The notes beneath the pieces are model-generated. The model made no database searches. It was given only the letters and a program-made list of their open reading frames with translations, and had not been told where the DNA came from. DNA of 64,000 bases from Mycolicibacter virginiensis (GTDB lineage Bacteria > Actinomycetota > Actinomycetes > Mycobacteriales > Mycobacteriaceae), in NCBI RefSeq assembly GCF_022374935.2, contig NZ_CP092430.2:3410001-3474000 (forward strand), given 5' to 3'. Below, one piece after another: positions 1 through 64,000 of this stretch. Position numbers and translations under genes: made by a program. Numbering within the stretch: the first letter of the stretch is position 1; each line of letters opens with the position of its first letter.

Positions 1-648
1 CACGTCACCAGCATCGAGGCGGCAATGGCGGGATGGCTGCCCGACGACGATCGCACCCCGCCGCCGTTCGACAAGGCCGCGGACTTCCTGCGCGACGCCG
101 ACGCCGACGGCGCCGCTTACGCCGAAGTGGTACGCGCGGTTTTTGACCGTCGGCGACGCGACCTGGCCGCGTTGGCCGACGCGGATCTGCTGCGGCCGTC
201 GTGGACGCCGGTCGGGCCCGCCACCTACGGCAGGTTCCTCGAGATCCGGGTCTTCGACTTCTGGGTGCACGAACGAGACATCACCACCCCACTGGGCCGC
301 ACCACCGATGACGCAAATCGCGGCGCCGAGATCGCACTGGCGGAGGTAGCCGGGTCCTTGGGCTACATCGTCGGCAAGAAGGTGGGCCTACCCGACGGAA
401 AGAGCATCACCTTCGATCTCACCGGCCCCATTACCCGCCAGCTGCACGTCGCCGTGGATGGCCGAGCCAAAACTGTTGACCACCTGAATAACCCGGATGT
501 CACGGTGGTCACCGGTTCCACGACCTTCATCCAACTGGCCTGCGGACGCATCGACCCGCAGGCCCAGATCGACTCCGGCGCCATCACCTGGAAGGGCGAT
601 GGCGACCTCGGCGACCGGGCCGCGCGTAACTTGAGGTTCACGATGTGA
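1..648 (+). CDS. Maleylpyruvate isomerase-fold mycothiol-dependent family protein (5' partial)
   Basis: The frame is open from the first base of the window, so the true start lies upstream; the first internal ATG is at 25. The visible 215 residues match the C-terminal part of the maleylpyruvate isomerase/DinB-like family (TIGR03083 type). They include the typical segment '[12 protein letters not shown]', whose His is usually a metal ligand in this fold, followed by an SCP2-like C-terminal half. Members use mycothiol as cofactor or act in thiol transfer; the substrate cannot be told from sequence. The stop overlaps the GTG start of the next gene (ATGTGA), so the two are probably translationally coupled. 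Confidence 0.75.
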
Positions 649-1370
649 CGGGTCGCCCGGATTTCATCGACTTCCACTTCGACGTCATGTGCCCGTATGC
701 GTACCAGACGTCGCGGTGGATTCGGGAAGTACGCGACCGCACCGGCCTCGCAGTGAACTGGCGTTTCTTCAGCCTGGAGGAGATCAACCGCCAAGAAGGC
801 AAGAAACATCCCTGGGAACGCGAGTGGTCCTATGGCTGGTCGATGATGCGCATCGGAGCACTGCTGCGTCGCCGATCGATGACCGACGTTGATACCTGGT
901 ACGAGCGCGCCGGCCGCGCTCTGCATGTCGAGGGCCGCAAGCCGCACGAGAAGGCGGTCGCCCGCCGGCTGCTCGAAGAGCTCGGATTCGATCCCGAACT
1001 CGCCGACCAGGCGATCGCTGACCCGACGACCAGCGACGAAGTACTGGCCGACCATCGACGGGTGGTCGCCGCCAGCGGCTACGGGGTACCCACACTGTTC
1101 TTTCCCGACGGGCAGTGCCTGTTCGGACCGGTGCTCATCGATCCGCCCACCGGCGATGCTGCCCTGCGGCTCTGGGACGCCGTGGTCGGCTGGACCGAGT
1201 TTCCGCAGTTGTACGAGCTGCAGCGACCCAAGACGCCGGCCGACGAGCAGCGCATCGCCGAAACCTTCCGCCCCTACCTGCAGGCGCGCGACTGGGTGTC
1301 GATCAACCGCGGACAGGTGGTCACCTTCCCCGACCGGGAGCAAAGGGCGGCCGCGGCAGATGAACCCTAG
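645..1370 (+). CDS. DsbA-family oxidoreductase, Rv2466c-like mycothiol family
   Basis: 241 residues with a thioredoxin/DsbA fold. The N-terminal '[14 protein letters not shown]' aligns with the active-site region of mycothiol-dependent Rv2466c (mycoredoxin-2), where the motif is CPWC. Here it is CPYA: the first Cys is kept and the resolving Cys is lost, so a monothiol mechanism with mycothiol is inferred. The cis-Pro loop is 'GYGVPTLFF', and 'LFGPVL..P' is also family-typical. The GTG start overlaps the upstream stop by 3 nt, tying it to the preceding mycothiol-type protein. Substrate unknown. Confidence 0.75.
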
Positions 1371-1413
1371 GTCAATGATCACCATTGCGCCGGAACAGAA
1401 TCCGGTAGCGGCC

Positions 1414-1419
1414 TAGGCT
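1414..1419 (+). promoter_or_regulatory. Predicted -10 box (TAGGCT) for a leaderless P450 mRNA
   Basis: TAGGCT fits the mycobacterial SigA -10 consensus TANNNT. Seven bases separate it from the ATG at 1427, so transcription would begin at or next to the start codon. No Shine-Dalgarno lies before this ATG. Confidence 0.5.
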
Positions 1420-1426
1420 GCCCGAT

Positions 1427-4400
1427 ATGGCCGACTTCACCGCGTCGCTGCCCCCGGAACTGGACAACGTTCCGTCCGCCCAGGGACCGCTGCCACCGTC
1501 GTCTGATCTCGTCGGCCGCCCCTATGCACTGCCCATCGACATCCTCGGCGAGCTGCACGGGCCGCTGTTCTACGCCGACTTCAGTGGGGTGCGAAAGCTG
1601 TACGCGTGCTCACGGGCGCTGGTCGAAGAACTGTGCGACGAGAACCGGTTCGCCAAGAACCCGATGCGCCCCTTGGAGCGAGTCCGCCAACTCGCCGGCG
1701 ACGGCCTGTTCACCGCATACCACGGTGAACCGAATTGGCAGACAGCCCACGACGTCCTGATGCCCGGCTTCAGCTACGCCGGGCTGCGCAACTATCACGG
1801 CGCCATGCTCGACATCGGCACCCAGCTGATCCAGCGCTGGGATGGCTGCGTCGGGCATCAACCGGCGGACGCGTCGACCGACCTGCGGAAGCTCGCGATG
1901 GACACCGTCGGCCTTGCCGGCTTCGGAGCACGATTCGACTCGTTCAGCCACGAGGGCCTTGCCCCCATCCCGCAGAGTTTCACCGCGGCCCTGGCCAAGC
2001 TTGCCGAGACCGAGGGAACCGCCGACCTCGACCACGAACTGGAGCATCTGCATAGCAGCTTCGACGAGCTGATCGAGCAACACCGAGCAACTGCCACAGC
2101 CGAACTCGACGACCTGCTCTACGTCATGCTCGCAAGCGACTCCGACGGCGGCCCACGCCTCAGTACGGACAATATCCGCAACCAGATCATGACGTTTCTC
2201 ATCGCCGGCCAGTTGACCACGTCGGAGCTGATGCCCACCGCGCTCTACAACCTGCTGCGTCATCCGGCAGTACTGTCGCGCGCAGTGGCCGAAGTCGATG
2301 CCGTGTTCGGGGTGGACGACGACTATCTGCCGAGCTACGACGACATCGGAAAGCTCGAGTATCTGCGGCAGGTGATCAACGAGACGCTGCGGTTGTCCCC
2401 GCCGGTAATTGGCTTCGACCGAACAGCCCTGGCGGACACAGTCATCGGCGAAAAATACCCGATCAGACAGGGCGAGGCCGTCAGCGTGCTCACCGGGGCG
2501 CTTCATCGTCAGCCGGAATGGGGTGACAACGTCGAACTGTTCGATCCGGACAGGTTCGACGCCGCCCGCTCTGCCGGCAGGCCCGGTGCGGTGTTCAAAC
2601 CCTTCGGCACTGGAGCGCGATCCTGCATCGGACGCCAGTTCGCGCTGCACGAGGCCACCATGATGATCGCCCGGCTGATCCACCGTTATCGCCTGATCGA
2701 CTCGCAACACTATGTGCTGCAGTTCGACAGCGAGCGCAGCCGGCGCCCGATGGGCTTTCACCTCGACCTGATCCGGCGAGCGCCTGAAGACCGCCGCACC
2801 GCAACAGCCTTGGCCACCCCGATACCCGAACGGAGCACGTCGGGAGCCAGCTCCGCGGTCAAAGCCGGCACCAAGTTGGCGGTGCTGCACGGCTCGAATC
2901 TTGGAACGTGTCGCGCACTGGCCAAGCAGCTTGCCGAAGAGGCCACCGACCTTGGCTGCATCGCCACGGTGGCGCCCCTGGACGACTTCGCCGGAAACTT
3001 GCCGGACACCGATGCGATCGTGATCGTCGCCGCGTCCTACAACGGTCAGCCGACCGACGACGCGCGCGCCTTCCTCGCCTGGCTGCTCGGCGGAGATACC
3101 GCACTCGACGGCGCTCCGTACGTCGCGGTACTCGGTGTCGGGGATCGCAACTGGGCCGACACGTATCAGGCGGTACCCAAGCGCATCGATGAACGCCTGA
3201 CCGAACTGGGCGCCCGGCCGTTGATCCCGCTGACCTCCGCCGATACCTCAGGGGATCTCAACGGCACGGTCGAAGAATTCTCGGTGGCGTTGCACGCAGC
3301 GCTGTGCGAGCACTTCGGCGATCCGGACGCGGCGCCGGTCACCGACACCGATGAACCGCTCTACGACATGCATCCCATCATCGGCCCGGTCACCGCGGCG
3401 CTCGACGCCCGCTTCGCAGTAACACCGATGACCGTCCTGGACAACACCGCCTTGGTGGGCGACGACGCGATCCTGGGCGGAGCAAAACACTTTGTCCGCG
3501 TTGTCCTTCCCGAGGGAATTGAGTACCAGACGGGTGATCACCTGACAGTCCTCGCGGACAATCCGCCAGATCTCGTCGCCACGGTGCTCGAGCTTCTCGG
3601 CATCGAAGCCGAACGGCGGCTGTCGATCAATCCTCGGCGCACTTCGCGGCGGTTGATCGCACTCGATCGGGAGGTGAGCGCGCGCGAACTGCTCACCCAC
3701 TTCGTGGAGCTGCGAAAGCCGGTTACGCCGAGCCAATTGCGGCGTCTGGCCGCATCCAACCCGTGCCCGCCGGAGCGTGAACGTCTCGAGCAGCTGGCCG
3801 CATCGGCCGATCCCTGCCCACTGAGTCCATTCGAGTGCCTGGTGGAGTTCCCGGCGTGCGAACTGACGGGCGCCGAGCTACTCGAACTGCTGGAGCCGAT
3901 GACACCCCGCCACTACTCCATCGCGTCGTCCTCGCGCCTGACACCGGGGCTGGTCGGGCTGGTGGTCAGCGTGCTCGATGCGCCGGCCCGGTCCGGGCAT
4001 GGACTGTTCCAGGGCGTGGCATCCAATCATCTGGCCGCCGCCGCACCTGGTGCACAGATTCGGGCACGGGTCGACCCGGCCCGCCAGGCGTTCCGTGCCG
4101 GTGCCGACCCGGCGAAGAATGTGATTCTGGTCAGCGCGGGTACAGGTGTCGCCCCGTTCCGGGGTTTCCTCGGCGATCGCTTGGCGGCCAAACAGGAAGG
4201 GGCGCCCTTTGCGCCGGCCCTGTGTTTCTTCGGCGTCCGAAATCCAGACGTGGACTACATCTTCCGCGAACAGTTCGAGGCCGCCGAAGCGGCGGGGGTA
4301 GTCCGGATGCGGCCCGCCTTCTCCCGCGCACCGCAGGACGGTGTGCGCTACGTGCAGGACCGGATCGCCGCCGACGCCGACGAAGTGTGGGAGCTGCTCG

Positions 4401-4585
4401 GCGATCCCACCAAGCACACTCACGTCTACGTGTGTGGTGACGGCGCCCAGATGGCGCCGGCGGTGCGGCAGGCCTTCATCGACATCTACCGCGTGCGTAC
4501 CGGCAGCGACGAGAGCCAAGCCCGCGACTGGCTTATCGGACTGGTGGAGTCCGACCGCTACGTCGAGGACGTGTGGGCTGGGTGA
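1427..4585 (+). CDS. Self-sufficient cytochrome P450 / NADPH-P450 reductase fusion (CYP102-like)
   Basis: 1052 residues with the full P450 BM3 architecture: a heme domain (about 1-460), then FMN flavodoxin (about 485-625, 'GSNLGT'), FAD domain ('RHYSIASSS') and NADPH domain ('SAGTGVAPFRGFL'), ending 'VEDVWAG' as in BM3. The heme signature 'FGTGARSCIGRQ' places the thiolate at Cys400 and the ExxR pair at Glu319/Arg322, nearly the BM3 numbering. Family members hydroxylate fatty acids or similar substrates with NADPH and O2 in the cytosol. The I-helix reads A260-G-Q-L-T-T where BM3 has AGHETT, so the acidic residue before the conserved Thr is replaced by Leu. A leaderless promoter is predicted; a strong terminator follows. 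Confidence 0.93.
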   Translation: MADFTASLPPELDNVPSAQGPLPPSSDLVGRPYALPIDILGELHGPLFYADFSGVRKLYACSRALVEELCDENRFAKNPMRPLERVRQLAGDGLFTAYHGEPNWQTAHDVLMPGFSYAGLRNYHGAMLDIGTQLIQRWDGCVGHQPADASTDLRKLAMDTVGLAGFGARFDSFSHEGLAPIPQSFTAALAKLAETEGTADLDHELEHLHSSFDELIEQHRATATAELDDLLYVMLASDSDGGPRLSTDNIRNQIMTFLIAGQLTTSELMPTALYNLLRHPAVLSRAVAEVDAVFGVDDDYLPSYDDIGKLEYLRQVINETLRLSPPVIGFDRTALADTVIGEKYPIRQGEAVSVLTGALHRQPEWGDNVELFDPDRFDAARSAGRPGAVFKPFGTGARSCIGRQFALHEATMMIARLIHRYRLIDSQHYVLQFDSERSRRPMGFHLDLIRRAPEDRRTATALATPIPERSTSGASSAVKAGTKLAVLHGSNLGTCRALAKQLAEEATDLGCIATVAPLDDFAGNLPDTDAIVIVAASYNGQPTDDARAFLAWLLGGDTALDGAPYVAVLGVGDRNWADTYQAVPKRIDERLTELGARPLIPLTSADTSGDLNGTVEEFSVALHAALCEHFGDPDAAPVTDTDEPLYDMHPIIGPVTAALDARFAVTPMTVLDNTALVGDDAILGGAKHFVRVVLPEGIEYQTGDHLTVLADNPPDLVATVLELLGIEAERRLSINPRRTSRRLIALDREVSARELLTHFVELRKPVTPSQLRRLAASNPCPPERERLEQLAASADPCPLSPFECLVEFPACELTGAELLELLEPMTPRHYSIASSSRLTPGLVGLVVSVLDAPARSGHGLFQGVASNHLAAAAPGAQIRARVDPARQAFRAGADPAKNVILVSAGTGVAPFRGFLGDRLAAKQEGAPFAPALCFFGVRNPDVDYIFREQFEAAEAAGVVRMRPAFSRAPQDGVRYVQDRIAADADEVWELLGDPTKHTHVYVCGDGAQMAPAVRQAFIDIYRVRTGSDESQARDWLIGLVESDRYVEDVWAG

Positions 4586-4625
4586 GCGCGGGGCCGGACG
4601 AGCCAGAGACCCCATGAACGAAAAC

Positions 4626-4651
4626 GGCCCCCAGGCTTGCGCCTGGGGGCC
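4626..4651. terminator. Bidirectional intrinsic terminator
   Basis: A perfect 11-bp stem (GGCCCCCAGGC) with a 4-nt loop. It is followed by a T-rich run on the plus strand (ACTTTCTTT) and by GTTTT on the minus strand. It lies between the P450 gene and the convergent tRNA and probably serves both. Confidence 0.8.
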
Positions 4652-4662
4652 ACTTTCTTTAG

Positions 4663-4736
4663 TAGCGGGGACAGGATTCGAACCTGCGACCTCTGGGTTA
4701 TGAGCCCAGCGAGCTACCGAGCTGCTCCACCCCGCG
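4663..4736 (-). tRNA. Initiator tRNA-Met (CAU)
   Basis: The minus strand folds as a cloverleaf. The acceptor starts CGCGGGG and pairs from position 2, leaving a C1/U72 mismatch as in bacterial initiator tRNAs. The anticodon stem is GCTGGGCTCATAACCCAG, with the three G:C pairs next to the CAU loop that mark fMet tRNA, and the T-loop is GGTTCGAATCC. CCA is not encoded (CTA follows the discriminator A at 4663) and must be added after transcription. Confidence 0.95.
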
Positions 4737-4897
4737 TCGGTAAGTACGACACTACCCAACGGGTGCCCAAGCCGCCAAATCGCCTGGTCTGGCGTCGGCG
4801 CCGTCGCCCGACCGGTGCCGATTCATCTCGTCCTTGTCGGCCCAACCCCGCTATGCCATGCTGCATTCCGAGGCCACAACAGCGGGAGGGGCAACCG

Positions 4898-5131
4898 ATG
4901 CCCGGATTTCTCGACAACGTCGGCCGCCTGCTCACCTACCGGATTCCCATCGGAGAGCTGATCGGCCTGGGCCTGATCCTCGGCACGCCGTATCTGACCA
5001 TCGGATTGATCTGGACGCTGACCCACACCGCTGCGCTGCACGGCATGCGAGGCCTGGACCTCGTAGTGTCCATTCTTGGATCGATCGTGGCGTGGCCGGT
5101 GCTGCTGATCGCTAACGTCTGTATGCAGTGA
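4898..5131 (+). CDS. Small two-helix membrane protein
   Basis: 77 residues beginning 'MPGFLDNVGRLL', with two hydrophobic segments (about 20-40 and 53-75) and short polar ends. The ATG at 4898 was chosen because GGGAGGGG lies 8 nt upstream; the longer open frame would run back through the tRNA. Its stop overlaps the GTG of the first MpaB-like gene (GTGA), so the three genes form a tight operon. It may anchor or assist the oxygenases, but this is inferred from position only. No family was recognised. Confidence 0.6.
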   Translation: MPGFLDNVGRLLTYRIPIGELIGLGLILGTPYLTIGLIWTLTHTAALHGMRGLDLVVSILGSIVAWPVLLIANVCMQ

Positions 5132-6108
5132 CCGCGAAGGGCAACGTCGCCCCGCAACAACGGAGGCCGCTCGAGATGATGTTTTTGGTACGGATCATCG
5201 ATCTGGCCATGAGAATTCTCGGCGTCTCTCCCGAGTCACCATCCCCGCACGCGGCCGAGACCCGAATCCACATCGATCAGTACACGCCACGCTTCGACGA
5301 TGGTCCCGTCGATCTCACTGAGGCGCTGGATTTTTGGTCTGCTGCCGCAGCAGCCGCCAACGTCGTCATGCAGTTGAGCCTGCCGGGAGTGGGCCACGGG
5401 GTCGTGGAGAGCCGGGTGGAATCCGGTGCCCTGATGGAACATCCATGGAAGAGGTTGCGCACCACCGCCCAGTACATGGCTGTCGCGGTGCTGGGCAACG
5501 CCGAGGAACGCGCTGCCTACCGTGACGCCGTCAACGTCGCACACCGGCAGGTTCGCTCCACCGCGGACAGCCCGGTCCAATACAACGCCTTCGATCCCAA
5601 TCTGCAGTTATGGGTCGCCGCATGCCTATTCGTCTTCTACGAGGACACCTATCAGCTGCTGCGCGGCAAGATGACCCAGGCTCAGGCGGAGGGGTTCTAT
5701 CACCACGCCTGGCCGCTCGGCACCACCTTGCAGGTCACCCCCGATCAGTGGCCGCCCACCCGCGCCGAATTCGACGCCTACTGGAACACCACCTGTCAGA
5801 CATTGGAGATGGACGATATCGTCCGCGACTACCTCATGCGGCTGGTCGACCTGAAGATGATCAACCCGATCTTGCGGGCGCCCCTGGCGCCCCTGCTGCG
5901 GTTCCTGACTATCGGCTTTCTGGCACCGCTCTTTCGTGAGCGGCTCGGCGTGCCCTGGTCGCCGACCGAGCAACGCCAGTTCGAAAACCTCTTCCTGTTC
6001 GTATCATTCGTGAACCGCTTCATTCCCCGATTCATCCGAACCGTCAACTACACCGTGCTGATGGCCGACGTTCGCCGTCGCATCCGCCGAGACAAGGCAC
6101 TGATCTGA
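5128..6108 (+). CDS. Oxygenase MpaB-family protein (DUF2236), copy 1
   Basis: 326 residues. It carries features of DUF2236 (MpaB / latex-clearing oxygenase superfamily, heme-binding): an Arg-rich segment 'PWKRLRTT', 'AVLGNAEERAAYRDAVNVAHRQVRS', then 'YNAFDPNLQLWVAACLFVFYEDTY'. The His in 'NVAHRQ' sits where the family's conserved His is expected. The GTG start overlaps the preceding stop; an internal ATG at about 5176 is an alternative. The next gene is a paralogue overlapping by one base, suggesting the two products act together. Substrate unknown. Confidence 0.72.
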   Translation: MTAKGNVAPQQRRPLEMMFLVRIIDLAMRILGVSPESPSPHAAETRIHIDQYTPRFDDGPVDLTEALDFWSAAAAAANVVMQLSLPGVGHGVVESRVESGALMEHPWKRLRTTAQYMAVAVLGNAEERAAYRDAVNVAHRQVRSTADSPVQYNAFDPNLQLWVAACLFVFYEDTYQLLRGKMTQAQAEGFYHHAWPLGTTLQVTPDQWPPTRAEFDAYWNTTCQTLEMDDIVRDYLMRLVDLKMINPILRAPLAPLLRFLTIGFLAPLFRERLGVPWSPTEQRQFENLFLFVSFVNRFIPRFIRTVNYTVLMADVRRRIRRDKALI

Positions 6109-6911
6109 TGGCTGACCACGACGACGGCCTGGGACCCGACAGCATGCTGTGGCACTTCCTGGCCGACCGACGCTACCTGTTCGTGCTCCCCAGGGCGGTA
6201 TGTCTGCTGCTGCTGCATCCCGGCATCGCCGCCGGCATCAACGAGCATGCTCTGATGCGCAAACGCATTTGGCTGCACAAGAAACGCACTTTCACCCAAG
6301 CCGTCAACTACGCCTATACCGACGTGGACATGCGGCCCCAGATGCGGTTCGCCCACGAGCATGTCAAGGGCGTCGACAGTCTCGGCCATAAGTACCACGC
6401 CCTGAATCCCGATACGTTCCACTTTCAGCACAGCGCCTATGTCGAGTCCCTCGTCGTCATGGTGAACACCTTCATTCGTCGGCTCGACGCCGACGAGCAT
6501 GAGCAGCTCTACCAGGAGTGCTGCACCTGGTATCGCCGATACGGCGTATCAACCCGGCCGATGCCCGCGACCTGGCCGGAATTCGTCGAGTACTTCGAGG
6601 ATTACTGCCGGTCGCACCTGGTGGCCGGTGAACACTTCGAGCCGTTCCGCGAGCAGATTTTCGCGCCCACCGATTGGTGGATGCGCACCGTCCCCCACCC
6701 GGCCATCCGCGCCCTGCAGCACCCCCGCGCCGTGGAACTCACCGGGATCACTGTCAGCGCCGCCGACCGATGGTCACTGCGACAGTTCGTCCGGTTGGCT
6801 CAGCTGTCCGCGCTGGCCCCCAGACATCACTGGAACGCCAAGGCACGCGCCGCACTCAGCACCGCGGCACAAAACGCGCCGACGACGCCGCTGGACGCCA
6901 CGCGCCGCTGA
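6108..6911 (+). CDS. Oxygenase MpaB-family protein (DUF2236), copy 2
   Basis: 267 residues, paralogous to the upstream gene: 'ALMRKRIWLHKKRTFTQAVNYAYTDVDM', 'FAHEHVKGVDSLGHKYHALNPDTFHFQHSAYVESLV' and 'YQECCTWYRRYGV' follow the DUF2236 pattern. It is shorter at the N terminus than copy 1. The ATG overlaps the TGA of copy 1 (TGATG), so translation is probably coupled. The product is probably a heme-associated oxygenase-like protein, perhaps a partner of copy 1. It converges on the UPF0182 gene with a 26-bp gap and no clear terminator. Confidence 0.7.
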   Translation: MADHDDGLGPDSMLWHFLADRRYLFVLPRAVCLLLLHPGIAAGINEHALMRKRIWLHKKRTFTQAVNYAYTDVDMRPQMRFAHEHVKGVDSLGHKYHALNPDTFHFQHSAYVESLVVMVNTFIRRLDADEHEQLYQECCTWYRRYGVSTRPMPATWPEFVEYFEDYCRSHLVAGEHFEPFREQIFAPTDWWMRTVPHPAIRALQHPRAVELTGITVSAADRWSLRQFVRLAQLSALAPRHHWNAKARAALSTAAQNAPTTPLDATRR

Positions 6912-6937
6912 CACCACGCGGCGGTTGAACTGCTCCC

Positions 6938-9898
6938 CTATTTGGCGCTGTTGAACTTGGCCATCGCATCGTCGAGGCGTTGCAGCGCCGCACCGTAGGC
7001 GGCGAAGTCACCACGGTGTTGGGTGTCGCGCACCGCATTGAGCGCCGATTCGACCTCGCGCAGCGCCGCGGCTTTGGCCGGGGACAACGCGACCTCGGCA
7101 GCCGGGGGCGTCGGCACCGCCGCAACCGGCGGGGTCGCCGACGGGGGCGTCCCCTGCGCGGCAGCGCCGCCCTCGGTCGGCGCGATGTCGGTGGCCGCCG
7201 CACCGGCACCGGGCCCGAACAGGCCGGTGAGTGCGTCGGAGACCGTCGGCCCGTAGCCGATCTTGTCGTTGTACATCATCGCCACCCGGATGAGGCGCGG
7301 GTACGACGACGAGGCATCGCTGGAACCCGGTGAGGCATAGACCGGTTCGACGTAGAGCAGTCCGCCCTGCGCCACCGGCAGGGTCAGCAGATTGCCCCAC
7401 CGGATGCGGTTCTGGTTGTCGCGCCCGATCACGCCGAGGTCTTGGCTGACCGTGGTATCGGTGGTGATCGCGTTATTGGCCAGCTTGGGCCCGTTGACCT
7501 GCCCGGGAATGGTGAGCACGGTGAGCTTGCCGTAGGTGTCTGGATCCGAGCTGGCGCTGATGTAGGCGGCCAAATAGTCACGCTTGAACCGGTTCATCGC
7601 GCTGGTCAACTGGAAAGACGCCGAATTGTCGTCCTTGGCAAGGTTCTTCGCGACGATGTAATACGGCGGCTGGAAGCTGCTGGCGGTCGGGTTGGGGTCC
7701 AGCGGCACGTCCCAAAAGTCCGAGGTGGAGAAGAAGGTCACCGGGTCGTTGACGTGGTACTTGGCCAGCAGCATCCGCTGCACCTTGAACAGGTCTTCGG
7801 GGTAGCGCAGGTGCTCGGCGAGCTCGGGTGAGATCTCGGACTTCGGTTTGACCGTGCCGGGGAACACCTGCATCCACGCCCGCAGCACCGGGTCCTGCTC
7901 GTCCTGGGCGTACAGGCTCACCGTTCCGTCGTAAGCGTCGACGGTGGCCTTGACCGAGTTGCGGATGTAGGACACTCGCCGGTCCGGCAACAGCCGGTTG
8001 AACTCGACTTCTTTGGAGTCCGCGGTCGCCGACGACAGCGACGTCAACTCCGAGTAGGGGTAGTTGTCCAGTGTGGTGTAACCGTCGATGATCCACACCA
8101 GGCGCTTGTTCACGATCGCCGGATACACCGTGGAGTCGGTGGTCAGCCACGGCGCCACCGCCTGCACCCGGCTGGCCGGGTCACGGTTGAACAGGATCTT
8201 GCTGTCCGCGCCGATGACGTTGGAGAACAAGAAGTTGCGCTCGGCAAACTTCGCGGCGAAAACGCTACGGGCCAACCAGTTTCCGACGTTCACACCACCG
8301 GTACCGGTGTAGGTGTAGTTCTTGGTCTCGGTGTTGGTCTCGTAGTCGTACTCACGATCGGCGCCGTTGCGGCCGACGATCGCGTAGTCGGCGGCGGTGT
8401 CGGCGATCACCGGCCCGTAGTAAACGCGCGGCTGGTCGAGTCGGGCCGGTCCGTCGGACACGACACCGCCGTTGGCACCGACGACGTTGGCCAAGAACTC
8501 CGGGTATCCCCCGTTCTGGTTGGGGTCGTTGGCGATACCGCGCACGGTGTTGGCCGGCGAGGCGATGAACCCGTTGCCGTGGGTGAACACGGTGTGCCGG
8601 TTGATCCAGTCGCGCTGGTTGTCGATCAGTCGATCCGGATTCAGCTCGCGGGCGGCGACCACATAGTCCCGCAGCTTGCCCTCGTCGTCGCGATAGCGGT
8701 CGATGGTGAGCTGGTCGGGGAAGAAGTAGAAGTTCTTGCCCTGCTGAAACTGGGTGAACGCGGGGCTGACGATGGTCGGGTCCAGCAGCCGGATGTTGGA
8801 GGTGGTGGCCGCATCGGCGCCCACCTGCGCGGCGGTGGCGCGCGCGTCACCGCGGTAGTCGCGGTAGGTGACCACATCCTCGGTCAGGCCATAGGCCTGC
8901 CGGGTTGCCGTGATCGAGCGGGAGATGTACTCGCTCTCCTTCTGCGCCGCGTTCGGCTTGACGCTGAACTGTTCGACGATCAGCGGCCAGCCAGCACCGA
9001 CCACGACCGACGACAGCAGCAACAGCACCAAACCGATCGCCGGAATCTGCAAGTCGCGCAGCACGATCGCCGAGAACACTGCGACCGCGCAGATCAGTGC
9101 GATCGCCAGCAGGATCATCTTGGCCGGTAGCACCGCGTTGATGTCGGTGTAACCGGCTCCGGTGAACGGCTTGCCGGTGCGGGTGTGGCTGAGCAGCTCG
9201 TAGCGATCCAGCCAGTAGGCCCCGGCCTTGAGCAGCACCAGGGTTCCGATCAGGCTGACCACCTGGATGCGGGCCGGGCGACTCAGGGCGCCGGCCCGGC
9301 CGGACAGTCGGATACCGCCGAAGATGTAGTGCGTGGTCAGGTTCGCGATAGTGGCCAGACACAGCGTTGCCAGCAGCAACCCCACCACCAGCCGGTAGAA
9401 CGGCAGGTCGAAGGCGTAGAAGCCCAAGTCTTTGCCGAACTGCGGGTCGTTGATCCCGAAGTCACCGCCGCGCAGGAACAGCTGAATACGCACCCAGTAG
9501 CTCTGCGCGACGATGCCCGCCAGCACACCGATGCTGGCCGGTATTCCGAATCCGAACAGCCGCAGCCGCGACAGCACCGTGGTCCGATACCGCGCCACCG
9601 GGTCGTTGACGCCGTTGCTGGGGACGAAGACCGGTCGGACCCGGAAAGCGGTGGCCATCGCGGCGAACACGATGCCGCCGACCAGCAACGCCACCACAAC
9701 GAACGTGACCAGGCGGGTCAGCAATGTGGTGACGAACACCGAGCGGTAGCCCAGCTCGCCGAACCACAACCAGTCGACATAGCCGTCGATCAGCCGCGGC
9801 CCCAACAGCAGCAGCGCGATCACGACGAAGGCGCTGCCAACCATGATCCGGCTGCGCGCGGTCAATTTCGGCATCCTCGCAGTGGGCCGCATCCCCAC
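6938..9898 (-). CDS. UPF0182 family multi-pass membrane protein (Rv3193c type)
   Basis: 986 residues starting '[13 protein letters not shown]'. About seven N-terminal hydrophobic helices lie within the first 330 residues ('[19 protein letters not shown]', '[17 protein letters not shown]', '[19 protein letters not shown]'). A long extracytoplasmic domain follows, with a Pro/Ala-rich stretch and a short helical tail. Length and sequence match the conserved actinobacterial UPF0182 family; no biochemical function is established. It starts 56 bp after the end of the PDZ protease gene on the same strand, so the two may be co-transcribed. The GTG at 9898 is taken as start. Confidence 0.9.
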
Positions 9899-9954
9899 GT
9901 GCCACGCTCCCTAGCTCAGTTGTTCCTGACGGCCCCACTGTAGCCAACGAACAC

Positions 9955-10974
9955 TCAGCAAGAGGGCGGCTGACCTCCGTCGGTGATGGTTCGCAACGCG
10001 CCCACCGCCTGGGCGAGGCTGTCGACTTTGACCAGTTGCAGACCCTTGTCGTCGTTTCTGGCCTCGTAGCAGTTGTCGGCCGGGACCAGGAACACCGTCG
10101 CGCCGGCCTCGCGGGCCGCCATCATCTTGTGCGCGATCCCGCCGATCGCGTCGACCTGGCCGTTGGCCTTGATGACCCCGGTGCCGGCAACGAAGTTCGG
10201 CCCGGCCAGGGTGCCGTTGGTCAGCTTGTCCACGACCGCCAGCGAGAACATCAGCCCCGCCGACGGGCCGCCGATATTGGCCAGATTGAAGTCGATGGTG
10301 AACGGCGCCCACGGCGCATCGAGGACGGACACACCCAGGAATCCGTTGGCTCGGTCCTTGTTCTCTCCGAGCGTAATCCGCGCCGTGCCGGGTGCGGCGT
10401 TCTTGCGCCGGTAGTCGATGACGACCGTTTCGCCGGGCTTGGTGTCGGCCAGCCGCGCGGTGAACTGTTGCACGGTGTAGACCGGTTGGCCGTTGACGGC
10501 GTCCACGGCGTCGCCGCGCTGCAGCGCGCCGGCTGACGGCCCGGGGTCTTGGACGTCGGCGAGGGTTACCGCTGACGGGTAGCGCAAGTAGCCGAGCGCG
10601 GCGTACTCGGCACTCTGTTCGGACGCACGGAAGTCGGCGTCGTTGCTCTCGTCGACTTCCTGACGGGATTTGCCGGGCGGATAGACCAGGTCACGCGGCA
10701 TGAGCTGTTCACGTCCGGACAACCACAGAGCCAACGCCTCCCCCAGCGTCAGACCGTCACGCTGGGAGACCGTGGTCATGTTGAGGTGGCCGGTCGTCGG
10801 GTGTGTGGTGGTCCCCTCGATGTCGACCACCTGCTTGCCGTCGATCGTGCCGAGGGTGTCGAACGTCGGACCCGGCCCCAACGACACGAAGGGCACCGTC
10901 ACCGCCGTCAGCAGCACGCCGAACGCGACCACCGGCAGCACAGCCGCCAACAGCGTCAGAATCCGCCTGTTCAC
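9955..10974 (-). CDS. Membrane-anchored PDZ and Lon-like protease (Rv3194c / YlbL type)
   Basis: 339 residues from the GTG at 10974: an N-terminal signal-anchor ('ILTLLAAVLPVVAFGVLLTAV'), a PDZ domain (about residues 120-200), then an S16 Lon-type protease domain. The catalytic Ser lies in 'GGPSAGLMFSLAV' and the Lys in 'GTGVIKANGQVDAIGGI'. The open frame continues upstream, but the extension is Pro/Arg-rich and unlike a signal peptide, and a TACCAT box seven bases before this GTG supports a leaderless start here. Its partner substrates are unknown; the divergent zincin gene shares the promoter region. Confidence 0.88.
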   Translation of the reverse strand: MNRRILTLLAAVLPVVAFGVLLTAVTVPFVSLGPGPTFDTLGTIDGKQVVDIEGTTTHPTTGHLNMTTVSQRDGLTLGEALALWLSGREQLMPRDLVYPPGKSRQEVDESNDADFRASEQSAEYAALGYLRYPSAVTLADVQDPGPSAGALQRGDAVDAVNGQPVYTVQQFTARLADTKPGETVVIDYRRKNAAPGTARITLGENKDRANGFLGVSVLDAPWAPFTIDFNLANIGGPSAGLMFSLAVVDKLTNGTLAGPNFVAGTGVIKANGQVDAIGGIAHKMMAAREAGATVFLVPADNCYEARNDDKGLQLVKVDSLAQAVGALRTITDGGQPPSC

Positions 10975-10981
10975 CCCGGGT

Positions 10982-10987
10982 ATGGTA
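10982..10987 (-). promoter_or_regulatory. -10 box (TACCAT) for the PDZ-Lon protease, leaderless
   Basis: On the minus strand TACCAT is followed by exactly seven bases and then the GTG at 10974. There is no Shine-Dalgarno. The geometry supports the shorter start chosen for the protease. Confidence 0.5.
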
Positions 10988-11061
10988 AACGGCCGCTGCC
11001 CAGGCGGTGACGGCCCGACCACCGGTGGCCCCGTGTCGTACCGCCGGACGTTGGCGGTGAG

Positions 11062-11067
11062 TACGGT
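11062..11067 (+). promoter_or_regulatory. -10 box (TACGGT) for the zincin gene, leaderless
   Basis: TACGGT is followed by seven bases and the ATG at 11075. Together with the minus-strand box about 75 bp away it forms a divergent pair of leaderless promoters. Confidence 0.5.
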
Positions 11068-11074
11068 TGTATCT

Positions 11075-12412
11075 ATGGCTGATCTGCCCTTCGGTTTCTC
11101 TTCTGGGGACGACCCCGACCGCGAGCGAGGTTCCCGGCCCTCCGACCCGTTCGGGATGGGTGCTGGTTTCAACATGGCCGATCTGGGCCAGGTCTTTACC
11201 CAGCTCGGGCAGATGTTCAGCGGCGCCGGTCGGGTCAGCGCGGACGGCCGACCGGCCGGGCCGGTGAACTACGACCTGGCGCGACAGGTCGCGATCAAGT
11301 CGATCGGTTCGGTGGCGCCCGTCACCGCCTCAACCGCGACCGCCATCGGCGATGCGGTGCACCTGGCTGAAACCTGGCTCGACGGGGCGACTTCGTTGCC
11401 GGCCGGCACCACCAGTGGGGTCGCCTGGACGCCGGTGAACTGGGTTGAGCACACCATGACCACCTGGCAGCGACTGTGTGACCCGATGGCCGAACAGGTT
11501 TCGTCGGTGTGGGCGTCGGCGCTGCCGGAAGAGGCCAAGAGCATGGCCGGTCCGTTGTTGTCGGTGATGTCGCAGATGGGCGGATTGGCGTTCGGCTCCC
11601 AACTGGGCCAGGCGCTGGGACGGTTGTCCGGAGAGGTGCTGACCTCGACCGACATCGGCCTGCCGCTGGGGCCCAGCGGAGTGGCCGCGCTGCTGCCCGG
11701 CGCGATCGAGGAATTGGCCGGCGGCCTGGAGCAGCCGCGCAGCGAGATCGTCACCTTCCTGGCCGCCCGTGAGGCCGCCCACCACCGGCTGTTCACCCAC
11801 GTGCCGTGGCTGTCCAACCAGCTGCTCAGCGCGGTGGAGGCCTACGCCCGGGGCATGAAGATCGATATCCGGGGCATCGAAGAACTGGCCCAGGGCTTCG
11901 ATCCGGCGGCGATGACCGATCCCTCGGCGATGAACGAACTGCTCAACCAGGGCGTGTTCGAGCCGAAGTCGACCCCGGAGCAACTCGCCGCGCTGGAGCG
12001 CCTCGAGACCCTGCTGGCCTTGATCGAGGGCTGGGTTCAGACCGTGGTCAATGCGGCGCTGGGCGACCGGATCCCGGGCACCGCCGCGCTCTCGGAGATG
12101 CTGCGCCGCCGGCGCGCCACCGGTGGCCCGGCCGAGCAGACCTTCGCCACGCTGGTCGGTCTGGAACTGCGCCCGCGCAAGCTGCGCGAGGCCGCGGTGC
12201 TCTGGGAGCGGTTGACCACGGCGGTCGGCGCCGACGCCCGCGACAAGGTATGGCAGCACCCCGATCTGCTGCCCGAGTCCGCCGATCTTGACGAGCCGGC
12301 CGCATTCATCGACCGGATCATCGGCGGCTCCAGCGACATCGACTCGGCCATCGACCAGGCGATCGCGGAGTTTCAGCGCGAAGCCGGTAACCCCGACGAC
12401 GCCGGCGACTGA
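11075..12412 (+). CDS. Zinc-dependent metalloprotease-like protein (DUF2342 / Zincin_2, Rv3195 type)
   Basis: 445 residues starting 'MADLPFGFSSGDD'. The family signature 'REAAHHRLFTHVPWL' carries a degenerate zincin motif (E-x-x-H-H); 'MGGLAFGSQLGQALGRLSGEVL' and 'LEGWVQTVVNAAL' are also conserved. In family terms it is a putative metallo-hydrolase; a substrate is not known. The open frame extends upstream but overlaps the divergent protease, and the TACGGT promoter fixes the start at 11075. It converges on the acyltransferase gene. Confidence 0.85.
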   Translation: MADLPFGFSSGDDPDRERGSRPSDPFGMGAGFNMADLGQVFTQLGQMFSGAGRVSADGRPAGPVNYDLARQVAIKSIGSVAPVTASTATAIGDAVHLAETWLDGATSLPAGTTSGVAWTPVNWVEHTMTTWQRLCDPMAEQVSSVWASALPEEAKSMAGPLLSVMSQMGGLAFGSQLGQALGRLSGEVLTSTDIGLPLGPSGVAALLPGAIEELAGGLEQPRSEIVTFLAAREAAHHRLFTHVPWLSNQLLSAVEAYARGMKIDIRGIEELAQGFDPAAMTDPSAMNELLNQGVFEPKSTPEQLAALERLETLLALIEGWVQTVVNAALGDRIPGTAALSEMLRRRRATGGPAEQTFATLVGLELRPRKLREAAVLWERLTTAVGADARDKVWQHPDLLPESADLDEPAAFIDRIIGGSSDIDSAIDQAIAEFQREAGNPDDAGD

Positions 12413-12434
12413 GGCACGGCGCGCGGCCTAACGA

Positions 12435-13322
12435 TCAGTTGCGTGCGGACCCTGGCCCGGCGGCTTCGGGTGGTGAGACGGCGTTCCGCCAAGCCAACGG
12501 ATTGAGGTGGCGGTAGGGGTCCTCGGCGCGGACGTCGAGCAGCTCGGCCAAGATCTGCTCCAGCGACTGTTGAGTCTTGTCCCGCACGGTGGCAACCCAT
12601 TTCTCGTTCGAGACGCGCGCTGGTTTGCTGGTGTCGATGGGGGCGCCGAAGCGCAGGTACATCCGCTGCGGTCGCGGAATGAGGGTCGGGCCGATGCCGT
12701 GCTGCAGAGGTATGGCCATGTCTGGGGGCCCTGAAAGCCGTCGGGACAGTGCGGTGCTGAACCGCTCCCAGCTGCCACCGCGACGACTCACACTCCGGTA
12801 CACGTCGTCGCCTCCGACCAGCCCGACCGGCACGATCGGATAGTCGTGTTCGACTGCGAGGCGGGCGAATCCGGCGCGGCCCTGCCAGCGCAGCGTGTAC
12901 TCCTCCCCCTTGAATTTGGGAATCTCGCGGCCTCCGCCCGGGAACACCAGGATGGGCTCGTTGCGGCGCATCAGTTCGCGGACGGGCTCCGGGGCGCCCA
13001 CCAGTGCCCCCGCAGCGGCGAGCAGATCTCGGGCCGGGCCCCGCATGCGCCCGAACTGCCGATCCGTCAACGCCCGTACTCGTTGGCCGATCGCCCGCCG
13101 GACATGGAAGGGAATCAGCAGCGCTTCGATACTGACCTGAGTGTGGTTGCCCACCAAAAGAAATCGCCCATCACGAGGAAGATTCTCGAGCCCTTCGACG
13201 TAGGGGCGGTACGCCTCGACGACGGGCGTGACCGCGTCGGCGACGGCCTCCACTGCGCGCCGCATGGCTTCGACTCGCGGCGGATGGTTCAGGATCGCGT
13301 CAGTGTCTTGGAGGACGTGCAT
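12435..13322 (-). CDS. Lysophospholipid acyltransferase-family protein with altered HX4D box
   Basis: 295 residues of the PlsC/LPLAT superfamily (MGAT-like branch). The block 'LLVGNHTQVSIEALLIPFH' occupies the catalytic box; the His is present but Ile stands where the Asp of HX4D should be. Block III 'PILVFPGGGREIPKFKGEEY' and 'YPIVPVGLVGGDDVYRS' are well kept. Such enzymes transfer acyl chains to glycerol- or glycerophospho-lipids at the membrane. It is transcribed away from a TetR gene across a 47-bp gap holding a perfect palindrome, so that TetR probably controls it. An insertion relative to M. tuberculosis gene order. Confidence 0.8.
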   Translation of the reverse strand: MHVLQDTDAILNHPPRVEAMRRAVEAVADAVTPVVEAYRPYVEGLENLPRDGRFLLVGNHTQVSIEALLIPFHVRRAIGQRVRALTDRQFGRMRGPARDLLAAAGALVGAPEPVRELMRRNEPILVFPGGGREIPKFKGEEYTLRWQGRAGFARLAVEHDYPIVPVGLVGGDDVYRSVSRRGGSWERFSTALSRRLSGPPDMAIPLQHGIGPTLIPRPQRMYLRFGAPIDTSKPARVSNEKWVATVRDKTQQSLEQILAELLDVRAEDPYRHLNPLAWRNAVSPPEAAGPGSARN

Positions 13323-13338
13323 CTCCTCACATTACAGA

Positions 13339-13352
13339 ACGAACTAGTTCGT
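13339..13352. promoter_or_regulatory. Perfect 14-bp palindromic operator between acyltransferase and TetR genes
   Basis: ACGAACTAGTTCGT is its own reverse complement. It lies in the 47-bp divergent intergenic region, in the -35 zone of the tetR promoter and close to the acyltransferase start. It is most likely the binding site of the adjacent TetR protein (autoregulation plus control of the divergent gene). Confidence 0.75.
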
Positions 13353-13357
13353 ATGGT

Positions 13358-13363
13358 TATGAT
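13358..13363 (+). promoter_or_regulatory. -10 box (TATGAT) for tetR, leaderless
   Basis: TATGAT is close to the ideal -10 and ends six bases before the GTG at 13370. It lies six bases downstream of the palindromic operator, so a bound repressor would block RNA polymerase. Confidence 0.55.
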
Positions 13364-13369
13364 CTTGCT

Positions 13370-13945
13370 GTGAGAAGAAGCGCCACCGAGCTGCGTGGTC
13401 AGATACTTGACGCTGCCCGCGCCGAGTTCGCTCGCCATGGTCTTGCCGGGTCACGCATCGATCGCATCGCCCGCGAGGCACACGCCAGCAAGGAACGTCT
13501 CTACGCCCACTTCGGCGACAAGGAAGCACTGTTTCGCGAAGTGGTGGACACCGACGTGGCAGCGTTCTATCGCTCGGTCACCCTGCGCCCCGACGCGGTG
13601 CCCGAATTCGCCGGCGACGTCTACGATTTGGGCAGAAACAGTCCCGAACACCTGCGCATGATCACCTGGGCCCGCCTAGAAGGACTGGCCCTCGACGAGC
13701 CCCACGCCGACGGGCAGGCGATCTTCCAGCACGCGGTCACCGCCATCGAAAGCGCCCAGACCGACGGGCACATCGACAGCTCCTGGGATCCCCTCGATCT
13801 GCTGGCGCTGCTGTTCGGTATCGGCCTGGCCTGGGCGCACTCCCCCGACCCGTACGAGTCCCTCACCGACCGCGCCGTCATCGCACGCCAACGCCGCGCC
13901 GCTGTGGAGGCCGCGCGGCGCATCGTTTCTGCCCCCTGTGGATGA
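13370..13945 (+). CDS. TetR/AcrR-family regulator
   Basis: 191 residues. The N-terminal helix-turn-helix is canonical: 'ILDAARAEFARHGLAGSRIDRIAREAHASKERLYAHFGDKEALF'. The C-terminal ligand domain is typical of the TetR_C 'RLEGLAL...' type and no ligand can be inferred. It is divergent from the LPLAT gene over a 14-bp palindrome. The GTG start is supported by a TATGAT box with leaderless spacing. Its 3' end overlaps the next open frame by 8 bp. Confidence 0.9.
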   Translation: MRRSATELRGQILDAARAEFARHGLAGSRIDRIAREAHASKERLYAHFGDKEALFREVVDTDVAAFYRSVTLRPDAVPEFAGDVYDLGRNSPEHLRMITWARLEGLALDEPHADGQAIFQHAVTAIESAQTDGHIDSSWDPLDLLALLFGIGLAWAHSPDPYESLTDRAVIARQRRAAVEAARRIVSAPCG

Positions 13946-14855
13946 CGGGAGGATCGTCGCAGCCTGGCATGGCAGGGTCGCCCGCGTGACCAGCGTTGGT
14001 TCCGAGACCTGCACCTACGCCCTCGATCCGGCGCTGCCGGTGTTGCTGCGCCCCGACGGTGCGGTCCAGGTCGGCTGGGATCCACGGCGCGCTGTGCTGG
14101 TGCGACCTCCTCGCGGGCTGAGCACGGCGGCGCTGGCCACCGTCTTACGCACAATGCAGATCCCGACCACGGTGGCCGCGCTACGCCATGAAGCCGCACA
14201 ACACGGCCCGGTGGACACCGCAGATCTGGACGACCTGCTGGTCTCGCTGGTGGCGGCTCGTGTCGCCGTGCGCGGCGCCGCCACCCGCCGTCAGTGCCGC
14301 ACGGTCTCGCTGCGGGTGCACGGCCGCGGGCCGTTGTCGGATCTGCTGGTCGAGTCGCTGCGCTGCTCGAGCGCCGTGGTCCGGCACAGCAGTCATCCGC
14401 ACGCCACGGTGAGCGCCGCCGGGACCGATCTGGTGGTGCTGGCGGACTACCTGGTTCCCGATCCGCGGTTGGTGCGTGAGCTGCACGCCGCGCGGGTCCC
14501 GCACCTGCCGGTACGGGTGCGCGACGGCACCGGCGTGGTCGGCCCGCTGGTCCTGCCGGGAGTCACCAGTTGTTTACGGTGCGCCGATCTGCACCGGCGA
14601 GACCGGGACTCCGCCTGGCCCGCAGTGGCCGCACAGCTACGCCACACCGCCGCCCACGCCGACCGGGCAACCGTGCTGGCAACGGCGGCGCTGGCGCTGA
14701 GCCAAGTCGACCGGGTGATCGCAGCGGTGCGCGGCGCTGCAACCCGCCCGGACCTGACTGCTCCTTCGACGCTGGACGCCACCCTGGAGCTGGATCTGGC
14801 CACCGGATCGATGATGAGACGGCGCTGGGTCCGCCACCCGCTGTGCGATTGCTGA
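13938..14855 (+). CDS. Orphan TOMM cyclodehydratase-like / leader-binding protein (Rv3196 type)
   Basis: 305 residues resembling the E1-like 'cyclodehydratase' proteins of thiazole/oxazole-modified microcin (TOMM) systems. An N-terminal winged-helix-like region (about 20-110) precedes a ThiF-like fold. The diagnostic 'SCLRCADLHRRDRDSAWP' has a CxxC pair, and the extreme C terminus 'HPLCDC' supplies a second CxC pair, consistent with a Zn tetrad. No YcaO partner or precursor peptide is visible in this window. The ATG at 13938 is used; a GTG at 13986 is possible. An ABC1 kinase gene follows after 55 bp. Function unknown. Confidence 0.65.
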   Translation: MDDGRIVAAWHGRVARVTSVGSETCTYALDPALPVLLRPDGAVQVGWDPRRAVLVRPPRGLSTAALATVLRTMQIPTTVAALRHEAAQHGPVDTADLDDLLVSLVAARVAVRGAATRRQCRTVSLRVHGRGPLSDLLVESLRCSSAVVRHSSHPHATVSAAGTDLVVLADYLVPDPRLVRELHAARVPHLPVRVRDGTGVVGPLVLPGVTSCLRCADLHRRDRDSAWPAVAAQLRHTAAHADRATVLATAALALSQVDRVIAAVRGAATRPDLTAPSTLDATLELDLATGSMMRRRWVRHPLCDC

Positions 14856-14910
14856 GGTCTCATCCGGCACCGAAAATTGTCACCGCGGTGACCAGCACCA
14901 CAACAACGTC

Positions 14911-16266
14911 ATGGATGATGGACACGTGTCAGAAATTAAACGCGGAAGCGCAGCGCGCAATGCGAAGCTGGCCAGCCTGCCCGTCGGCTTCGCCGGTCGG
15001 GCAGCACTCGGGCTCGGGAAGCGGCTAACCGGCAAGTCCAAGGACGAGGTCACCGCCGAGCTCATGGAGAAGGCGGCCAACCAGCTGTTCACGGTCTTGG
15101 GTGAGCTCAAGGGCGGCGCCATGAAGGTGGGCCAGGCTCTGTCAGTGATGGAGGCGGCCATCCCCGAGGAGTTCGGCGAGCCCTACCGGGAGGCGCTGAC
15201 CAAGCTGCAGAAGGATGCTCCGCCGCTGCCCGCGGACAAAGTGCACCGGGTGCTCGATGCCCAGCTGGGCACCAAGTGGCGGGAGCGCTTCACCGAATTC
15301 GACGACACCCCCATCGCCTCAGCCAGCATCGGACAGGTGCACAAGGCGGTGTGGGCCGACGGCCGTCCCGTAGCGGTCAAGATCCAGTACCCCGGCGCCG
15401 ATGAGGCGCTGCGCGCCGATCTCAAGACGATCCGGCGGTTGACCGGCATCTTCAAGCAGCTGGCCCCCGGCGTGGACGTCAAGGGCGTCATCGACGAGCT
15501 GATCGAACGCACCGAGATGGAGCTGGATTACCGGCTGGAGGCCGACAACCAGCGCATCTTCGCCAAGGCCTACGCCGGCCACCCGCACTTCCACATCCCC
15601 AACGTCGTGGCCAGCGCCCCCAAGACGGTGATCCAGGAGTGGATCGACGGCGTCGGCATGGCCGAGATCATCCGCAACGGCACCGTCGAGCAGCGTGACC
15701 TGATGGGCACCCGGCTGGCCGAGTTCACCTGGGACGCCGCCCGCCGGCTGGAGCTGATCCACGGCGACGCCCACCCGGGCAACTTCATGCTGCTGGCCGA
15801 CGGCCGGATGGGCATCATCGACTTCGGAGCGGTGGCGCCGATGCCCGGCGGGTTCCCCCCGGAACTGGGCGCCGCGGTGCGCTACGCCCGGGACAAGGAC
15901 TACGAGAAGGTCATCGCGGTCATGCGCCAGGGCGGCTTCATCCAGAAGGGTCAGAACGTCTCGGTGCGCGAGATCGACGAGATGCTGCGCCAGTACGTCG
16001 AGCCCGTCGAGGTCGAGGTGTTCCACTACAGCCGCAAGTGGCTGATGCGGATCGCCGGCAAGCAGCTGGAGCGCCCCGTCGAGCAGCTCAAGACCGCGCG
16101 TCAGCTGGATCTGCCGCCAAAACTCGCGATGCCGATGCGGGTGCTCGGATCCACCACGGCGATCATGTGTCAGCTCGATGCCCACGTACCGGTCAAGCGG
16201 CTCTCCGAGGAATTGGTGCCGGGCTTCACCGATCCCGAAGACATCGCGGTCGGTCCATCGGCCTGA
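14911..16266 (+). CDS. ABC1/UbiB-family atypical kinase (Rv3197 type)
   Basis: 451 residues. The diagnostic KxGQ motif is present ('GGAMKVGQALSVME'), as are the Ala-rich loop 'ASASIGQVHKAVW' with 'VAVKIQYPG', the catalytic 'LIHGDAHPGNFML' and 'GIIDFGAV'. These proteins are atypical kinase/ATPases linked to isoprenoid lipid metabolism; the M. tuberculosis orthologue next to whiB7 has been linked to macrolide response. It converges on whiB7 with a 12-bp gap. The ATG at 14911 is used; a GTG at 14926 is an alternative. Confidence 0.88.
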   Translation: MDDGHVSEIKRGSAARNAKLASLPVGFAGRAALGLGKRLTGKSKDEVTAELMEKAANQLFTVLGELKGGAMKVGQALSVMEAAIPEEFGEPYREALTKLQKDAPPLPADKVHRVLDAQLGTKWRERFTEFDDTPIASASIGQVHKAVWADGRPVAVKIQYPGADEALRADLKTIRRLTGIFKQLAPGVDVKGVIDELIERTEMELDYRLEADNQRIFAKAYAGHPHFHIPNVVASAPKTVIQEWIDGVGMAEIIRNGTVEQRDLMGTRLAEFTWDAARRLELIHGDAHPGNFMLLADGRMGIIDFGAVAPMPGGFPPELGAAVRYARDKDYEKVIAVMRQGGFIQKGQNVSVREIDEMLRQYVEPVEVEVFHYSRKWLMRIAGKQLERPVEQLKTARQLDLPPKLAMPMRVLGSTTAIMCQLDAHVPVKRLSEELVPGFTDPEDIAVGPSA

Positions 16267-16278
16267 CGCTGCGGCCGT

Positions 16279-16524
16279 TTACGCGGCCACCGGCTCCTTA
16301 CGCGGACGTCCGCGGGGTCGCTTGCGGCCGATGACGCTGCCCCGGTCAAGGATTTCACCGCCCCACACGCCCCACGGCTCGGCGCGTTGCAACGCCGCCG
16401 CCAGGCACTGCTGGCGGATCGGGCACTGAGCACACCGTGCCTTGGCCCGCTCCAGATCGGCCGGGTCGTCGGCGAACCACAGGTCGGGATCGCTGTTACA
16501 CGGCAACTTCAGGGTTCTCGACAT
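16279..16524 (-). CDS. whiB7: Transcriptional regulator WhiB7
   Basis: 81 residues. Four Cys ligands for the 4Fe-4S cluster (C9, C31, C34, C40), the GVWGG turn at 52-56 that contacts sigma-A, and a C-terminal AT-hook (RGRP within 'KRPRGRPRK'), the combination that defines WhiB7. It activates intrinsic antibiotic-resistance genes with SigA at promoters having AT-rich sequence by the -35. The ATG at 16524 was chosen because the upstream open frame runs into the attenuator. The gene is preceded by a long leader with a uORF and terminator. Confidence 0.97.
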   Translation of the reverse strand: MSRTLKLPCNSDPDLWFADDPADLERAKARCAQCPIRQQCLAAALQRAEPWGVWGGEILDRGSVIGRKRPRGRPRKEPVAA

Positions 16525-16590
16525 GGTGTGTACCTGCTTTCCGGTCGGTTCGTGGGGTTCGAATCCGGGGCCGGTCGGCGGGCTGCCGAG

Positions 16591-16630
16591 CAAAAATAAT
16601 GGCCACGGATCCTGGTGGGTCCGTGGCCAT
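16591..16630 (-). terminator. Intrinsic attenuator in the whiB7 leader
   Basis: On the minus strand an 11-bp perfect stem (ATGGCCACGGA paired with TCCGTGGCCAT, 16599-16630) is followed at once by TATTTTTG. It lies between the uORF stop (16649) and the whiB7 start (16524). This is the layout of the known whiB7 attenuation leader: translation stress at the uORF is expected to disfavour the terminator hairpin. Confidence 0.88.
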
Positions 16631-16648
16631 CGGGGGCGGGGGCTGCGG

Positions 16649-16780
16649 TTAGGGCGAACCCCGATGCACGGACGCGTCTACGGCGGCGGCGGCAACTGCG
16701 TGGCGAAGACGCAGTACCGCCGCCTCGGCAGCGGCGGCATGGCGCGCGCCGGCTACCAACGGGACGCTGATCGTGGTCAT
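16649..16780 (-). CDS. whiB7 regulatory upstream ORF (leader peptide)
   Basis: 43-codon ORF starting 'MTTISVPLVAGAR', then Ala-rich 'HAAAAEAAVLRLRHAVAAAA', ending 'VHRGSP' and TAA. It ends 19 bases before the attenuator hairpin. It begins about seven bases after the predicted transcription start, so it is nearly leaderless. Ribosome stalling here by translation-inhibiting antibiotics is the established trigger for whiB7 read-through in mycobacteria; its role here follows from position and architecture. The peptide itself probably has no separate function. Confidence 0.82.
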   Translation of the reverse strand: MTTISVPLVAGARHAAAAEAAVLRLRHAVAAAAVDASVHRGSP

Positions 16781-16788
16781 GGCATCCG

Positions 16789-16828
16789 AGGTTAGCCGCT
16801 CGGCCCACCGACCCACAACCGAATTAAC
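16789..16828 (-). promoter_or_regulatory. whiB7 promoter with AT-rich WhiB7 site
   Basis: On the minus strand, GTTAATTC (16821-16828) precedes TTGTGG (16813-16818), then an 18-bp spacer and TAACCT (16789-16794). AT-rich sequence just upstream of the -35 is the WhiB7-SigA recognition pattern, implying autoregulation. The -10 ends eight bases before the uORF ATG. Confidence 0.7.
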
Positions 16829-16852
16829 GCCGCCAGTGGCAGGACCCCGGGT

Positions 16853-18961
<2,109 letters not shown>

Positions 18962-19042
18962 GCGTCCATCTTGGCAGGCACCCCCGACGGGCCCCGACGC
19001 CGATTCGGGAATCATCGAGCGACCTATTAGGTTTGGGGAGTT

Positions 19043-19291
19043 ATGAACCAGCTCGTCATGTACACGACCCAGTGGTGCGGCTACTGCCGGCAGCTCAAGG
19101 CCTCGTTGAAGAACCTCGGGATCGACTACGAGGAGATCGACATCGAGCTGGACCCCACTGCCGCGGAGTTCGTCAGCTCAGCCAACGGCGGCAACCGCAC
19201 GGTGCCGACGCTGCGTTTCCCCGACGGCTCGACGCTCACGAACCCGACCGGGCGTGAGGTCAAGGCGAAGCTGGAGCGCCTCGGCGGCTAG
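19043..19291 (+). CDS. mrx1: Mycoredoxin 1
   Basis: 82 residues, glutaredoxin-like. Active site '[15 protein letters not shown]' (CGYC), then '[14 protein letters not shown]' and the cis-Pro/Gly segment '[14 protein letters not shown]'. Mrx1 reduces protein-mycothiol mixed disulfides using mycothiol and mycothione reductase. The ATG at 19043 has GGGGAG five bases upstream. It is divergent from uvrD2 and converges on nudC with a 5-bp gap. Confidence 0.95.
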
Positions 19292-19296
19292 CCCCG

Positions 19297-20220
19297 TCAG
19301 CTCGCTTCAGCCCAGGACTCGATGATGGTGCGGGCGATCGAGATCGAGCCGGGCAGCAGGAGTTTGGCGTCGGGGTCGCCGCTGTTCCAGGTCCCGGCGG
19401 ACAACGCGGCCCGCACTTCGTCGCGGGTGAACCATGCCGCCTCGGTGATCTCGCCGTCGCTGAAGACGAAGGTCTGCCCCGGGTCGGCCACGGCGTGGAA
19501 GCCGACCATCAGCGACCGCGGGAACGGCCACGGCTGGCTACCGAGATAGGTCACGTCACGCACGGCCAGCCCGACCTCTTCGTGAACCTCGCGGACCACG
19601 CAGGTCTCGAATGACTCGCCGGCCTCGACGAACCCGGCCAGCAGTGAGAACATCCGGACCGGCCAGTTGTGCTGGCGGGCCAGCACGACACGGTCGGCGC
19701 CGTCGTGCACCAGACAGATCACGGCCGGGTCGATGCGCGGGAATTCCTCCACACCGGTGACCGGGTTGGCCCGCGCCCAGCCGCCGCGCACCGGCTTGGT
19801 CGGCGTGCCGTCGACGGCCGAAAACCGGGCGTGGTCGTGCCAATTCAGCAGTGCGATGGCAGAGGACACCAACTGGGCGCTGACGTCGTCGAAGATGTCA
19901 CCGGTGGCACGGATGTCGAGCACCGAGACGTCGGCCCCGGTCGGCGCCTGTAGCGCGCCGCGGACCGCCCAGACGTGCCGACCGTCCTCGACACGACCCA
20001 GAAACACCGCATCCGATGGCGGTTTATCGGCCAGGTCACTGGCCTCGTGCAGCACCACCCGGCCGCCGGCGACCAATACCTGGTTACGGGGATCAACGCG
20101 CAGCAGCGCGGCGGACGACCAGCCGGCGACGGCCGCGTCGGTGTCGGTACGCAACTGGTCGGCTCGATCAGCCCCGACGCGTGAGAGCAGGGGCACCTGC
20201 CGCAGCTGGAAGTTGCCCAT
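19297..20220 (-). CDS. nudC: NAD+ diphosphatase NudC
   Basis: 307 residues. Nudix box 'GFVEAGESFETCVVREVHEEVGL' with the NudC-specific downstream 'SQPWPFPRSLMVGFHAVAD'. The four-Cys zinc ribbon of E. coli NudC is absent, as in other mycobacterial forms. It cleaves NAD(H) to NMN(H) and AMP and can remove NAD caps from RNA; in mycobacteria it has been linked to isoniazid-NAD adduct breakdown. Two tandem ATGs (20223, 20220) follow GGGGAGGA; the second has the better spacing. The K+ channel gene lies just upstream on the same strand. Confidence 0.92.
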   Translation of the reverse strand: MGNFQLRQVPLLSRVGADRADQLRTDTDAAVAGWSSAALLRVDPRNQVLVAGGRVVLHEASDLADKPPSDAVFLGRVEDGRHVWAVRGALQAPTGADVSVLDIRATGDIFDDVSAQLVSSAIALLNWHDHARFSAVDGTPTKPVRGGWARANPVTGVEEFPRIDPAVICLVHDGADRVVLARQHNWPVRMFSLLAGFVEAGESFETCVVREVHEEVGLAVRDVTYLGSQPWPFPRSLMVGFHAVADPGQTFVFSDGEITEAAWFTRDEVRAALSAGTWNSGDPDAKLLLPGSISIARTIIESWAEAS

Positions 20221-20251
20221 CATTCCTCCCCGCGCCGACGCGCCGCGACCG

Positions 20252-21328
20252 TCACTGGGTGGCCACCGTACGCACGTAGAGCAGCCGGTCACCGGCCTCG
20301 ATCACATCGACCTCCGGTGCATCCAGTCGCAGCAGCCGACCCTCGCGCACCAGGGCGAGGACTATCTCGTTGAGATGCTTGGCCGATCCGCCGACTTCCT
20401 GCTGCTCCACCTCACGCTCGGCGATGGCGTAGCCGGCGTCGGGGGTGAGCAGGTCCTCGATGATCTCGACCACCCGGGGCGTGGTGGTGGCGATGCCGAG
20501 CAAGCGTCCGGCGGTCTCCGAGGACACCACGACCGAGTTGGCGCCGGACTGCTCCAGCAGGTGCTGGTTCTCGGCTTCCCGAATGGACGCCACGATGGTG
20601 GCCTGCGGGGCGATCTCGCGGGCGGTCAGCGTCACCAACGCCGCCGTGGCGTCGGAGCCGGTGGCCACCACGATCGCCGACGCACGCTGGGCGCTGGCCA
20701 GCCGCAGCACATCCGAGCGGGTCGCATCGCCGTCGACGGTCACCAACCCGGCGGTCTTGGCGCGTTCGAGCACGGCTCGGTCGTTGTCCACCACCACGAT
20801 GTCGCTCGGGGTGGTCTCGTCGTCGCCGAGCATCGCCGCGATCGCGGTCTTGCCCTTGGTTCCGTATCCGATGACGATGGTGTGGTCTTTCACTCTCTTC
20901 CTCCAACGCTGAATGCGGAACGCCTGCTGGGAGGTCTCGGTGAACGCCTCAACGGTCGTTCCGACCAGCAAGATCAAGAAGGCGATCCGCAGCGGGGTGA
21001 TGACCAGCACGTTAATCATGCGGGCGAACTCGGTGACGGGCGTGATGTCGCCGTATCCGGTGGTCGACAGCGTCACCGCCGAGTAGTAAAGGCAATCCAG
21101 GAAGGTCAGCCGGTCGCCCTGCACGTCCTGGTAGCCATCGCGGTCGACGTAGACGAACAGCGTGGACACCAGCAGCGCCGCCAGCGCGATCAGACTTCGG
21201 CGGTAGACGGTGCGGCCGGGACTGGACTGCCCGTGCGGCATGCGCAACACGCCGACGAGCGCATAACTGGGTTGGGCGGTCAGCGTCTCGTCAAGACGCC
21301 GCAACCGCCGCCAGCTAGCTCCTGCCAC
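20252..21328 (-). CDS. Potassium channel with RCK (TrkA-N) domain (Rv3200c type)
   Basis: 358 residues. N-terminal membrane part with two helices around a pore loop carrying the selectivity filter 'TLSTTGYGDITP'. A Rossmann RCK domain ('HTIVIGYGTKGKTAIAAML', 'VTVDGDATRSDVLRLA') and a C-terminal TrkA-C-like region follow. It should form a ligand-gated K+ channel in the inner membrane. The GTG at 21328 is used. The gene stops 28 bp before the nudC start codon, so co-transcription is likely. Confidence 0.9.
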   Translation of the reverse strand: MAGASWRRLRRLDETLTAQPSYALVGVLRMPHGQSSPGRTVYRRSLIALAALLVSTLFVYVDRDGYQDVQGDRLTFLDCLYYSAVTLSTTGYGDITPVTEFARMINVLVITPLRIAFLILLVGTTVEAFTETSQQAFRIQRWRKRVKDHTIVIGYGTKGKTAIAAMLGDDETTPSDIVVVDNDRAVLERAKTAGLVTVDGDATRSDVLRLASAQRASAIVVATGSDATAALVTLTAREIAPQATIVASIREAENQHLLEQSGANSVVVSSETAGRLLGIATTTPRVVEIIEDLLTPDAGYAIAEREVEQQEVGGSAKHLNEIVLALVREGRLLRLDAPEVDVIEAGDRLLYVRTVATQ

Positions 21329-21383
21329 GACGGGCGGTCATCGGTCAGCCTGACGCACGGACCCACTGTAACCACACCCATCG

Positions 21384-24300
21384 TCAGGCGTTGAGCAGCG
21401 CGGCCAGGTCAGCCAGTTCGGGCAGCTCGTCGGCGATGACGGTGGTCCCGGAACGCACATAGTGGAAGGCGGCTCGTACCTGCGATGCCGGGCAGCCGGT
21501 CAACGCCGCCCAGGCAAGCCGGTAGACGCCGAGCTGGACAGCCGCGTGCCGGCGCGCGTCAGGCCCGTCGGGGGGCGTTCCGGTCTTCCAGTCCACCACG
21601 GTGACGCCGCCGTCGCGCTCGACGAACACCGCGTCGATCCGACCGCGCACCACTCGGCTGCCGATGACCATCTCGAACGGCACCTCGACGGCGGTGGGAG
21701 TACGGGCTGCCCAGGGCGATTCCAGGAACGCCGCCTGCAGACGGGCCAGCTCCTGCGCATCGGCGCGGGCGGTGTCGGCGTCGGCGGCGCCGGGTAGATC
21801 TTCAAGTTCGAAGAGCCGCTCGGCGCCATAGAGTCGCTGAACCCAATCGTGAAATGCGGTGCCCAACAACGCATGCGGGTCTGGTCGAGCCGGGAGCCGG
21901 CGACTTAGACGCTGCCCCGCGCCATCGGGGTCACGGCTCAACTCGACCAGACCGCTCACCGAGAGCTGGTTGGGCAGGGTGCGGGTCTGCTGGGTTGCGG
22001 CCGTGGCTCGCTCTGCCAGCAGGGCGTCCACGTCGGCGGCCCACCGGCTAGCCGAGGGCGTGTCGTCCTGGGGTTCGCCGGCCTGCAGTTTCGCGGCGAC
22101 CAGTGCCGCGCCGCGTTCGACATCACCGCGGCGGCCGTCCAGCGGGTCAGCGGGCCACACTCCTTCATTTGCGGTGTCGCACAACGGATTTTTCTCTCCG
22201 TCAGCCGGCGCCTGCGCCCAGTGCTCGACCGTCCCGCAGGGCGTCCCCTCATCGGCTGAGCTGTCGATCACCGCCTTGATCTCGGCGAGGAAATCCGACG
22301 GCCCGCGCGGCTTGGCCTCGCCCTGCCCCCAGTGGTGGCCAGAGATCAGCAGGGTGTCTTCGGCTCGGGTGACAGCGACGTAGAGCAGCCGCCGCTCTTC
22401 GTCGACGCGCCGCTGATCCAAGCGGCGCTGATGTTCGGAGATGGCGTCGGACAGCTGTTTTCGGTTGGTGACCGCGTCAGTGTCGAGCAGCGGGACGCCG
22501 TGATCGCCGGGTTCATGCGGCGGTCCCAGCTTCGCCTCTCCTCCGTCGAACCTCGCTGAACCGCCGGGTTCATGCGGCGGTCCCAGCTTCGCCTCTCCTC
22601 CGTCGAACCTCGCTGAACCGCCGGGTTCATGCGGCGGTCCCAGCTTCGCCTCTCCTCCGTCGAACCTCGCTGAACCGCCGGGTTCATGCCGCGGTCCCAG
22701 CTTCGCCTCTCCTCCGTCGAACCTCGCTGAACCGCCGGGCCCAAACGGCTGCGCCCGGTCGCCGCGCAGCAGCGGCGGCAGTTCGGATGCGTCGGAGAGC
22801 CAGCTGCGTCGCGACGCGGTCGACGGGAAAACCCGCGCCACCAGGTGCGGTATCGCGACCACCTGCCATTCCAGCCCCTTGGCGGCATGCACGGTGAGGA
22901 TCTGGACGCGGTCGGCAGCGACTGCTGGCGCTGCCGGCGCCAACCCGTTCTCCACCACGGCGGCGGCATCCAGGTAAGCCAGCAGACCCGGCAGCGCAGC
23001 CTGTGCCCCGGCACCCTCGGCGTAACCGGCCACCACATCGGCGAAGGCGTCGAGTTGTTCGGTACCCGCCGCACTTGCCGCCACCGGCTGCGCGGCGAGC
23101 ACCTCGCAGTCCAGGCCTAGCACCCGGCGTACCTCGGCCACCAAATCGGGCAGCGGATGCCACAGATGGCCGCGCAGCAACGTCAGTTCTTCGGCGAGAG
23201 CGACGATGCGCCGGTACCCGACGGCCGAATAGCGCTCTGCCGGACCAGGATCGGCCAACGCATCGGCCAGACATGCGGTCTCCGAATCGGGCCCGGCCGT
23301 GGCCGCGATCTCCGCGGCCGATACCGGCGCACCGGACTGCTCGGGCCGGGCCAGCTCGGCGGCGCGTCGCCACAGCGCGGCGAGATCGGCGGCGCCGAAC
23401 CGCCAGCGCGGCCCAGTCAGCACCCGCATCGCCGCCGCGCCGGCGGTCGGCTCCTGGATCAGCCGCAGCATCGCCACCAGGTCGGCCACCTCCGGCACAG
23501 ACAGCAGCCCGGCCAGCCCCACCACTTCCACCGGCACGCCGCGGGCGCGGATCGCCTCGGCCAGGGGCGCTGCGTCGGCGTTGCGCCGCACCAGCACGGC
23601 GGCGGTGGGCGGATCCACCCCGTCGGCGTCGGCCTGCCGGTAGCACCGCTGCAAGGCCTCGGCGACCCATTCGTCTTCGGTGACGACGTCGGGCAGCAGG
23701 GCGACCCGCACGTCGCCGGGGGGCGCGGCCGGGCGCGGCCGGAGCGATTGCACCGTCACGGAACGCCGGCGTGCCTCCGCGGAGATCTCGTTGGCCAGGT
23801 GCAGCACCTCTGGCGGGTTGCGCCAGCTGGTCCGCAGCTCCAGGGTGGGCGCCGGACTGCCGTCGGAGAGCGGGAAGTCGGTGGCGAATCGGGGCAAGTT
23901 GGTCGCCGAGGCACCGCGCCAGCCGTAGATCGACTGGATCGGGTCACCCACCGCGGTCAGCGCCAGGTCGTCGTCGACACCGCCGCCGAACAGCGACGAC
24001 AGGGCGATGCGCTGGGCGTGCCCGGTGTCTTGGTACTCGTCGAGCAGCACCACCCGGTAGGTTGCGCGCAACCGGGCGCCGACGGCCTCGTTGGATTCCG
24101 CCAGGCGCGCGGCAGTGGCCATCTGGGCGCCGAAATCCATTGCCCGTTCCGCCCGCATGCGCTGGTGCAGGGCCTCAATCAACGGCACCAGCTCGGCACG
24201 TTCGGTCTGAGTGTCGAGCATCTTGAGCAGCGACTGGTTGGGTTCGGCGCGCTGGCGCGGGCCCGGCGGCAGGGTGTGCACCAGCCGCTCCAGCTCCAGG

Positions 24301-24896
24301 TGCGTGTGGCGCAGTGCGTCGGTGTCCACCAGGTGTTCGGCGAGCTGGCCGGCCAGCCGCAACACCATCGCGGTGACCGCAGCGGGATCCCGGTCGGTGT
24401 CCAGCTCCCCGGGATAACCGCTGACCACGTCGAACGCCAGCTGCCACAGCCCGGTCTCGGTGAGCAGCCGGGTATCGGGCTCGATGCCGAGCAGCAGCCC
24501 GTGCTCGCGCAGCAGCGCGCCCGCGAAGGCGTGATAGGTGCTCACCACAGGTGTCGTGGCCGTGGCGCCGTCGATACCTTTCGCGCCGGATCTATCCGGT
24601 TCGGCCGCCATCAGTCCGGCGCCGGCCAACCGCGCCAACCGGGATCGAACCCGGCGCAGCAGTTGGCCGGCCGCCTTGCGGGTAAAGGTCAGGCCCAAGA
24701 CCTGGCCAGGGTCGGCGTAGCCGTTCGCAACCAGCCACACCACCCGGGCGGCCATCGTCTCGGTCTTACCGGCACCCGCACCGGCAATCACCACCAGCGG
24801 CCCCGGCGGGGCGGCGATGACCGCGGCCTGCTCCTCGGTGGGCTGGTGCAACCCAAGCGCGGCCGCCAGTTCGGCGGGGTCGTAGCGGCCGCTCAT
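21384..24896 (-). CDS. adnB: AdnB subunit of the AdnAB helicase-nuclease, with a repeat insertion
   Basis: 1170 residues: UvrD-type motor with Walker A 'AGAGAGKTETMAARV', 'LLDEYQDTGHAQR', 'GDPIQSIYGWRGA' and '[17 protein letters not shown]', then a RecB-type nuclease ('RGRIDAV' and 'VVDWKTGTPPDG'). AdnAB is the mycobacterial end-resecting motor for double-strand break repair. The ATG at 24896 overlaps the adnA stop (ATGA). Between 'LPPLLRGDRAQPFGP' and 'GDHGVPLLDTDAV', just before motif VI, lie four in-frame copies of a 19-residue repeat. Removing these 76 residues gives about 1,094, the usual AdnB size, so the repeat is an insertion in a surface loop. Confidence 0.95.
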   Translation of the reverse strand: MSGRYDPAELAAALGLHQPTEEQAAVIAAPPGPLVVIAGAGAGKTETMAARVVWLVANGYADPGQVLGLTFTRKAAGQLLRRVRSRLARLAGAGLMAAEPDRSGAKGIDGATATTPVVSTYHAFAGALLREHGLLLGIEPDTRLLTETGLWQLAFDVVSGYPGELDTDRDPAAVTAMVLRLAGQLAEHLVDTDALRHTHLELERLVHTLPPGPRQRAEPNQSLLKMLDTQTERAELVPLIEALHQRMRAERAMDFGAQMATAARLAESNEAVGARLRATYRVVLLDEYQDTGHAQRIALSSLFGGGVDDDLALTAVGDPIQSIYGWRGASATNLPRFATDFPLSDGSPAPTLELRTSWRNPPEVLHLANEISAEARRRSVTVQSLRPRPAAPPGDVRVALLPDVVTEDEWVAEALQRCYRQADADGVDPPTAAVLVRRNADAAPLAEAIRARGVPVEVVGLAGLLSVPEVADLVAMLRLIQEPTAGAAAMRVLTGPRWRFGAADLAALWRRAAELARPEQSGAPVSAAEIAATAGPDSETACLADALADPGPAERYSAVGYRRIVALAEELTLLRGHLWHPLPDLVAEVRRVLGLDCEVLAAQPVAASAAGTEQLDAFADVVAGYAEGAGAQAALPGLLAYLDAAAVVENGLAPAAPAVAADRVQILTVHAAKGLEWQVVAIPHLVARVFPSTASRRSWLSDASELPPLLRGDRAQPFGPGGSARFDGGEAKLGPRHEPGGSARFDGGEAKLGPPHEPGGSARFDGGEAKLGPPHEPGGSARFDGGEAKLGPPHEPGDHGVPLLDTDAVTNRKQLSDAISEHQRRLDQRRVDEERRLLYVAVTRAEDTLLISGHHWGQGEAKPRGPSDFLAEIKAVIDSSADEGTPCGTVEHWAQAPADGEKNPLCDTANEGVWPADPLDGRRGDVERGAALVAAKLQAGEPQDDTPSASRWAADVDALLAERATAATQQTRTLPNQLSVSGLVELSRDPDGAGQRLSRRLPARPDPHALLGTAFHDWVQRLYGAERLFELEDLPGAADADTARADAQELARLQAAFLESPWAARTPTAVEVPFEMVIGSRVVRGRIDAVFVERDGGVTVVDWKTGTPPDGPDARRHAAVQLGVYRLAWAALTGCPASQVRAAFHYVRSGTTVIADELPELADLAALLNA
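22511..22738. repeat. 57-bp tandem repeat x4 inside adnB
   Basis: Four contiguous 57-bp units (22511, 22568, 22625, 22682). The first three are identical as read and the fourth has one visible change (GCGGCGG to GCCGCGG). The unit starts GTTCATGCGGCGG and ends CTGAACCGCCGG. On the adnB strand it encodes G-G-S-A-R-F-D-G-G-E-A-K-L-G-P-P-H-E-P. The same unit, with about four changes, is in the SRAP gene (56802-56982), and part of it is at 63955-64000. Confidence 0.97.
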
Positions 24897-27800
24897 GCGC
24901 CGCACCCACCGTTGTGGGCCGGGCAGATCGGCCGGACCGGGCAGTGCCGGCACCCGTCGTTGACCCGGGCGGTGAACTGCGGGCCGGCGGTGGCCGCGGC
25001 TGCCTGCGCGATCCGCTCCCGCCATTGCCCGCCGGTGTCGGGCGTGAGTGGGTCTTGTTCGCGCTCGGTGGCGCCGACCGTTCCGGGTTTGGCGGGATAG
25101 ACCAGCCGGCCCCCGCCGGGCTGCTCCTCGGGCCCAATGAGCCCGGCTTCGACCGCCAGCTGGTAGACGGCCAACTGGGCGTGCTGTTGTGCGTCGTCCT
25201 TGCTCACCGGGGTCTTCGCGGTCTTGACGTCGACGACCACCAGCCGGCCGGCGGCGTCGCGTTCGACCCGGTCGATCCGGCCACGCAGCCGAACCCCGTC
25301 ATCACCGACGTCGATCACTCCGTCGAAGCCGACCTCGGTGCCGACTTCGGTGAGGTCGCCACGGGTTTGGGACCGCCATGCCAGAAATGTCTCGATGATG
25401 GCGCGATGCCGGTCGAGTTCGTTGGCCGAGTACCACTGCGCCGTGAACGGCAGCCGCTGCCATGCCCGGCTCAGCTCGGCCTGCAGTTCTTGCTGGCTGC
25501 CCGCCGATTCGGCGACCAGCGCGTGTATCACCGATCCGATCGTCGAGCGCAGGTCGCGACCGTCGGTTCCGCCGTGGCGTTCGGCCAGCCAGCGCAGCGG
25601 GCAGTCCAGCAGGCTCTGCAGCGCCGACGGCGACAGGGTGACCGGTCCGTCGCCGGGTTGGCGAAGTGGCTCCTCGCTGCTCAACGGCGCCGCGCCATGC
25701 CAGCTCTGCGGATCGGCACCGGGCACCCCGGCCCGGGCAAGTCGGGCCAATTGCGTTGCAGCGTCAGCGCGTTCGGAGTCGCTGACCTCGGTCTCCGGTG
25801 CACAGACCACGGCACGCAGTCGGCCCACCAGCCCGGCCGCCGACAGCACCGGCGGGGCCACGACCGGTGGCGCCGGTGCTGTTGCGGCATCACCGGTGGC
25901 GCAAGCCGCGAGTTCGGCGAAGAACTCCGACGGGAGTTGTTCCTCGGTGCCGCCGTCTCCGTCGCCGTCGACAGCGGTGATGACCAGCCGGCGCCGTGCC
26001 CGTCCCAGCGCCGCCACCAACAGCCGGCGCTCCTCGGCGAGCAGCGGGGCCCGAGCCGAGACCTCTTCCCCGAAGCCGTGCAGGGTGTCCAGGAGCCGCT
26101 GGGTTCCCAGCACGCCGCCGCGCGGAACAGTATTGGGCCACAGTCCTTCCTGGACTCCGGCGATGACCACCAGATCCCATTCGCGCCCGAGTGCGGCGTG
26201 CGCACTGAGCACACCGACCGCCTCCGTGCCCATTGCGGACTCGACGCGGGGTGCCGCCAGTTGCATGGCGGTGACGTATTCGACCAGCCCGTTCAGGGTG
26301 GCACCGGCGGTGCGCGCCGCGTACTGCTCAGCCAGGTCGAACAGTGCGGTCACCGCGTCCAGATCCCGACCGGCTTGAGCGCCTGCCGTACCGCCGCGCT
26401 CGGCAGCCGAGAGCCAGCGTTGTTGCAGCCCTGAGCGATTCCAAGCCTGCCACAGTGTGTGGTGCGGGTCGCGGCCGTCGGCGTGGCTGCGGGCCGCGGC
26501 CTGCAACACCCCGCGAACCCGGCGCAGCGCGCGGCCGTGCGCGGCCGGCAGCTCACCCGCCGCGCCGGTGAGCACAGCCGCGAGACGGTCTCCGGGCTCA
26601 TGCCGTTCATGCGGGGTTCCCGGACGGGCCGCGCCGCGGCGCAGGGTGCGTTGCAGTTGCCGCAGGGAGATCGGGTCCACGCGCCCGATCGGCCCACTGA
26701 GCAAGGCCAGCGCCCGAGTTCCGTCCACGACGTCAGCGGTGCACTCCAGCACCGTCAGCAAGGCGGCCACCGCGGGCTGTTCGGCCAGCAACCCACCACT
26801 GGCCGGCAACATGACCGGAATCCCGGCGGCAGCCAGGGTGCGGGGCAGCCGCGCGGCCGCCCGCGGCACCGACCGGACGATCACCGCCATCTGCGACCAC
26901 GGCACCCCATCGATCAGGTGGGCGCGCCGCAAGGTGTCGGCGATCAGGGCGGCCTCGGCGTGGCTGCTGGCCGCGGTGCGCACGCTCACCGCTCCGGCAT
27001 CGGGTCCGGTGCCCTCGATGCGACGCGTGGCGCTGGTCCCGGGCAGCCGCGCGGCGACGAAGCTGATTGCCTTGGCCACCGCCGGGGAGCAGCGGTGCGA
27101 CGTCGTCAGCGTCACCACGGGCACCGCGGCTCCGTCGGGTTGCGCGTCGTCGCCCAGCAGGACGGTGGGTTCGGCACCGCGGAAACCGAACACCGCCTGA
27201 TCGGGGTCGCCCGCGATCACCGTCCGGTGCACGCCGGCGGCAAGCACCCGCACCAACCGTGCCGCCTGCGGGTCGAGTTGCTGGGCGTCGTCGACCAGCA
27301 GTAGCCGGATCCGGCTACGTTCGTCGACGAGCAGATCCGGGTCGGTCGCGAAGGCCTCCAGCGCCGCCCCGACCAATTCCGCTGCGCCCAGCGCCGGCGT
27401 GGTCGCCTGGGGCGCCGCTGTACCGACCGCGGCGCGCAGCAGCATCACCTGTTCGTACTGCTGGGCGAACCGGCCCGCGGCCGTCCACTCCGGGCGGCGG
27501 CAGCGCTTGCCCAACCTGGTCAGCTCCGCCGGATCCACGCCCCGTTCGGCGCAGCGCGCCATCAAGTCCCGCAGTTCGGTGGCGAAGCCGTCGGTGGCCA
27601 GGGCCGCGTGCAGCGACGGCGGCCAGGCCCCGGCTCCGTCCCCGGCGAGCAGTTCCCGGATCACGCTGTCCTGTTCGGCGCCGGTGACCAGCCGTGGTGG
27701 GGTGGCCTCGGCCCGCCGGGCGGCGCGCTGCAGGACCGCGAAGGCATAGCCGTGCACCGTGCGCACCAGCGGTTCCCGGATCGCCTGGCCGCTGTCGGGC

Positions 27801-28042
27801 CCGCCGGCGGCCAGCAACGTCGCGGTCAGCGCTCCGCGGTCCGCCGCGGGAAGCCGGCCCGAGCCCGTGAGCAGCAGCACCGAATTCGCGTCCACGCCGG
27901 CGGCGACGTGGGCGTGGGCCACCTCCTCCAGCAGGCGGGTCTTGCCGGTGCCGGGTCCTCCGCGCACCTGCAAAACGCCACGCGCGCGCGGATCGAGTGC
28001 CGCGGCGGCCTGCGCGGCGGATGATCCCCAATCGTGTGGCAT
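24893..28042 (-). CDS. adnA: AdnA subunit of the AdnAB helicase-nuclease
   Basis: 1049 residues. A UvrD/PcrA-like motor with Walker A 'VRGGPGTGKTRLLEEV', 'LLVDDAQQLDPQAARLV' and 'GDPDQAVFGFRGAEP', then a RecB-like nuclease ('LRGRIDRVERD', 'VVDVKTAKTPVSKDDAQQH'). The C-terminal Cys cluster 'CRHCPVRPICPAHNGGC' fits the nuclease Fe-S cluster. It forms a heterodimer with AdnB, encoded immediately downstream with a 4-nt ATGA overlap. The ATG at 28042 ('MPHDWGSSAAQ') is preferred over one ten codons upstream. Divergent from lipV. Confidence 0.95.
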   Translation of the reverse strand: MPHDWGSSAAQAAAALDPRARGVLQVRGGPGTGKTRLLEEVAHAHVAAGVDANSVLLLTGSGRLPAADRGALTATLLAAGGPDSGQAIREPLVRTVHGYAFAVLQRAARRAEATPPRLVTGAEQDSVIRELLAGDGAGAWPPSLHAALATDGFATELRDLMARCAERGVDPAELTRLGKRCRRPEWTAAGRFAQQYEQVMLLRAAVGTAAPQATTPALGAAELVGAALEAFATDPDLLVDERSRIRLLLVDDAQQLDPQAARLVRVLAAGVHRTVIAGDPDQAVFGFRGAEPTVLLGDDAQPDGAAVPVVTLTTSHRCSPAVAKAISFVAARLPGTSATRRIEGTGPDAGAVSVRTAASSHAEAALIADTLRRAHLIDGVPWSQMAVIVRSVPRAAARLPRTLAAAGIPVMLPASGGLLAEQPAVAALLTVLECTADVVDGTRALALLSGPIGRVDPISLRQLQRTLRRGAARPGTPHERHEPGDRLAAVLTGAAGELPAAHGRALRRVRGVLQAAARSHADGRDPHHTLWQAWNRSGLQQRWLSAAERGGTAGAQAGRDLDAVTALFDLAEQYAARTAGATLNGLVEYVTAMQLAAPRVESAMGTEAVGVLSAHAALGREWDLVVIAGVQEGLWPNTVPRGGVLGTQRLLDTLHGFGEEVSARAPLLAEERRLLVAALGRARRRLVITAVDGDGDGGTEEQLPSEFFAELAACATGDAATAPAPPVVAPPVLSAAGLVGRLRAVVCAPETEVSDSERADAATQLARLARAGVPGADPQSWHGAAPLSSEEPLRQPGDGPVTLSPSALQSLLDCPLRWLAERHGGTDGRDLRSTIGSVIHALVAESAGSQQELQAELSRAWQRLPFTAQWYSANELDRHRAIIETFLAWRSQTRGDLTEVGTEVGFDGVIDVGDDGVRLRGRIDRVERDAAGRLVVVDVKTAKTPVSKDDAQQHAQLAVYQLAVEAGLIGPEEQPGGGRLVYPAKPGTVGATEREQDPLTPDTGGQWRERIAQAAAATAGPQFTARVNDGCRHCPVRPICPAHNGGCGA

Positions 28043-28100
28043 GCCGCCTATGAGAGCACTGCCCTCCGACAAGTCTGGGCGCGGCTGGCACCATCGACGG

Positions 28101-28889
28101 GTGAATCCCGATCATCGACTGCATGTGCACCGCTACGGCCCGGACGGACCGGTGGGGCTCCTGGCGATCCACGGGCTGACCGGTCACGGGGCTCGCTGGC
28201 GCTACGTGGCCGAGCATCTGTCCGACATTGCCGTCGCGGCACCGGACCTGATCGGCCACGGGCACTCATCGTGGGCGGCCCCGTGGAGCATCGACGCCAA
28301 CGTCGCGGCGCTGGTGGCGCTGCTGGAGGACGGCGCTGCTGGCCCGGTCCCGGTGGTCGCGCATTCCTTCGGCGGTGCCATAGCGCTGCATCTAGCCGTG
28401 GCACGGCCCGATCTGGTCGACACGCTGATCCTGCTCGACCCGGCGATCGGCCTGGACGGCGAGTGGATGGCCACGATCGCCGCTGCGATGCTGGCCTCTC
28501 CCGACTACCCCGACCCTGCGGAGGCGCGGGCCGAGAAGGAGAACGGCGCGTGGTCCGACGTGGATCCCGGCCTGCTCGACATCGAACTCGCTGAGCATTT
28601 GGTCGCGCTGCCCGCGGGCCGCTTCGGTTGGCGTATCAGCGTGCCCGCGGTGATGTCGTACTGGAGCGAGCTGGCCCGCCCCGTGGTGCTGCCGAAATCC
28701 ACGCCGACCACCGTGGTGCGGGCCACCCGCACCTCGCCGCCGTATGTGGAAACGGCGCTCATCGATGGTTTGCGGGATCGGCTGGGCGCGAACTTTCAGC
28801 TGGTGGACTTCGACTGCAATCACATGGTCGACCAGGCCCGTCCCGCCGAGGCTGCCGCCGTGATCCGCGCGCAGCTGGCCCGGCGCTAG
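28101..28889 (+). CDS. lipV: Alpha/beta hydrolase LipV
   Basis: 262 residues from the GTG at 28101. Nucleophile elbow 'VVAHSFGGA' places the catalytic Ser at 89 (AHSFG, a variant of GxSxG), with an oxyanion 'IHGLTGHG', 'DLIGHGHS' and C-terminal His in 'DCNHMVDQ'. LipV is described as a cytosolic serine esterase/lipase acting on short acyl chains. An ATG at 28050 would add 17 low-similarity residues. The ATL gene follows after 11 bp, so a two-gene operon is likely; adnA is divergent across 58 bp. Confidence 0.88.
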   Translation: MNPDHRLHVHRYGPDGPVGLLAIHGLTGHGARWRYVAEHLSDIAVAAPDLIGHGHSSWAAPWSIDANVAALVALLEDGAAGPVPVVAHSFGGAIALHLAVARPDLVDTLILLDPAIGLDGEWMATIAAAMLASPDYPDPAEARAEKENGAWSDVDPGLLDIELAEHLVALPAGRFGWRISVPAVMSYWSELARPVVLPKSTPTTVVRATRTSPPYVETALIDGLRDRLGANFQLVDFDCNHMVDQARPAEAAAVIRAQLARR

Positions 28890-28900
28890 GAGCGCGGTCC

Positions 28901-29197
28901 GTGGCGGCCATCACCGACGAACAGGTCGAGCTGGTGCGCGCGCTGATCATCAGCGTGCCCGCCGGCCGGGTCACCACCTATGGCGACGTCGCTTCCGCGG
29001 CAGGGCTTTCCAGTCCTCGCATCGTGGGCTGGATTCTGCGCATCGACGGCACCGATCTGCCCTGGCACCGGGTGCTCCCGGCGTCCGGACGGCCGACGGA
29101 CCACTTGCGCACCGAGCAGTTGGAACGCCTTCGCGCCGAAGGAGTCCTGGCCGTCGACGGGAAAGTGGATCTGCGCACGCTGCGACACCGGTTCTGA
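28901..29197 (+). CDS. Alkyltransferase-like (ATL) DNA-repair protein
   Basis: 98 residues with the MGMT DNA-binding fold ('GRVTTYGDVASAAGLSSPRIVGWIL'). The active-site segment reads P54-W-H-R-V, with Trp55 in place of the methyl-acceptor Cys of PCHRV. That substitution defines ATL proteins, which bind O6-alkylguanine and flip it without repair, then recruit nucleotide excision repair. The GTG start has AGGAG in the gap after lipV (11 bp). A palindromic repeat separates it from the convergent gene. Confidence 0.88.
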   Translation: MAAITDEQVELVRALIISVPAGRVTTYGDVASAAGLSSPRIVGWILRIDGTDLPWHRVLPASGRPTDHLRTEQLERLRAEGVLAVDGKVDLRTLRHRF

Positions 29198-29207
29198 CGG
29201 CGGCACA

Positions 29208-29274
29208 TTCGGCGAGCGTGTACTGAGCGCGAAAAATTGGCCGAAATCTCGCGCTGTGTACACGTTCGGCGAGC
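29208..29274. repeat. Hairpin-forming intergenic element bounded by TTCGGCGAGC
   Basis: Inverted arms CGTGTACTGAGCGCGA (29217-29232) and TCGCGCTGTGTACACG (29249-29264) match at 14 of 16 positions around a 16-base loop. A 10-bp direct repeat TTCGGCGAGC flanks them (29208 and 29265). It sits between convergent genes, so it could act as a bidirectional terminator, or be a dispersed palindromic element. Confidence 0.7.
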
Positions 29275-29296
29275 AAAGATAAGCGAAGCGAGAAAG

Positions 29297-30151
29297 CTAG
29301 AGCGCCAGGCGGACCAACGCGGCCGTGCGGGCCAGCCCGGGGAACGCCTCCTCGGTCGAGCGCGGATGCAGCGCGTGTACGGCAAGGCGGAACATCAACG
29401 CGCGCAGCAACATCTGCGGCCACTCGGGCAGTGTTTCCCACCGCTCGATCAGCCCGTCGTCGGCGTCACCCCACGAGAGGGCATCGACCACCACCACCCC
29501 GGCAGCCCACGAGGCGGGCCGCCAGTAGGGCGTGATATCGGTGATACCGGGCGCCGCGGCGCCGGAGAACAGCACCGTGCCGTACAGGTCGCCGTGCACC
29601 AACTGGCTGGGACTCTTGGTGGGTTTGCGCAAGGTGGCCAACTGGTTGATCAGGTCGATCGACCGCTGACCGTCCACCGAGCCCGGTGCCAGCCGTGCAC
29701 CGGCCTGCAGCGAGGCGAACGGGCGTTCCTCCCAGGCCGCCCGGTCCGCGGCGATGAACACGTCGACGTCGGCCCACGGCGCCACCGGCGCCTGGGTCAA
29801 GAATCGGGGCCGCTCCAACTTGGAGGTGGCTTCGTGCAGCCGAACCGCCGCCGAGACCACCTCGTCATGGCGCGGTTCGGGGCAGCCGCCGACGAAGGTG
29901 TCCGCCCGCCAACCCGACACCACGTAGCGTCCGTCGGTGGAGCGCACCGGGCGGGCCAGGCGGATGCCGTCAGCGAACAGGGTCTCGCGTACTTTCGCCG
30001 ACCACGCGGCCCTGGCATGGTCGGCGACCATCGACAGGACCACTTCCCCGCACTTCCAGCCGTCTTCCCAGCCGGCCCCAAGCGGTGTGGGTGAAACGTT
30101 GCGAATACCGAACGTCGCCAGCACATGTTCGGGCGGCGGCTCGATGGTCAC
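29297..30151 (-). CDS. TIGR02569-family protein, aminoglycoside-phosphotransferase-like fold (Rv3205c type)
   Basis: 284 residues of an actinobacterial family related to APH kinases. The catalytic-like segment is 'SQLVHGDLYGTVLFSGAAAPGITDITPYWRP', in which the APH pattern HGDxxxxN is degenerate (no Asn), so phosphotransfer is doubtful. Function unknown. The GTG at 30151 is preceded by TAGTCT with a six-base gap, predicting a leaderless mRNA. Confidence 0.78.
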   Translation of the reverse strand: MTIEPPPEHVLATFGIRNVSPTPLGAGWEDGWKCGEVVLSMVADHARAAWSAKVRETLFADGIRLARPVRSTDGRYVVSGWRADTFVGGCPEPRHDEVVSAAVRLHEATSKLERPRFLTQAPVAPWADVDVFIAADRAAWEERPFASLQAGARLAPGSVDGQRSIDLINQLATLRKPTKSPSQLVHGDLYGTVLFSGAAAPGITDITPYWRPASWAAGVVVVDALSWGDADDGLIERWETLPEWPQMLLRALMFRLAVHALHPRSTEEAFPGLARTAALVRLAL

Positions 30152-30157
30152 GCGATA

Positions 30158-30163
30158 AGACTA
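30158..30163 (-). promoter_or_regulatory. -10 box (TAGTCT) for the TIGR02569 gene, leaderless
   Basis: Minus-strand TAGTCT, then TATCGC, then the GTG at 30151. No Shine-Dalgarno is present. Confidence 0.5.
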
Positions 30164-30166
30164 GCC

Positions 30167-30212
30167 GCGGTGATCGCGAGCGCGGCGGAGCCGGGCGCGG
30201 CGGGTCACCGCA
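30167..30212 (-). repeat. 46-bp GC-rich dispersed repeat, single diverged copy
   Basis: CGCGGTGATCGCGAGCGCGG continues through GGAGCCGGGC to GGGTCACCGCA. This is the reverse complement, with a few changes, of the units at 34654-34753 and 38471-38597. It sits between the TIGR02569 promoter and the moeZ stop. Confidence 0.8.
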
Positions 30213-30219
30213 TAAACCG

Positions 30220-31413
30220 CTAGTACATGACCATGTCGGGCTGCATCTGCTTGGCCCACGCCACAATTCCCCCCTGCAGGTGGACCGCGTTGGCAAAGCC
30301 GGCCTTCTTCACGGTGGCTAGGGCCTGGGCCGAACGGACCCCGGTCTTGCAGTACAGCACCGACATTCGGTCCTGCGGGAGCTTCGCCAGGCCCTCACCG
30401 GTGTTGATCGTCGATTGCGGGACCAACTGGGCACCCTCGATGCGGTTGATCGCCCACTCTCCCGGCTCGCGCACGTCGATCAGTGCCAGCTGTTGCCCGG
30501 AGTCCAGCAGCTCACGCAGCTCGGCGGGAGTGATCGTGGACCCGGCGGCCGCGGCGGCGTCCTCCTCGGCAACCACGCCGCAGAACGCGTCGTAGTCGAC
30601 CAACTCGGTGATCGTCGGTGTGGCGGGGTCCTTGCGGATCGCAATGGTGCGGTAGCTCATCTCCAACGCGTCGTAGATCATCAGCCGCCCCAGCAGCGAT
30701 TCTCCGATACCGGTGATCAGCTTGATCGCTTCGGTGCCCATCACCGACCCGATCGAGGCGCACAGCACCCCGAGCACACCGCCCTCGGCGCACGACGGCA
30801 CCATTCCCGGCGGCGGGGGTTCGGGGTACAGGTCGCGGTAGTTGAGGCCGCGCTCATTGCCGTCCTCGTCGGCTGGCGCGTCCTCCCAGAACACCGACAC
30901 CTGGCCCTCGAAGCGGTAGATCGAGCCCCAGATGTAGGGCTTGTGCGCCAACACCGCCGCGTCGTTGACCAGGTAGCGGGTGGCGAAGTTGTCGGTGCCG
31001 TCCAGGATCAGGTCGTACTGCGCGAACAGTTCGACGGCGTTGGACGCCTCCAGCCGCACCTGGTGCAGCTGCACCCGTACGAGCGGATTGACCTCGGCAA
31101 TCGAGTCCCGGGCGCTTTCGGCTTTGGTGCGGCCGATGTCGGAGACCCCGTGGATGACCTGGCGCTGCAGGTTCGACTCTTCGACGACGTCGAAGTCGAC
31201 GATCCCGAGGGTGCCGACGCCGGCGGCGGCCAGATACAGCAGAGTCGGCGCGCCTAGCCCGCCGGCGCCGATCACCAGCACGCGGGCGTTCTTGAGTCGC
31301 TTCTGCCCCTGCACGCCGACATCGGGAATGATCAAGTGGCGGCTGTAGCGCGCTACTTCATCCCTGGTCAGCTCGCCGGCCGGCTCCACCAGCGGCGGCA
31401 GTGATATCGGCAC
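30220..31413 (-). CDS. moeZ: Adenylyltransferase/sulfurtransferase MoeZ
   Basis: 397 residues. An E1-like MoeB/ThiF domain ('VLVIGAGGLGAPTLLYLAAAG', 'DGTDNFATRYLVND') is followed by a C-terminal rhodanese domain with active Cys in 'VLYCKTGVRSAQAL'. MoeZ adenylates and then sulfurates ubiquitin-like sulfur carrier proteins for molybdopterin, thiamine and cysteine pathways. The GTG start has GAGGAG at good spacing. The stop lies next to a dispersed repeat. Confidence 0.94.
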   Translation of the reverse strand: MPISLPPLVEPAGELTRDEVARYSRHLIIPDVGVQGQKRLKNARVLVIGAGGLGAPTLLYLAAAGVGTLGIVDFDVVEESNLQRQVIHGVSDIGRTKAESARDSIAEVNPLVRVQLHQVRLEASNAVELFAQYDLILDGTDNFATRYLVNDAAVLAHKPYIWGSIYRFEGQVSVFWEDAPADEDGNERGLNYRDLYPEPPPPGMVPSCAEGGVLGVLCASIGSVMGTEAIKLITGIGESLLGRLMIYDALEMSYRTIAIRKDPATPTITELVDYDAFCGVVAEEDAAAAAGSTITPAELRELLDSGQQLALIDVREPGEWAINRIEGAQLVPQSTINTGEGLAKLPQDRMSVLYCKTGVRSAQALATVKKAGFANAVHLQGGIVAWAKQMQPDMVMY

Positions 31414-31513
31414 CGGGCAATCTCCTCAACGTCGCGTCCGCCAACCCATCACAGCAGCTGGTGGGGGCAACGACAAACCGCGGGCGAAGCTTCCCGAAAG
31501 GCAGCCGACCCGC

Positions 31514-32548
31514 TCAGGCAATCGGAGACGGCCAGGGGTTGAAGCGGCAGGTCTTCCCGTCGGGCTTGACCCAGTCCGGGTCGAACTTCGCCGCGTCGTC
31601 GTTAGAGGTGCCGAACGTCTGCTGCATCATCACCGGCGCCAGCCCGTCCTGCTTATCGCACGGCTCATGGTGCTGGTAGCCGATGGCGTGGCCGACCTCG
31701 TGGTTGATCAGGTACTGCCGGTAGGACCCGATGTCGCCCTGGAAGGGCACGGCACCGCGAACCCAGCGGGCTTCGTTGATGAACACCCGCGGCTCCGACT
31801 TGGCCCCGTAGGACGGGTTGTAGCAGGACGCCTCCAGCGGAATCTCGTAGCCGCAGCCCTCCCGGACCGTGATCGGCGACGTCAGCGAGATCCGGAAATC
31901 AGGAGCAATCGGGCTCGTGCCGTCCACCCGCACGAAGCCGATCTGCGGGGTGTGCGTCCATCCCTTGGGGTTACGCAGGGTCTGGTCGACCATCCGGGCG
32001 AACGCCTCGTCGCCGCCGAATGCGGTGGTATCGATGCCGTTCTCCACCTCGATGGTGTAGGCGAACACCTTCTCGGTGCCCTGTCCGAACTCCGGCTCCG
32101 TACCCGGAATGACGTGCCAGGACATGTCGCCGGCTTCGGTGAACGGGCCGCCGTTGGGCAGCACCCCGGTCGGCAGGTTGACGTCGAACTCGGTGAGGCC
32201 ACGCGGTGGTGCGCCGATGATCGAGGTGCCCGCCGATCCGATCGTCGGCGGCCCCTGGACCGTGTCGTCGGCGGCCTGGGTGCGCACTCCGGTGCCGGTC
32301 ACCGTCTGATACACCACCACGACGGTCAGAGCCATGAGCACCGGCAGCGCATAGGCGCGCCAGCCGTAGGTGGACACGAACCTGCCCAGCCAGGTCTGCT
32401 TGCGCCACTGGCGGTGCACATCACGGTCAGACCGCAACCGCCCAGCACCGGCCGCGAGCGGGTCACGCTGGGCGCGCAGGGGCTCTCGGAAGCGATCCCG
32501 CAGCACCGGGGCTCGACCGCCGCCGCTCCGCCCCGGGTCGTAGGTCAC
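31514..32548 (-). CDS. Membrane-anchored DUF3152 putative zinc protease (Rv3207c type)
   Basis: 344 residues: an Arg-rich cytoplasmic N terminus, a single transmembrane helix ('YALPVLMALTVVVVYQTV') and an extracytoplasmic DUF3152 domain. The motif 'NHEVGHAIGYQHHEPC' matches the metzincin pattern HExxHxxGxxH with the catalytic Glu, so zinc peptidase activity is plausible although unproven. The GTG at 32548 ('VTYDPGRSGG') was chosen because the region before it is the divergent promoter of a TetR gene. Confidence 0.83.
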   Translation of the reverse strand: MTYDPGRSGGGRAPVLRDRFREPLRAQRDPLAAGAGRLRSDRDVHRQWRKQTWLGRFVSTYGWRAYALPVLMALTVVVVYQTVTGTGVRTQAADDTVQGPPTIGSAGTSIIGAPPRGLTEFDVNLPTGVLPNGGPFTEAGDMSWHVIPGTEPEFGQGTEKVFAYTIEVENGIDTTAFGGDEAFARMVDQTLRNPKGWTHTPQIGFVRVDGTSPIAPDFRISLTSPITVREGCGYEIPLEASCYNPSYGAKSEPRVFINEARWVRGAVPFQGDIGSYRQYLINHEVGHAIGYQHHEPCDKQDGLAPVMMQQTFGTSNDDAAKFDPDWVKPDGKTCRFNPWPSPIA

Positions 32549-32679
32549 CGTCCCAGAATGGCACAAGGTCTGCGAGCTGGGACTCTGCGGCACGCCAGGA
32601 GGTGCGCTGCGAGGAGTTCGAAATGGCGATCGACGGCCGATTGTCGGATGTCGCTGGTGGAAGTGACGGGCGCAGCGCG

Positions 32680-33682
<1,003 letters not shown>

Positions 33683-33782
33683 GCCTGCCCCTTTCGTTTG
33701 CGTTGGGCGTTGCTAAGCAGGCTAGTGGACGGGGGCCCGGTTGGTGCGCACCGGCCGTTCGCCCTCGGCGATAACGGACTTT

Positions 33783-34190
33783 TCAGCGCTGCTGAATACG
33801 GACCATATTGCCGGCGGGATCACGGAACGCGCAGTCCCGCACGCCATATGGCTGTTGCGTGGGCTCTTGGACCACTTCAGCGTCCTTCGCCTGCAACCGG
33901 TCAAACGTGCCGTCAAGGTCGTCGGAGGCCAGCAGCAGCGTGCCGTAGGTCCCCTTGGCCATCATTTCGGCGATGACGCGGCGCTCAGCGTCGGTAACCC
34001 CGGGGTTGGCCGCCGGCGGGCACAGAACGATCGAGGTATCGGGCTGCTTGGGGGGACCGACCGTGATCCACCGCATTTTTCCTTTTCCGACGTCTAGGCG
34101 CACCTCGAAGCCCAGCGCGTCGCGGTAGAAGGCCAGGGAGGCCTCCGGGTCGTCGTGCGGCAGGAAACTCGAATGAATGGTGATATCCAT
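33783..34190 (-). CDS. VOC-family (glyoxalase/bleomycin-resistance fold) protein
   Basis: 135 residues starting 'MDITIHSSFLPHDDPEASLAFYRDALGFEVR' and ending 'GVRDCAFRDPAGNMVRIQQR', the beta-alpha-beta-beta-beta vicinal-oxygen-chelate fold. The C-terminal Glu metal ligand of many VOC enzymes is not obvious (position reads Met-Val-Arg). It follows the AraC gene with a gap of five bases, or a GTGA overlap if the GTG at 34199 is used. The pair looks like a small regulator-enzyme operon. Confidence 0.85.
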   Translation of the reverse strand: MDITIHSSFLPHDDPEASLAFYRDALGFEVRLDVGKGKMRWITVGPPKQPDTSIVLCPPAANPGVTDAERRVIAEMMAKGTYGTLLLASDDLDGTFDRLQAKDAEVVQEPTQQPYGVRDCAFRDPAGNMVRIQQR

Positions 34191-34195
34191 ATCGG

Positions 34196-34639
34196 TCACG
34201 GTAGGGGCAGCGCGCCGGTTGGGGCTTCTCGATTCCTGATCGGTCTGGTGACCTGTTTTTCCAGGCACGACGGGATGCCCTCCGTGAGGTGCATGGTCTC
34301 CGCCCGATAGCGGCTGGGTGGCATTCCGACGAGTTCGGTGAAGCGCGTACTGAAGGTCCCCAGCGATGAGCAGCCCACCGCGAAGCAGACCTCGGTGACG
34401 CTCATATCGCCGCGCCGCAGCAGTGCCATCGCGCGTTCGATCCGCCGGGTCATCAGGTACGAGTACGGCGATTCGCCGTAGGCGAGCTTGAATTGTCGCG
34501 ACAGGTGCCCGGTGGACAGGTGCACGTCGCGCGCCAGTGCCTCCAGGTTCAGCGGTTGGGCGTAGTCGCGGTCGATCCGGTCCCGGACGCGCCGCAGCCG
34601 CGCCAGGTCGCGCAGATCCTGGGCATGCCCGCCGGTCAC
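34196..34639 (-). CDS. AraC-family regulator
   Basis: 147 residues, essentially a stand-alone AraC DNA-binding domain: 'LNLEALARDVHLSTGHLSRQFKLAYGESPYSYLMTRRIERAMALL' and 'VTEVCFAVGCSSLGTFSTRFTELVGMPPSRYR'. There is no N-terminal sensor domain; the short C-terminal tail is Pro/Arg-rich. Directly upstream of the VOC gene, which it probably regulates. Two copies of a GC-rich repeat lie 15 bp before its start. Confidence 0.88.
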   Translation of the reverse strand: MTGGHAQDLRDLARLRRVRDRIDRDYAQPLNLEALARDVHLSTGHLSRQFKLAYGESPYSYLMTRRIERAMALLRRGDMSVTEVCFAVGCSSLGTFSTRFTELVGMPPSRYRAETMHLTEGIPSCLEKQVTRPIRNREAPTGALPLP

Positions 34640-34653
34640 GCGCTGACATTATC

Positions 34654-34753
34654 GCGACGACCCGCTTCGCCCGGCTCCGCCGCGCTCGCGATCGCCGCTA
34701 TCCCATGGCGACGACCCGCTTCGCCCGGCTCCGCCGCGCTCGCGATCGCCGCT
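34654..34753 (+). repeat. 46-bp GC-rich dispersed repeat, two copies
   Basis: Two identical 46-bp units at 34654-34699 and 34708-34753 (54-bp period). They start GCGACGACCCGCTTCGCCCG, run through GCTCCGCCGCGCTCGCGA and end TCGCCGCT. They lie between the AraC start and the stop of the ferritin-like gene. Same family as the copies at 38471-38597 and 30167-30212. Confidence 0.93.
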
Positions 34754-34760
34754 AACCCAC

Positions 34761-35456
34761 CTAAGCCAGGCCCAGCTCGCGCATGCGTTCGTCGTGGGTG
34801 TGTTGGAGGCGATCGAAGAACCCGGCCAGCTGGGCCAGCCCGGCCGCCCCCGACACCACCAGGTCGACGAGTTCGTCGCGGTCGGCCAACACGTACTGGG
34901 CCTGGGTGATCGCCTCCCCGAGCAGGCGACGCGACCACAACGCCAGCCGGCTGCGCTGTTTGGCGCTGGCTGTCACCGCGCCGCGCACCTCGTCGACGAC
35001 GAACTGCGAATGCTTGGTCTCGGCGAGCACCGCACGCACCACATCGCCCACCTCGTCAGGCAGCCCGTCGGCGATCTGCAGGTAGAAGTCGGCGGCCATC
35101 GCGTCGCCGATATAGGTCTTGACCAATGCCTCCAGCCAGGTGCTGGGCATCGTCAGCCGATGGTAATTGTCAAGGGCGGTAGCGTATTTCGACATCGCCG
35201 CGACCACGTCGACGCCGCGGCACTCAAGCGCTTCGCGGAGCAGTTCGAAGTGGCCCATCTCCGCGGCGGCCATCGCCGCCATCGAGATCCGGCCGCGCAG
35301 ATCGGGCGCCATCCGGGCTTCGTCGGTGAGCCGATAGAACGCGGCCACCTCGCCATAGGCCAGTACCGCGAAGAGCTCGTTGACACCGGGATGATCGGCG
35401 GACAGCCGCGGCGGGGAAGACTGCGCTTCCGCGTCGGCGGAGGGAACCGAATTCAT
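34761..35456 (-). CDS. Ferritin-like-fold protein, MiaE-like (Rv3210c type)
   Basis: 231 residues, all-helical. Candidate diiron residues: 'LAYGEVAAFYRLTDEAR', 'AAAEMGHFELLREAL' (ExxH) and 'VLAETKHSQFVVDEV' (ExxxH), the pattern of the ferritin-like/MiaE hydroxylase superfamily. Substrate unknown. The ATG at 35456 is supported by a TACAGT box six bases upstream. Divergent from rhlE. Confidence 0.8.
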   Translation of the reverse strand: MNSVPSADAEAQSSPPRLSADHPGVNELFAVLAYGEVAAFYRLTDEARMAPDLRGRISMAAMAAAEMGHFELLREALECRGVDVVAAMSKYATALDNYHRLTMPSTWLEALVKTYIGDAMAADFYLQIADGLPDEVGDVVRAVLAETKHSQFVVDEVRGAVTASAKQRSRLALWSRRLLGEAITQAQYVLADRDELVDLVVSGAAGLAQLAGFFDRLQHTHDERMRELGLA

Positions 35457-35462
35457 CACCAC

Positions 35463-35468
35463 ACTGTA
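35463..35468 (-). promoter_or_regulatory. -10 box (TACAGT) for the ferritin-like gene, leaderless
   Basis: Minus-strand TACAGT, GTGGTG, then the ATG at 35456. Confidence 0.5.
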
Positions 35469-35508
35469 TGCGTTCCGCGGCGATGGACCGTTGCCCGGCC
35501 CGACCAGG

Positions 35509-35514
35509 TAGTAT
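35509..35514 (+). promoter_or_regulatory. Candidate -10 (TAGTAT) of rhlE with a long leader
   Basis: TAGTAT is the best TANNNT box upstream of rhlE and would give a 5' leader of about 190 nt (35521-35711) that holds no convincing ORF. Long leaders are common on RNA-helicase mRNAs; a regulatory role here is inference. Confidence 0.35.
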
Positions 35515-35711
35515 GAGCCCCAGGCAGTGCCTGTTCGGCGCTGCCGCGCAATGTGCGTACACGTGGTTGGCCCGCCTCCTCGGCGAGTGCAGGGCCCCCG
35601 GCGGTGCCTTCGAAAATGGGCAAAGTATCGACCGTCTCCAGTGTGTGCGCCCCGACCCGCACCGCGATCGACTGACATACCGCGCCGACTTCGAAAGGCA
35701 TCTGCCCGCGC

Positions 35712-37223
<1,512 letters not shown>

Positions 37224-37237
37224 GTTAGGCCGCCCAG

Positions 37238-38473
37238 ATGGTGCGACCCGAGCGCCGCACCTCCGGTGATCTGGTCGCGGCGGCCCTGATCGCGGTCGTG
37301 ATCGTCGTCGTCGGAGTGGTCATCTGGTGGACCAGCGATGCCCGCGCCACGATCAGCCGGCCGGCATCGGACTCGGCGACCAATCCCCCATCGGCGGCGA
37401 TGGTGCCCGCGGCGCTGTCGCAGCTGTGGACAGCGGCCAGCCCGGCAACCTGGGCCCCGGTGTTGGTCTCCGGCACGGTGATCACCGGTGACGGTCCGCG
37501 GATGAGCGGACGTGACCCGGCCACCGGGGAGGAGCGCTGGAGCTACTCCCGCGACGTCGACCTGTGCGCGGTGTCCTGGATCTACCGTTACGCCGTCGCT
37601 GTCTATCCCGACTCCCGCGGGTGCGGCCAGGTCAGCGCGGTTGTCGCCGCCGACGGCCTACGCGGCCCGGCCCGCACCAGCTACGCCGACCGGGCCGTGC
37701 GGGTCTCCTCCGAGGGCAGCGCGGTGCTCTCTGCCGGCTCCACCCGCTTGGAACTGTGGCGTTCGGACCTGGTTCGAGTGATGTCTTACGGGGAGATCGA
37801 CGCTCGGGTGAAACCCTCGGCGCGCGGCCGCGGACAGGGCTGCACCCTGATCTCGGCGGCGGCGGCCTCCTCGGCGGTCTCGGTACTGGAGTCCTGCGCG
37901 GGCCAGTCCGATCTGCAACTGACCCTGCTGCGCGCGGGCAAGGAGGAAGACGAGCCGGAGACCCAGCACATCGCCGAACGCGGCGTGACCGCGGACTCCG
38001 GCGCGCGGGTGCTTGCGGTGACCGACTCCGACGCCGGCGCCAACACCGCGGTCTATCTGCCCACCCCGCAGCCCCGGATCGAGGTCGTCGACCAGACCGG
38101 CACCACGATCGCCAAGACCATGCTGCCGGCCAAACCCACCGCCGCCAGCGCCACATTGCCGGTCTCGCGGCCCACCGGGTTGATCTGCTGGTGGACCGGC
38201 GACGCCGTGATGGTGTTCGACTCCGGAACGCTGACCTACCGCTACACCGTTCCGGCATCCGGCGCCGCGGTTCCGTTGGGGCCGGCGGTACGAATGGCCG
38301 ACCGCCTACTGATCCCGGTGACCGACGGGGTCGGCGTCTTCGACCAGGACACCGGCGCGCCTGAACGCATCATCCCGGTCAGCCGCCCGCCCGGGGTGTC
38401 GACGGTGTTTCCGGCGGTGTCGGGTCCGACGGTGTTGGAGCAGCGCGGCGACACCGTCGTCGCGCTGGGTTGA
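37238..38473 (+). CDS. Membrane-anchored PQQ-like beta-propeller protein (Rv3212 type)
   Basis: 411 residues. One N-terminal transmembrane helix (about 12-30, 'VAAALIAVVIVVVGVVIWW'), then a predicted extracytoplasmic domain with PQQ-like repeats ('GRDPATGEERWSYSRDVDLC', 'LLIPVTDGVGVFDQDTGAPER'). Cys pairs ('DLCAVSW', 'SRGCGQ') may form disulfides. Function unknown. It is 14 bp after rhlE and probably co-transcribed. The TGA stop lies inside the first unit of the 3' repeat. Confidence 0.8.
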   Translation: MVRPERRTSGDLVAAALIAVVIVVVGVVIWWTSDARATISRPASDSATNPPSAAMVPAALSQLWTAASPATWAPVLVSGTVITGDGPRMSGRDPATGEERWSYSRDVDLCAVSWIYRYAVAVYPDSRGCGQVSAVVAADGLRGPARTSYADRAVRVSSEGSAVLSAGSTRLELWRSDLVRVMSYGEIDARVKPSARGRGQGCTLISAAAASSAVSVLESCAGQSDLQLTLLRAGKEEDEPETQHIAERGVTADSGARVLAVTDSDAGANTAVYLPTPQPRIEVVDQTGTTIAKTMLPAKPTAASATLPVSRPTGLICWWTGDAVMVFDSGTLTYRYTVPASGAAVPLGPAVRMADRLLIPVTDGVGVFDQDTGAPERIIPVSRPPGVSTVFPAVSGPTVLEQRGDTVVALG

Positions 38474-38597
38474 TGGCGTGCGACCCGCTTCGCCCGGCTC
38501 CGCCGCGCTCGCGATCACCGCTGGGCTGATGGCGGCGACCCGCTTCGCCCGGCTCCGCCGCGCTCGCGATCACCGCTGGGCTGATGGCGGCGACCCG
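38471..38597 (+). repeat. GC-rich dispersed repeat, two full copies and one partial
   Basis: Units start at 38471, 38527 and 38582 (period 55-56). Each has TGATGGCG, then GCGACCCGCTTCGCCCGGCT continuing to GCGATCACCGCTGGG; the third stops after GCGACCCGCTA. The array fills the whole gap between the convergent beta-propeller and ParA genes and supplies the stop codon of the former. Confidence 0.93.
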
Positions 38598-39398
38598 CTA
38601 GATCTCTGGGGTGAAGGTGGGCAGCGTCTTGCCGTTCTTCCAGTACTTGAGCAACGCCTCGGCCAGCTGCCGATAGGCCTGCGCGCCCTTGTTCTTGCGT
38701 CCGGCGATCACTGAGGCGCCCGATGCGCTGGCCTCGGCGAAACGCACCGTCCGCGGGATCGGCGGAGCCAGTACCGGCAGCTCGTAGCGGTCGGCGATGT
38801 CGAGCAACACGTCGCGACTATGGGTGGTGCGCGAGTCGTAGAGCGTCGGCAGGGCCCCCAACAGGTGCAGCTTGGGGTTGGTGATCTGCTGGACGTCCGA
38901 CACGGTGCGCAAGAACTGGCCGACGCCTCGATGCGCCAGGGTCTCGCATTGCAGGGGCACGATCACCTCGCCGGCCGCGGTGAGACCGTTGAGGGTCAGC
39001 ACGCCCAACGACGGCGGACAGTCAATGACCGCCACATCGAACTCGTCTTCCAGCTTGGCCAGCGCCCGCGCCAGGACATACTCGCGGCCGGCGCGCATCA
39101 GCAGCATCGCCTCGGCGCCGGCCAGGTCGATGTTGGCCGGCAGCAGGGTCATCCCCTCGTCGGTCGGTACCAACGCCGTGTTGGGCTCCACCTCGCCCAG
39201 CAGCACCTCGTGCACCGACACCGGCAGCTTGTCGGGGTCGTGGCCCAGGGAGAAGGTCAGGCAGCCCTGCGGGTCGAGGTCGACCAGCAACACCCGCCGA
39301 CCCAGCTCGGCCATCGCCGCACCCAGCGAAGCCACCGTCGTGGTCTTGGCCACGCCGCCTTTCTGGTTGGCAACCGCCAAGATCCGCATCCCCGTCAC
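38598..39398 (-). CDS. ParA/Soj-family ATPase (Rv3213c type)
   Basis: 266 residues. Deviant Walker A 'ANQKGGVAKTTTVASLG', Walker A' 'LLVDLDPQGCLTF' and 'VIDCPPSLGVLTLNGL' are canonical for ParA/MinD ATPases. No ParB or parS is near, so this is a secondary ParA-like protein rather than the oriC-linked segregation gene. The GTG at 39398 matches the M. tuberculosis N terminus; an ATG at 39389 is three codons in. Divergent from the histidine phosphatase gene. Confidence 0.88.
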   Translation of the reverse strand: MTGMRILAVANQKGGVAKTTTVASLGAAMAELGRRVLLVDLDPQGCLTFSLGHDPDKLPVSVHEVLLGEVEPNTALVPTDEGMTLLPANIDLAGAEAMLLMRAGREYVLARALAKLEDEFDVAVIDCPPSLGVLTLNGLTAAGEVIVPLQCETLAHRGVGQFLRTVSDVQQITNPKLHLLGALPTLYDSRTTHSRDVLLDIADRYELPVLAPPIPRTVRFAEASASGASVIAGRKNKGAQAYRQLAEALLKYWKNGKTLPTFTPEI

Positions 39399-39476
39399 AC
39401 CGACATACTGGCACGGCTTGGCTCCACGGAGCACCAAACGCCGCTCGGTGTCCGCCGTCGGGCAGAATCGACGGGC

Positions 39477-40082
39477 GTGGGGATCGAGGAGCACCGACTT
39501 CTGCTGCTGCGCCACGGGGAAACCGAGTGGTCCCAAAGCGGTCGGCACACCGGGCGCACCGATCTGGAGTTGACCGAGGTGGGCCGGCGCCAAGCCCTCG
39601 CCGCCCGCGCAACGCTGACAAAGCTTGCGTTGGACAACCCGCTGGTGATCTGCAGCCCGCGCCGCCGCGCCCAGGTGACCGCCGAGCTGGCCGGACTGCA
39701 CGTCGACGAGATCTCCGACGACCTCGCCGAGTGGGACTACGGCCGCTACGAAGGGCTGACCACCGCGCAGATCCGCGAATCCGAACCCGACTGGCTGATC
39801 TGGACACTCGGCAGTGCTGGCGGTGAGACGGTGGCGCAGGTCAGCGACCGCGCCGACCGGATGGTTGCGTCGGCGCTGCGGCAACTCCCCTCACGTGATG
39901 TGGTGTTCGTCGGACACGGCCACTTCTCCCGGGCGGTGATCACGCGGTGGCTGGAGCTGCCGTTGGCCGCCGGAGCGCGTTTCGCGATGGCCGCGGCCTC
40001 AATGGCCGTGTGCGGCTTCGAGCACGGGGTGCGCCAGCTCATCGCGCTCGGTCTGACCGGACCTCAGGCCGCAGGGCTGTGA
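39477..40082 (+). CDS. gpm2: Histidine phosphatase-superfamily enzyme (Rv3214 type)
   Basis: 201 residues. Catalytic 'LLLLRHGETEWSQSGRHTGRTDLELTEVG' (RHGE), second Arg in 'VICSPRRRAQVT', Glu in 'AEWDYGRYEGL' and second His in 'VVFVGHGHFSRA'. Although historically named gpm2/entD, the family member is an acid phosphatase rather than a glycolytic mutase. GTG start; the stop overlaps the entC start (GTGA), so the two are coupled and a role linked to isochorismate products is possible. Confidence 0.88.
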   Translation: MGIEEHRLLLLRHGETEWSQSGRHTGRTDLELTEVGRRQALAARATLTKLALDNPLVICSPRRRAQVTAELAGLHVDEISDDLAEWDYGRYEGLTTAQIRESEPDWLIWTLGSAGGETVAQVSDRADRMVASALRQLPSRDVVFVGHGHFSRAVITRWLELPLAAGARFAMAAASMAVCGFEHGVRQLIALGLTGPQAAGL

Positions 40083-41200
40083 CAACACTGCCACCGACGT
40101 TCGTCCTTTCCGGGCCCTCCGGGACGCTGTCGGCCGACGCGATGACAGCCGGTTTCGCCGATGTCGCCGCCGCCCAGGCCGCATTGTCCTGTGGGCAAGC
40201 ACCAATAGTGGTGGGGGCGTTGCCTTTCCGCCCTGATGCTGCCGCGGCCCTGTTCGTCCCGCGCGAGGTGCGACGCGACGACGCGCTGGCGCTCGCAGGC
40301 GGCGCGGCACTTCCGGCGGTCCGCATCGTCGCGCAGATTCCGCAGCCCGACGAGCATCGAGCCCGGATCCGCCGGGCCCTGGACGAACTGACCGCGTCGC
40401 GCAGTGCCCTGCACAAGGTGGTGTTGGCCCGCGGGCTGCGCCTGGCCGCCGATGCCCCGCTGGATGCCGGCACACTCTTACACCGGTTGATCACCGCCGA
40501 TCCGAGCGGCTACGGCTATCTGGTCGACCTGAGTGCGGCCGGACAGCCCTACGCCGGCACAGCCCTGGTGGGCGCCAGTCCTGAACTGCTGGTTGCCCGC
40601 GAAGGCGACCGGGTCACCTGCCGGCCCTTCGCCGGTTCGGCGCCCCGCTCCCCCGACGCGCAAGTCGACGCTGCCAACGGAGCCGCACTGGCCGAGTCCG
40701 GCAAGAACCGCCACGAGCATCAGTTGGTCGTCGATCAGCTGCGTGCGGCCCTCGGCCCACTGTGCACCGAACTCGATGTCGCGCCGGAGCCGCAGCTCAG
40801 CAGTACCTCCGCGGTGTGGCACCTGAACACGCCGATCACCGGCCGGCTGCGCGACTCCTCCACCACTGCACTGGATTTGGCACTGGCACTGCACCCGACC
40901 GCCGCCGTCGGCGGAATTCCTACCGCCGCTGCGGTCGACCTGATCACCGAGCTGGAGGGCGACCGGGGTTTCTACGCCGGCGCGGTCGGCTGGTGCGACG
41001 CCGACGGCGACGGCCGCTGGGTGGTGTCGATCCGTTGCGCGCAACTGTCCGCCGATCGTCGATCCGCGCTGGCCCATGCCGGCGGCGGGATCGTCGCCGA
41101 ATCCGATCCGGACGAGGAACTGGCCGAAACGGTGACGAAGTTCGGCACGATCCTGTCGGCTATGGGCGTCGTTCCGCCCAGCGCAGCGCCGACGGACTGA
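40079..41200 (+). CDS. entC: Isochorismate synthase (EntC/MenF)
   Basis: 373 residues of the chorismate-utilising family: 'LHKVVLARGLRL', 'FVGASPE'-like 'LVGASPELLVAREGDRV', 'CRPFAGSAPRS', and the C-terminal signature 'LHPTAAVGGIPTAAAVDLI', 'ELEGDRGFYAGAVGW'. It converts chorismate to isochorismate for menaquinone and possibly siderophore synthesis. The GTG start overlaps the upstream TGA. Its 3' end overlaps the convergent membrane-protein gene by 41 bp. Confidence 0.92.
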   Translation: MTTLPPTFVLSGPSGTLSADAMTAGFADVAAAQAALSCGQAPIVVGALPFRPDAAAALFVPREVRRDDALALAGGAALPAVRIVAQIPQPDEHRARIRRALDELTASRSALHKVVLARGLRLAADAPLDAGTLLHRLITADPSGYGYLVDLSAAGQPYAGTALVGASPELLVAREGDRVTCRPFAGSAPRSPDAQVDAANGAALAESGKNRHEHQLVVDQLRAALGPLCTELDVAPEPQLSSTSAVWHLNTPITGRLRDSSTTALDLALALHPTAAVGGIPTAAAVDLITELEGDRGFYAGAVGWCDADGDGRWVVSIRCAQLSADRRSALAHAGGGIVAESDPDEELAETVTKFGTILSAMGVVPPSAAPTD

Positions 41201-41552
41201 ATAACGCCGCCAGCACCGCCACGGCCGCCACACCGACCACCACGCCGTAGCCCCAGCGGTGTGAGCCCACCCCCAGGTACCAGGCGACCGGCAACAGCAG
41301 CAGATTGGCGAACACCGCTATGCCGCGCCCCACCCGCCGGCCGCGCAGCAGCGCCCACCCGGCCGCCGACACCGCGACACCGACGAAGGCGAACCATGCT
41401 GCGGTGCCGTAGCCATTGGCGTCATGCTGATCCGCGCCGGCCAATGCCCGCGCCACCAGCACCACCGCGACAACCAGCGCGGCCGCGCCCTGCACAGCGA
41501 CAATCAGGCCCGCGCCCAGTACAGCGCGCGGTGAGTCAGCGACGGCTTTCAC
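41160..41552 (-). CDS. Small integral membrane protein (Rv3217c type)
   Basis: 130 residues with four hydrophobic segments ('VLGAGLIVAVQGAAALVVAVVL', 'AAWFAFVGVAVSAAGWALL', 'IAVFANLLLLPVAWYLGV', 'YGVVVGVAAVAVLAALF'). Conserved mycobacterial membrane protein of unknown function. The GTG at 41552 was chosen to begin just before the first helix. Tail-to-tail 41-bp overlap with entC; in M. tuberculosis an acetyltransferase gene lies between these two. Confidence 0.8.
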   Translation of the reverse strand: MKAVADSPRAVLGAGLIVAVQGAAALVVAVVLVARALAGADQHDANGYGTAAWFAFVGVAVSAAGWALLRGRRVGRGIAVFANLLLLPVAWYLGVGSHRWGYGVVVGVAAVAVLAALFSPSALRWAERRP

Positions 41553-41607
41553 GCCGCCAGCGTAACCACCCGGTCCATCTCCTCCGATGCCCATAGACTC
41601 GGATCCC

Positions 41608-42573
41608 GTGCGTGCCGTGCTGATCGTGAACCCCAATGCCACATCCACTACGCCGGCGGGGCGCGACCTGCTCGCCCACGCGCTCAAGAGCCGCCTCGAC
41701 CTGACCGTGGTGCACACCGACTATCGCGGCCATGCCATCGAGATCAGTCAGGCCGCGTCCCGGGACGGCATTGACCTGGTCATCGCGCACGGCGGCGATG
41801 GGACGGTGCACGGCGTAGTCAACGGCCTGCTCGGGGCACCTGGTTCACCGCCACCGGCGCACCTGCCCGCGGTGGCGGTGGTGCCCGGCGGATCGGCGAA
41901 CGTGTTCGCGCGTTCGTTGGGCATCGCGGCCGACCCGATCGCCGCTACCAACCAGCTCATCGAGTTGATCAACCACCCGGCGGGCCGTACCGCGTGGCGC
42001 CGGATCGGTCTCATCGACTGCGGCGAGCGGTGGTCGGTCCTCAACGCCGGCATGGGAGTCGACGGCGAGGTGGTGGCCGCGGTGGAAGCCGAACGCGAGA
42101 AGGGCCACGCCGTCACCCCGCTGCGCTATATCCGCGCGGCGGTCCCCGCGGTATTGGCCACTACCCGCCGGGCGCCGACGTTGACACTGCAACTGGGCGA
42201 TGACCAGCCGGTCGAAGGGGTGCACTTCGTGTTCGTCTCGAACTGCGCGCCGTGGACCTATGCCGACGAGCGGTGCGTGTGGACCAACCCCGACACCACC
42301 TTCGAGTCGGGAATGGGCGTGTTCGCGACCACCAGCATGAAAGTCCTACCCACGCTGAGGCTAGTTCGGCAGATGCTGTCGAAACGGCCCAAGCTGCGCG
42401 CCAAACAGCTCATCCGCGACGACGACGTACTCGCCCTGCGGGTGGATGCCGGCGACACACCGATAGCGACTCAGATCGATGGCGAATATCTCGGGCTACG
42501 TACCACGATGACGTTCCGGGCGGTTCCCGACGCGCTGGACGTCGTCGCCCCTCCGGTAGAGAAAGTCCGCTGA
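41608..42573 (+). CDS. Diacylglycerol/sphingosine kinase-family protein (Rv3218 type)
   Basis: 321 residues. N-terminal 'RAVLIVNPNATSTTPAGRDLL', nucleotide loop 'LVIAHGGDGTVHGVVNGLL' (GGDGT) and 'VVPGGSANVFARSLG' define the DAGK catalytic domain; the C-terminal beta domain contains 'ATQIDGEYLG'. It probably phosphorylates a lipid or polyprenyl-type alcohol. The GTG at 41608 aligns with family starts; an in-frame ATG at 41587 would add seven residues. Confidence 0.87.
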   Translation: MRAVLIVNPNATSTTPAGRDLLAHALKSRLDLTVVHTDYRGHAIEISQAASRDGIDLVIAHGGDGTVHGVVNGLLGAPGSPPPAHLPAVAVVPGGSANVFARSLGIAADPIAATNQLIELINHPAGRTAWRRIGLIDCGERWSVLNAGMGVDGEVVAAVEAEREKGHAVTPLRYIRAAVPAVLATTRRAPTLTLQLGDDQPVEGVHFVFVSNCAPWTYADERCVWTNPDTTFESGMGVFATTSMKVLPTLRLVRQMLSKRPKLRAKQLIRDDDVLALRVDAGDTPIATQIDGEYLGLRTTMTFRAVPDALDVVAPPVEKVR

Positions 42574-42667
42574 CCTGCGGAGATAGCGCTCAATTCGCTC
42601 GATGAGCGCACAGTTAAGCCCACTGTAGTACACCTACGCAGGCAAGCTGGCAGCAGCCCCGCGCAAA

Positions 42668-42683
42668 CGTGACCTTGGCCACG
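42668..42683. promoter_or_regulatory. CRP-type (cAMP receptor) site upstream of whiB1
   Basis: CGTGACCTTGGCCACG fits the mycobacterial CRP pattern TGTGA-N6-TCACA at both half-sites (CGTGA / CCACG). It lies 15 bp upstream of the TTGACA -35. CRP control of whiB1 is known in M. tuberculosis. Confidence 0.65.
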
Positions 42684-42698
42684 TGATAAAGCGCACCC

Positions 42699-42726
42699 TT
42701 GACATCTGTCCAGGCTGTGAAACGAT
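42699..42726 (+). promoter_or_regulatory. whiB1 promoter
   Basis: A consensus -35 TTGACA (42699-42704) is followed after 16 bp by AACGAT (42721-42726). The leader to the ATG at 42829 would be about 95 nt and ends in AAGGAG. Confidence 0.55.
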
Positions 42727-42828
42727 CGAGCGATCGGATGCAAGCCGTAATCATTTCTTGCGCCGCTTATACACAGTCGAAAAGCACTAGCGCACCCCGC
42801 TGCGCCCAAAGTAAGGAGTTGGAGACCT

Positions 42829-43083
42829 ATGGATTGGCGCCACAAGGCGGTCTGTCGCGACGAGGACCCGGAGCTGTTCTTCCCGGTGGGAAACAGCGGG
42901 CCGGCTCTCGCCCAGATTGCTTCCGCTAAGCAGGTCTGCACCCGTTGCTCGGTAGTCACCGAGTGCCTGACCTGGGCGCTGGAGACCGGCCAGGACGCCG
43001 GCGTGTGGGGCGGCATGAGCGAAGACGAGCGGCGTGCGCTCAAGCGCCGCAACGCTCGGACCCGGGCGCGCAGCGGGGTCTGA
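42829..43083 (+). CDS. whiB1: Transcriptional regulator WhiB1
   Basis: 84 residues with cluster ligands C9, C37, C40 and C46, the turn 'GVWGGMSEDERRAL' and a basic C terminus. WhiB1 is an essential, nitric-oxide-sensitive 4Fe-4S protein that binds SigA. AAGGAG lies nine bases before the ATG. The upstream region has a CRP site and strong -35; an intrinsic terminator follows. Confidence 0.97.
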   Translation: MDWRHKAVCRDEDPELFFPVGNSGPALAQIASAKQVCTRCSVVTECLTWALETGQDAGVWGGMSEDERRALKRRNARTRARSGV

Positions 43084-43094
43084 CCTCAGACAAG

Positions 43095-43131
43095 AGCGAC
43101 GCGGCCCCGACCTGGTCGGGGCCGCGTCGCT
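43095..43131. terminator. Intrinsic terminator between whiB1 and pdtaS
   Basis: A perfect 16-bp stem (AGCGACGCGGCCCCGA with its complement) and a 5-nt loop, followed on the plus strand by TTTGTG. It lies between convergent genes; the T-tract is short, as often in mycobacteria. Confidence 0.82.
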
Positions 43132-43148
43132 TTGTGTCGGGACCTGCC

Positions 43149-44636
43149 TCACAACGCCTGACGCAGCCGGCGACCACCGACCGGAATGCGCAGAACCATC
43201 TCGGTCCCACCGCCTGGCGCGTCTTGCGCGGTCAGCGAGCCGTTGAGCTCCGCTGAGACCAGCGTGTTGACGATCTGCAGGCCGAGCCGGTCGGAGGTTT
43301 CCAGCCGGAACCCGTCGGGAAGCCCGTGGCCGTCGTCGTGGACCACGACGTCGAGCCAGCGCGCCGAACGCTCGGCCCGGATGGTCACCGCTCGCCGGTC
43401 CGCCTCTGCCTCGAAGGCGTGCTCGATCGCGTTCTGCACCAGTTCGGTGATCACCATGATCAACGCGGTGGCCCGGTCGGCGTCCAGCGACCCGATCGAC
43501 CCGATCCTGGCGACATGAATCGGGATATCCACACTGGCAACGTCATTCATCATCGGCAGGATGCGGTCGATCACCTTGTCGAGGTTCACCACCTCGTCGA
43601 CCGACATCGACAACGCCTCGTGGACCAGTGCGATCGACGACACCCGCCGCACCGACTCCAGCAGCGCCTCGCGGCCCTCAGTACTGGCCGTGCGGCGGGC
43701 CTGCAGTCGCAGCAGCGCCGCCACGGTCTGCAGGTTGTTCTTCACCCGATGATGGATCTCTCGAATGGTCGCGTCCTTGGAGAGCAGCGCGCGGTCGCGG
43801 CGCTTCACCTCGGTGACGTCTCGAACCAGCACCGCCGCCCCCGCCGGCTGGCCGTGCACGATCAGCGGCAGGGTACGCAGCAGCACCACCGCCCCGGCCG
43901 CGTCGACCTCGAACCGCATGCTCGATCCGCCCGACAGTGACTCACGCACATGTTCGGCCAGCTCGTGCGCCTCGAATGGGTCGGAGATCAGCGGACGGGT
44001 GATGGCGACCAGGTCGTGACCGGCCAGCTCGGCGGCCAGGCCCATCCGGTGGTAAGCCGACACCGCGTTCGGGCTGGCGTAACGGACCGTGCCATCGACG
44101 GCCAGCCGGATGAAGCCGTCGCCCACTCGCGGACTCGAGCGCGACACCGCGATGTCGCCGACGTCGGGGAAGGTGCCCTCGGAGAGCATGTGCACCAGAT
44201 CTGCCGCGCAGTCCAAGTAGGCCGCCTCCAACCGGCTGGACTCCCTGCCGCCCGTCAACGCGGTCTGGTGGGTCAGCACGGCCACAATCCGGTCGCCGTG
44301 CCGCACCGGCACTGCTTCCATATTGCGTTGTCCGGCAATGCCTTCTCGCCCGATGACACCCGATTCGAATGCCGCGACCGCCAGCGGCATCCACTCCGGC
44401 ACGACGATGGTGCCGACGGCATCGCTCAGCAGCACCGTGGGCGCGGTATTGGGCCGGCATTGCGCCACGCACACCAGCGCACCGTCGGCGTCGGGGTCGC
44501 GGCGCACCCACATCAGGTAGTCGGCGAACGACAGGTCCGCCAGCAGCTGCCACTCCCCGACCACGGCATGCAAGTGGTCCACCGCACTGCCGGGCAGAAC
44601 GGTGTGTTCGGCGAGCAGGTCACCGAGGGTGGACAT
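43149..44636 (-). CDS. pdtaS: Sensor histidine kinase PdtaS
   Basis: 495 residues, soluble: an N-terminal GAF-like domain (about 1-150), a PAS domain (about 175-290, 'GFIRLAVDGTVRYASPNAVSAYHRMG') and a HisKA_2 dimerisation helix with the phospho-acceptor in 'IREIHHRVKNNLQTVAALL', then an HATPase domain ('ELVQNAIEHAF', 'DDGHGLPDGF'). It is constitutively active in mycobacteria and signals to the RNA-binding antiterminator PdtaR, encoded elsewhere. It starts 32 bp after the biotinyl-like gene on the same strand. Confidence 0.94.
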   Translation of the reverse strand: MSTLGDLLAEHTVLPGSAVDHLHAVVGEWQLLADLSFADYLMWVRRDPDADGALVCVAQCRPNTAPTVLLSDAVGTIVVPEWMPLAVAAFESGVIGREGIAGQRNMEAVPVRHGDRIVAVLTHQTALTGGRESSRLEAAYLDCAADLVHMLSEGTFPDVGDIAVSRSSPRVGDGFIRLAVDGTVRYASPNAVSAYHRMGLAAELAGHDLVAITRPLISDPFEAHELAEHVRESLSGGSSMRFEVDAAGAVVLLRTLPLIVHGQPAGAAVLVRDVTEVKRRDRALLSKDATIREIHHRVKNNLQTVAALLRLQARRTASTEGREALLESVRRVSSIALVHEALSMSVDEVVNLDKVIDRILPMMNDVASVDIPIHVARIGSIGSLDADRATALIMVITELVQNAIEHAFEAEADRRAVTIRAERSARWLDVVVHDDGHGLPDGFRLETSDRLGLQIVNTLVSAELNGSLTAQDAPGGGTEMVLRIPVGGRRLRQAL

Positions 44637-44668
44637 CGGCTAGCTTGCGCCGGTCACTGCGGCAGCGA

Positions 44669-44884
44669 TCAGCTGATCACGGCGATCAGGTCGCCGGCCT
44701 GAATCACGTCACCGACCTGGACGGCCACCTTGCTGATGGTGCCCGCGATCTCGGCCAGCACCGGGATCTCCATCTTCATCGACTCCAGCAGCACCACGGT
44801 GTCGCCCTCGTTGATCTGGTCGCCCTCGTGGACCACGACCTCGAGCACGCTGGCCACGATCTCCGCGCGAACGTCCTCGGCCAT
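44669..44884 (-). CDS. Biotinyl/lipoyl-attachment domain protein (TB7.3 type)
   Basis: 71 residues, a single biotin carboxyl carrier-like domain with the attachment Lys in 'LLESMKMEIPV'. The start 'MAEDVRAEIVASV' at 44884 gives the usual family length; the longer frame adds 14 atypical residues. It may serve as biotin carrier for an acyl-CoA carboxylase; no carboxylase gene is near. Upstream in the same orientation as pdtaS. Confidence 0.92.
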   Translation of the reverse strand: MAEDVRAEIVASVLEVVVHEGDQINEGDTVVLLESMKMEIPVLAEIAGTISKVAVQVGDVIQAGDLIAVIS

Positions 44885-45147
44885 CTTCACCTCGTTCATC
44901 ACCCAGTCAACGATTGCGTACATCAAAAAAGCTAGGCCCTATCGAACCACAACCCCCTCAAGCCATCGGGCAGGGCGCTCGGGTAAGCGAACTCGAAGAT
45001 AAATAAGAGGACTTAGAGAGTTCGATCCGTGATCGTGTCGTGTTTCTCCTGTGACAATTGCATAGCACCGTTACTCGAGTGTTTTGAACGCGTGACGAAA
45101 TCGCCGTGACGCGGCACGAGTCGCCATCGAACTTGAGGAGTAGCGCG

Positions 45148-45603
45148 TTGTCTGTAAACCGTCTTGCCCGGCCGCGAGTGCGGCTGACACTGATCTGCGC
45201 CGGCGCCATGACGCTGGCCACCCTGGGATTCGGTGTCGCGTCCGCCAAAGCGGCGCCGGCACTGGTCGATGACCCCATGCCGATTCCGGCCCCCCTCGGC
45301 ACCCCCAGCCCCCTCGGCGTGCCCAACGCGCTGGGCGCCCCGAGCCCGCTCGGCGTGCCCGGATCGGCCGCAGGGAGCTCAGCGGCCGGCGTGAACGCCG
45401 CGAACTCCTTCCTTCAGGTCCTCAACGGCATGCTCAACAAGGTGGTGCCAGGGGTGGGCTCGATCATGCCGACCGATGTCAGCTCGCTGACGCCGCCCGG
45501 TGCACCCATGTCCACGGTGCCCGCGCTCGAAACCCCGCCGGCCCCGCCGACCCCACCGGCGCTCGTGCCGCAGACACTCGCGGGCGCGCGGACCTTTCAC
45601 TGA
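45148..45603 (+). CDS. Secreted Pro/Gly-rich small protein
   Basis: 151 residues from a TTG at 45148 that follows GAGGAG by seven bases; an in-frame GTG at 45106 lacks such a site. A typical Sec signal peptide ('ARPRVRLTLICAGAMTLATLGFGVASAKA') is followed by near-repeats of 'PLGTPSPLGVPNALGAPS', an amphipathic segment 'NSFLQVLNGMLNKVVPGVGSIM' and a Pro-rich tail. It has no cysteines in the mature part. No family was recognised; probably exported and cell-envelope associated. Confidence 0.65.
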   Translation: MSVNRLARPRVRLTLICAGAMTLATLGFGVASAKAAPALVDDPMPIPAPLGTPSPLGVPNALGAPSPLGVPGSAAGSSAAGVNAANSFLQVLNGMLNKVVPGVGSIMPTDVSSLTPPGAPMSTVPALETPPAPPTPPALVPQTLAGARTFH

Positions 45604-45709
45604 GGCTGCCGGAGGCGCGGTGGCCGGGCCGATTCCAGGCCCCGCCACCGCGTCACACCCGGAGGTATGAGAGACTGGCCAGCCGGAATACCTGCTAGGA
45701 GGGCCAATC

Positions 45710-45784
45710 ATGGCAAAACGTGGCCGCAAGAAGCGCGATCGCAAGCACAGCAAAGCCAACCACGGCAAGCGACCCAACGCCTAG
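45710..45784 (+). CDS. Ribosomal protein bL37 (24 residues)
   Basis: A 25-codon gene preceded by AGGAGGG with seven-base spacing. The product starts 'MAKRGRKKRDRKHSK' and ends 'KRPNA', with nearly half its residues Lys or Arg. This matches bL37, the very small protein seen in the large subunit of the mycobacterial 70S ribosome, where it packs into 23S rRNA. It is usually missed by gene callers because of its size. A hairpin follows 34 bp after the stop. Confidence 0.9.
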   Translation: MAKRGRKKRDRKHSKANHGKRPNA

Positions 45785-45817
45785 AGCGTTAGCTCAGCGA
45801 CGCCAGCACAGCTGATT

Positions 45818-45844
45818 GCAAGCCCGGCCTTTGGCCGGGCTTGC
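45818..45844. terminator. Hairpin terminator between bL37 and rshA
   Basis: A perfect 12-bp stem GCAAGCCCGGCC / GGCCGGGCTTGC with a TTT loop. No long T-tract follows. It lies between convergent bL37 and rshA. Confidence 0.7.
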
Positions 45845-45884
45845 TGCGGTTATCGGCTAGGTGAGGCCATACCGGTGACCCGCT

Positions 45885-46184
45885 TTAGCCCTCGCGGTGG
45901 ATGATCGTGGTCCGGCTGATCTCCAGCCGCACCCGTTCGTAGAGACGCCGCGGAGCCTTGTCACCACTGCACTTGCGGGCGATCAGCGTCTTGATCCGTT
46001 CCTCGACCCCGTAGTGCCGCAGGCAACCCGGGCATTCCTCAAGATGCTGGCGCAGTTTGGCCTTGGTCTCCGCCGTGCATTCGCCGTCGAGCAGCGTCCA
46101 TACTTCGGCGATCACCTCAGAACAGTTGGCGTCGGATCCGCCGGCATCCGGCGGCGTGTTGCAGTCCCGCGAGTGTTCGGTCAC
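45885..46184 (-). CDS. rshA: Anti-sigma factor RshA (ZAS family)
   Basis: 99 residues. Zinc-associated anti-sigma motif H47-xxx-C51-xx-C54 in '[16 protein letters not shown]', with an additional upstream Cys (C36). RshA holds SigH until oxidation of this motif, or phosphorylation, releases it. The GTG start overlaps the sigH stop (GTGA). Confidence 0.95.
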
Positions 46185-46936
46185 GACGACACCTCCTCGG
46201 AAGCCTGACCGCCGCGAATGAATCCACGGTCGCGGGCTACATCGGCCAGCAGACCGCGCAACTGCCGCCTGCCGCGGTGCAAACGCGACATCACCGTGCC
46301 GATCGGCGTATCCATGATCTCGGCGATCTCCTTGTACGGGAATCCTTCGACGTCGGCGTAGTACACCGCCATCCGGAACTCTTCAGGCAGCTGCTGCAGC
46401 GCCTCTTTGATCTCGGTGTCCGGCAGCGACTCCAGCGCTTCCACCTCCGCCGAGCGCAGTCCCGTCGACGAGTGTTCGGCGGTGGCTGCCAGCTGCCAGT
46501 CGGTGATCTCGTCGGTCGGATATTCGGCAGGGGTGCGTTGCTTCTTGCGGTAGCTGTTGATGTAGGTGTTGGTCAGGATGCGGTACAACCACGCCTTGAG
46601 GTTGGTGCCCTCCCGAAACGAGCGGAACCCGGCATAGGCCTTGACCATGGTCTCCTGCAGCAGGTCCTCGGCATCGGCAGGATTGCGCGTCATGCGCAGC
46701 GCACCGCCGTAGAGCTGATCGAGCATGGGGATCGCGTCGCGTTCGAACCGAGCGGTCAGCTGCTCGTCGGTCTCATCGGAACGCACCGGCGCCTTGGCCT
46801 CTGTCGAAGCTTCGGTTCCGGTACCGGGCGCACTCTCGCCGTCAGCCATCTCGATCGCTGCTGTCCCTTCTGTCGCGGTGCCCACAACCAGCCCAGCCGA
46901 TAGATCGCGTTCCAGCAGACCGATCGCCGTTGACAT
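46181..46936 (-). CDS. sigH: ECF sigma factor SigH
   Basis: 251 residues. Region 2 '[32 protein letters not shown]', then '[23 protein letters not shown]' and region 4 '[41 protein letters not shown]' match SigH closely. It directs the disulfide and heat-stress response. The ATG at 46936 has AAAGGAG six bases upstream. A second candidate, the ATG at 46843, gives 220 residues, closer to M. tuberculosis SigH, but has a weak ribosome site. A SigH-type promoter lies upstream. Confidence 0.94.
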
Positions 46937-47007
46937 CGGCGACTCCTTTCCGATCCTAGGGCCGTGATCGACGGCTTGACGCAGCGACCACACGAACTGC
47001 CTTACTC

Positions 47008-47035
47008 AACAGCGTCGGCCATGGCGCTATTTCCC
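47008..47035 (-). promoter_or_regulatory. Candidate SigH-dependent promoter of sigH
   Basis: On the minus strand GGGAAAT (47029-47035) is followed after 18 bases by GTT (47008-47010), resembling the SigH consensus GGAA-N18-GTT. It implies sigH autoregulation. It lies back to back with the ybaK promoter. Confidence 0.5.
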
Positions 47036-47040
47036 GCCCG

Positions 47041-47046
47041 TATCCT
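47041..47046 (+). promoter_or_regulatory. -10 box (TATCCT) for ybaK, leaderless
   Basis: TATCCT is followed by six bases and the GTG at 47053, with no Shine-Dalgarno. Confidence 0.5.
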
Positions 47047-47052
47047 GACGCG

Positions 47053-47550
47053 GTGAGTCGCGCCGCAACCCGAGCCATCGCGGCCCTGATCGCCGCACAG
47101 GTGCCCCATGAGGTGCTGCGTTACCACCATGCACCGGACCAGCGCGCTTTCGGAGCCGAAGCCGTCGAGCGGCTCGCCGGAGAGGGGCCCAACGGGGTGC
47201 GGCCTGAGCAGATCTTCAAAACGTTGGTGGTCGCGATCCCACACGGCCTGGCGGTCGCGGTGCTGCCGGTGCCGGCGAAGCTGTCGCTGAAGGCGGTCGC
47301 CGCTGCCCTGGGGGTGCCCAAGGCCGCCATGGCCGACCCGGAAGCGGCGCAACGAGCCACCGGTTACGTGCTGGGCGGGATCTCGCCGCTGGGACAGCGC
47401 AAAACCTTGCCGACGGTGGTGGACACCTCGGCGCTGGGCTTCGACCGGCTGCTGTGCAGCGCGGGCCAGCGCGGCTGGGACGTGGCGGTGGCACCCGCGG
47501 ATCTGATCCGGTTGACCGGCGCGATCACCGCGGACATTCAGGCGCAGTGA
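47053..47550 (+). CDS. ybaK: Cys-tRNA(Pro)/Cys-tRNA(Cys) deacylase YbaK
   Basis: 165 residues with YbaK-type features: 'EQIFKTLVVAIPHGLAVAVLPVPAKLSLKAVAAALGVPKAAMADPEAAQRATGYV', the conserved Lys in 'IFKTLV' and 'GGISPLGQRKTLPTVVD'. It hydrolyses Cys mischarged on tRNA(Pro). Full length here, whereas the M. tuberculosis locus is annotated as two short pieces. Leaderless GTG start predicted. Confidence 0.92.
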   Translation: MSRAATRAIAALIAAQVPHEVLRYHHAPDQRAFGAEAVERLAGEGPNGVRPEQIFKTLVVAIPHGLAVAVLPVPAKLSLKAVAAALGVPKAAMADPEAAQRATGYVLGGISPLGQRKTLPTVVDTSALGFDRLLCSAGQRGWDVAVAPADLIRLTGAITADIQAQ

Positions 47551-47566
47551 CCGCGGTGATCACCGT

Positions 47567-48112
47567 TCAGCCGTCCAAGACCGGACCGGGATCGTCGCGC
47601 GGTGCGTCACCGAGCACGTCGTCGACGGTCGCGGCGAACGAGAGTTCAGCATCGATACCCGCGGCGTCCACCACCCGGGCGGTGAGCCGTTGGTCGCTGA
47701 CCAGGCAGAGCCGGATGCCACGCCGGCGGCATCTGGCCGATTCGTCGACCAGCACCGCGAATGCGCAGATTCCCATGAATTCCAGTCCACTGGTATCGAT
47801 GATCAGCGGTCCGGGAGCTGTGGCCACCTCTGCGGCTTCGGTGACCAGGCGCCGCCAGACGGCGACGTTGGACGCATCGACGCTGCCACCGGCGTGAACC
47901 AGCAGCGCTGCGCCACGACGCTCCACCAGGACACGCAGCTCTTCTTCCGCAGGGACCTGCGGGGCGGCGAACGCCTCGCCGACGCACGCCTCGGCAATGA
48001 CGCCACCGCCCGTCATCGCGGCGGCCGGAACCGCTTCCGCTCGCTCCGTCCCGGCCCCGTTGCGACGCCACACGGAGCAGCGGCTGAGTTTACGGCGTAA
48101 ACCGAACTGCAT
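47567..48112 (-). CDS. STAS-domain (anti-anti-sigma-like) protein lacking the phospho-Ser
   Basis: 181 residues with a single STAS domain (about 60-165). At the site where anti-sigma antagonists have D-S-S-G, this protein reads 'DTSGLEFMGICAFAVL' (M-G-I-C-A), so there is no phosphorylatable Ser; a Cys is next to the site. It should not respond to a partner-switching kinase in the classic way. The ATG at 48112 is supported by TAGCTT seven bases upstream. A GTTTAC-N3-GTAAAC palindrome lies just before that box and a second one within the first codons. M33 (48016) is an alternative start. Confidence 0.75.
   Translation of the reverse strand: MQFGLRRKLSRCSVWRRNGAGTERAEAVPAAAMTGGGVIAEACVGEAFAAPQVPAEEELRVLVERRGAALLVHAGGSVDASNVAVWRRLVTEAAEVATAPGPLIIDTSGLEFMGICAFAVLVDESARCRRRGIRLCLVSDQRLTARVVDAAGIDAELSFAATVDDVLGDAPRDDPGPVLDG
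48088..48102. promoter_or_regulatory. Palindromic operator, copy 1 (start of STAS gene)
   Basis: GTTTACGGCGTAAAC, perfect 6-bp arms around GGC. It lies 10 to 25 bases inside the STAS gene if the leaderless start at 48112 is right. Confidence 0.7.
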
Positions 48113-48119
48113 GCGGTTG

Positions 48120-48125
48120 AAGCTA
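48120..48125 (-). promoter_or_regulatory. -10 box (TAGCTT) for the STAS gene, leaderless
   Basis: Minus-strand TAGCTT, then seven bases, then the ATG at 48112. Operator copy 2 ends nine bases upstream of it. Confidence 0.5.
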
Positions 48126-48134
48126 CGCCGGTTT

Positions 48135-48149
48135 GTTTACGTTGTAAAC
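48135..48149. promoter_or_regulatory. Palindromic operator, copy 2 (STAS promoter)
   Basis: GTTTACGTTGTAAAC, perfect 6-bp arms. It occupies the spacer region of the STAS promoter, where a bound repressor would block RNA polymerase. Confidence 0.75.
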
Positions 48150-48217
48150 CGCTCCACGGCGGCTTTCTTGGATCGTCGTGCCGTCCCGCCGCAACCCGCG
48201 TCGAGACCCGGACGCGC

Positions 48218-48255
48218 CACCGCCCCGCACGCCGTAAACGGCGCACGGGGCGGTG
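48218..48255. terminator. Hairpin between CsbD and STAS genes
   Basis: CACCGCCCCG pairs with CGGGGCGGTG, with an inner GCCG/CGGC stem and a TAAA tip. It follows the csbD-like stop by 11 bp on the minus strand and has no T-tract. It would separate the csbD-like transcript from the STAS gene. Confidence 0.6.
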
Positions 48256-48265
48256 TTCTCGCTTG

Positions 48266-48439
48266 CTAGTCCCTAAAGGCGTCCTTGACGTTCTCGCCGG
48301 CCTTCTTCAGGCTCGACTTCCCCTGGTCAGCCTTGCCCTCGTTCTTGAGGTCGTCATCACCGGTGACCTTGCCGGCGGCTTCTTTGGCCTTGCCCGCGAC
48401 ATCCTGCGCGGCGTTTCTGGCTTTGTCTGCCAATCCCAT
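48266..48439 (-). CDS. CsbD-family stress protein
   Basis: 57 residues, 'MGLADKARNAAQDVAGKAKEAAGKVTGDDDLKNEGKADQ...', Ala/Lys-rich and hydrophilic, the CsbD pattern of general-stress proteins. The ATG at 48439 is chosen because GAGGGAGGAA lies seven bases upstream. A GTTTAC-N3-GTAAAC operator sits 50 bp upstream, next to a TATAGC box. Molecular role unknown for the family. Confidence 0.88.
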   Translation of the reverse strand: MGLADKARNAAQDVAGKAKEAAGKVTGDDDLKNEGKADQGKSSLKKAGENVKDAFRD

Positions 48440-48488
48440 CGTGAGTTCCTCCCTCATGTGGCGTTGCAACACGAGCTATACCCACGAT

Positions 48489-48503
48489 GTTTACAACGTA
48501 AAC
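48489..48503. promoter_or_regulatory. Palindromic operator, copy 3 (csbD-like promoter)
   Basis: GTTTACAACGTAAAC, perfect arms. It ends eight bases before the minus-strand TATAGC box (48475-48480), the same spacing as at the STAS promoter. It lies between the tetR stop and the csbD-like start. Confidence 0.78.
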
Positions 48504-48523
48504 CCGTGCGGGACCGATTTGCC

Positions 48524-49249
48524 TCAGCGTCGGGCGAGCAGCAGTTCGAGCCGATCCAGCATGGCCTCCAGCGCCTCCTCGAACTCCGCAGTGCTGCGGT
48601 CCTGCGACAACATCGGCTGCAGGCGCAGCAGGTGCGGGTAGTCGGTCAGGTCGCGTGCGGACCGCTCGCCCCTGTCATCGAGGAGGGCCTCATCGGGGTG
48701 CAGTTCAGCGCCGCGCGCCGACACCTCCAACAGCAGGTGACCGATCAGGAACGTGGTGTAGGAGCGGTAGGCCGCCACCGCGGCGGCATCGTCGAATCCA
48801 TAGGAGATCAGCGTGTCGAGAAAGCTTTCCATCCAGCGCAGGCTGCGCAGCGGCGGCCGAACCCATGGCGCCTCCGGCGCCTGGGTGGCCACCAGCGGAA
48901 ACACCTCCGGATGGTCGAGTGCGATCTGGCGTACCCCGTGCGCCAGCCGCATGAGGTAGTCCTGCCAGCCGTCCTCCTGGCGCCGCGCCGCGAGTTGATC
49001 GGCGTAGAGCCGGTCGATGATGTGGTCGACGACGCCGCTGAGCAGGTCGCCACGGCCGTGTACGTAGCGGTACAGCGCCATCGCCTCGACCCCGCAGGCC
49101 GCACCCAGCGCACGCATGGTCAATTTCGACAGGCCCTGGCGGTCAATGAAGCCGATGGCCATTTCCAGGATCCCGTCGCGGCTCAACTGCGACGTCGAGC
49201 GCAGGCCGTCGCCCATGGCCGCAGCCGCGGCGTCCACCCCGCCATCCAC
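48524..49249 (-). CDS. TetR-family regulator with TetR_C_1-type domain
   Basis: 241 residues. Helix-turn-helix 'ILEMAIGFIDRQGLSKLTMRALGAACGVEAMALYRYVHGRGDLL' and a C-terminal domain with 'LAHGVRQIALDHPEVFPLV', typical of the TetR/TetR_C_1 group. The GTG at 49249 has GAGGTGG five bases upstream. One operator copy lies in its own promoter and others before the csbD-like and STAS genes, so it is the likely repressor of all three. Ligand unknown. Confidence 0.87.
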   Translation of the reverse strand: MDGGVDAAAAAMGDGLRSTSQLSRDGILEMAIGFIDRQGLSKLTMRALGAACGVEAMALYRYVHGRGDLLSGVVDHIIDRLYADQLAARRQEDGWQDYLMRLAHGVRQIALDHPEVFPLVATQAPEAPWVRPPLRSLRWMESFLDTLISYGFDDAAAVAAYRSYTTFLIGHLLLEVSARGAELHPDEALLDDRGERSARDLTDYPHLLRLQPMLSQDRSTAEFEEALEAMLDRLELLLARR

Positions 49250-49287
49250 CAGACCACCTCTTCATCTCCGTGGCGTTTGGTGGCTCA

Positions 49288-49302
49288 GTTTACGTCGTAA
49301 GC
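49288..49302. promoter_or_regulatory. Palindromic operator, copy 4 (tetR promoter)
   Basis: GTTTACGTCGTAAGC, one mismatch to the perfect palindrome. On the minus strand it includes TAAACT, a possible -10 for tetR, giving a leader of about 30 nt. Confidence 0.65.
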
Positions 49303-49384
49303 CGGTTGCCAGGTAGGAATGCGCCGGGTCGACGCGATCGGGCCCGCGTTGATCGCCGGTCCGGCGCGTGGGGCCGCCGCGGCA

Positions 49385-49390
49385 TAGGCT
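49385..49390 (+). promoter_or_regulatory. -10 box (TAGGCT) for the SDR gene, leaderless
   Basis: TAGGCT, then seven bases, then the ATG at 49398. Same hexamer and spacing as the P450 gene promoter. Confidence 0.52.
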
Positions 49391-49397
49391 GACAGCC

Positions 49398-50258
49398 ATG
49401 CCCAACTCAGGCCCTCTCTCCGGCAAGACCATGTTCATTTCCGGTGCCAGCCGTGGCATCGGCCTGGCGATCGCCAAGCGCGCCGCCCGCGACGGCGCCA
49501 ACGTCGCGCTGATCGCCAAGACCGCCGAACCGCATCCCAAGCTCGACGGCACGATCTACACCGCGGCCGCCGAAATCGAAGAGGCCGGCGGGCAAGCACT
49601 GCCGATCGTCGGTGACATCCGTGACGGAGACTCCGTAGCGGAGGCCGTGGCCGCCACCGTCGAACGGTTCGGCGGCATCGATATCTGCGTGAACAACGCC
49701 TCGGCGATCAACCTCGGCTCGATCCTCGAAGTGCCGCTGAAGCGCTTCGATCTGATGAACGGCATCGAGGTGCGCGGTACCTACGCGGTGTCGCAGGCCT
49801 GCATTCCACACATGATCGGCCGCGACAACCCGCACATCCTGACGCTGTCCCCGCCGATCCGGCTGGAGCCCCAATGGCTCAAGCCCACGGCCTACATGAT
49901 GGCCAAGTTCGGGATGACGCTGTGTGCACTCGGCATGGCCGAAGAACTGCGCGGGCACGGTATCGCCTCCAACACGCTCTGGCCGCGCACCATGATCGCG
50001 ACCGCAGCGGTACAGAACCTGCTCGGCGGAGACGAGGCGATGGCGCGCTCTCGCACCCCCGACATCTACGCCGACGCCGCATACGCCATCGTGACCAAGC
50101 CCGCCCGCGAATACACCGGTAATTCCTTGCTGTGCGAAGACGTGCTGGTGGACTCCGGCGTCACCGATCTGTCGGTCTATGACTGTGTGCCCGGCAGCGA
50201 CCTGGGCGTGGACTTGTGGGTCGACACCGTCAACCCACCGGGATACGTGCAGCCTTAG
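49398..50258 (+). CDS. Short-chain dehydrogenase/reductase (Rv3224 type)
   Basis: 286 residues. Cofactor loop 'TMFISGASRGIGLAIAKRAA', 'DICVNNASAINLG', catalytic Ser in 'HILTLSPPIRLEP' and YxxxK as 'AYMMAKFGMTL'. It resembles the HSDL2-like SDRs that act on lipid-type carbonyls with NAD(P). The next gene begins 20 bp later in the same direction, suggesting an operon. Confidence 0.9.
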   Translation: MPNSGPLSGKTMFISGASRGIGLAIAKRAARDGANVALIAKTAEPHPKLDGTIYTAAAEIEEAGGQALPIVGDIRDGDSVAEAVAATVERFGGIDICVNNASAINLGSILEVPLKRFDLMNGIEVRGTYAVSQACIPHMIGRDNPHILTLSPPIRLEPQWLKPTAYMMAKFGMTLCALGMAEELRGHGIASNTLWPRTMIATAAVQNLLGGDEAMARSRTPDIYADAAYAIVTKPAREYTGNSLLCEDVLVDSGVTDLSVYDCVPGSDLGVDLWVDTVNPPGYVQP

Positions 50259-50278
50259 CGCCGCGCGGCGAGACGACT

Positions 50279-51247
50279 GTGACCGACATCTTCGTCGAAA
50301 GCGAGTTCGCGCCGCTGCGCACCGTGGTGCTCGCCCAGTCTGAACTGGCGCTGCCCGACGACATCCCGGATTCCGACCTGGATTTCCTTTCCTCCGGCTC
50401 AGCCGAAACCGTTGTCGCTGGAGAAGATTTCGGTATCGCGTGCCCGCAGCGGGCGCACCTGTGGCTGCAGGAACGGCGCAACCTCGCCGCGGTGTTGCAC
50501 CGGCACGGTGTCGAGGTGCTGCGGCCGCGGATGTTGACCGCGGCCGAGAAGGCCGCAGCAGGCTCCGACGGATACGCCAATTTCTTTGTCCGCGACCCGT
50601 TCTTCACTATCGGAGACGTCGTGATCGAGGGCTCCCTTCGGTTTCGGCATCGCCGTCGCGAGGTGTTGCCGGTCCGCGACATCCTGCTCGAGCGGGTGTA
50701 TCCCGCCCTCTGCGACTATGTCGCCGTCCCGGCTCCCGAGATCGCCGCCGCCGACGACACGACGCTGGGGCCCGGTCCGTTCTTAGAGGGCGGCGATGTC
50801 CTGGTCCTCGGCCGGCAGGTTTTCGTGGGGACATCAGGCCTAGCATCGAATGCACTCGGCGCGCGCTGGCTGGCCAAGCTGCTCGCTACGCGGGGCTACA
50901 CCGTTGAGGTGGTCCGGTTGGTCCCCGACATCCTGCACCTGGACTGTGCGCTCGGTTTGATCCGCGACGGCCTGCTGGTGGTGTGCGAAGACGCACTGCT
51001 CGACGGGGTTCCCGCCGCGCTCAAGTCCTGGGACCGGATACCGGTTTCGCTGGCGCAGGCCAAGGAACTGGCCACCAACGGGTTGCCGATCTCCCCCGAC
51101 GTCTACGTCACCGATCCCGTTTTCGGTTGGGTCGGTGAGCAATTGGAACGCCGTGGCGTCACGGTCGAGTACGTCGAGTTCGGAATCAGCCGGTCACTGG
51201 GCGGCGCGTTCCGGTGCAGCACCCAACCCCTGCTGCGCCGCAGCTAG
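50279..51247 (+). CDS. Guanidino-group-modifying enzyme (amidinotransferase/arginine deiminase-like)
   Basis: 322 residues of the pentein superfamily. Substrate-carboxylate Arg/Asp in 'NFFVRDPFFTIGD', catalytic 'GPFLEGGDVLVLG', His in 'DILHLDCALGLI' and the nucleophile Cys in 'SLGGAFRCSTQPLLR'. It could be a dimethylarginine hydrolase, arginine deiminase-like or amidinotransferase-like enzyme; the exact reaction cannot be assigned. GTG start 20 bp after the SDR gene. The stop overlaps the convergent kinase gene by 4 bp. Confidence 0.82.
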   Translation: MTDIFVESEFAPLRTVVLAQSELALPDDIPDSDLDFLSSGSAETVVAGEDFGIACPQRAHLWLQERRNLAAVLHRHGVEVLRPRMLTAAEKAAAGSDGYANFFVRDPFFTIGDVVIEGSLRFRHRRREVLPVRDILLERVYPALCDYVAVPAPEIAAADDTTLGPGPFLEGGDVLVLGRQVFVGTSGLASNALGARWLAKLLATRGYTVEVVRLVPDILHLDCALGLIRDGLLVVCEDALLDGVPAALKSWDRIPVSLAQAKELATNGLPISPDVYVTDPVFGWVGEQLERRGVTVEYVEFGISRSLGGAFRCSTQPLLRRS

Positions 51248-52662
51248 CCGACGGGGCGCGACTCGGCCCTCGGGATGACCAGCCGGAAGCGGGCGCCTCC
51301 CTGGTGGGAAACACACGTCAGCGTCCCGCCGTGCGCGACGGCCAGCGCCCGGGCGATCGGCAGTCCCAGTCCCGCACCGCCGTGGTCGCGGCCGCGGGCG
51401 CTGTCCAGGCGCACCAGCCGATCGAAGATCCGCTCGGCATCCTCGGCGCGCACCCCGACACCGGTGTCGGTGACGACCACCGCGATACCACCGCTGTCTT
51501 CACCGACCTCGACGGTGATCTGCCCACCGGGCGGAGTGTATCGGCGCGCGTTGTCGAGCAGGTTGGACAGAATCTGCGCGACTCGCGTGGGATCGACCCA
51601 GGCGGTCACCGAGTCGAGGCCGGTACGCTCGACTCGCAGTTGCGGGGCAAGCAGCGCCGCCCGATCCAGTTGAGTGTCGACGATCCCGACCAGGTCGATC
51701 TCTTTGAGTTCCAACGGCAGTCCGGCATCGATATAGCTCAGGTCCAGCATGTCGGTGACCAATCGGGTGGCCCGCCGGGCTTCGGTCAGCAGCAGGCTGG
51801 CGCGACGATGCTGACGAAGAACCTCGGGCTCGATAGCGTCCTCATTGGCGGATTGGCCGACATGCACGCTGACATTTCCGGCGATCTGCTCCGCGGCGGC
51901 CTGCATTCCCGCTATCGGTGTGCGCAGCTCGTGGGCAGCGTCGGCGAGAAAGCGCCGTACCGCCGCCTCCGCTCGCCGCGCCCCCTGCGCGGCGCGCTGC
52001 GCCCGCTTCTCAGAGTCCTCCAACTCGTCGAGCATGTCGTCGAAAGCTTCTGCTGCCCTGCCTAGTTCGGTCTTGGGGCGGTCTGGTCTCAGTCGCCGGC
52101 CCCGGTCCCCGGTGGTGATGTCGCGGGCGAGGTCGGTGAGCCGGTCCAGCGGCGCGAGCAGCGCACGGCTTGCCCCGGCCAGCAGGGTCGATGCCAGCAG
52201 CAGGGTCCCCAGACCGGCCTCGATCATCAAGCGCCGCAATCTGCGCAGCGTCTCGTCGGATTCCGTGGTGTCGGCGACCAGGATCACCCGGTCGCCGTTG
52301 GCCAAGGGATGCACCAAGACTGTTGCGGTGTCGTCGGGTTCCAGCGGCGGGGCCGGAATCTTCGATCCGGTGGTCGCGTCGGGCTCGATCGCGGGGTCGC
52401 CGTAGCTGGTGCCGTCGGCGGTGACCACCAGTGCGGCGATGATGCCGCCGTTGAGTTGTTCCGACATCTGTTCAGCCGAGATACCCAGTGCTACCAAGGA
52501 ATCCGCGCGCGTGGTTGCCGCTGCCAGTCGTTCGTGCACGCTGCGCGTTGCCAGCGCGGTCAGGGTGGCATTGATCACCAGCCCCATCGCCAGCATCAGC
52601 ATGACCAGCAACGCCAGCACCATCACCGTCAGCCGGCGGCGCAGCGAGGGGGTGGCGGTCAT
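51244..52662 (-). CDS. Membrane sensor histidine kinase
   Basis: 472 residues: two transmembrane helices (about 10-33 and 145-165) around an extracytoplasmic sensor, a HAMP domain, and the HisKA box with phospho-His in 'FLADAAHELRTPIAG'. HATPase motifs are 'ILSNLLDNARRYTPPGG', 'DTGVGVRAEDAERIFDRL' and 'GGAGLGLPIA'. The start overlaps the response-regulator stop (ATGA), giving a standard two-component operon. The signal is unknown. Confidence 0.92.
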   Translation of the reverse strand: MTATPSLRRRLTVMVLALLVMLMLAMGLVINATLTALATRSVHERLAAATTRADSLVALGISAEQMSEQLNGGIIAALVVTADGTSYGDPAIEPDATTGSKIPAPPLEPDDTATVLVHPLANGDRVILVADTTESDETLRRLRRLMIEAGLGTLLLASTLLAGASRALLAPLDRLTDLARDITTGDRGRRLRPDRPKTELGRAAEAFDDMLDELEDSEKRAQRAAQGARRAEAAVRRFLADAAHELRTPIAGMQAAAEQIAGNVSVHVGQSANEDAIEPEVLRQHRRASLLLTEARRATRLVTDMLDLSYIDAGLPLELKEIDLVGIVDTQLDRAALLAPQLRVERTGLDSVTAWVDPTRVAQILSNLLDNARRYTPPGGQITVEVGEDSGGIAVVVTDTGVGVRAEDAERIFDRLVRLDSARGRDHGGAGLGLPIARALAVAHGGTLTCVSHQGGARFRLVIPRAESRPVG

Positions 52663-53381
52663 GAACCCGCAAGTTCCAGCCGGTAACCGATCCCGCGCAC
52701 CGTATGCAGGATTCGTGGTCCGTGTGCCTCGAGCTTCTGCCTCAACCCGCTGATGTGGACCTGCACCAGGTTAGGGTCGTAGGCCTCATAGCCCCACACC
52801 GCGTTGAGGATCTGCGCGCTGCTGACGATGCGGCCGCGTTGTTCGACGAGGTAGACCAACACGCGCAGCTCGGTGGCGGTCAAACCCAGCGGGGTGCCCG
52901 AGCGGGAGGCCACTCCGGCGTCGACATCGACCATCAGATCGCCGAACTGCACGGCAGCCGGTAACCGGCCGCGTCGGCGGAGCACCGCACCGACCCGCGA
53001 CACCAGTTCGGCCAGCTCGAACGGCTTGACCACGTAGTCGTCGGCGCCGCCGTCCAGACCGCGCAGCCGGTCGGGTAAGCCGTCACGCGCGGTGAGCAGC
53101 ACCACCCCCACCTCGCCCCAGCGCAGGATCACGTCCATCAGCGCAAAGCCGTCACGTCCCGGCAGCATGACGTCGAGGACCACCAGATCCGGCCGGAATC
53201 CGTCCAGTACCTCCTCCAGGCCGTGACCGTCCGGCTGGGTGTCGGTGAGGTAACCGGCATCGGCCAGCGCCTCGCTGACCATCTCGCGGATGGTCTCGGA
53301 GTCCTCGACAACCAGAACCCGCGGCGTTCCCACACTGAAGGGAGTACCGCCGCGACGGTCGGCGGACCGGGAATCGGCCAT
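52659..53381 (-). CDS. OmpR-family response regulator
   Basis: 240 residues. Receiver domain with phospho-Asp in 'PDLVVLDVMLPGRDG' and Lys in 'DDYVVKPFELAEL', then a winged-helix DNA-binding domain ('LTATELRVLVYLVEQRGRIVSS', 'VQVHISGLRQKLEAHGPRILHTVRGIGYRL'). It precedes its kinase by a 4-nt overlap. It is divergent from the PPE-SHOCT operon over 170-200 bp, which makes those genes candidate targets. Confidence 0.93.
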   Translation of the reverse strand: MADSRSADRRGGTPFSVGTPRVLVVEDSETIREMVSEALADAGYLTDTQPDGHGLEEVLDGFRPDLVVLDVMLPGRDGFALMDVILRWGEVGVVLLTARDGLPDRLRGLDGGADDYVVKPFELAELVSRVGAVLRRRGRLPAAVQFGDLMVDVDAGVASRSGTPLGLTATELRVLVYLVEQRGRIVSSAQILNAVWGYEAYDPNLVQVHISGLRQKLEAHGPRILHTVRGIGYRLELAGS

Positions 53382-53550
53382 GGTCCATTGATAACACCGT
53401 CACGCCACGATGGGGAGAACCGACCGGCGCGGCTTACGCCCGCCGCCGCGTTCTTCAGGTTCACTTCAAGTTGACTGTCTACGGTCACGGGGTCCGAGTG
53501 CGCCCGGCTACCCCTCGCAGCGGCGCGAACCGGGAAATTCAGGAGGCACC

Positions 53551-53580
53551 ATGACGCCTACTACCAACAGGATTGTCTGA
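53551..53580 (+). CDS. Nine-codon leader ORF before the PPE-SHOCT operon
   Basis: ATG at 53551 follows AGGAGG by four bases, the best Shine-Dalgarno in the region, and encodes M-T-P-T-T-N-R-I-V then TGA. The stop ends two bases before the PPE ATG at 53583. The PPE start has no comparable site of its own, so terminating ribosomes probably reinitiate on PPE. The peptide may have no role beyond coupling. Confidence 0.5.
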
Positions 53581-53582
53581 CA

Positions 53583-54926
53583 ATGGATTTCGCGATGCTG
53601 CCGCCAGAGGTCAACTCGAGCCGGATGTATTCGGGGGCAGGCGCACAGCCCTTGCTGGCTGCTGCTGCTGCCTGGAGCGCTCTGGCCGCCGAACTGAACA
53701 GCGCGGGTGTGGCCTACGACTCGGTGATCGACGAGCTGTCCGCCGGCTGGGCCGGGCCCAGCGCCGCAGCGATGGCCGCCGCCGCGGCACCGTACGCCCA
53801 GTGGATGCACGCCACCGCCGCCCAGGCCGAACACACCGCAACGTCGACCCGGACTGCCGCCGCCGCTTATGACGCGGCGTTCGCCATGACGGTGCCTCCC
53901 CCGGCGGTCACCGCCAACCGCACTCAGATGATGTCGCTGCTTGCCACCAACTATCTGGGTCAGAACACCGCCGCCATCGCGGCCACCGACGCCCAGTACT
54001 ACGAAATGTGGGCCCAGGACGCCGCCGCCATGTACGGCTACGCCACCAGCTCCGCCGCTGCCACCAGGCTGGTCCCGTTCACCGAGCCCCCGCGCACCAC
54101 CAATCCCACTGGGACCGCGAATCAGGCCGGTGCGGTCGGCCAGGCCACCGCCACCGCGGCGGGCAGCCACGCCGACACCGCGGTTTCCGCGATCACCCAG
54201 GCCCTGCAGGGTCTCAGCGCGCCGGGATCGGCGGCAGCGGGATCGAATGCGGCACTGACCGGTTCGATCGGGTCGGCGGCGGCAATGGAGCCTGGGCTGG
54301 CGGCCTCCTACTTGGCGTTGGCCTCCAGCCTGTTCGGCACCTTCGTCATCGACTCGGCCGGTACCTTCGGCGTGGACGCGGCCGGCACCTTCGGAATCGA
54401 CCTGATCGGCGTCGGCGAGATCGAGAGCGAACTGCTGCCGGAGATGGCTTTGGCCAGCGCGATCACCCCGGTGAGCGCCGAACTGGGTGAAGCGGCCACG
54501 CTCAGCGGGCTGTCGGTGCCACAGGCCTGGGCCACCGCGGCGCCGACGACCACCGTGATCCAGCAGGTCGGCGGCGCCTTGCCGACTGCCGCGCAAGCTG
54601 CCCTCCCCGCGGCCTCGGCGGGCGCCTCGGCATTGCCGCTGGCCGCCATCGGCGCAGCCGGGCTGGCCGGTCGGGCCACCGCGGGCCTAGGGCGGGGCCG
54701 CGCGACGGCCACCGCGAACCCGAAAACCACCCCCAAACGGGCGCCGCGCGCCCTGATCAAACAGCGCGACCAGGCCGAGAAGCCGGAGCAGCCGCCGGTA
54801 CGGCCGTTGCACGGGCCGATCACGCGGATCTCCGGTGAGCTGCGGGAACTGGCCGATCTGCGCGATGCCGGGATCCTCACCGAAGAAGAGTTCACCCAGG
54901 AAAAGCAGCGCCTCCTCGGCCGGTAG
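53583..54926 (+). CDS. PPE-family protein with C-terminal SHOCT domain, copy 1
   Basis: 447 residues. PPE domain (1-180) with '[16 protein letters not shown]', the WxG turn '[13 protein letters not shown]' and '[15 protein letters not shown]'. An Ala/Gly-rich middle and a PPE-SVP-like '[10 protein letters not shown]' follow. The end is unusual: a basic linker, then '[30 protein letters not shown]', a SHOCT module. PPE proteins are normally secreted by ESX systems. Start coupled to the upstream mini-ORF; the paralogue follows after 5 bp. Confidence 0.92.
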
Positions 54927-54931
54927 CACCC

Positions 54932-56206
54932 ATGGATTTCGCACTGTTGCCACCGGAGGTGAACTCCGGCCGGATGTATTCCGGCGCGGGCGCCGGTCCC
55001 TTGCTGGCCGCGGCGTCGTCCTGGGATGCGCTGGGCGCCGAGCTACACAGCGCGGGCCTCGCCTACACCTCGGTGCTCACCGAACTGGGTTCCGGCTGGG
55101 CAGGCCCCAGTGCGCGGGCCATGGCCGCCGCCGCAGCGCCGTACGCCCAATGGCTGCAGACCGCCGCGATCCAGGCCGAGGAGACCGCCATCGCGGCCCG
55201 CGCCGCCACCGCCGCCTACGAGTCAGCTTTCGCCATGACCGTGCCCCCACCGGTGATCGCCGCCAACCGCAGCCTGCTGATGACCCTGGTCGCGACTAAT
55301 TTCCTGGGCCAGAACACGCCCGCGATCGCCGCCGCCGAGGCCCACTACTACGAGATGTGGGCCCAGGACGCCACCGCCATGTACGGCTATGCCGCCGGTG
55401 CCGCCACCGCCGGCAGGCTCAGCCCGTTCCAGCAGCCACCGCGCACCACCAACTCCGCCGCTACGTCGGCGCAGTCAGCGGCCGTCATGCATGCGGCCGC
55501 CACCACCTCCGAGGGTCACGGGGAGAGTGCTATCACCACCCTCACCCATGCGCTGGAGTCCTCGTCGGCCGTGGCCGAGGCCATCGGCGCCGACGCGCTC
55601 TTGATCAGCGAACCCGCGATGGAGGTCGGCATCGCCGGTGTCGAGCTGGTTGTCGACTCGATGGGCACGTTCGGCGTCGACGCGCTCGGCACGTTCCTGT
55701 TCGACGCGATGGGCGCCGCCGAGGTGGGCCAGGAATTGCTGCGCGCCGCCATGGCGGGTGCGCTGCCGGTCTCGGCGAACTTCGCCTCGGCGACCTCGAT
55801 CAGCGGGCTGTCGGTGCCACTGGCCTGGGCCTCTGCCACGCCGGCGGCGGTGGCGCCGCAGATCGGCATGTCGCTGGTGTCCGTCGGTACCGCCGCCGCC
55901 ACCTCGGCTGTTCCGGCCGTGGCCGCCGGTGAGACGGTGATCCCCGCGGCAGGGATGGCCGCAGCCGGGGTGGCCGGACGGGCCGGGGCCGGCGCCACCC
56001 GGGGGGCCCGCATCCCGACTGCCGGTACCGTCACCCCGCCGCCGGTACCACGGCCCGGCGAGCTGCCGGAGGTGCCCGCGTCCTCGGCGTTCGGCCTGCT
56101 GATGGGCGCCGACATTGAGCTGCGTGAGCTGGCCGAACTGCGCAACGCCGGGATTCTCACCGACGAGGAGTACGCGCTGGAGAAGCGCAGCCTGGTCGGA
56201 CGTTAG
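54932..56206 (+). CDS. PPE-family protein with C-terminal SHOCT domain, copy 2
   Basis: 424 residues, tandem paralogue of copy 1: '[16 protein letters not shown]', '[13 protein letters not shown]' (WxG), '[16 protein letters not shown]', '[10 protein letters not shown]', a Pro-rich linker and the SHOCT-like end '[29 protein letters not shown]'. It begins five bases after copy 1 without a Shine-Dalgarno, so it is translationally coupled. The 3' end overlaps the convergent SRAP gene by 4 bp. Confidence 0.92.
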
Positions 56207-57135
56207 AACAGATGGGCCTGTTCGGGTTGCGGCTCGGCCGGTGCGATCAGCTCGGGTGAGTTGTTTCGCACGCTGTTGACCAGCGTCGAGACCTCACGCA
56301 CCGCGATCCCGGTCACGTCCGGCGGCTGGGAAAGCAGCGTGGTGTCGACGCCAGCATCCGGGTCCAGCCAAGTGTCCCAACGGTCTTCGGGCAACAGCAA
56401 CGGCATCCAATCATGAATGCCGGCAAGTTCCCCGACGGCCGCGGTGGTGATGATCGCGAAGCTCAGCACCGCGTCGGACACCCGGTTGGGGCGCCAGACC
56501 GACCACAGCCCGGCCGCATACAGCAACGCGCCGTCACCGTGGATGTAGAACGGTGTCTTGTGGGCCCCTCCTCCGGTTCGAGGCCCTTCAGCGCGCCATT
56601 CGTAGTAGCCGTCCATCGGCACCAGGCAGCGGCGCCGCTCGACGGACGCCGAGAACGCCGGTGAGGTGGTGACCTTGTCGGCACGGGCGTTGATCAGCAA
56701 CGGACCGCCGGACGCCGGTGCCCCGCCGGGACCGGCTTTAGCCCACGACGGCACCAGCCCCCAGCGCATCAGCCGCAGCCGCCGAGTCGGTACATCGCCG
56801 GGTTGATGCGGCGGTTCCAGCTTCGCCTCTCCTCCGTCGAGCCTCGCTGAACCGCCGGGTTGATGCGGCGGTTCCAGCTTCGCCTCTCCTCCGTCGAGCC
56901 TCGCTGAACCGCCGGGTTGATGCGGCGGTTCCAGCTTCGCCTCTCCTCCGTCGAGCCTCGCTGAACCGCCGGGTTGATGCGGCCCAGCGCGCCGGCTGAC
57001 CAGGGTCGCGACGCCGTCGGTGGGTGCCACGTTGTAGTTCGGGCCGGCGTCTGCGTCGGCCGGTATCTCGTTGATCGCATCGATACGCGTGGCCAGCAAC
57101 GCCGGATCGGTGGTTACCGCGAAACGCCCGCACAT
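56203..57135 (-). CDS. SRAP (HMCES/YedK) abasic-site protein with a repeat insertion
   Basis: 310 residues starting 'MCGRF', so Cys2 becomes the N-terminal nucleophile that crosslinks abasic sites in single-stranded DNA. Also seen: '[15 protein letters not shown]', '[12 protein letters not shown]', 'INARADKV', '[13 protein letters not shown]' with the active Glu, and 'IHDWMPLLL' (His; usually HDRMP). The upstream open frame is excluded because Cys must be residue 2. After '[10 protein letters not shown]' come three in-frame 19-residue repeats. Without these 57 residues the protein has the usual length of about 253. Rv3226c type. Confidence 0.93.
56802..56982. repeat. 57-bp tandem repeat x3 plus 10 bp inside the SRAP gene
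   Basis: Units at 56802, 56859 and 56916, identical as read, plus a 10-bp start of a fourth (56973). Unit GTTGATGCGGCGGTTCCAGC continues to CTGAACCGCCGG. On the gene strand it encodes [19 protein letters not shown]. It differs from the adnB unit at about three to four bases. Confidence 0.97.
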
Positions 57136-57151
57136 ACCTTCATGGTGACAG

Positions 57152-57886
57152 CTAATCGATCCGGGTGGCCGCGACCGCCCAGAACGGCATGTGCACCAGG
57201 TTGTCTTCGAGCAGCGGTTGCAGGTATGCGAACCGTTCGGCCAGCGCGCGGACACCTGCCACCAGGTCCTCGCGGCCCATCGACTCCATCACCGCGATCA
57301 TGTCGGTGAAGGCAGCGGGATCGAACGTCCCCTGATAGGTCGTGGTCCCGATGTGGTCGATACGCCACCCGGCGGATTCGAGCAGCGGACCAAAGCGCTC
57401 CGGGGACAAACCGTCCAACTGCCAACCGTTGACGTTGTGGCGGCCGGCTTCGAACATGAACAGGCGGGCTTGAGGCTTGGTCGCCCGGTGCAGGTTGCGC
57501 GCGTAGCGCAACTGAGTTTCTTCATCGTCCTGGAACAGGTGGTAGAAAGCGCTGTCGACCACGGTGTCGAACCGGCCGTCGAATCCGACGAGGTCAACCG
57601 CGTCGGCCACCTGGAAATCCACCGTCACACCGGCTTGCGCGGCGTTACGCTGCGCGACCGCGATGGCAGCCGGAGAATGGTCGAGCCCCGTGGTCGAATA
57701 GCCATGAGCCGCATAGTGAATCGCGTGGTGACCCGAGCCGGTTCCAGGGTCGAGAACTTCCCCGCGCAGCGCTCCGCACGCCACCAATTGCTGCACTACC
57801 GGCTGCGGACGGCCGATCTCCCACGGCTCTGGGGGCACAGCGGGCCCAGAAGACACTGCGCCGCCGAGCTCGGTATCGCTGTTCAT
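57152..57886 (-). CDS. Class I SAM-dependent methyltransferase
   Basis: 244 residues. SAM motif I 'EVLDPGTGSGHHAIHYA' (one residue off the usual DxGxGxG), acidic 'TTGLDHSPAAIAVAQRNA', 'FQVADAVDLVGFDGRFDTVVDSAFYHLF'. Substrate unknown. The ATG at 57886 is used; one three codons upstream is possible. Divergent from the LLM oxidoreductase gene. Confidence 0.85.
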   Translation of the reverse strand: MNSDTELGGAVSSGPAVPPEPWEIGRPQPVVQQLVACGALRGEVLDPGTGSGHHAIHYAAHGYSTTGLDHSPAAIAVAQRNAAQAGVTVDFQVADAVDLVGFDGRFDTVVDSAFYHLFQDDEETQLRYARNLHRATKPQARLFMFEAGRHNVNGWQLDGLSPERFGPLLESAGWRIDHIGTTTYQGTFDPAAFTDMIAVMESMGREDLVAGVRALAERFAYLQPLLEDNLVHMPFWAVAATRID

Positions 57887-57978
57887 CGCCCACAACTGTG
57901 CGTGAGTCCGGTTAACGAAAACCGAACGCGCGGTGTACGAACGGCGTCAGTCGTCCCGGTGATGGCAAGATCGCCGCT

Positions 57979-59022
57979 GTGCACCTCTCCGTCCTCGATC
58001 TCACGCCGGTCCGCACCGACCAGTCCACCTCGAATGCAGTGGCGGCGACGATGCGACTCGCGAAGATCGCCGACGATCTCGACTACGCCCGGTACTGGGT
58101 TGCCGAGCACCACAACATTCCGTCGGTTGCCGCCACCAGCCCGGCGGTGCTGACCGCGATGATCGCTGCCGCCACGTCGCGTATCCGGGTGGGCTCAGGC
58201 GGAGTGATGCTGCCCAATCACGCGCCGCTGGCTGTGGCCGAGCAGTTCGCGCTGCTGGAGGCCGCCCATCCCGGCCGCATCGACCTGGGTATCGGGCGTG
58301 CTTCCGGCGCCGATCCGGTGGCATCAGCGGTGTTGCGCGGAGCGACCGGCCGCGGCGATCGCGACATCGACGATTTCCCCGACAATCTCGGCGACGTGAT
58401 CGCCCTGCTGGGCACCGCGGGGGTGTCCGTGCAGTTGACGGATCGCAGCTACGTCCTGAGGTCGACTCCGCACGCGCTGACGAGACCGCGCGTGTTCGTG
58501 CTGGGCTCCTCACTGCAGTCAGCTCGAGTCGCCGCGGCCCAGGGGCTGCCCTACGTTTTCGGCCATCACTTGTTCGGCGAGCACACCGACGAGGCACTGA
58601 CGTGCTACCGGTCACAGTTCGTCCCGAGCGAGCTTGCCGCCGAGCCGGCCGCGTTCCTGACCGTCAATACCGTGGTTGCCGAAACACACGACGAGGCAAC
58701 GGCTTTGATCCTTCCCTACCTGCACCTGCAAGCGCAGACGGCGACCGGGCAACCACCGGGCCGCCTGGAACTGGTCGAGGACGCCCAGCAAACGGTCCTG
58801 ACGCCGCAGCAACACCGCATCGCACAGGGCGAGCTCTCGCGTGCGGTCATCGGAACGCCGGCCGAGGCGCTCACGCAACTGCGGGAACTGGCCGACAGGT
58901 TCGGCGTGGACGAGGTGATGCTCAATCCGGTCGCATCCGCCCGGCGGGGCACCGACCCGGCCAGCGCGCCGGGGCGCGAATCCACCCTGCGACTGTTAGC
59001 TGACGCGGCGTCGCCAAAGTGA
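57979..59022 (+). CDS. LLM-class flavin-dependent oxidoreductase (MsnO8-like)
   Basis: 347 residues, luciferase-like TIM barrel: 'LAKIADDLDYARYWVAEHHNIPSVAATSPAVLTAMIAA', 'RVGSGGVMLPNHAPLAVAEQFALLEAAHPGRIDLGIGRA' and 'VLGSSLQSARVAAAQGLPYVF'. It uses FMNH2 or F420; the cofactor cannot be decided here. GTG start. Confidence 0.9.
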   Translation: MHLSVLDLTPVRTDQSTSNAVAATMRLAKIADDLDYARYWVAEHHNIPSVAATSPAVLTAMIAAATSRIRVGSGGVMLPNHAPLAVAEQFALLEAAHPGRIDLGIGRASGADPVASAVLRGATGRGDRDIDDFPDNLGDVIALLGTAGVSVQLTDRSYVLRSTPHALTRPRVFVLGSSLQSARVAAAQGLPYVFGHHLFGEHTDEALTCYRSQFVPSELAAEPAAFLTVNTVVAETHDEATALILPYLHLQAQTATGQPPGRLELVEDAQQTVLTPQQHRIAQGELSRAVIGTPAEALTQLRELADRFGVDEVMLNPVASARRGTDPASAPGRESTLRLLADAASPK

Positions 59023-59243
59023 ACAACAGGTGAAGGCAAACCAACGCCAGAGGGCTGCTCGGTGAATGTTTCGGGTGCCTTTTCCAACTGTCAATGAACA
59101 ACTGCTGACAGTCTCCGAAAAGTGCCCTTCGCGGCTGTGTATCGGCCGTCTGATCGCATAGCGTCGGGTCTGCGCTCAAGGGCGTACGCGATCCGCAATA
59201 TGGCGATCGCGGAAAAGGGTAAAGACCTCGACGAGGAGCCTTC

Positions 59244-59543
59244 ATGTCGTTCGTCACAACGCAACCCGAAGCGTTGCTGGCCGCCGTCGCCAACCTGCGG
59301 GCCATCGGTTCGTCGATGGCCGCGCACAGTGCCGCGGCCGCGGCACCCACCACCAGCGTGGTGCCGGCCGCCGCCGACGAGGTATCCGCGCTGACCGCCG
59401 CCCAGTTCGCCACCCACGCTCAGGCCTACCAGGCCGTGAGCGCGCAGGCGGTGGCCGTCCACGAGATGTTCGTGAACGCCCTGAGCAGCGGAGCCAACGC
59501 ATACGCCGCAACCGAGGCTGCTAACGCAGCAGCGGCCGTTTAG
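59244..59543 (+). CDS. PE-family protein
   Basis: 99 residues, a bare PE domain: 'MSFVTTQPEALLAAVANLRAIG' with Pro8-Glu9, helical hairpin, and the type VII secretion signal YxxxE at Y87-E91. GACGAGGAG precedes the ATG. It starts an operon with two PPE genes (9 bp to the next) and should form a helical heterodimer with one of them for ESX export. Confidence 0.95.
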   Translation: MSFVTTQPEALLAAVANLRAIGSSMAAHSAAAAAPTTSVVPAAADEVSALTAAQFATHAQAYQAVSAQAVAVHEMFVNALSSGANAYAATEAANAAAAV

Positions 59544-59552
59544 GTCACCGCG

Positions 59553-60734
59553 ATGAACTACTTGTCGTTGCCGCCTGAGGTGACCTCCACCATGATCTAC
59601 TCCGGGCCCGGCTCGGAGCCCATGGTCGTGGCAGCGTCGGCGTGGAGCGCGCTGGCCGCCGAACTGAAATCTGTTGCGGCCGAGTACCGCGCGGTCATCA
59701 ACCAGCTGACCTCCGAGGAATGGCTCGGGACGGCCTCGGCATCGATGGCCACCGCAGCCGCGCCCTACATCAACTGGATGGAGCTCACCGCCGCGCAGGC
59801 CGAGCAGGCCGCCGCGCAGGGCCGGGCCGCCGCAGCCGCCTACGAGACGGCACACGCCCAGACGGTGCCGCCGGTTGCGGTCACCGCGAACCGTGAACTC
59901 CTACAGCAGCTGGTCGCCACCAACATCCTCGGGCAGAACACCCCGTCGATCGCCGCCACCGAGACCGAGCACAACGAGATGTGGGCCCAGGACACGATGG
60001 CGATGGTCGGCTATCACACGCAGTCCAGCGCCGCGACCCAGCTCAACGAGTTCACCGCACCGCCCAACCCGACCAACCCGGCCGGTGACGCCGCGAACGC
60101 CAACGCGGTCGCTTCGGCGGCCAGCAGTGGCACGGCCACCCAAGCGTCGGGCGCCCTGCAGAGCTTGGCGAAGTCGGCCGAGAGCACCACTTACGGCGCC
60201 GATGACATCCTCGCCGACCCGAACTACAACCTGAGCAACCAGTTGATGACCCAGCTGGTGACCAACGCGAACCTGCAGTCGAACAACGTCTGTGCGGTAT
60301 GGCGTGGTGTCAGCGGTGTGCTCGGTCTGCAGAAGCTGTTTGCCGACGGCGCGAAGGCGGCATCATCGGGAGCCGCCGGCGCGGCCTCCGGCGCCGCCAG
60401 CGCGGCGTCCGGCGCGGCGAGCGCGGCCACCGGTGCCGCGGGCGCGGTCGGTGGCCTCTCGGTCCCGGCGGCCTGGGCTCCGCCGCTCGCGGCGGCGTCC
60501 ACGCTGGGCCCGGTCTCCGGCGGCTCCTGGGTGCCGGTGGGTCCCGCTGCCGCGGCGGCGCTGCCGTCCGCAGGCGGAATTCTCGGCGGCGCCCCGATCG
60601 CACCGCCGACGGGAATGCCCGGGATGCCTGGCATCCCGGCCGCGGGTGCGGCCGGCGCTGGCTTCCGCGGTTTCGGCGGTCCGCGCTACGGAACCGCGTT
60701 GACCGTCATGCCACGTCGTCCGTTCGGCGGATAG
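59553..60734 (+). CDS. PPE-family protein (PPE-SVP type), partner of the PE protein
   Basis: 393 residues: '[16 protein letters not shown]', '[14 protein letters not shown]' (WxG replaced by W-L-G), '[16 protein letters not shown]', '[13 protein letters not shown]' and the common PPE end '[16 protein letters not shown]'. Ala/Gly/Ser low-complexity lies at about 268-300. It directly follows the PE gene; the typical PE-PPE pairing implies co-secretion, probably by ESX-5. Confidence 0.94.
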
Positions 60735-60748
60735 ACCCAGGGGACTTG

Positions 60749-62002
60749 GTGATCGACTACGGGGCACTGCCTCCGGAAGTCAATTCCACGCGGATGTACG
60801 CGGGAGTCGGCTCCGGTCCGATGTTGGCAGCAGCGGGGGCCTGGGACGTCTTGGCCCAAGAATTGAGCGTGACCGCGGCCGCGGTGGACATGACCATCGC
60901 GGACCTGACCAGCGGTCCGTGGCGTGGACCGTCGGCGGCCGCCATGGCCGCGGCGGCACTGCCTTTCACCACCTGGTTCAAGATGACGGCCGCGAAAGCC
61001 GAAGAGGCGGCCATGCAGGCCAAGGCCGCGGCGGCCGCCTTTGAAGCCGCGTTCGCGATGACCGTGCCACCACAGATGGTGTTCGCCAACCGGGCTCAAC
61101 TGATGATGTTGGTCGCCACCAACTTCTTCGGCCAGAACGCCGCGGCCATCGCAGCGACCGAAGCCCACTACGCCGCGATGTGGGCCCAGGACGCCGCCGC
61201 GATGTATACCTATGCGGGCGGTTCCGCAGCGGCTTCGCAGCTGTCGGAGTTCACTTCGCCGCCGCAGACCACCAACCCCGGTGCGCAAGCGGGGCAGGCC
61301 ACCGCGACCACCCAGGCCGTCAGCAACTCGGCGGTGTCGCAGGCGACCTCCCAGACGACGTCGCAGGGGCTGACCTCCTTGCAGTCGCTCGCTCAGTCTG
61401 GCGCGGCCACGGGGGCGCCTTCGGTCCCGGGTACAGGTACGGGTACGGGTACCGCACCGACCACGGGCTCGGCGGCATGGACCGCGTTCCTGCAACAGCT
61501 GGTCACTCCGCTCCGGACACTGACCGGCTACACGAACTCGGCGATGGGACCGTTCCGGCTCGTCGACATGGTCGGCCAGGGCCTCAACGGTCACGAAGTA
61601 TCTGGCCAGGCGGTCGGAGACGTCAGGGCATTCCTGGGAGAACTGGCGAAGGTGTCCGACGTCGCGAAAGCGGGAACCGCAGCCTCCTACACCCCTGGTT
61701 TCGGCGCCGCGTCGCCGTCAGTCGCCGTGGGCAGGGGCATCCAGGTCGGGTTGTTGTCGGTGCCGCAGAGCTGGCCGATGGCTCCTACGTCGGCCAATCA
61801 GGCTGCCGCGACACTGGTTTCCAGCCGGGTGGCAGCTGCGGAGTCCGGCACGATGGCGCGCGGCGGTATGGCGGGGATGGCCGGCATGGCCGGTCTGCCC
61901 GGGGCCAGTGCCGCCGCCAACGGCGGGCCTACCGGTTTCCGGTTCGTTCCTCGGTACGGCTACCGCCACCGGGTAATGAACCGGCCGCCCAGCGCCGGCT
62001 AG
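60749..62002 (+). CDS. PPE-family protein (PPE-SVP type)
   Basis: 417 residues from the GTG at 60749: '[17 protein letters not shown]', '[14 protein letters not shown]' (WxG), '[17 protein letters not shown]', a GTGTGT run at about 232-238, '[10 protein letters not shown]' and the end '[19 protein letters not shown]'. It follows the previous PPE by 14 bp with AGGGGA before the start. Third gene of the PE-PPE-PPE operon. Confidence 0.93.
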
Positions 62003-62014
62003 GCGCTCGGCGGG

Positions 62015-62251
62015 TCAGATCGGCGCGCCCAGCAATGCGAGCGGCAGCATTCCCAGGTCAACGGCGAGCGGGAGGCCGATGGCGTTGAGGGGTTCGCCGT
62101 CAGCCAACTTCGAGGCGAAGATGTCGTAGTTGACCTGCGGCAAGGTGAACTACAACGCGGTGCCGACATCCACGAACGGGATGCCGGTGTGCGCCGGCAA
62201 GGTACCGAGCAGGTCTTCCAACGTCGGGGGTGGTCGTAATCCCACACCCAT
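62015..62251 (-). pseudogene. Remnant of a PE-PPE-domain protein C terminus
   Basis: One minus-strand frame reads 'MGVGLRPPPTLEDLLGTLP', 'TGIPFVDVGTAL', an in-frame TAG (62150-62152), then 'FTLPQVNYDIFASKLADGEP' and 'LNAIGLPLAVDLGMLPLALLG', ending TGA. The pattern '(N)YDIFxxxLxxGxPLNAIGLPxAxDxG' is typical of the C terminus of PE-PPE-domain proteins in mycobacteria. No upstream part remains: the kinase gene ends at 62295. It is therefore a truncated, nonsense-interrupted relic. Confidence 0.65.
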
Positions 62252-62294
62252 GGCGCCCGGATGTGCCGACAGGCGATGGCCGAGCGGGCGAGGA

Positions 62295-63887
62295 TCAGGC
62301 CGGCTTGGCCGGCTTGGTCGGCTTGGCCAGCTCGACGGACGGGTCGATCCCCACAGGAACATCACCGAATCGGCTGGCTACCACCGGAACCCAGATCTGG
62401 GCACCGCGCTGGCCGCACTCGTTGCTTTCCACGGTGGCGACCATCGCGCCGTGCAGGACGCCCGGAATGGTCGGCTCCAGGGTGAGCACCTGGGTGGTGG
62501 TCTGACTGTCCTGTCGCCCGTCGACCCCGATACACGGCGTGTGCACTGTCTGCGGCTGCGACCGCCAGGTGTCGCCGGTGAACTCAAGGGCCAATTCACT
62601 GCCGCCTGAAGGCGTCTTCACCGTCTTCCGGTGATCCTTGGCATCCAGCATCATCGCCGACGCGGTGCACGCCGAGGCGTCACAGGACGACTTGACTGCC
62701 CACCAGGTGCTCACGTTGGGCGGTTCGGGGTTGGGCACACCGTTGTACTTCTCCCCGGCCCGGTTGGCGTCGACGCGGTAGGTCCCCTCGAACGCGGGCG
62801 CCTTGGGCGGCGGCGCCACGGCCGCCGCAGGTGCACCCCCAGCGGCGACCGCCGCCGTGTCGGCCGGCTCCTCGGCCAGCAGGCGCGGCACGATGGCCGC
62901 CACCGATCCCACCACCGCAAGCCCCAACGGCACCAAGACAGCGGGTCGGGCCAGTTTCGACAACCGGCTCGGCGGAGGTGCCGGCAAGGCTCGGGGAACG
63001 CCCCGCACGACGGTCCGGGCGGCGTCGGACTCGTCATCGGAGTCCGGATCGGCAAGCTGCTCGGCCAGGGCTGCCACAAAGTCCGAGCAATCGCGGAATC
63101 GCTCGGCGGGGTCCTTAGCCAGTGCCGCGGCGAGCACGTCGTCGAACTGCTGCAGTTCGGGACGCCGGTCGCTGAGCAGCGGCGGCGGTGTGTTCAGGTG
63201 GTGGCTGATCACCGTCACCGGGTTCTCGTGCTGATACGGCGGCGCTCCGGTCAGCATCTGGAAGGTGGTGGCGGCCAAGGCGTACTGGTCAGCGCGTTCC
63301 AGGCCTTCGGCGCCCATCAGCTGTTCGGGCGCGGCGTAGGCAATGGTGCCGATGGCGAGATTGCTGGCGGTCAGCCCGGTGGGGCCGCTGAGTTGCCGGG
63401 CGATTCCGAAGTCGGCCAGCACGGCAGTCAGCACGTCGTCGCCGTCTTCAGTCACCAGGATGTTGCTGGGTTTGACGTCACGGTGCACTACGCCTTGCCC
63501 GTGCGCATAGTCCAGGGCGTCGGCGATGCTCGCGACGATCGGGATGACGATCTGAGCCGGCATCCCGGCCGGGAACTTGCGGGTGATGAGCTCACCGAGC
63601 GTCTCACCCTCGATGTAGTCCATCGACAGCCACAGCCGGCCGCGGTATTCGCCGCGGTCGTGCACGCGCACGATGTTGGGGTGCACCAGCACCGCGGCGG
63701 CCTCAGCCTCCCGCCGAAACCGCTCTTCGTAGTCGTCGTCGGCGCTCAACGACCGACGCAGAATCTTCAGCGCTTCACGTCGAGGCAGCCGGGGGTGCTG
63801 CGCAAGGTAAACCTTGCCCATCCCGCCAGCACCCACCAGTTTCAAGATGGTGTACTCAGCAAAAATCGAGCCCGACGCCAGAGCCAT
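62295..63887 (-). CDS. Transmembrane Ser/Thr protein kinase (PknF/PknJ-like)
   Basis: 530 residues. Kinase domain (about 8-275): Gly loop 'LVGAGGMGKVYLA', Lys in 'EALKILRRS', catalytic 'VVHRDVKPSNILV', 'ADFGIARQL' and 'GTIAYAAPEQLMG'. Juxtamembrane segment, one transmembrane helix ('PAVLVPLGLAVVGSVAAIVPRLL', about 330-352) and an extracytoplasmic domain with several Cys, ending in 'KPTKPAKPA'. No PASTA repeats. The ATG at 63887 is supported by TAGTGT seven bases upstream. Confidence 0.92.
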   Translation of the reverse strand: MALASGSIFAEYTILKLVGAGGMGKVYLAQHPRLPRREALKILRRSLSADDDYEERFRREAEAAAVLVHPNIVRVHDRGEYRGRLWLSMDYIEGETLGELITRKFPAGMPAQIVIPIVASIADALDYAHGQGVVHRDVKPSNILVTEDGDDVLTAVLADFGIARQLSGPTGLTASNLAIGTIAYAAPEQLMGAEGLERADQYALAATTFQMLTGAPPYQHENPVTVISHHLNTPPPLLSDRRPELQQFDDVLAAALAKDPAERFRDCSDFVAALAEQLADPDSDDESDAARTVVRGVPRALPAPPPSRLSKLARPAVLVPLGLAVVGSVAAIVPRLLAEEPADTAAVAAGGAPAAAVAPPPKAPAFEGTYRVDANRAGEKYNGVPNPEPPNVSTWWAVKSSCDASACTASAMMLDAKDHRKTVKTPSGGSELALEFTGDTWRSQPQTVHTPCIGVDGRQDSQTTTQVLTLEPTIPGVLHGAMVATVESNECGQRGAQIWVPVVASRFGDVPVGIDPSVELAKPTKPAKPA

Positions 63888-63894
63888 GCCGCAG

Positions 63895-63900
63895 ACACTA
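63895..63900 (-). promoter_or_regulatory. -10 box (TAGTGT) for the Ser/Thr kinase, leaderless
   Basis: Minus-strand TAGTGT, seven bases, then the ATG at 63887. Confidence 0.5.
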
Positions 63901-63954
63901 ATGATGCTGGGTAAACAGTTGGGTGATACCAGGCAGCCAACCGGCAAAGATGCC

Positions 63955-64000
63955 CGTCGAGGCTCGCTGAACCGCCGGGCTCATGCGCCGGTACCAGCTC
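63955..64000. repeat. Intergenic partial copy of the 57-bp repeat, cut by the window end
   Basis: CGTCGAGGCTCGCTGAACCG, then CCGGGCTCATGCGCCGGTAC and CAGCTC. This is the last 24 bp of one unit joined to the start of the next, with a few changes. It shows that the element also occurs outside coding sequence; the array may continue past the window. Confidence 0.85.

Follow-up and report, generated by a model that had tools for sequence, protein, structure and literature searches.

The 57-bp repeat that lies in tandem inside adnB and an SRAP (HMCES/YedK-like) gene of Mycolicibacter virginiensis is a member of a dispersed palindromic family, and this family is larger than first noted. With a probability of about 0.78, it is read here as a mobile repeat of MIRU type that can persist in coding loops thanks to its length and its four open reading frames, with adnB and the SRAP gene as ordinary hosts. 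Coordinates refer to the window, i.e. the whole stretch of 64,000 nucleotides of M. virginiensis DNA that was analysed.

Repeat arrays in adnB and the SRAP gene

The adnB open frame (21384-25025, minus strand; 1213 amino acids) encodes UvrD helicase and PD-(D/E)XK nuclease domains, and its homology to solved AdnB chains starts at residue 45. Tandem Repeats Finder reported a 57-bp tandem array at 22505-22739 (minus strand; 4.1 copies, 99% matches), in which four 57-bp units lie in register at 22511-22567, 22568-22624, 22625-22681 and 22682-22738 (minus strand), each encoding 19 residues of the PGGSARFDGGEAKLGPPHE type. The SRAP open frame (56203-57255, minus strand; 350 amino acids with an SRAP domain), in which the MCGRF start is residue 41, holds a 57-bp tandem array at 56796-56983 (minus strand; 3.3 copies, 100% matches) with three 57-bp units of 19 residues each in register at 56802-56858, 56859-56915 and 56916-56972 (minus strand). 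Both arrays share one phase, one reading GGSARFDGGEAKLGPPHEP and the other a 19-residue counterpart. The four units at 22511-22738 and the common phase had been proposed in the sequence-only reading and are borne out by Tandem Repeats Finder and the open frames. Its three SRAP units also stand, but not their end at 56982, which includes part of a fourth unit; the three end at 56972.

The arrays were placed in loops by sequence alignment to solved chains, for SRAP only by the point at which the HMCES match resumes. Among solved AdnB chains, the best match (6ppu_B and kin, from M. smegmatis) covers residues 45-759 and 841-1212 of the query, with just two residues at the array position. A structure prediction for SRAP from a 40-sequence alignment reached a mean pLDDT of 33 and was set aside for loop placement.

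Copy number across relatives

At the fixed site in adnB, the genomes carry 4, 1, 1 truncated, 2, 2 and 0 units, and at the fixed SRAP site relatives have 3, 2, 1 or 0 units. Repeat copies were present in 5 of the 13 parsed adnB loops (13 of the 14 loci given; a later search pattern missed several loops) and in 3 of the 80 named SRAP loci, the SRAP loop being parsed in 12 of 15 genomes, 71 of these 80 loci and only 10 of 120 database proteins. On these counts the inserts are not ancestral in AdnB or SRAP. Nor are they assembly artefacts, as other assemblies have arrays at both sites with differing copy numbers. The long SRAP loops of L233, L238 and L240 hold unrelated inserts at another place. 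In ThiO, one unit was found in M. virginiensis and five in the relative G077. The variable linkers proposed for AdnB and SRAP thus hold at the level of sequence, as the unit counts differ between relatives.

The 57-bp family in the genome

With at most 3 mismatches allowed, a 26-bp core had 121 matches in the genome versus 0 for a reversed control; the repeat in adnB and SRAP is therefore not a chance resemblance. Loci were read for the matches listed (100 of 121), and among these at least 143 copies in at least 67 arrays at 62 loci were found, the majority of the arrays without a spanning coding frame. Of 39 multi-copy arrays, 38 have periods between 55 and 58 bp and one has a period of 78 bp; copies were near-identical inside most arrays. 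The unit is a palindromic stem-loop (hairpin z -2.5 to -3.5) with stem pairs conserved in 46-50 of 50 distinct units; it carries ATGA, and four of the six reading frames are open in its 57 bp. That the arrays are independent local tandem duplications or unconnected assembly artefacts, as their tandem organisation taken alone would favour, is refuted by the single consensus shared by at least 67 arrays, with which the other assemblies agree, and is left with practically no probability.

Host genes and empty sites

Starting from 21 arrays in long open frames, 17 were kept for the frame count, and these 17, among the arrays listed, sit in frame within unrelated genes; Pfam domains were matched in 16 of them. 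L036 and L038 were rejected because a low coding score and the lack of a Pfam match make them probably non-coding. L025, a partial copy in an epimerase, and L011, a 78-bp duplication that has diverged and lies in a homologue of MmpA (NCBIfam), stayed outside the count, although the period test below includes L011 among its 6 in-gene arrays. L058 matches neither Pfam nor NCBIfam, but it has a coding score, and a relative carries one unit there. The commonest in-gene frame is the linker-encoding one, a preference drawn from only 17 cases.

Besides adnB and SRAP, for which relatives also have empty sites, 14 further genes were compared, and 11 of them differ from a relative by a gap of exactly 19n residues: ten against an empty site and one (L058) as a copy-number difference. 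Further small gaps occur near the 19n gap in L030 and L033. The other three (L010, L023 and L060) gave no clean 19n gap; L060 was left uncounted because its gap of 57 residues versus G022 corresponds to only two recognised units. For L054, a search of seven genomes gave no orthologue match.

In addition, 21 loci of relatives were read (L072 and L279-L298). Eight of these (L279, L281, L284, L286, L289, L290, L297 and L298) were excluded on grounds of no spanning frame, a low coding score or an array confined to an N-terminal extension (hisA-like L289). Pfam matches were obtained for 11 of the 21, including a CHAD protein with six units and L283, whose array precedes the kinase domain and might belong to an N-terminal extension; L280 and L287 are open frames with no Pfam match. 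The 21 loci are uninformative on frame use because they were picked by a frame-A peptide search. Empty sites, 19n differences in unrelated genes and copy-number change at fixed sites together uphold the earlier proposal of a mobile, expanding repeat whose open frame is carried in coding loops. Judged from the genes, the host proteins would carry extra, variable 19-residue linkers with their reading frames unbroken.

The sister family F2

The window also contains two arrays of a second family, F2, to which no strand was assigned: 54 bp x 2 at 34654-34759, with no spanning frame having a coding score, and 55 bp x 2.5 at 38463-38599, between the 3′ ends of the ORFs 37238-38473 (plus strand) and 38598-39884 (minus strand). 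F2, present in 25 of 60 genus genomes with periods of 52-56 bp, is homologous to the 57-bp unit (alignment score 39.5 versus 17.9 +/- 3.8 in 500 shuffles). Only 1 of 35 F2 arrays lies in a gene, versus 18 of 67 for the 57-bp family among the arrays listed (P 0.003), and periods are divisible by three in 2 of 17 versus 26 of 39 arrays. F2 might be found outside genes not via a length that is rarely a multiple of three, but via MIRU-like targeting of start/stop codon overlaps: its consensus includes CTGATGG, and MIRUs insert at start codons with a -4 nt coupling, according to the part of a review that was available (PMC12548453). Within the 57-bp family itself, the period is a multiple of three in all 6 arrays inside genes versus 20 of 33 others, which speaks for the length rule, though only at P 0.08; targeting is regarded as the rather less likely account.

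Insertion targets and flanks

In relatives inspected by eye, one per site, the empty target carried NCGG at 9 of 11 sites, an enrichment of P 4e-11, or 8e-6 allowing four registers; these values are optimistic because one relative was used per site and others differ (SRAP in G180 reads CTGG). Of the 62 arrays, 53 have CGG on the left but only 19 have NCGG on the right, so that some of the left-hand CGG may be part of the element, and support for a 4-bp duplication is weak. Flanking 4-mers are identical in 20 of 62 arrays versus 11.9 in shuffles (0 of 5000 shuffles as high) and not identical in the other 42. The RAYT/IS200 domain PF01797, the sole domain used in the enzyme search, had 0 matches in the M. 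virginiensis genome and was present in 2 of 12 genomes rich in the repeat and in 3 of 12 others; mobilisation by a RAYT is thus unsupported in M. virginiensis.

Alternative explanations

Spread could also proceed with no transposase, by ectopic recombination or microhomology-templated repair between copies and CCGG-containing sites. The empty target of the L057 site in G180, AACCCGGTGGT, already resembles a unit junction and therefore also fits recombination, and the absent PF01797 enzyme, the unequal flanks and the near-identity of copies inside most arrays point the same way. Against this, exact one-unit (57-bp) differences at many unrelated sites on both strands, as well as identical flanking 4-mers above the shuffled-flank level, are what a defined mobile unit would leave, and recombination is considered unlikely.

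The element might instead be kept because variable 19-residue linkers are useful, by copy-number tuning of AdnB and SRAP, with repair genes as preferred hosts. The differing unit numbers at the fixed adnB and SRAP sites would suit this explanation, as would a host frame in a relative with RNase_T and GIY-YIG domains (coding score at the array only 0.01) and the available part of Di Nocera's survey, in which many intragenic REPs lie in repair genes and this is argued to be non-chance (PMC3733652). Yet repair genes make up 2 of about 19 hosts, P 0.055 against a repair-gene fraction of 2% that was assumed, not measured, and the window itself was chosen for its two repair-gene arrays. Moreover, the hosts span scattered functions, empty alleles occur often, and fewer arrays lie in genes than random positions do (18 of 67, among the arrays listed, versus 593 of 940). 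Repair genes look like ordinary targets; a preference for them is weakly tested and unsupported, and selection for useful linkers appears improbable.

Proposed origin and significance

In the preferred reading of a MIRU-like mobile repeat, the element would be small, mobile and non-autonomous, belong to the Mycolicibacter group and be kin to the wider mycobacterial interspersed repeats. One unit would comprise a hairpin core of ~53 bp and a 4-bp flank, usually NCGG on the left, 57 bp in total. Empty sites in relatives show insertion across the chromosome at sites usually with NCGG, probably by transposition in trans and perhaps with a 4-bp duplication. As the length of 57 bp is a multiple of three and four of six frames are open, insertion in a gene can add exactly 19 residues and not destroy the gene. 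Copies in tolerant places would persist, most often in the linker-encoding frame, and a resident unit would expand or contract as an ordinary VNTR in steps of 19 residues, presumably by slippage or unequal recombination; adnB and SRAP would be two of many such hosts. More tentatively, and with odds somewhat below even, a MIRU-like ancestor of ~55 bp may have become a 57-bp, multiple-of-three hairpin with a soluble linker as its commonest reading, and so have entered coding DNA closed to the sister family; copy-number change would then be a standing source of adjustable enzyme linkers, including those of an end-resection motor and an abasic-site sensor.

Invasion of genes in frame by short palindromic repeats, known best from Rickettsia, is now found in GC-rich environmental mycobacteria. 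Two homologous families in one genome, the gene-dwelling one usually divisible by three and the other usually not, provide a built-in control, and through this contrast the question of how selfish DNA colonises coding sequence becomes testable. Proteins with 0, 1, 2, 3, 4 or more identical linkers form a natural allelic series, and strain-typing markers are available inside repair genes.

Comparison with known repeat systems

MIRUs and other mycobacterial VNTRs, as far as the available parts of the sources describe them, belong to the same 46-101 bp class and are likewise tandem and interspersed with strain-variable copy number (PMC3914561, PMC12548453, PMC4128351). The 57-bp unit contains ATGA, a further point of likeness, and the M. 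tuberculosis MIRU is compared with it by description only. Size and dispersal agree; in these accounts MIRUs lie between genes, at start codons or in 5′ UTRs, whereas the 57-bp family is also found inside coding domains (17 in-gene cases). In-gene VNTRs of M. tuberculosis include ppe10, ppe24, ppe34 and a dop repeat whose unit is also 57 bp (compared by description only), and their changes are likewise in frame, with 17 of 25 intragenic pe/ppe variants so reported in the part of PMC12817950 at hand. They occur there mainly in pe/ppe genes, the dop repeat is read by those authors as a promoter, and this part of their account, unlike the findings on the 57-bp family, describes no dispersed element entering unrelated conserved genes.

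Intragenic GTAG/CGTC REPs, in the portion of PMC3733652 consulted, are likewise short stem-loops in genes, including UvrD/RecBCD-type and other repair genes; the present family differs in its NCGG left flank, its head-to-tail tandem arrays and a genome with no PF01797 enzyme. Rickettsia palindromic elements are, according to the available parts of PMC10969869 and PMC2229807, likewise dispersed palindromes, intergenic and intragenic, and in frame in many unrelated conserved genes; they measure about 105-150 bp versus 57 bp here, and the likeness is one of description. The 57-bp family similarly has a palindromic unit, occurs in and between genes and lies in frame in conserved genes while being absent from orthologues. 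Unlike the Rickettsia elements, it resides in a GC-rich actinobacterial host, uses several frames of one unit and forms tandem arrays (4 units here, 6 in the CHAD protein). Its closest precedents are the Rickettsia palindromic elements and the intragenic REPs.

Arrays in adnB and the SRAP gene

The 57-bp repeat was recovered at both sites where the sequence-only reading had placed it, with 4.1 copies at 22505-22739 (-) inside an open frame of 1213 aa and 3.3 copies at 56796-56983 (-) inside an open frame of 350 aa. According to Pfam, the former encodes UvrD helicase and PD-(D/E)XK nuclease domains and the latter an SRAP domain. The alignment of the 1213-aa frame to solved AdnB chains, which we take to be those of M. 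smegmatis, ends at query residue 759 and restarts at 841, with two residues of the chain in between, and the HMCES match to SRAP picks up again at query residue 153, directly past the array. Counted from the likely protein starts (near residue 44 in AdnB, residue 41 in SRAP), AdnB without its array comprises about 1094 residues, nearly the same as the solved chain (1095), and SRAP about 253, similar to many homologues (roughly 250).

Unit numbers vary between the genomes parsed, from 0 to 4 in adnB and from 0 to 3 in SRAP. In 13 genomes of the genus (G numbers), adnB has four units here, two each in G100 and G149, one in G129, one truncated unit in G022 and none in the eight others. SRAP, parsed in 12, has three units here, two in G129, one in G173 and none in nine. 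Only three of 80 named SRAP loci hold repeat copies (2, 1 and 1 units), namely two M. heraklionensis records and Mycobacterium sp. UM_WGJ. At gathering threshold, Rfam matched the window only once, to a tRNA gene at 4663-4736 (-).

Distribution of the 57-bp family

A search with a 26-bp core at up to three mismatches gave 121 matches on both strands of the 4.98-Mb genome, while the reversed core, used as control with the same threshold, gave none; a BLAST search of the genome was consistent with this. From 100 listed places of the 121 matches, 62 loci were read, and a profile search of these yielded at least 143 copies in at least 67 arrays. The period was 55-58 bp in 38 of the 39 multi-copy arrays and 78 bp in one.

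At up to two mismatches, the core was detected in 20 of 248 genomes of the genus, 12 of them with six or more matches (this one included) and eight with one. Among 15 genomes searched with AdnB, the best-scoring segment matched at 77-96% in 11 repeat-rich relatives versus 72-76% in three single-copy genomes, so that within this set the repeat-rich genomes are the nearer relatives. The closest named SRAP homologues were mostly from Mycolicibacter, and SRAP identity of 99% to M. heraklionensis puts this genome near that species.

In-frame arrays and empty sites

Of the arrays, 21 lie in long open frames whose coding score is at least marginal to either side of the repeat; 17 of these were retained after two doubtful frames were dropped and one partial and one diverged copy were set aside. 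Pfam hits were obtained for 16 of the 17 hosts: AMP-binding, M13 peptidase, FAD oxidoreductase (ThiO), patatin, GT87 mannosyltransferase, multicopper oxidase, nitrilase-type hydrolase, siderophore ABC transporter, polyketide synthase, AraC regulator, AdnB, SRAP, carbamoyltransferase, nucleoside hydrolase, short-chain dehydrogenase and LytR-CpsA-Psr. By coordinate comparison, the array lies within the Pfam domain in 12 of the 16 and outside it at loci L023, L030, L033 and L060.

Apart from adnB and SRAP, 14 in-gene hosts were traced in relatives, and 11 showed a gap of exactly 19 or 19n residues against at least one relative, ten against an empty site and L058 with three units against one. Such gaps separate this genome from G129 in AraC and the dehydrogenase, from G022 in ThiO, and from G180 in the nucleoside hydrolase, where the gap spans 76 = 4 x 19 residues. 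Extra small gaps lie close by at L030 and L033, and a clean 19n gap was not found for L010, L023 and L060 among the 14 genes. For three hosts, the multicopper oxidase, the dehydrogenase and the siderophore transporter, three or four relatives each were compared, and the insertion was seen in this genome alone. Longer in-frame arrays are found elsewhere, in ThiO of G077 (five units) and a CHAD protein of G100 (six units); seven units in G100 (L283, frame 888-3683, -) lie upstream of a Ser/Thr protein kinase domain, possibly as an N-terminal extension.

Across the 17 hosts, the commonest 19-residue reading was used 12 times and PVVQRGSTQESRSWDRRM twice; antisense readings comprised a 19-residue type (twice) and a 17-residue type (once). 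Two of the six frames of the consensus contain a stop, and these four readings are the ones that stay open. The share of the commonest reading, 12/17 versus 33% expected if hits on CCGG sites were proportional to codon phase (P 0.002), hints, with small numbers (n = 17), at selection for a tolerable peptide.

Three loci showed additional features. L011 contains a perfect 78-bp in-frame duplication (3029-3137), derived from a diverged unit, in an MmpA-family protein (frame 1752-3812, -). At L055 a single unit (2973-3025) may represent a 5' leader, because an AAAGGA stretch and an ATG follow directly. Next to the fadD insertion (L009/L134), 200 bp of flanking sequence are 93% identical in G129 and 100% identical in G022; for 12 other flanks matched in G022, identity is 82-98%. 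This difference suggests recombination between lineages.

Unit structure and insertion site

The unit forms a hairpin. Of 50 distinct units, 46-50 preserve the stem pairs, and a few paired changes occur. CGG, found at 4.5% of positions, stands left of the 53-bp core in 53 of 62 arrays, and NCGG follows the last core in only 19 of 62. Nine of 11 empty sites, read by eye in one relative per site, carry NCGG, the exceptions being the IrtA-like gene in G129 and the multicopper oxidase in G173; other relatives may depart from it, as SRAP of G180 does. From these sequences we infer that insertion occurs mainly at NCGG. It may also duplicate 4 bp: identical 4-mers flank 20 of 62 arrays versus 11.9 in shuffles, weak support because left and right flanks are so unequal. 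PF01797 was not found in this genome; it was present in 2 of 12 repeat-rich versus 3 of 12 other genomes tested.

Comparison with a second repeat family

The homologous family F2 (unit about 55 bp) served as internal control. Its alignment to the 57-bp unit scored 39.5 versus 17.9 +/- 3.8 in shuffles, none of 500 being as high, and it was present in 25 of 60 genus genomes. In this genome, 32 loci were read, giving 66 copies in 35 arrays; those in the window lie at 34654-34759 and at 38463-38599, the latter starting at the 3' end of ORF 37238-38473.

With one coding criterion applied to both families, 1 of 35 F2 arrays versus 18 of 67 arrays of the 57-bp family lay in genes (P 0.003); other coding thresholds gave 0 versus 16 and 1 versus 21. 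Random positions near these loci fell in genes in 593 of 940 cases. The 57-bp family is therefore depleted in genes yet tolerated there. Both families have open frames (on average 4.6 and 3.7 of the six, counted on first copies), and the simplest difference between them with regard to residence in genes is length: the period is a multiple of three in 2 of 17 F2 arrays versus 26 of 39 of the 57-bp family, and within the latter in 6 of 6 in-gene arrays versus 20 of 33 others, with a P of only 0.08. Alternatively, the near-absence of F2 from genes would reflect a choice of gene borders, as for MIRUs.

Repair genes as hosts

Of about 19 hosts in this genome, two are repair genes (P 0.055 on the assumption of a 2% repair-gene fraction, in a window chosen for these two hosts), and one further host frame, in a relative, encodes RNase_T and GIY-YIG domains. 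A published survey describes intragenic REPs as numerous in repair genes and judged this not fortuitous (PMC3733652); a preference for repair genes is not supported by the present data.

Comparison with known systems

In the literature searched, outside which most subscription journals fall, no dispersed repeat family with in-frame insertions in conserved, unrelated genes of mycobacteria was found. MIRUs are described as tandem repeats of 46-101 bp (PMC3914561) with insertion at start codons (PMC12548453), and in M. bovis 17 of 24 typing loci are reported to overlap 5' UTRs (PMC4128351). For M. tuberculosis, in-frame VNTR change within pe/ppe genes and a 57-bp repeat within the annotated dop gene are reported (PMC12817950). 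Fusion in frame to genes is described for Rickettsia palindromic elements and MITEs (PMC10969869, PMC2229807), and the same in other prokaryotes was called conceivable (PMC10969869).
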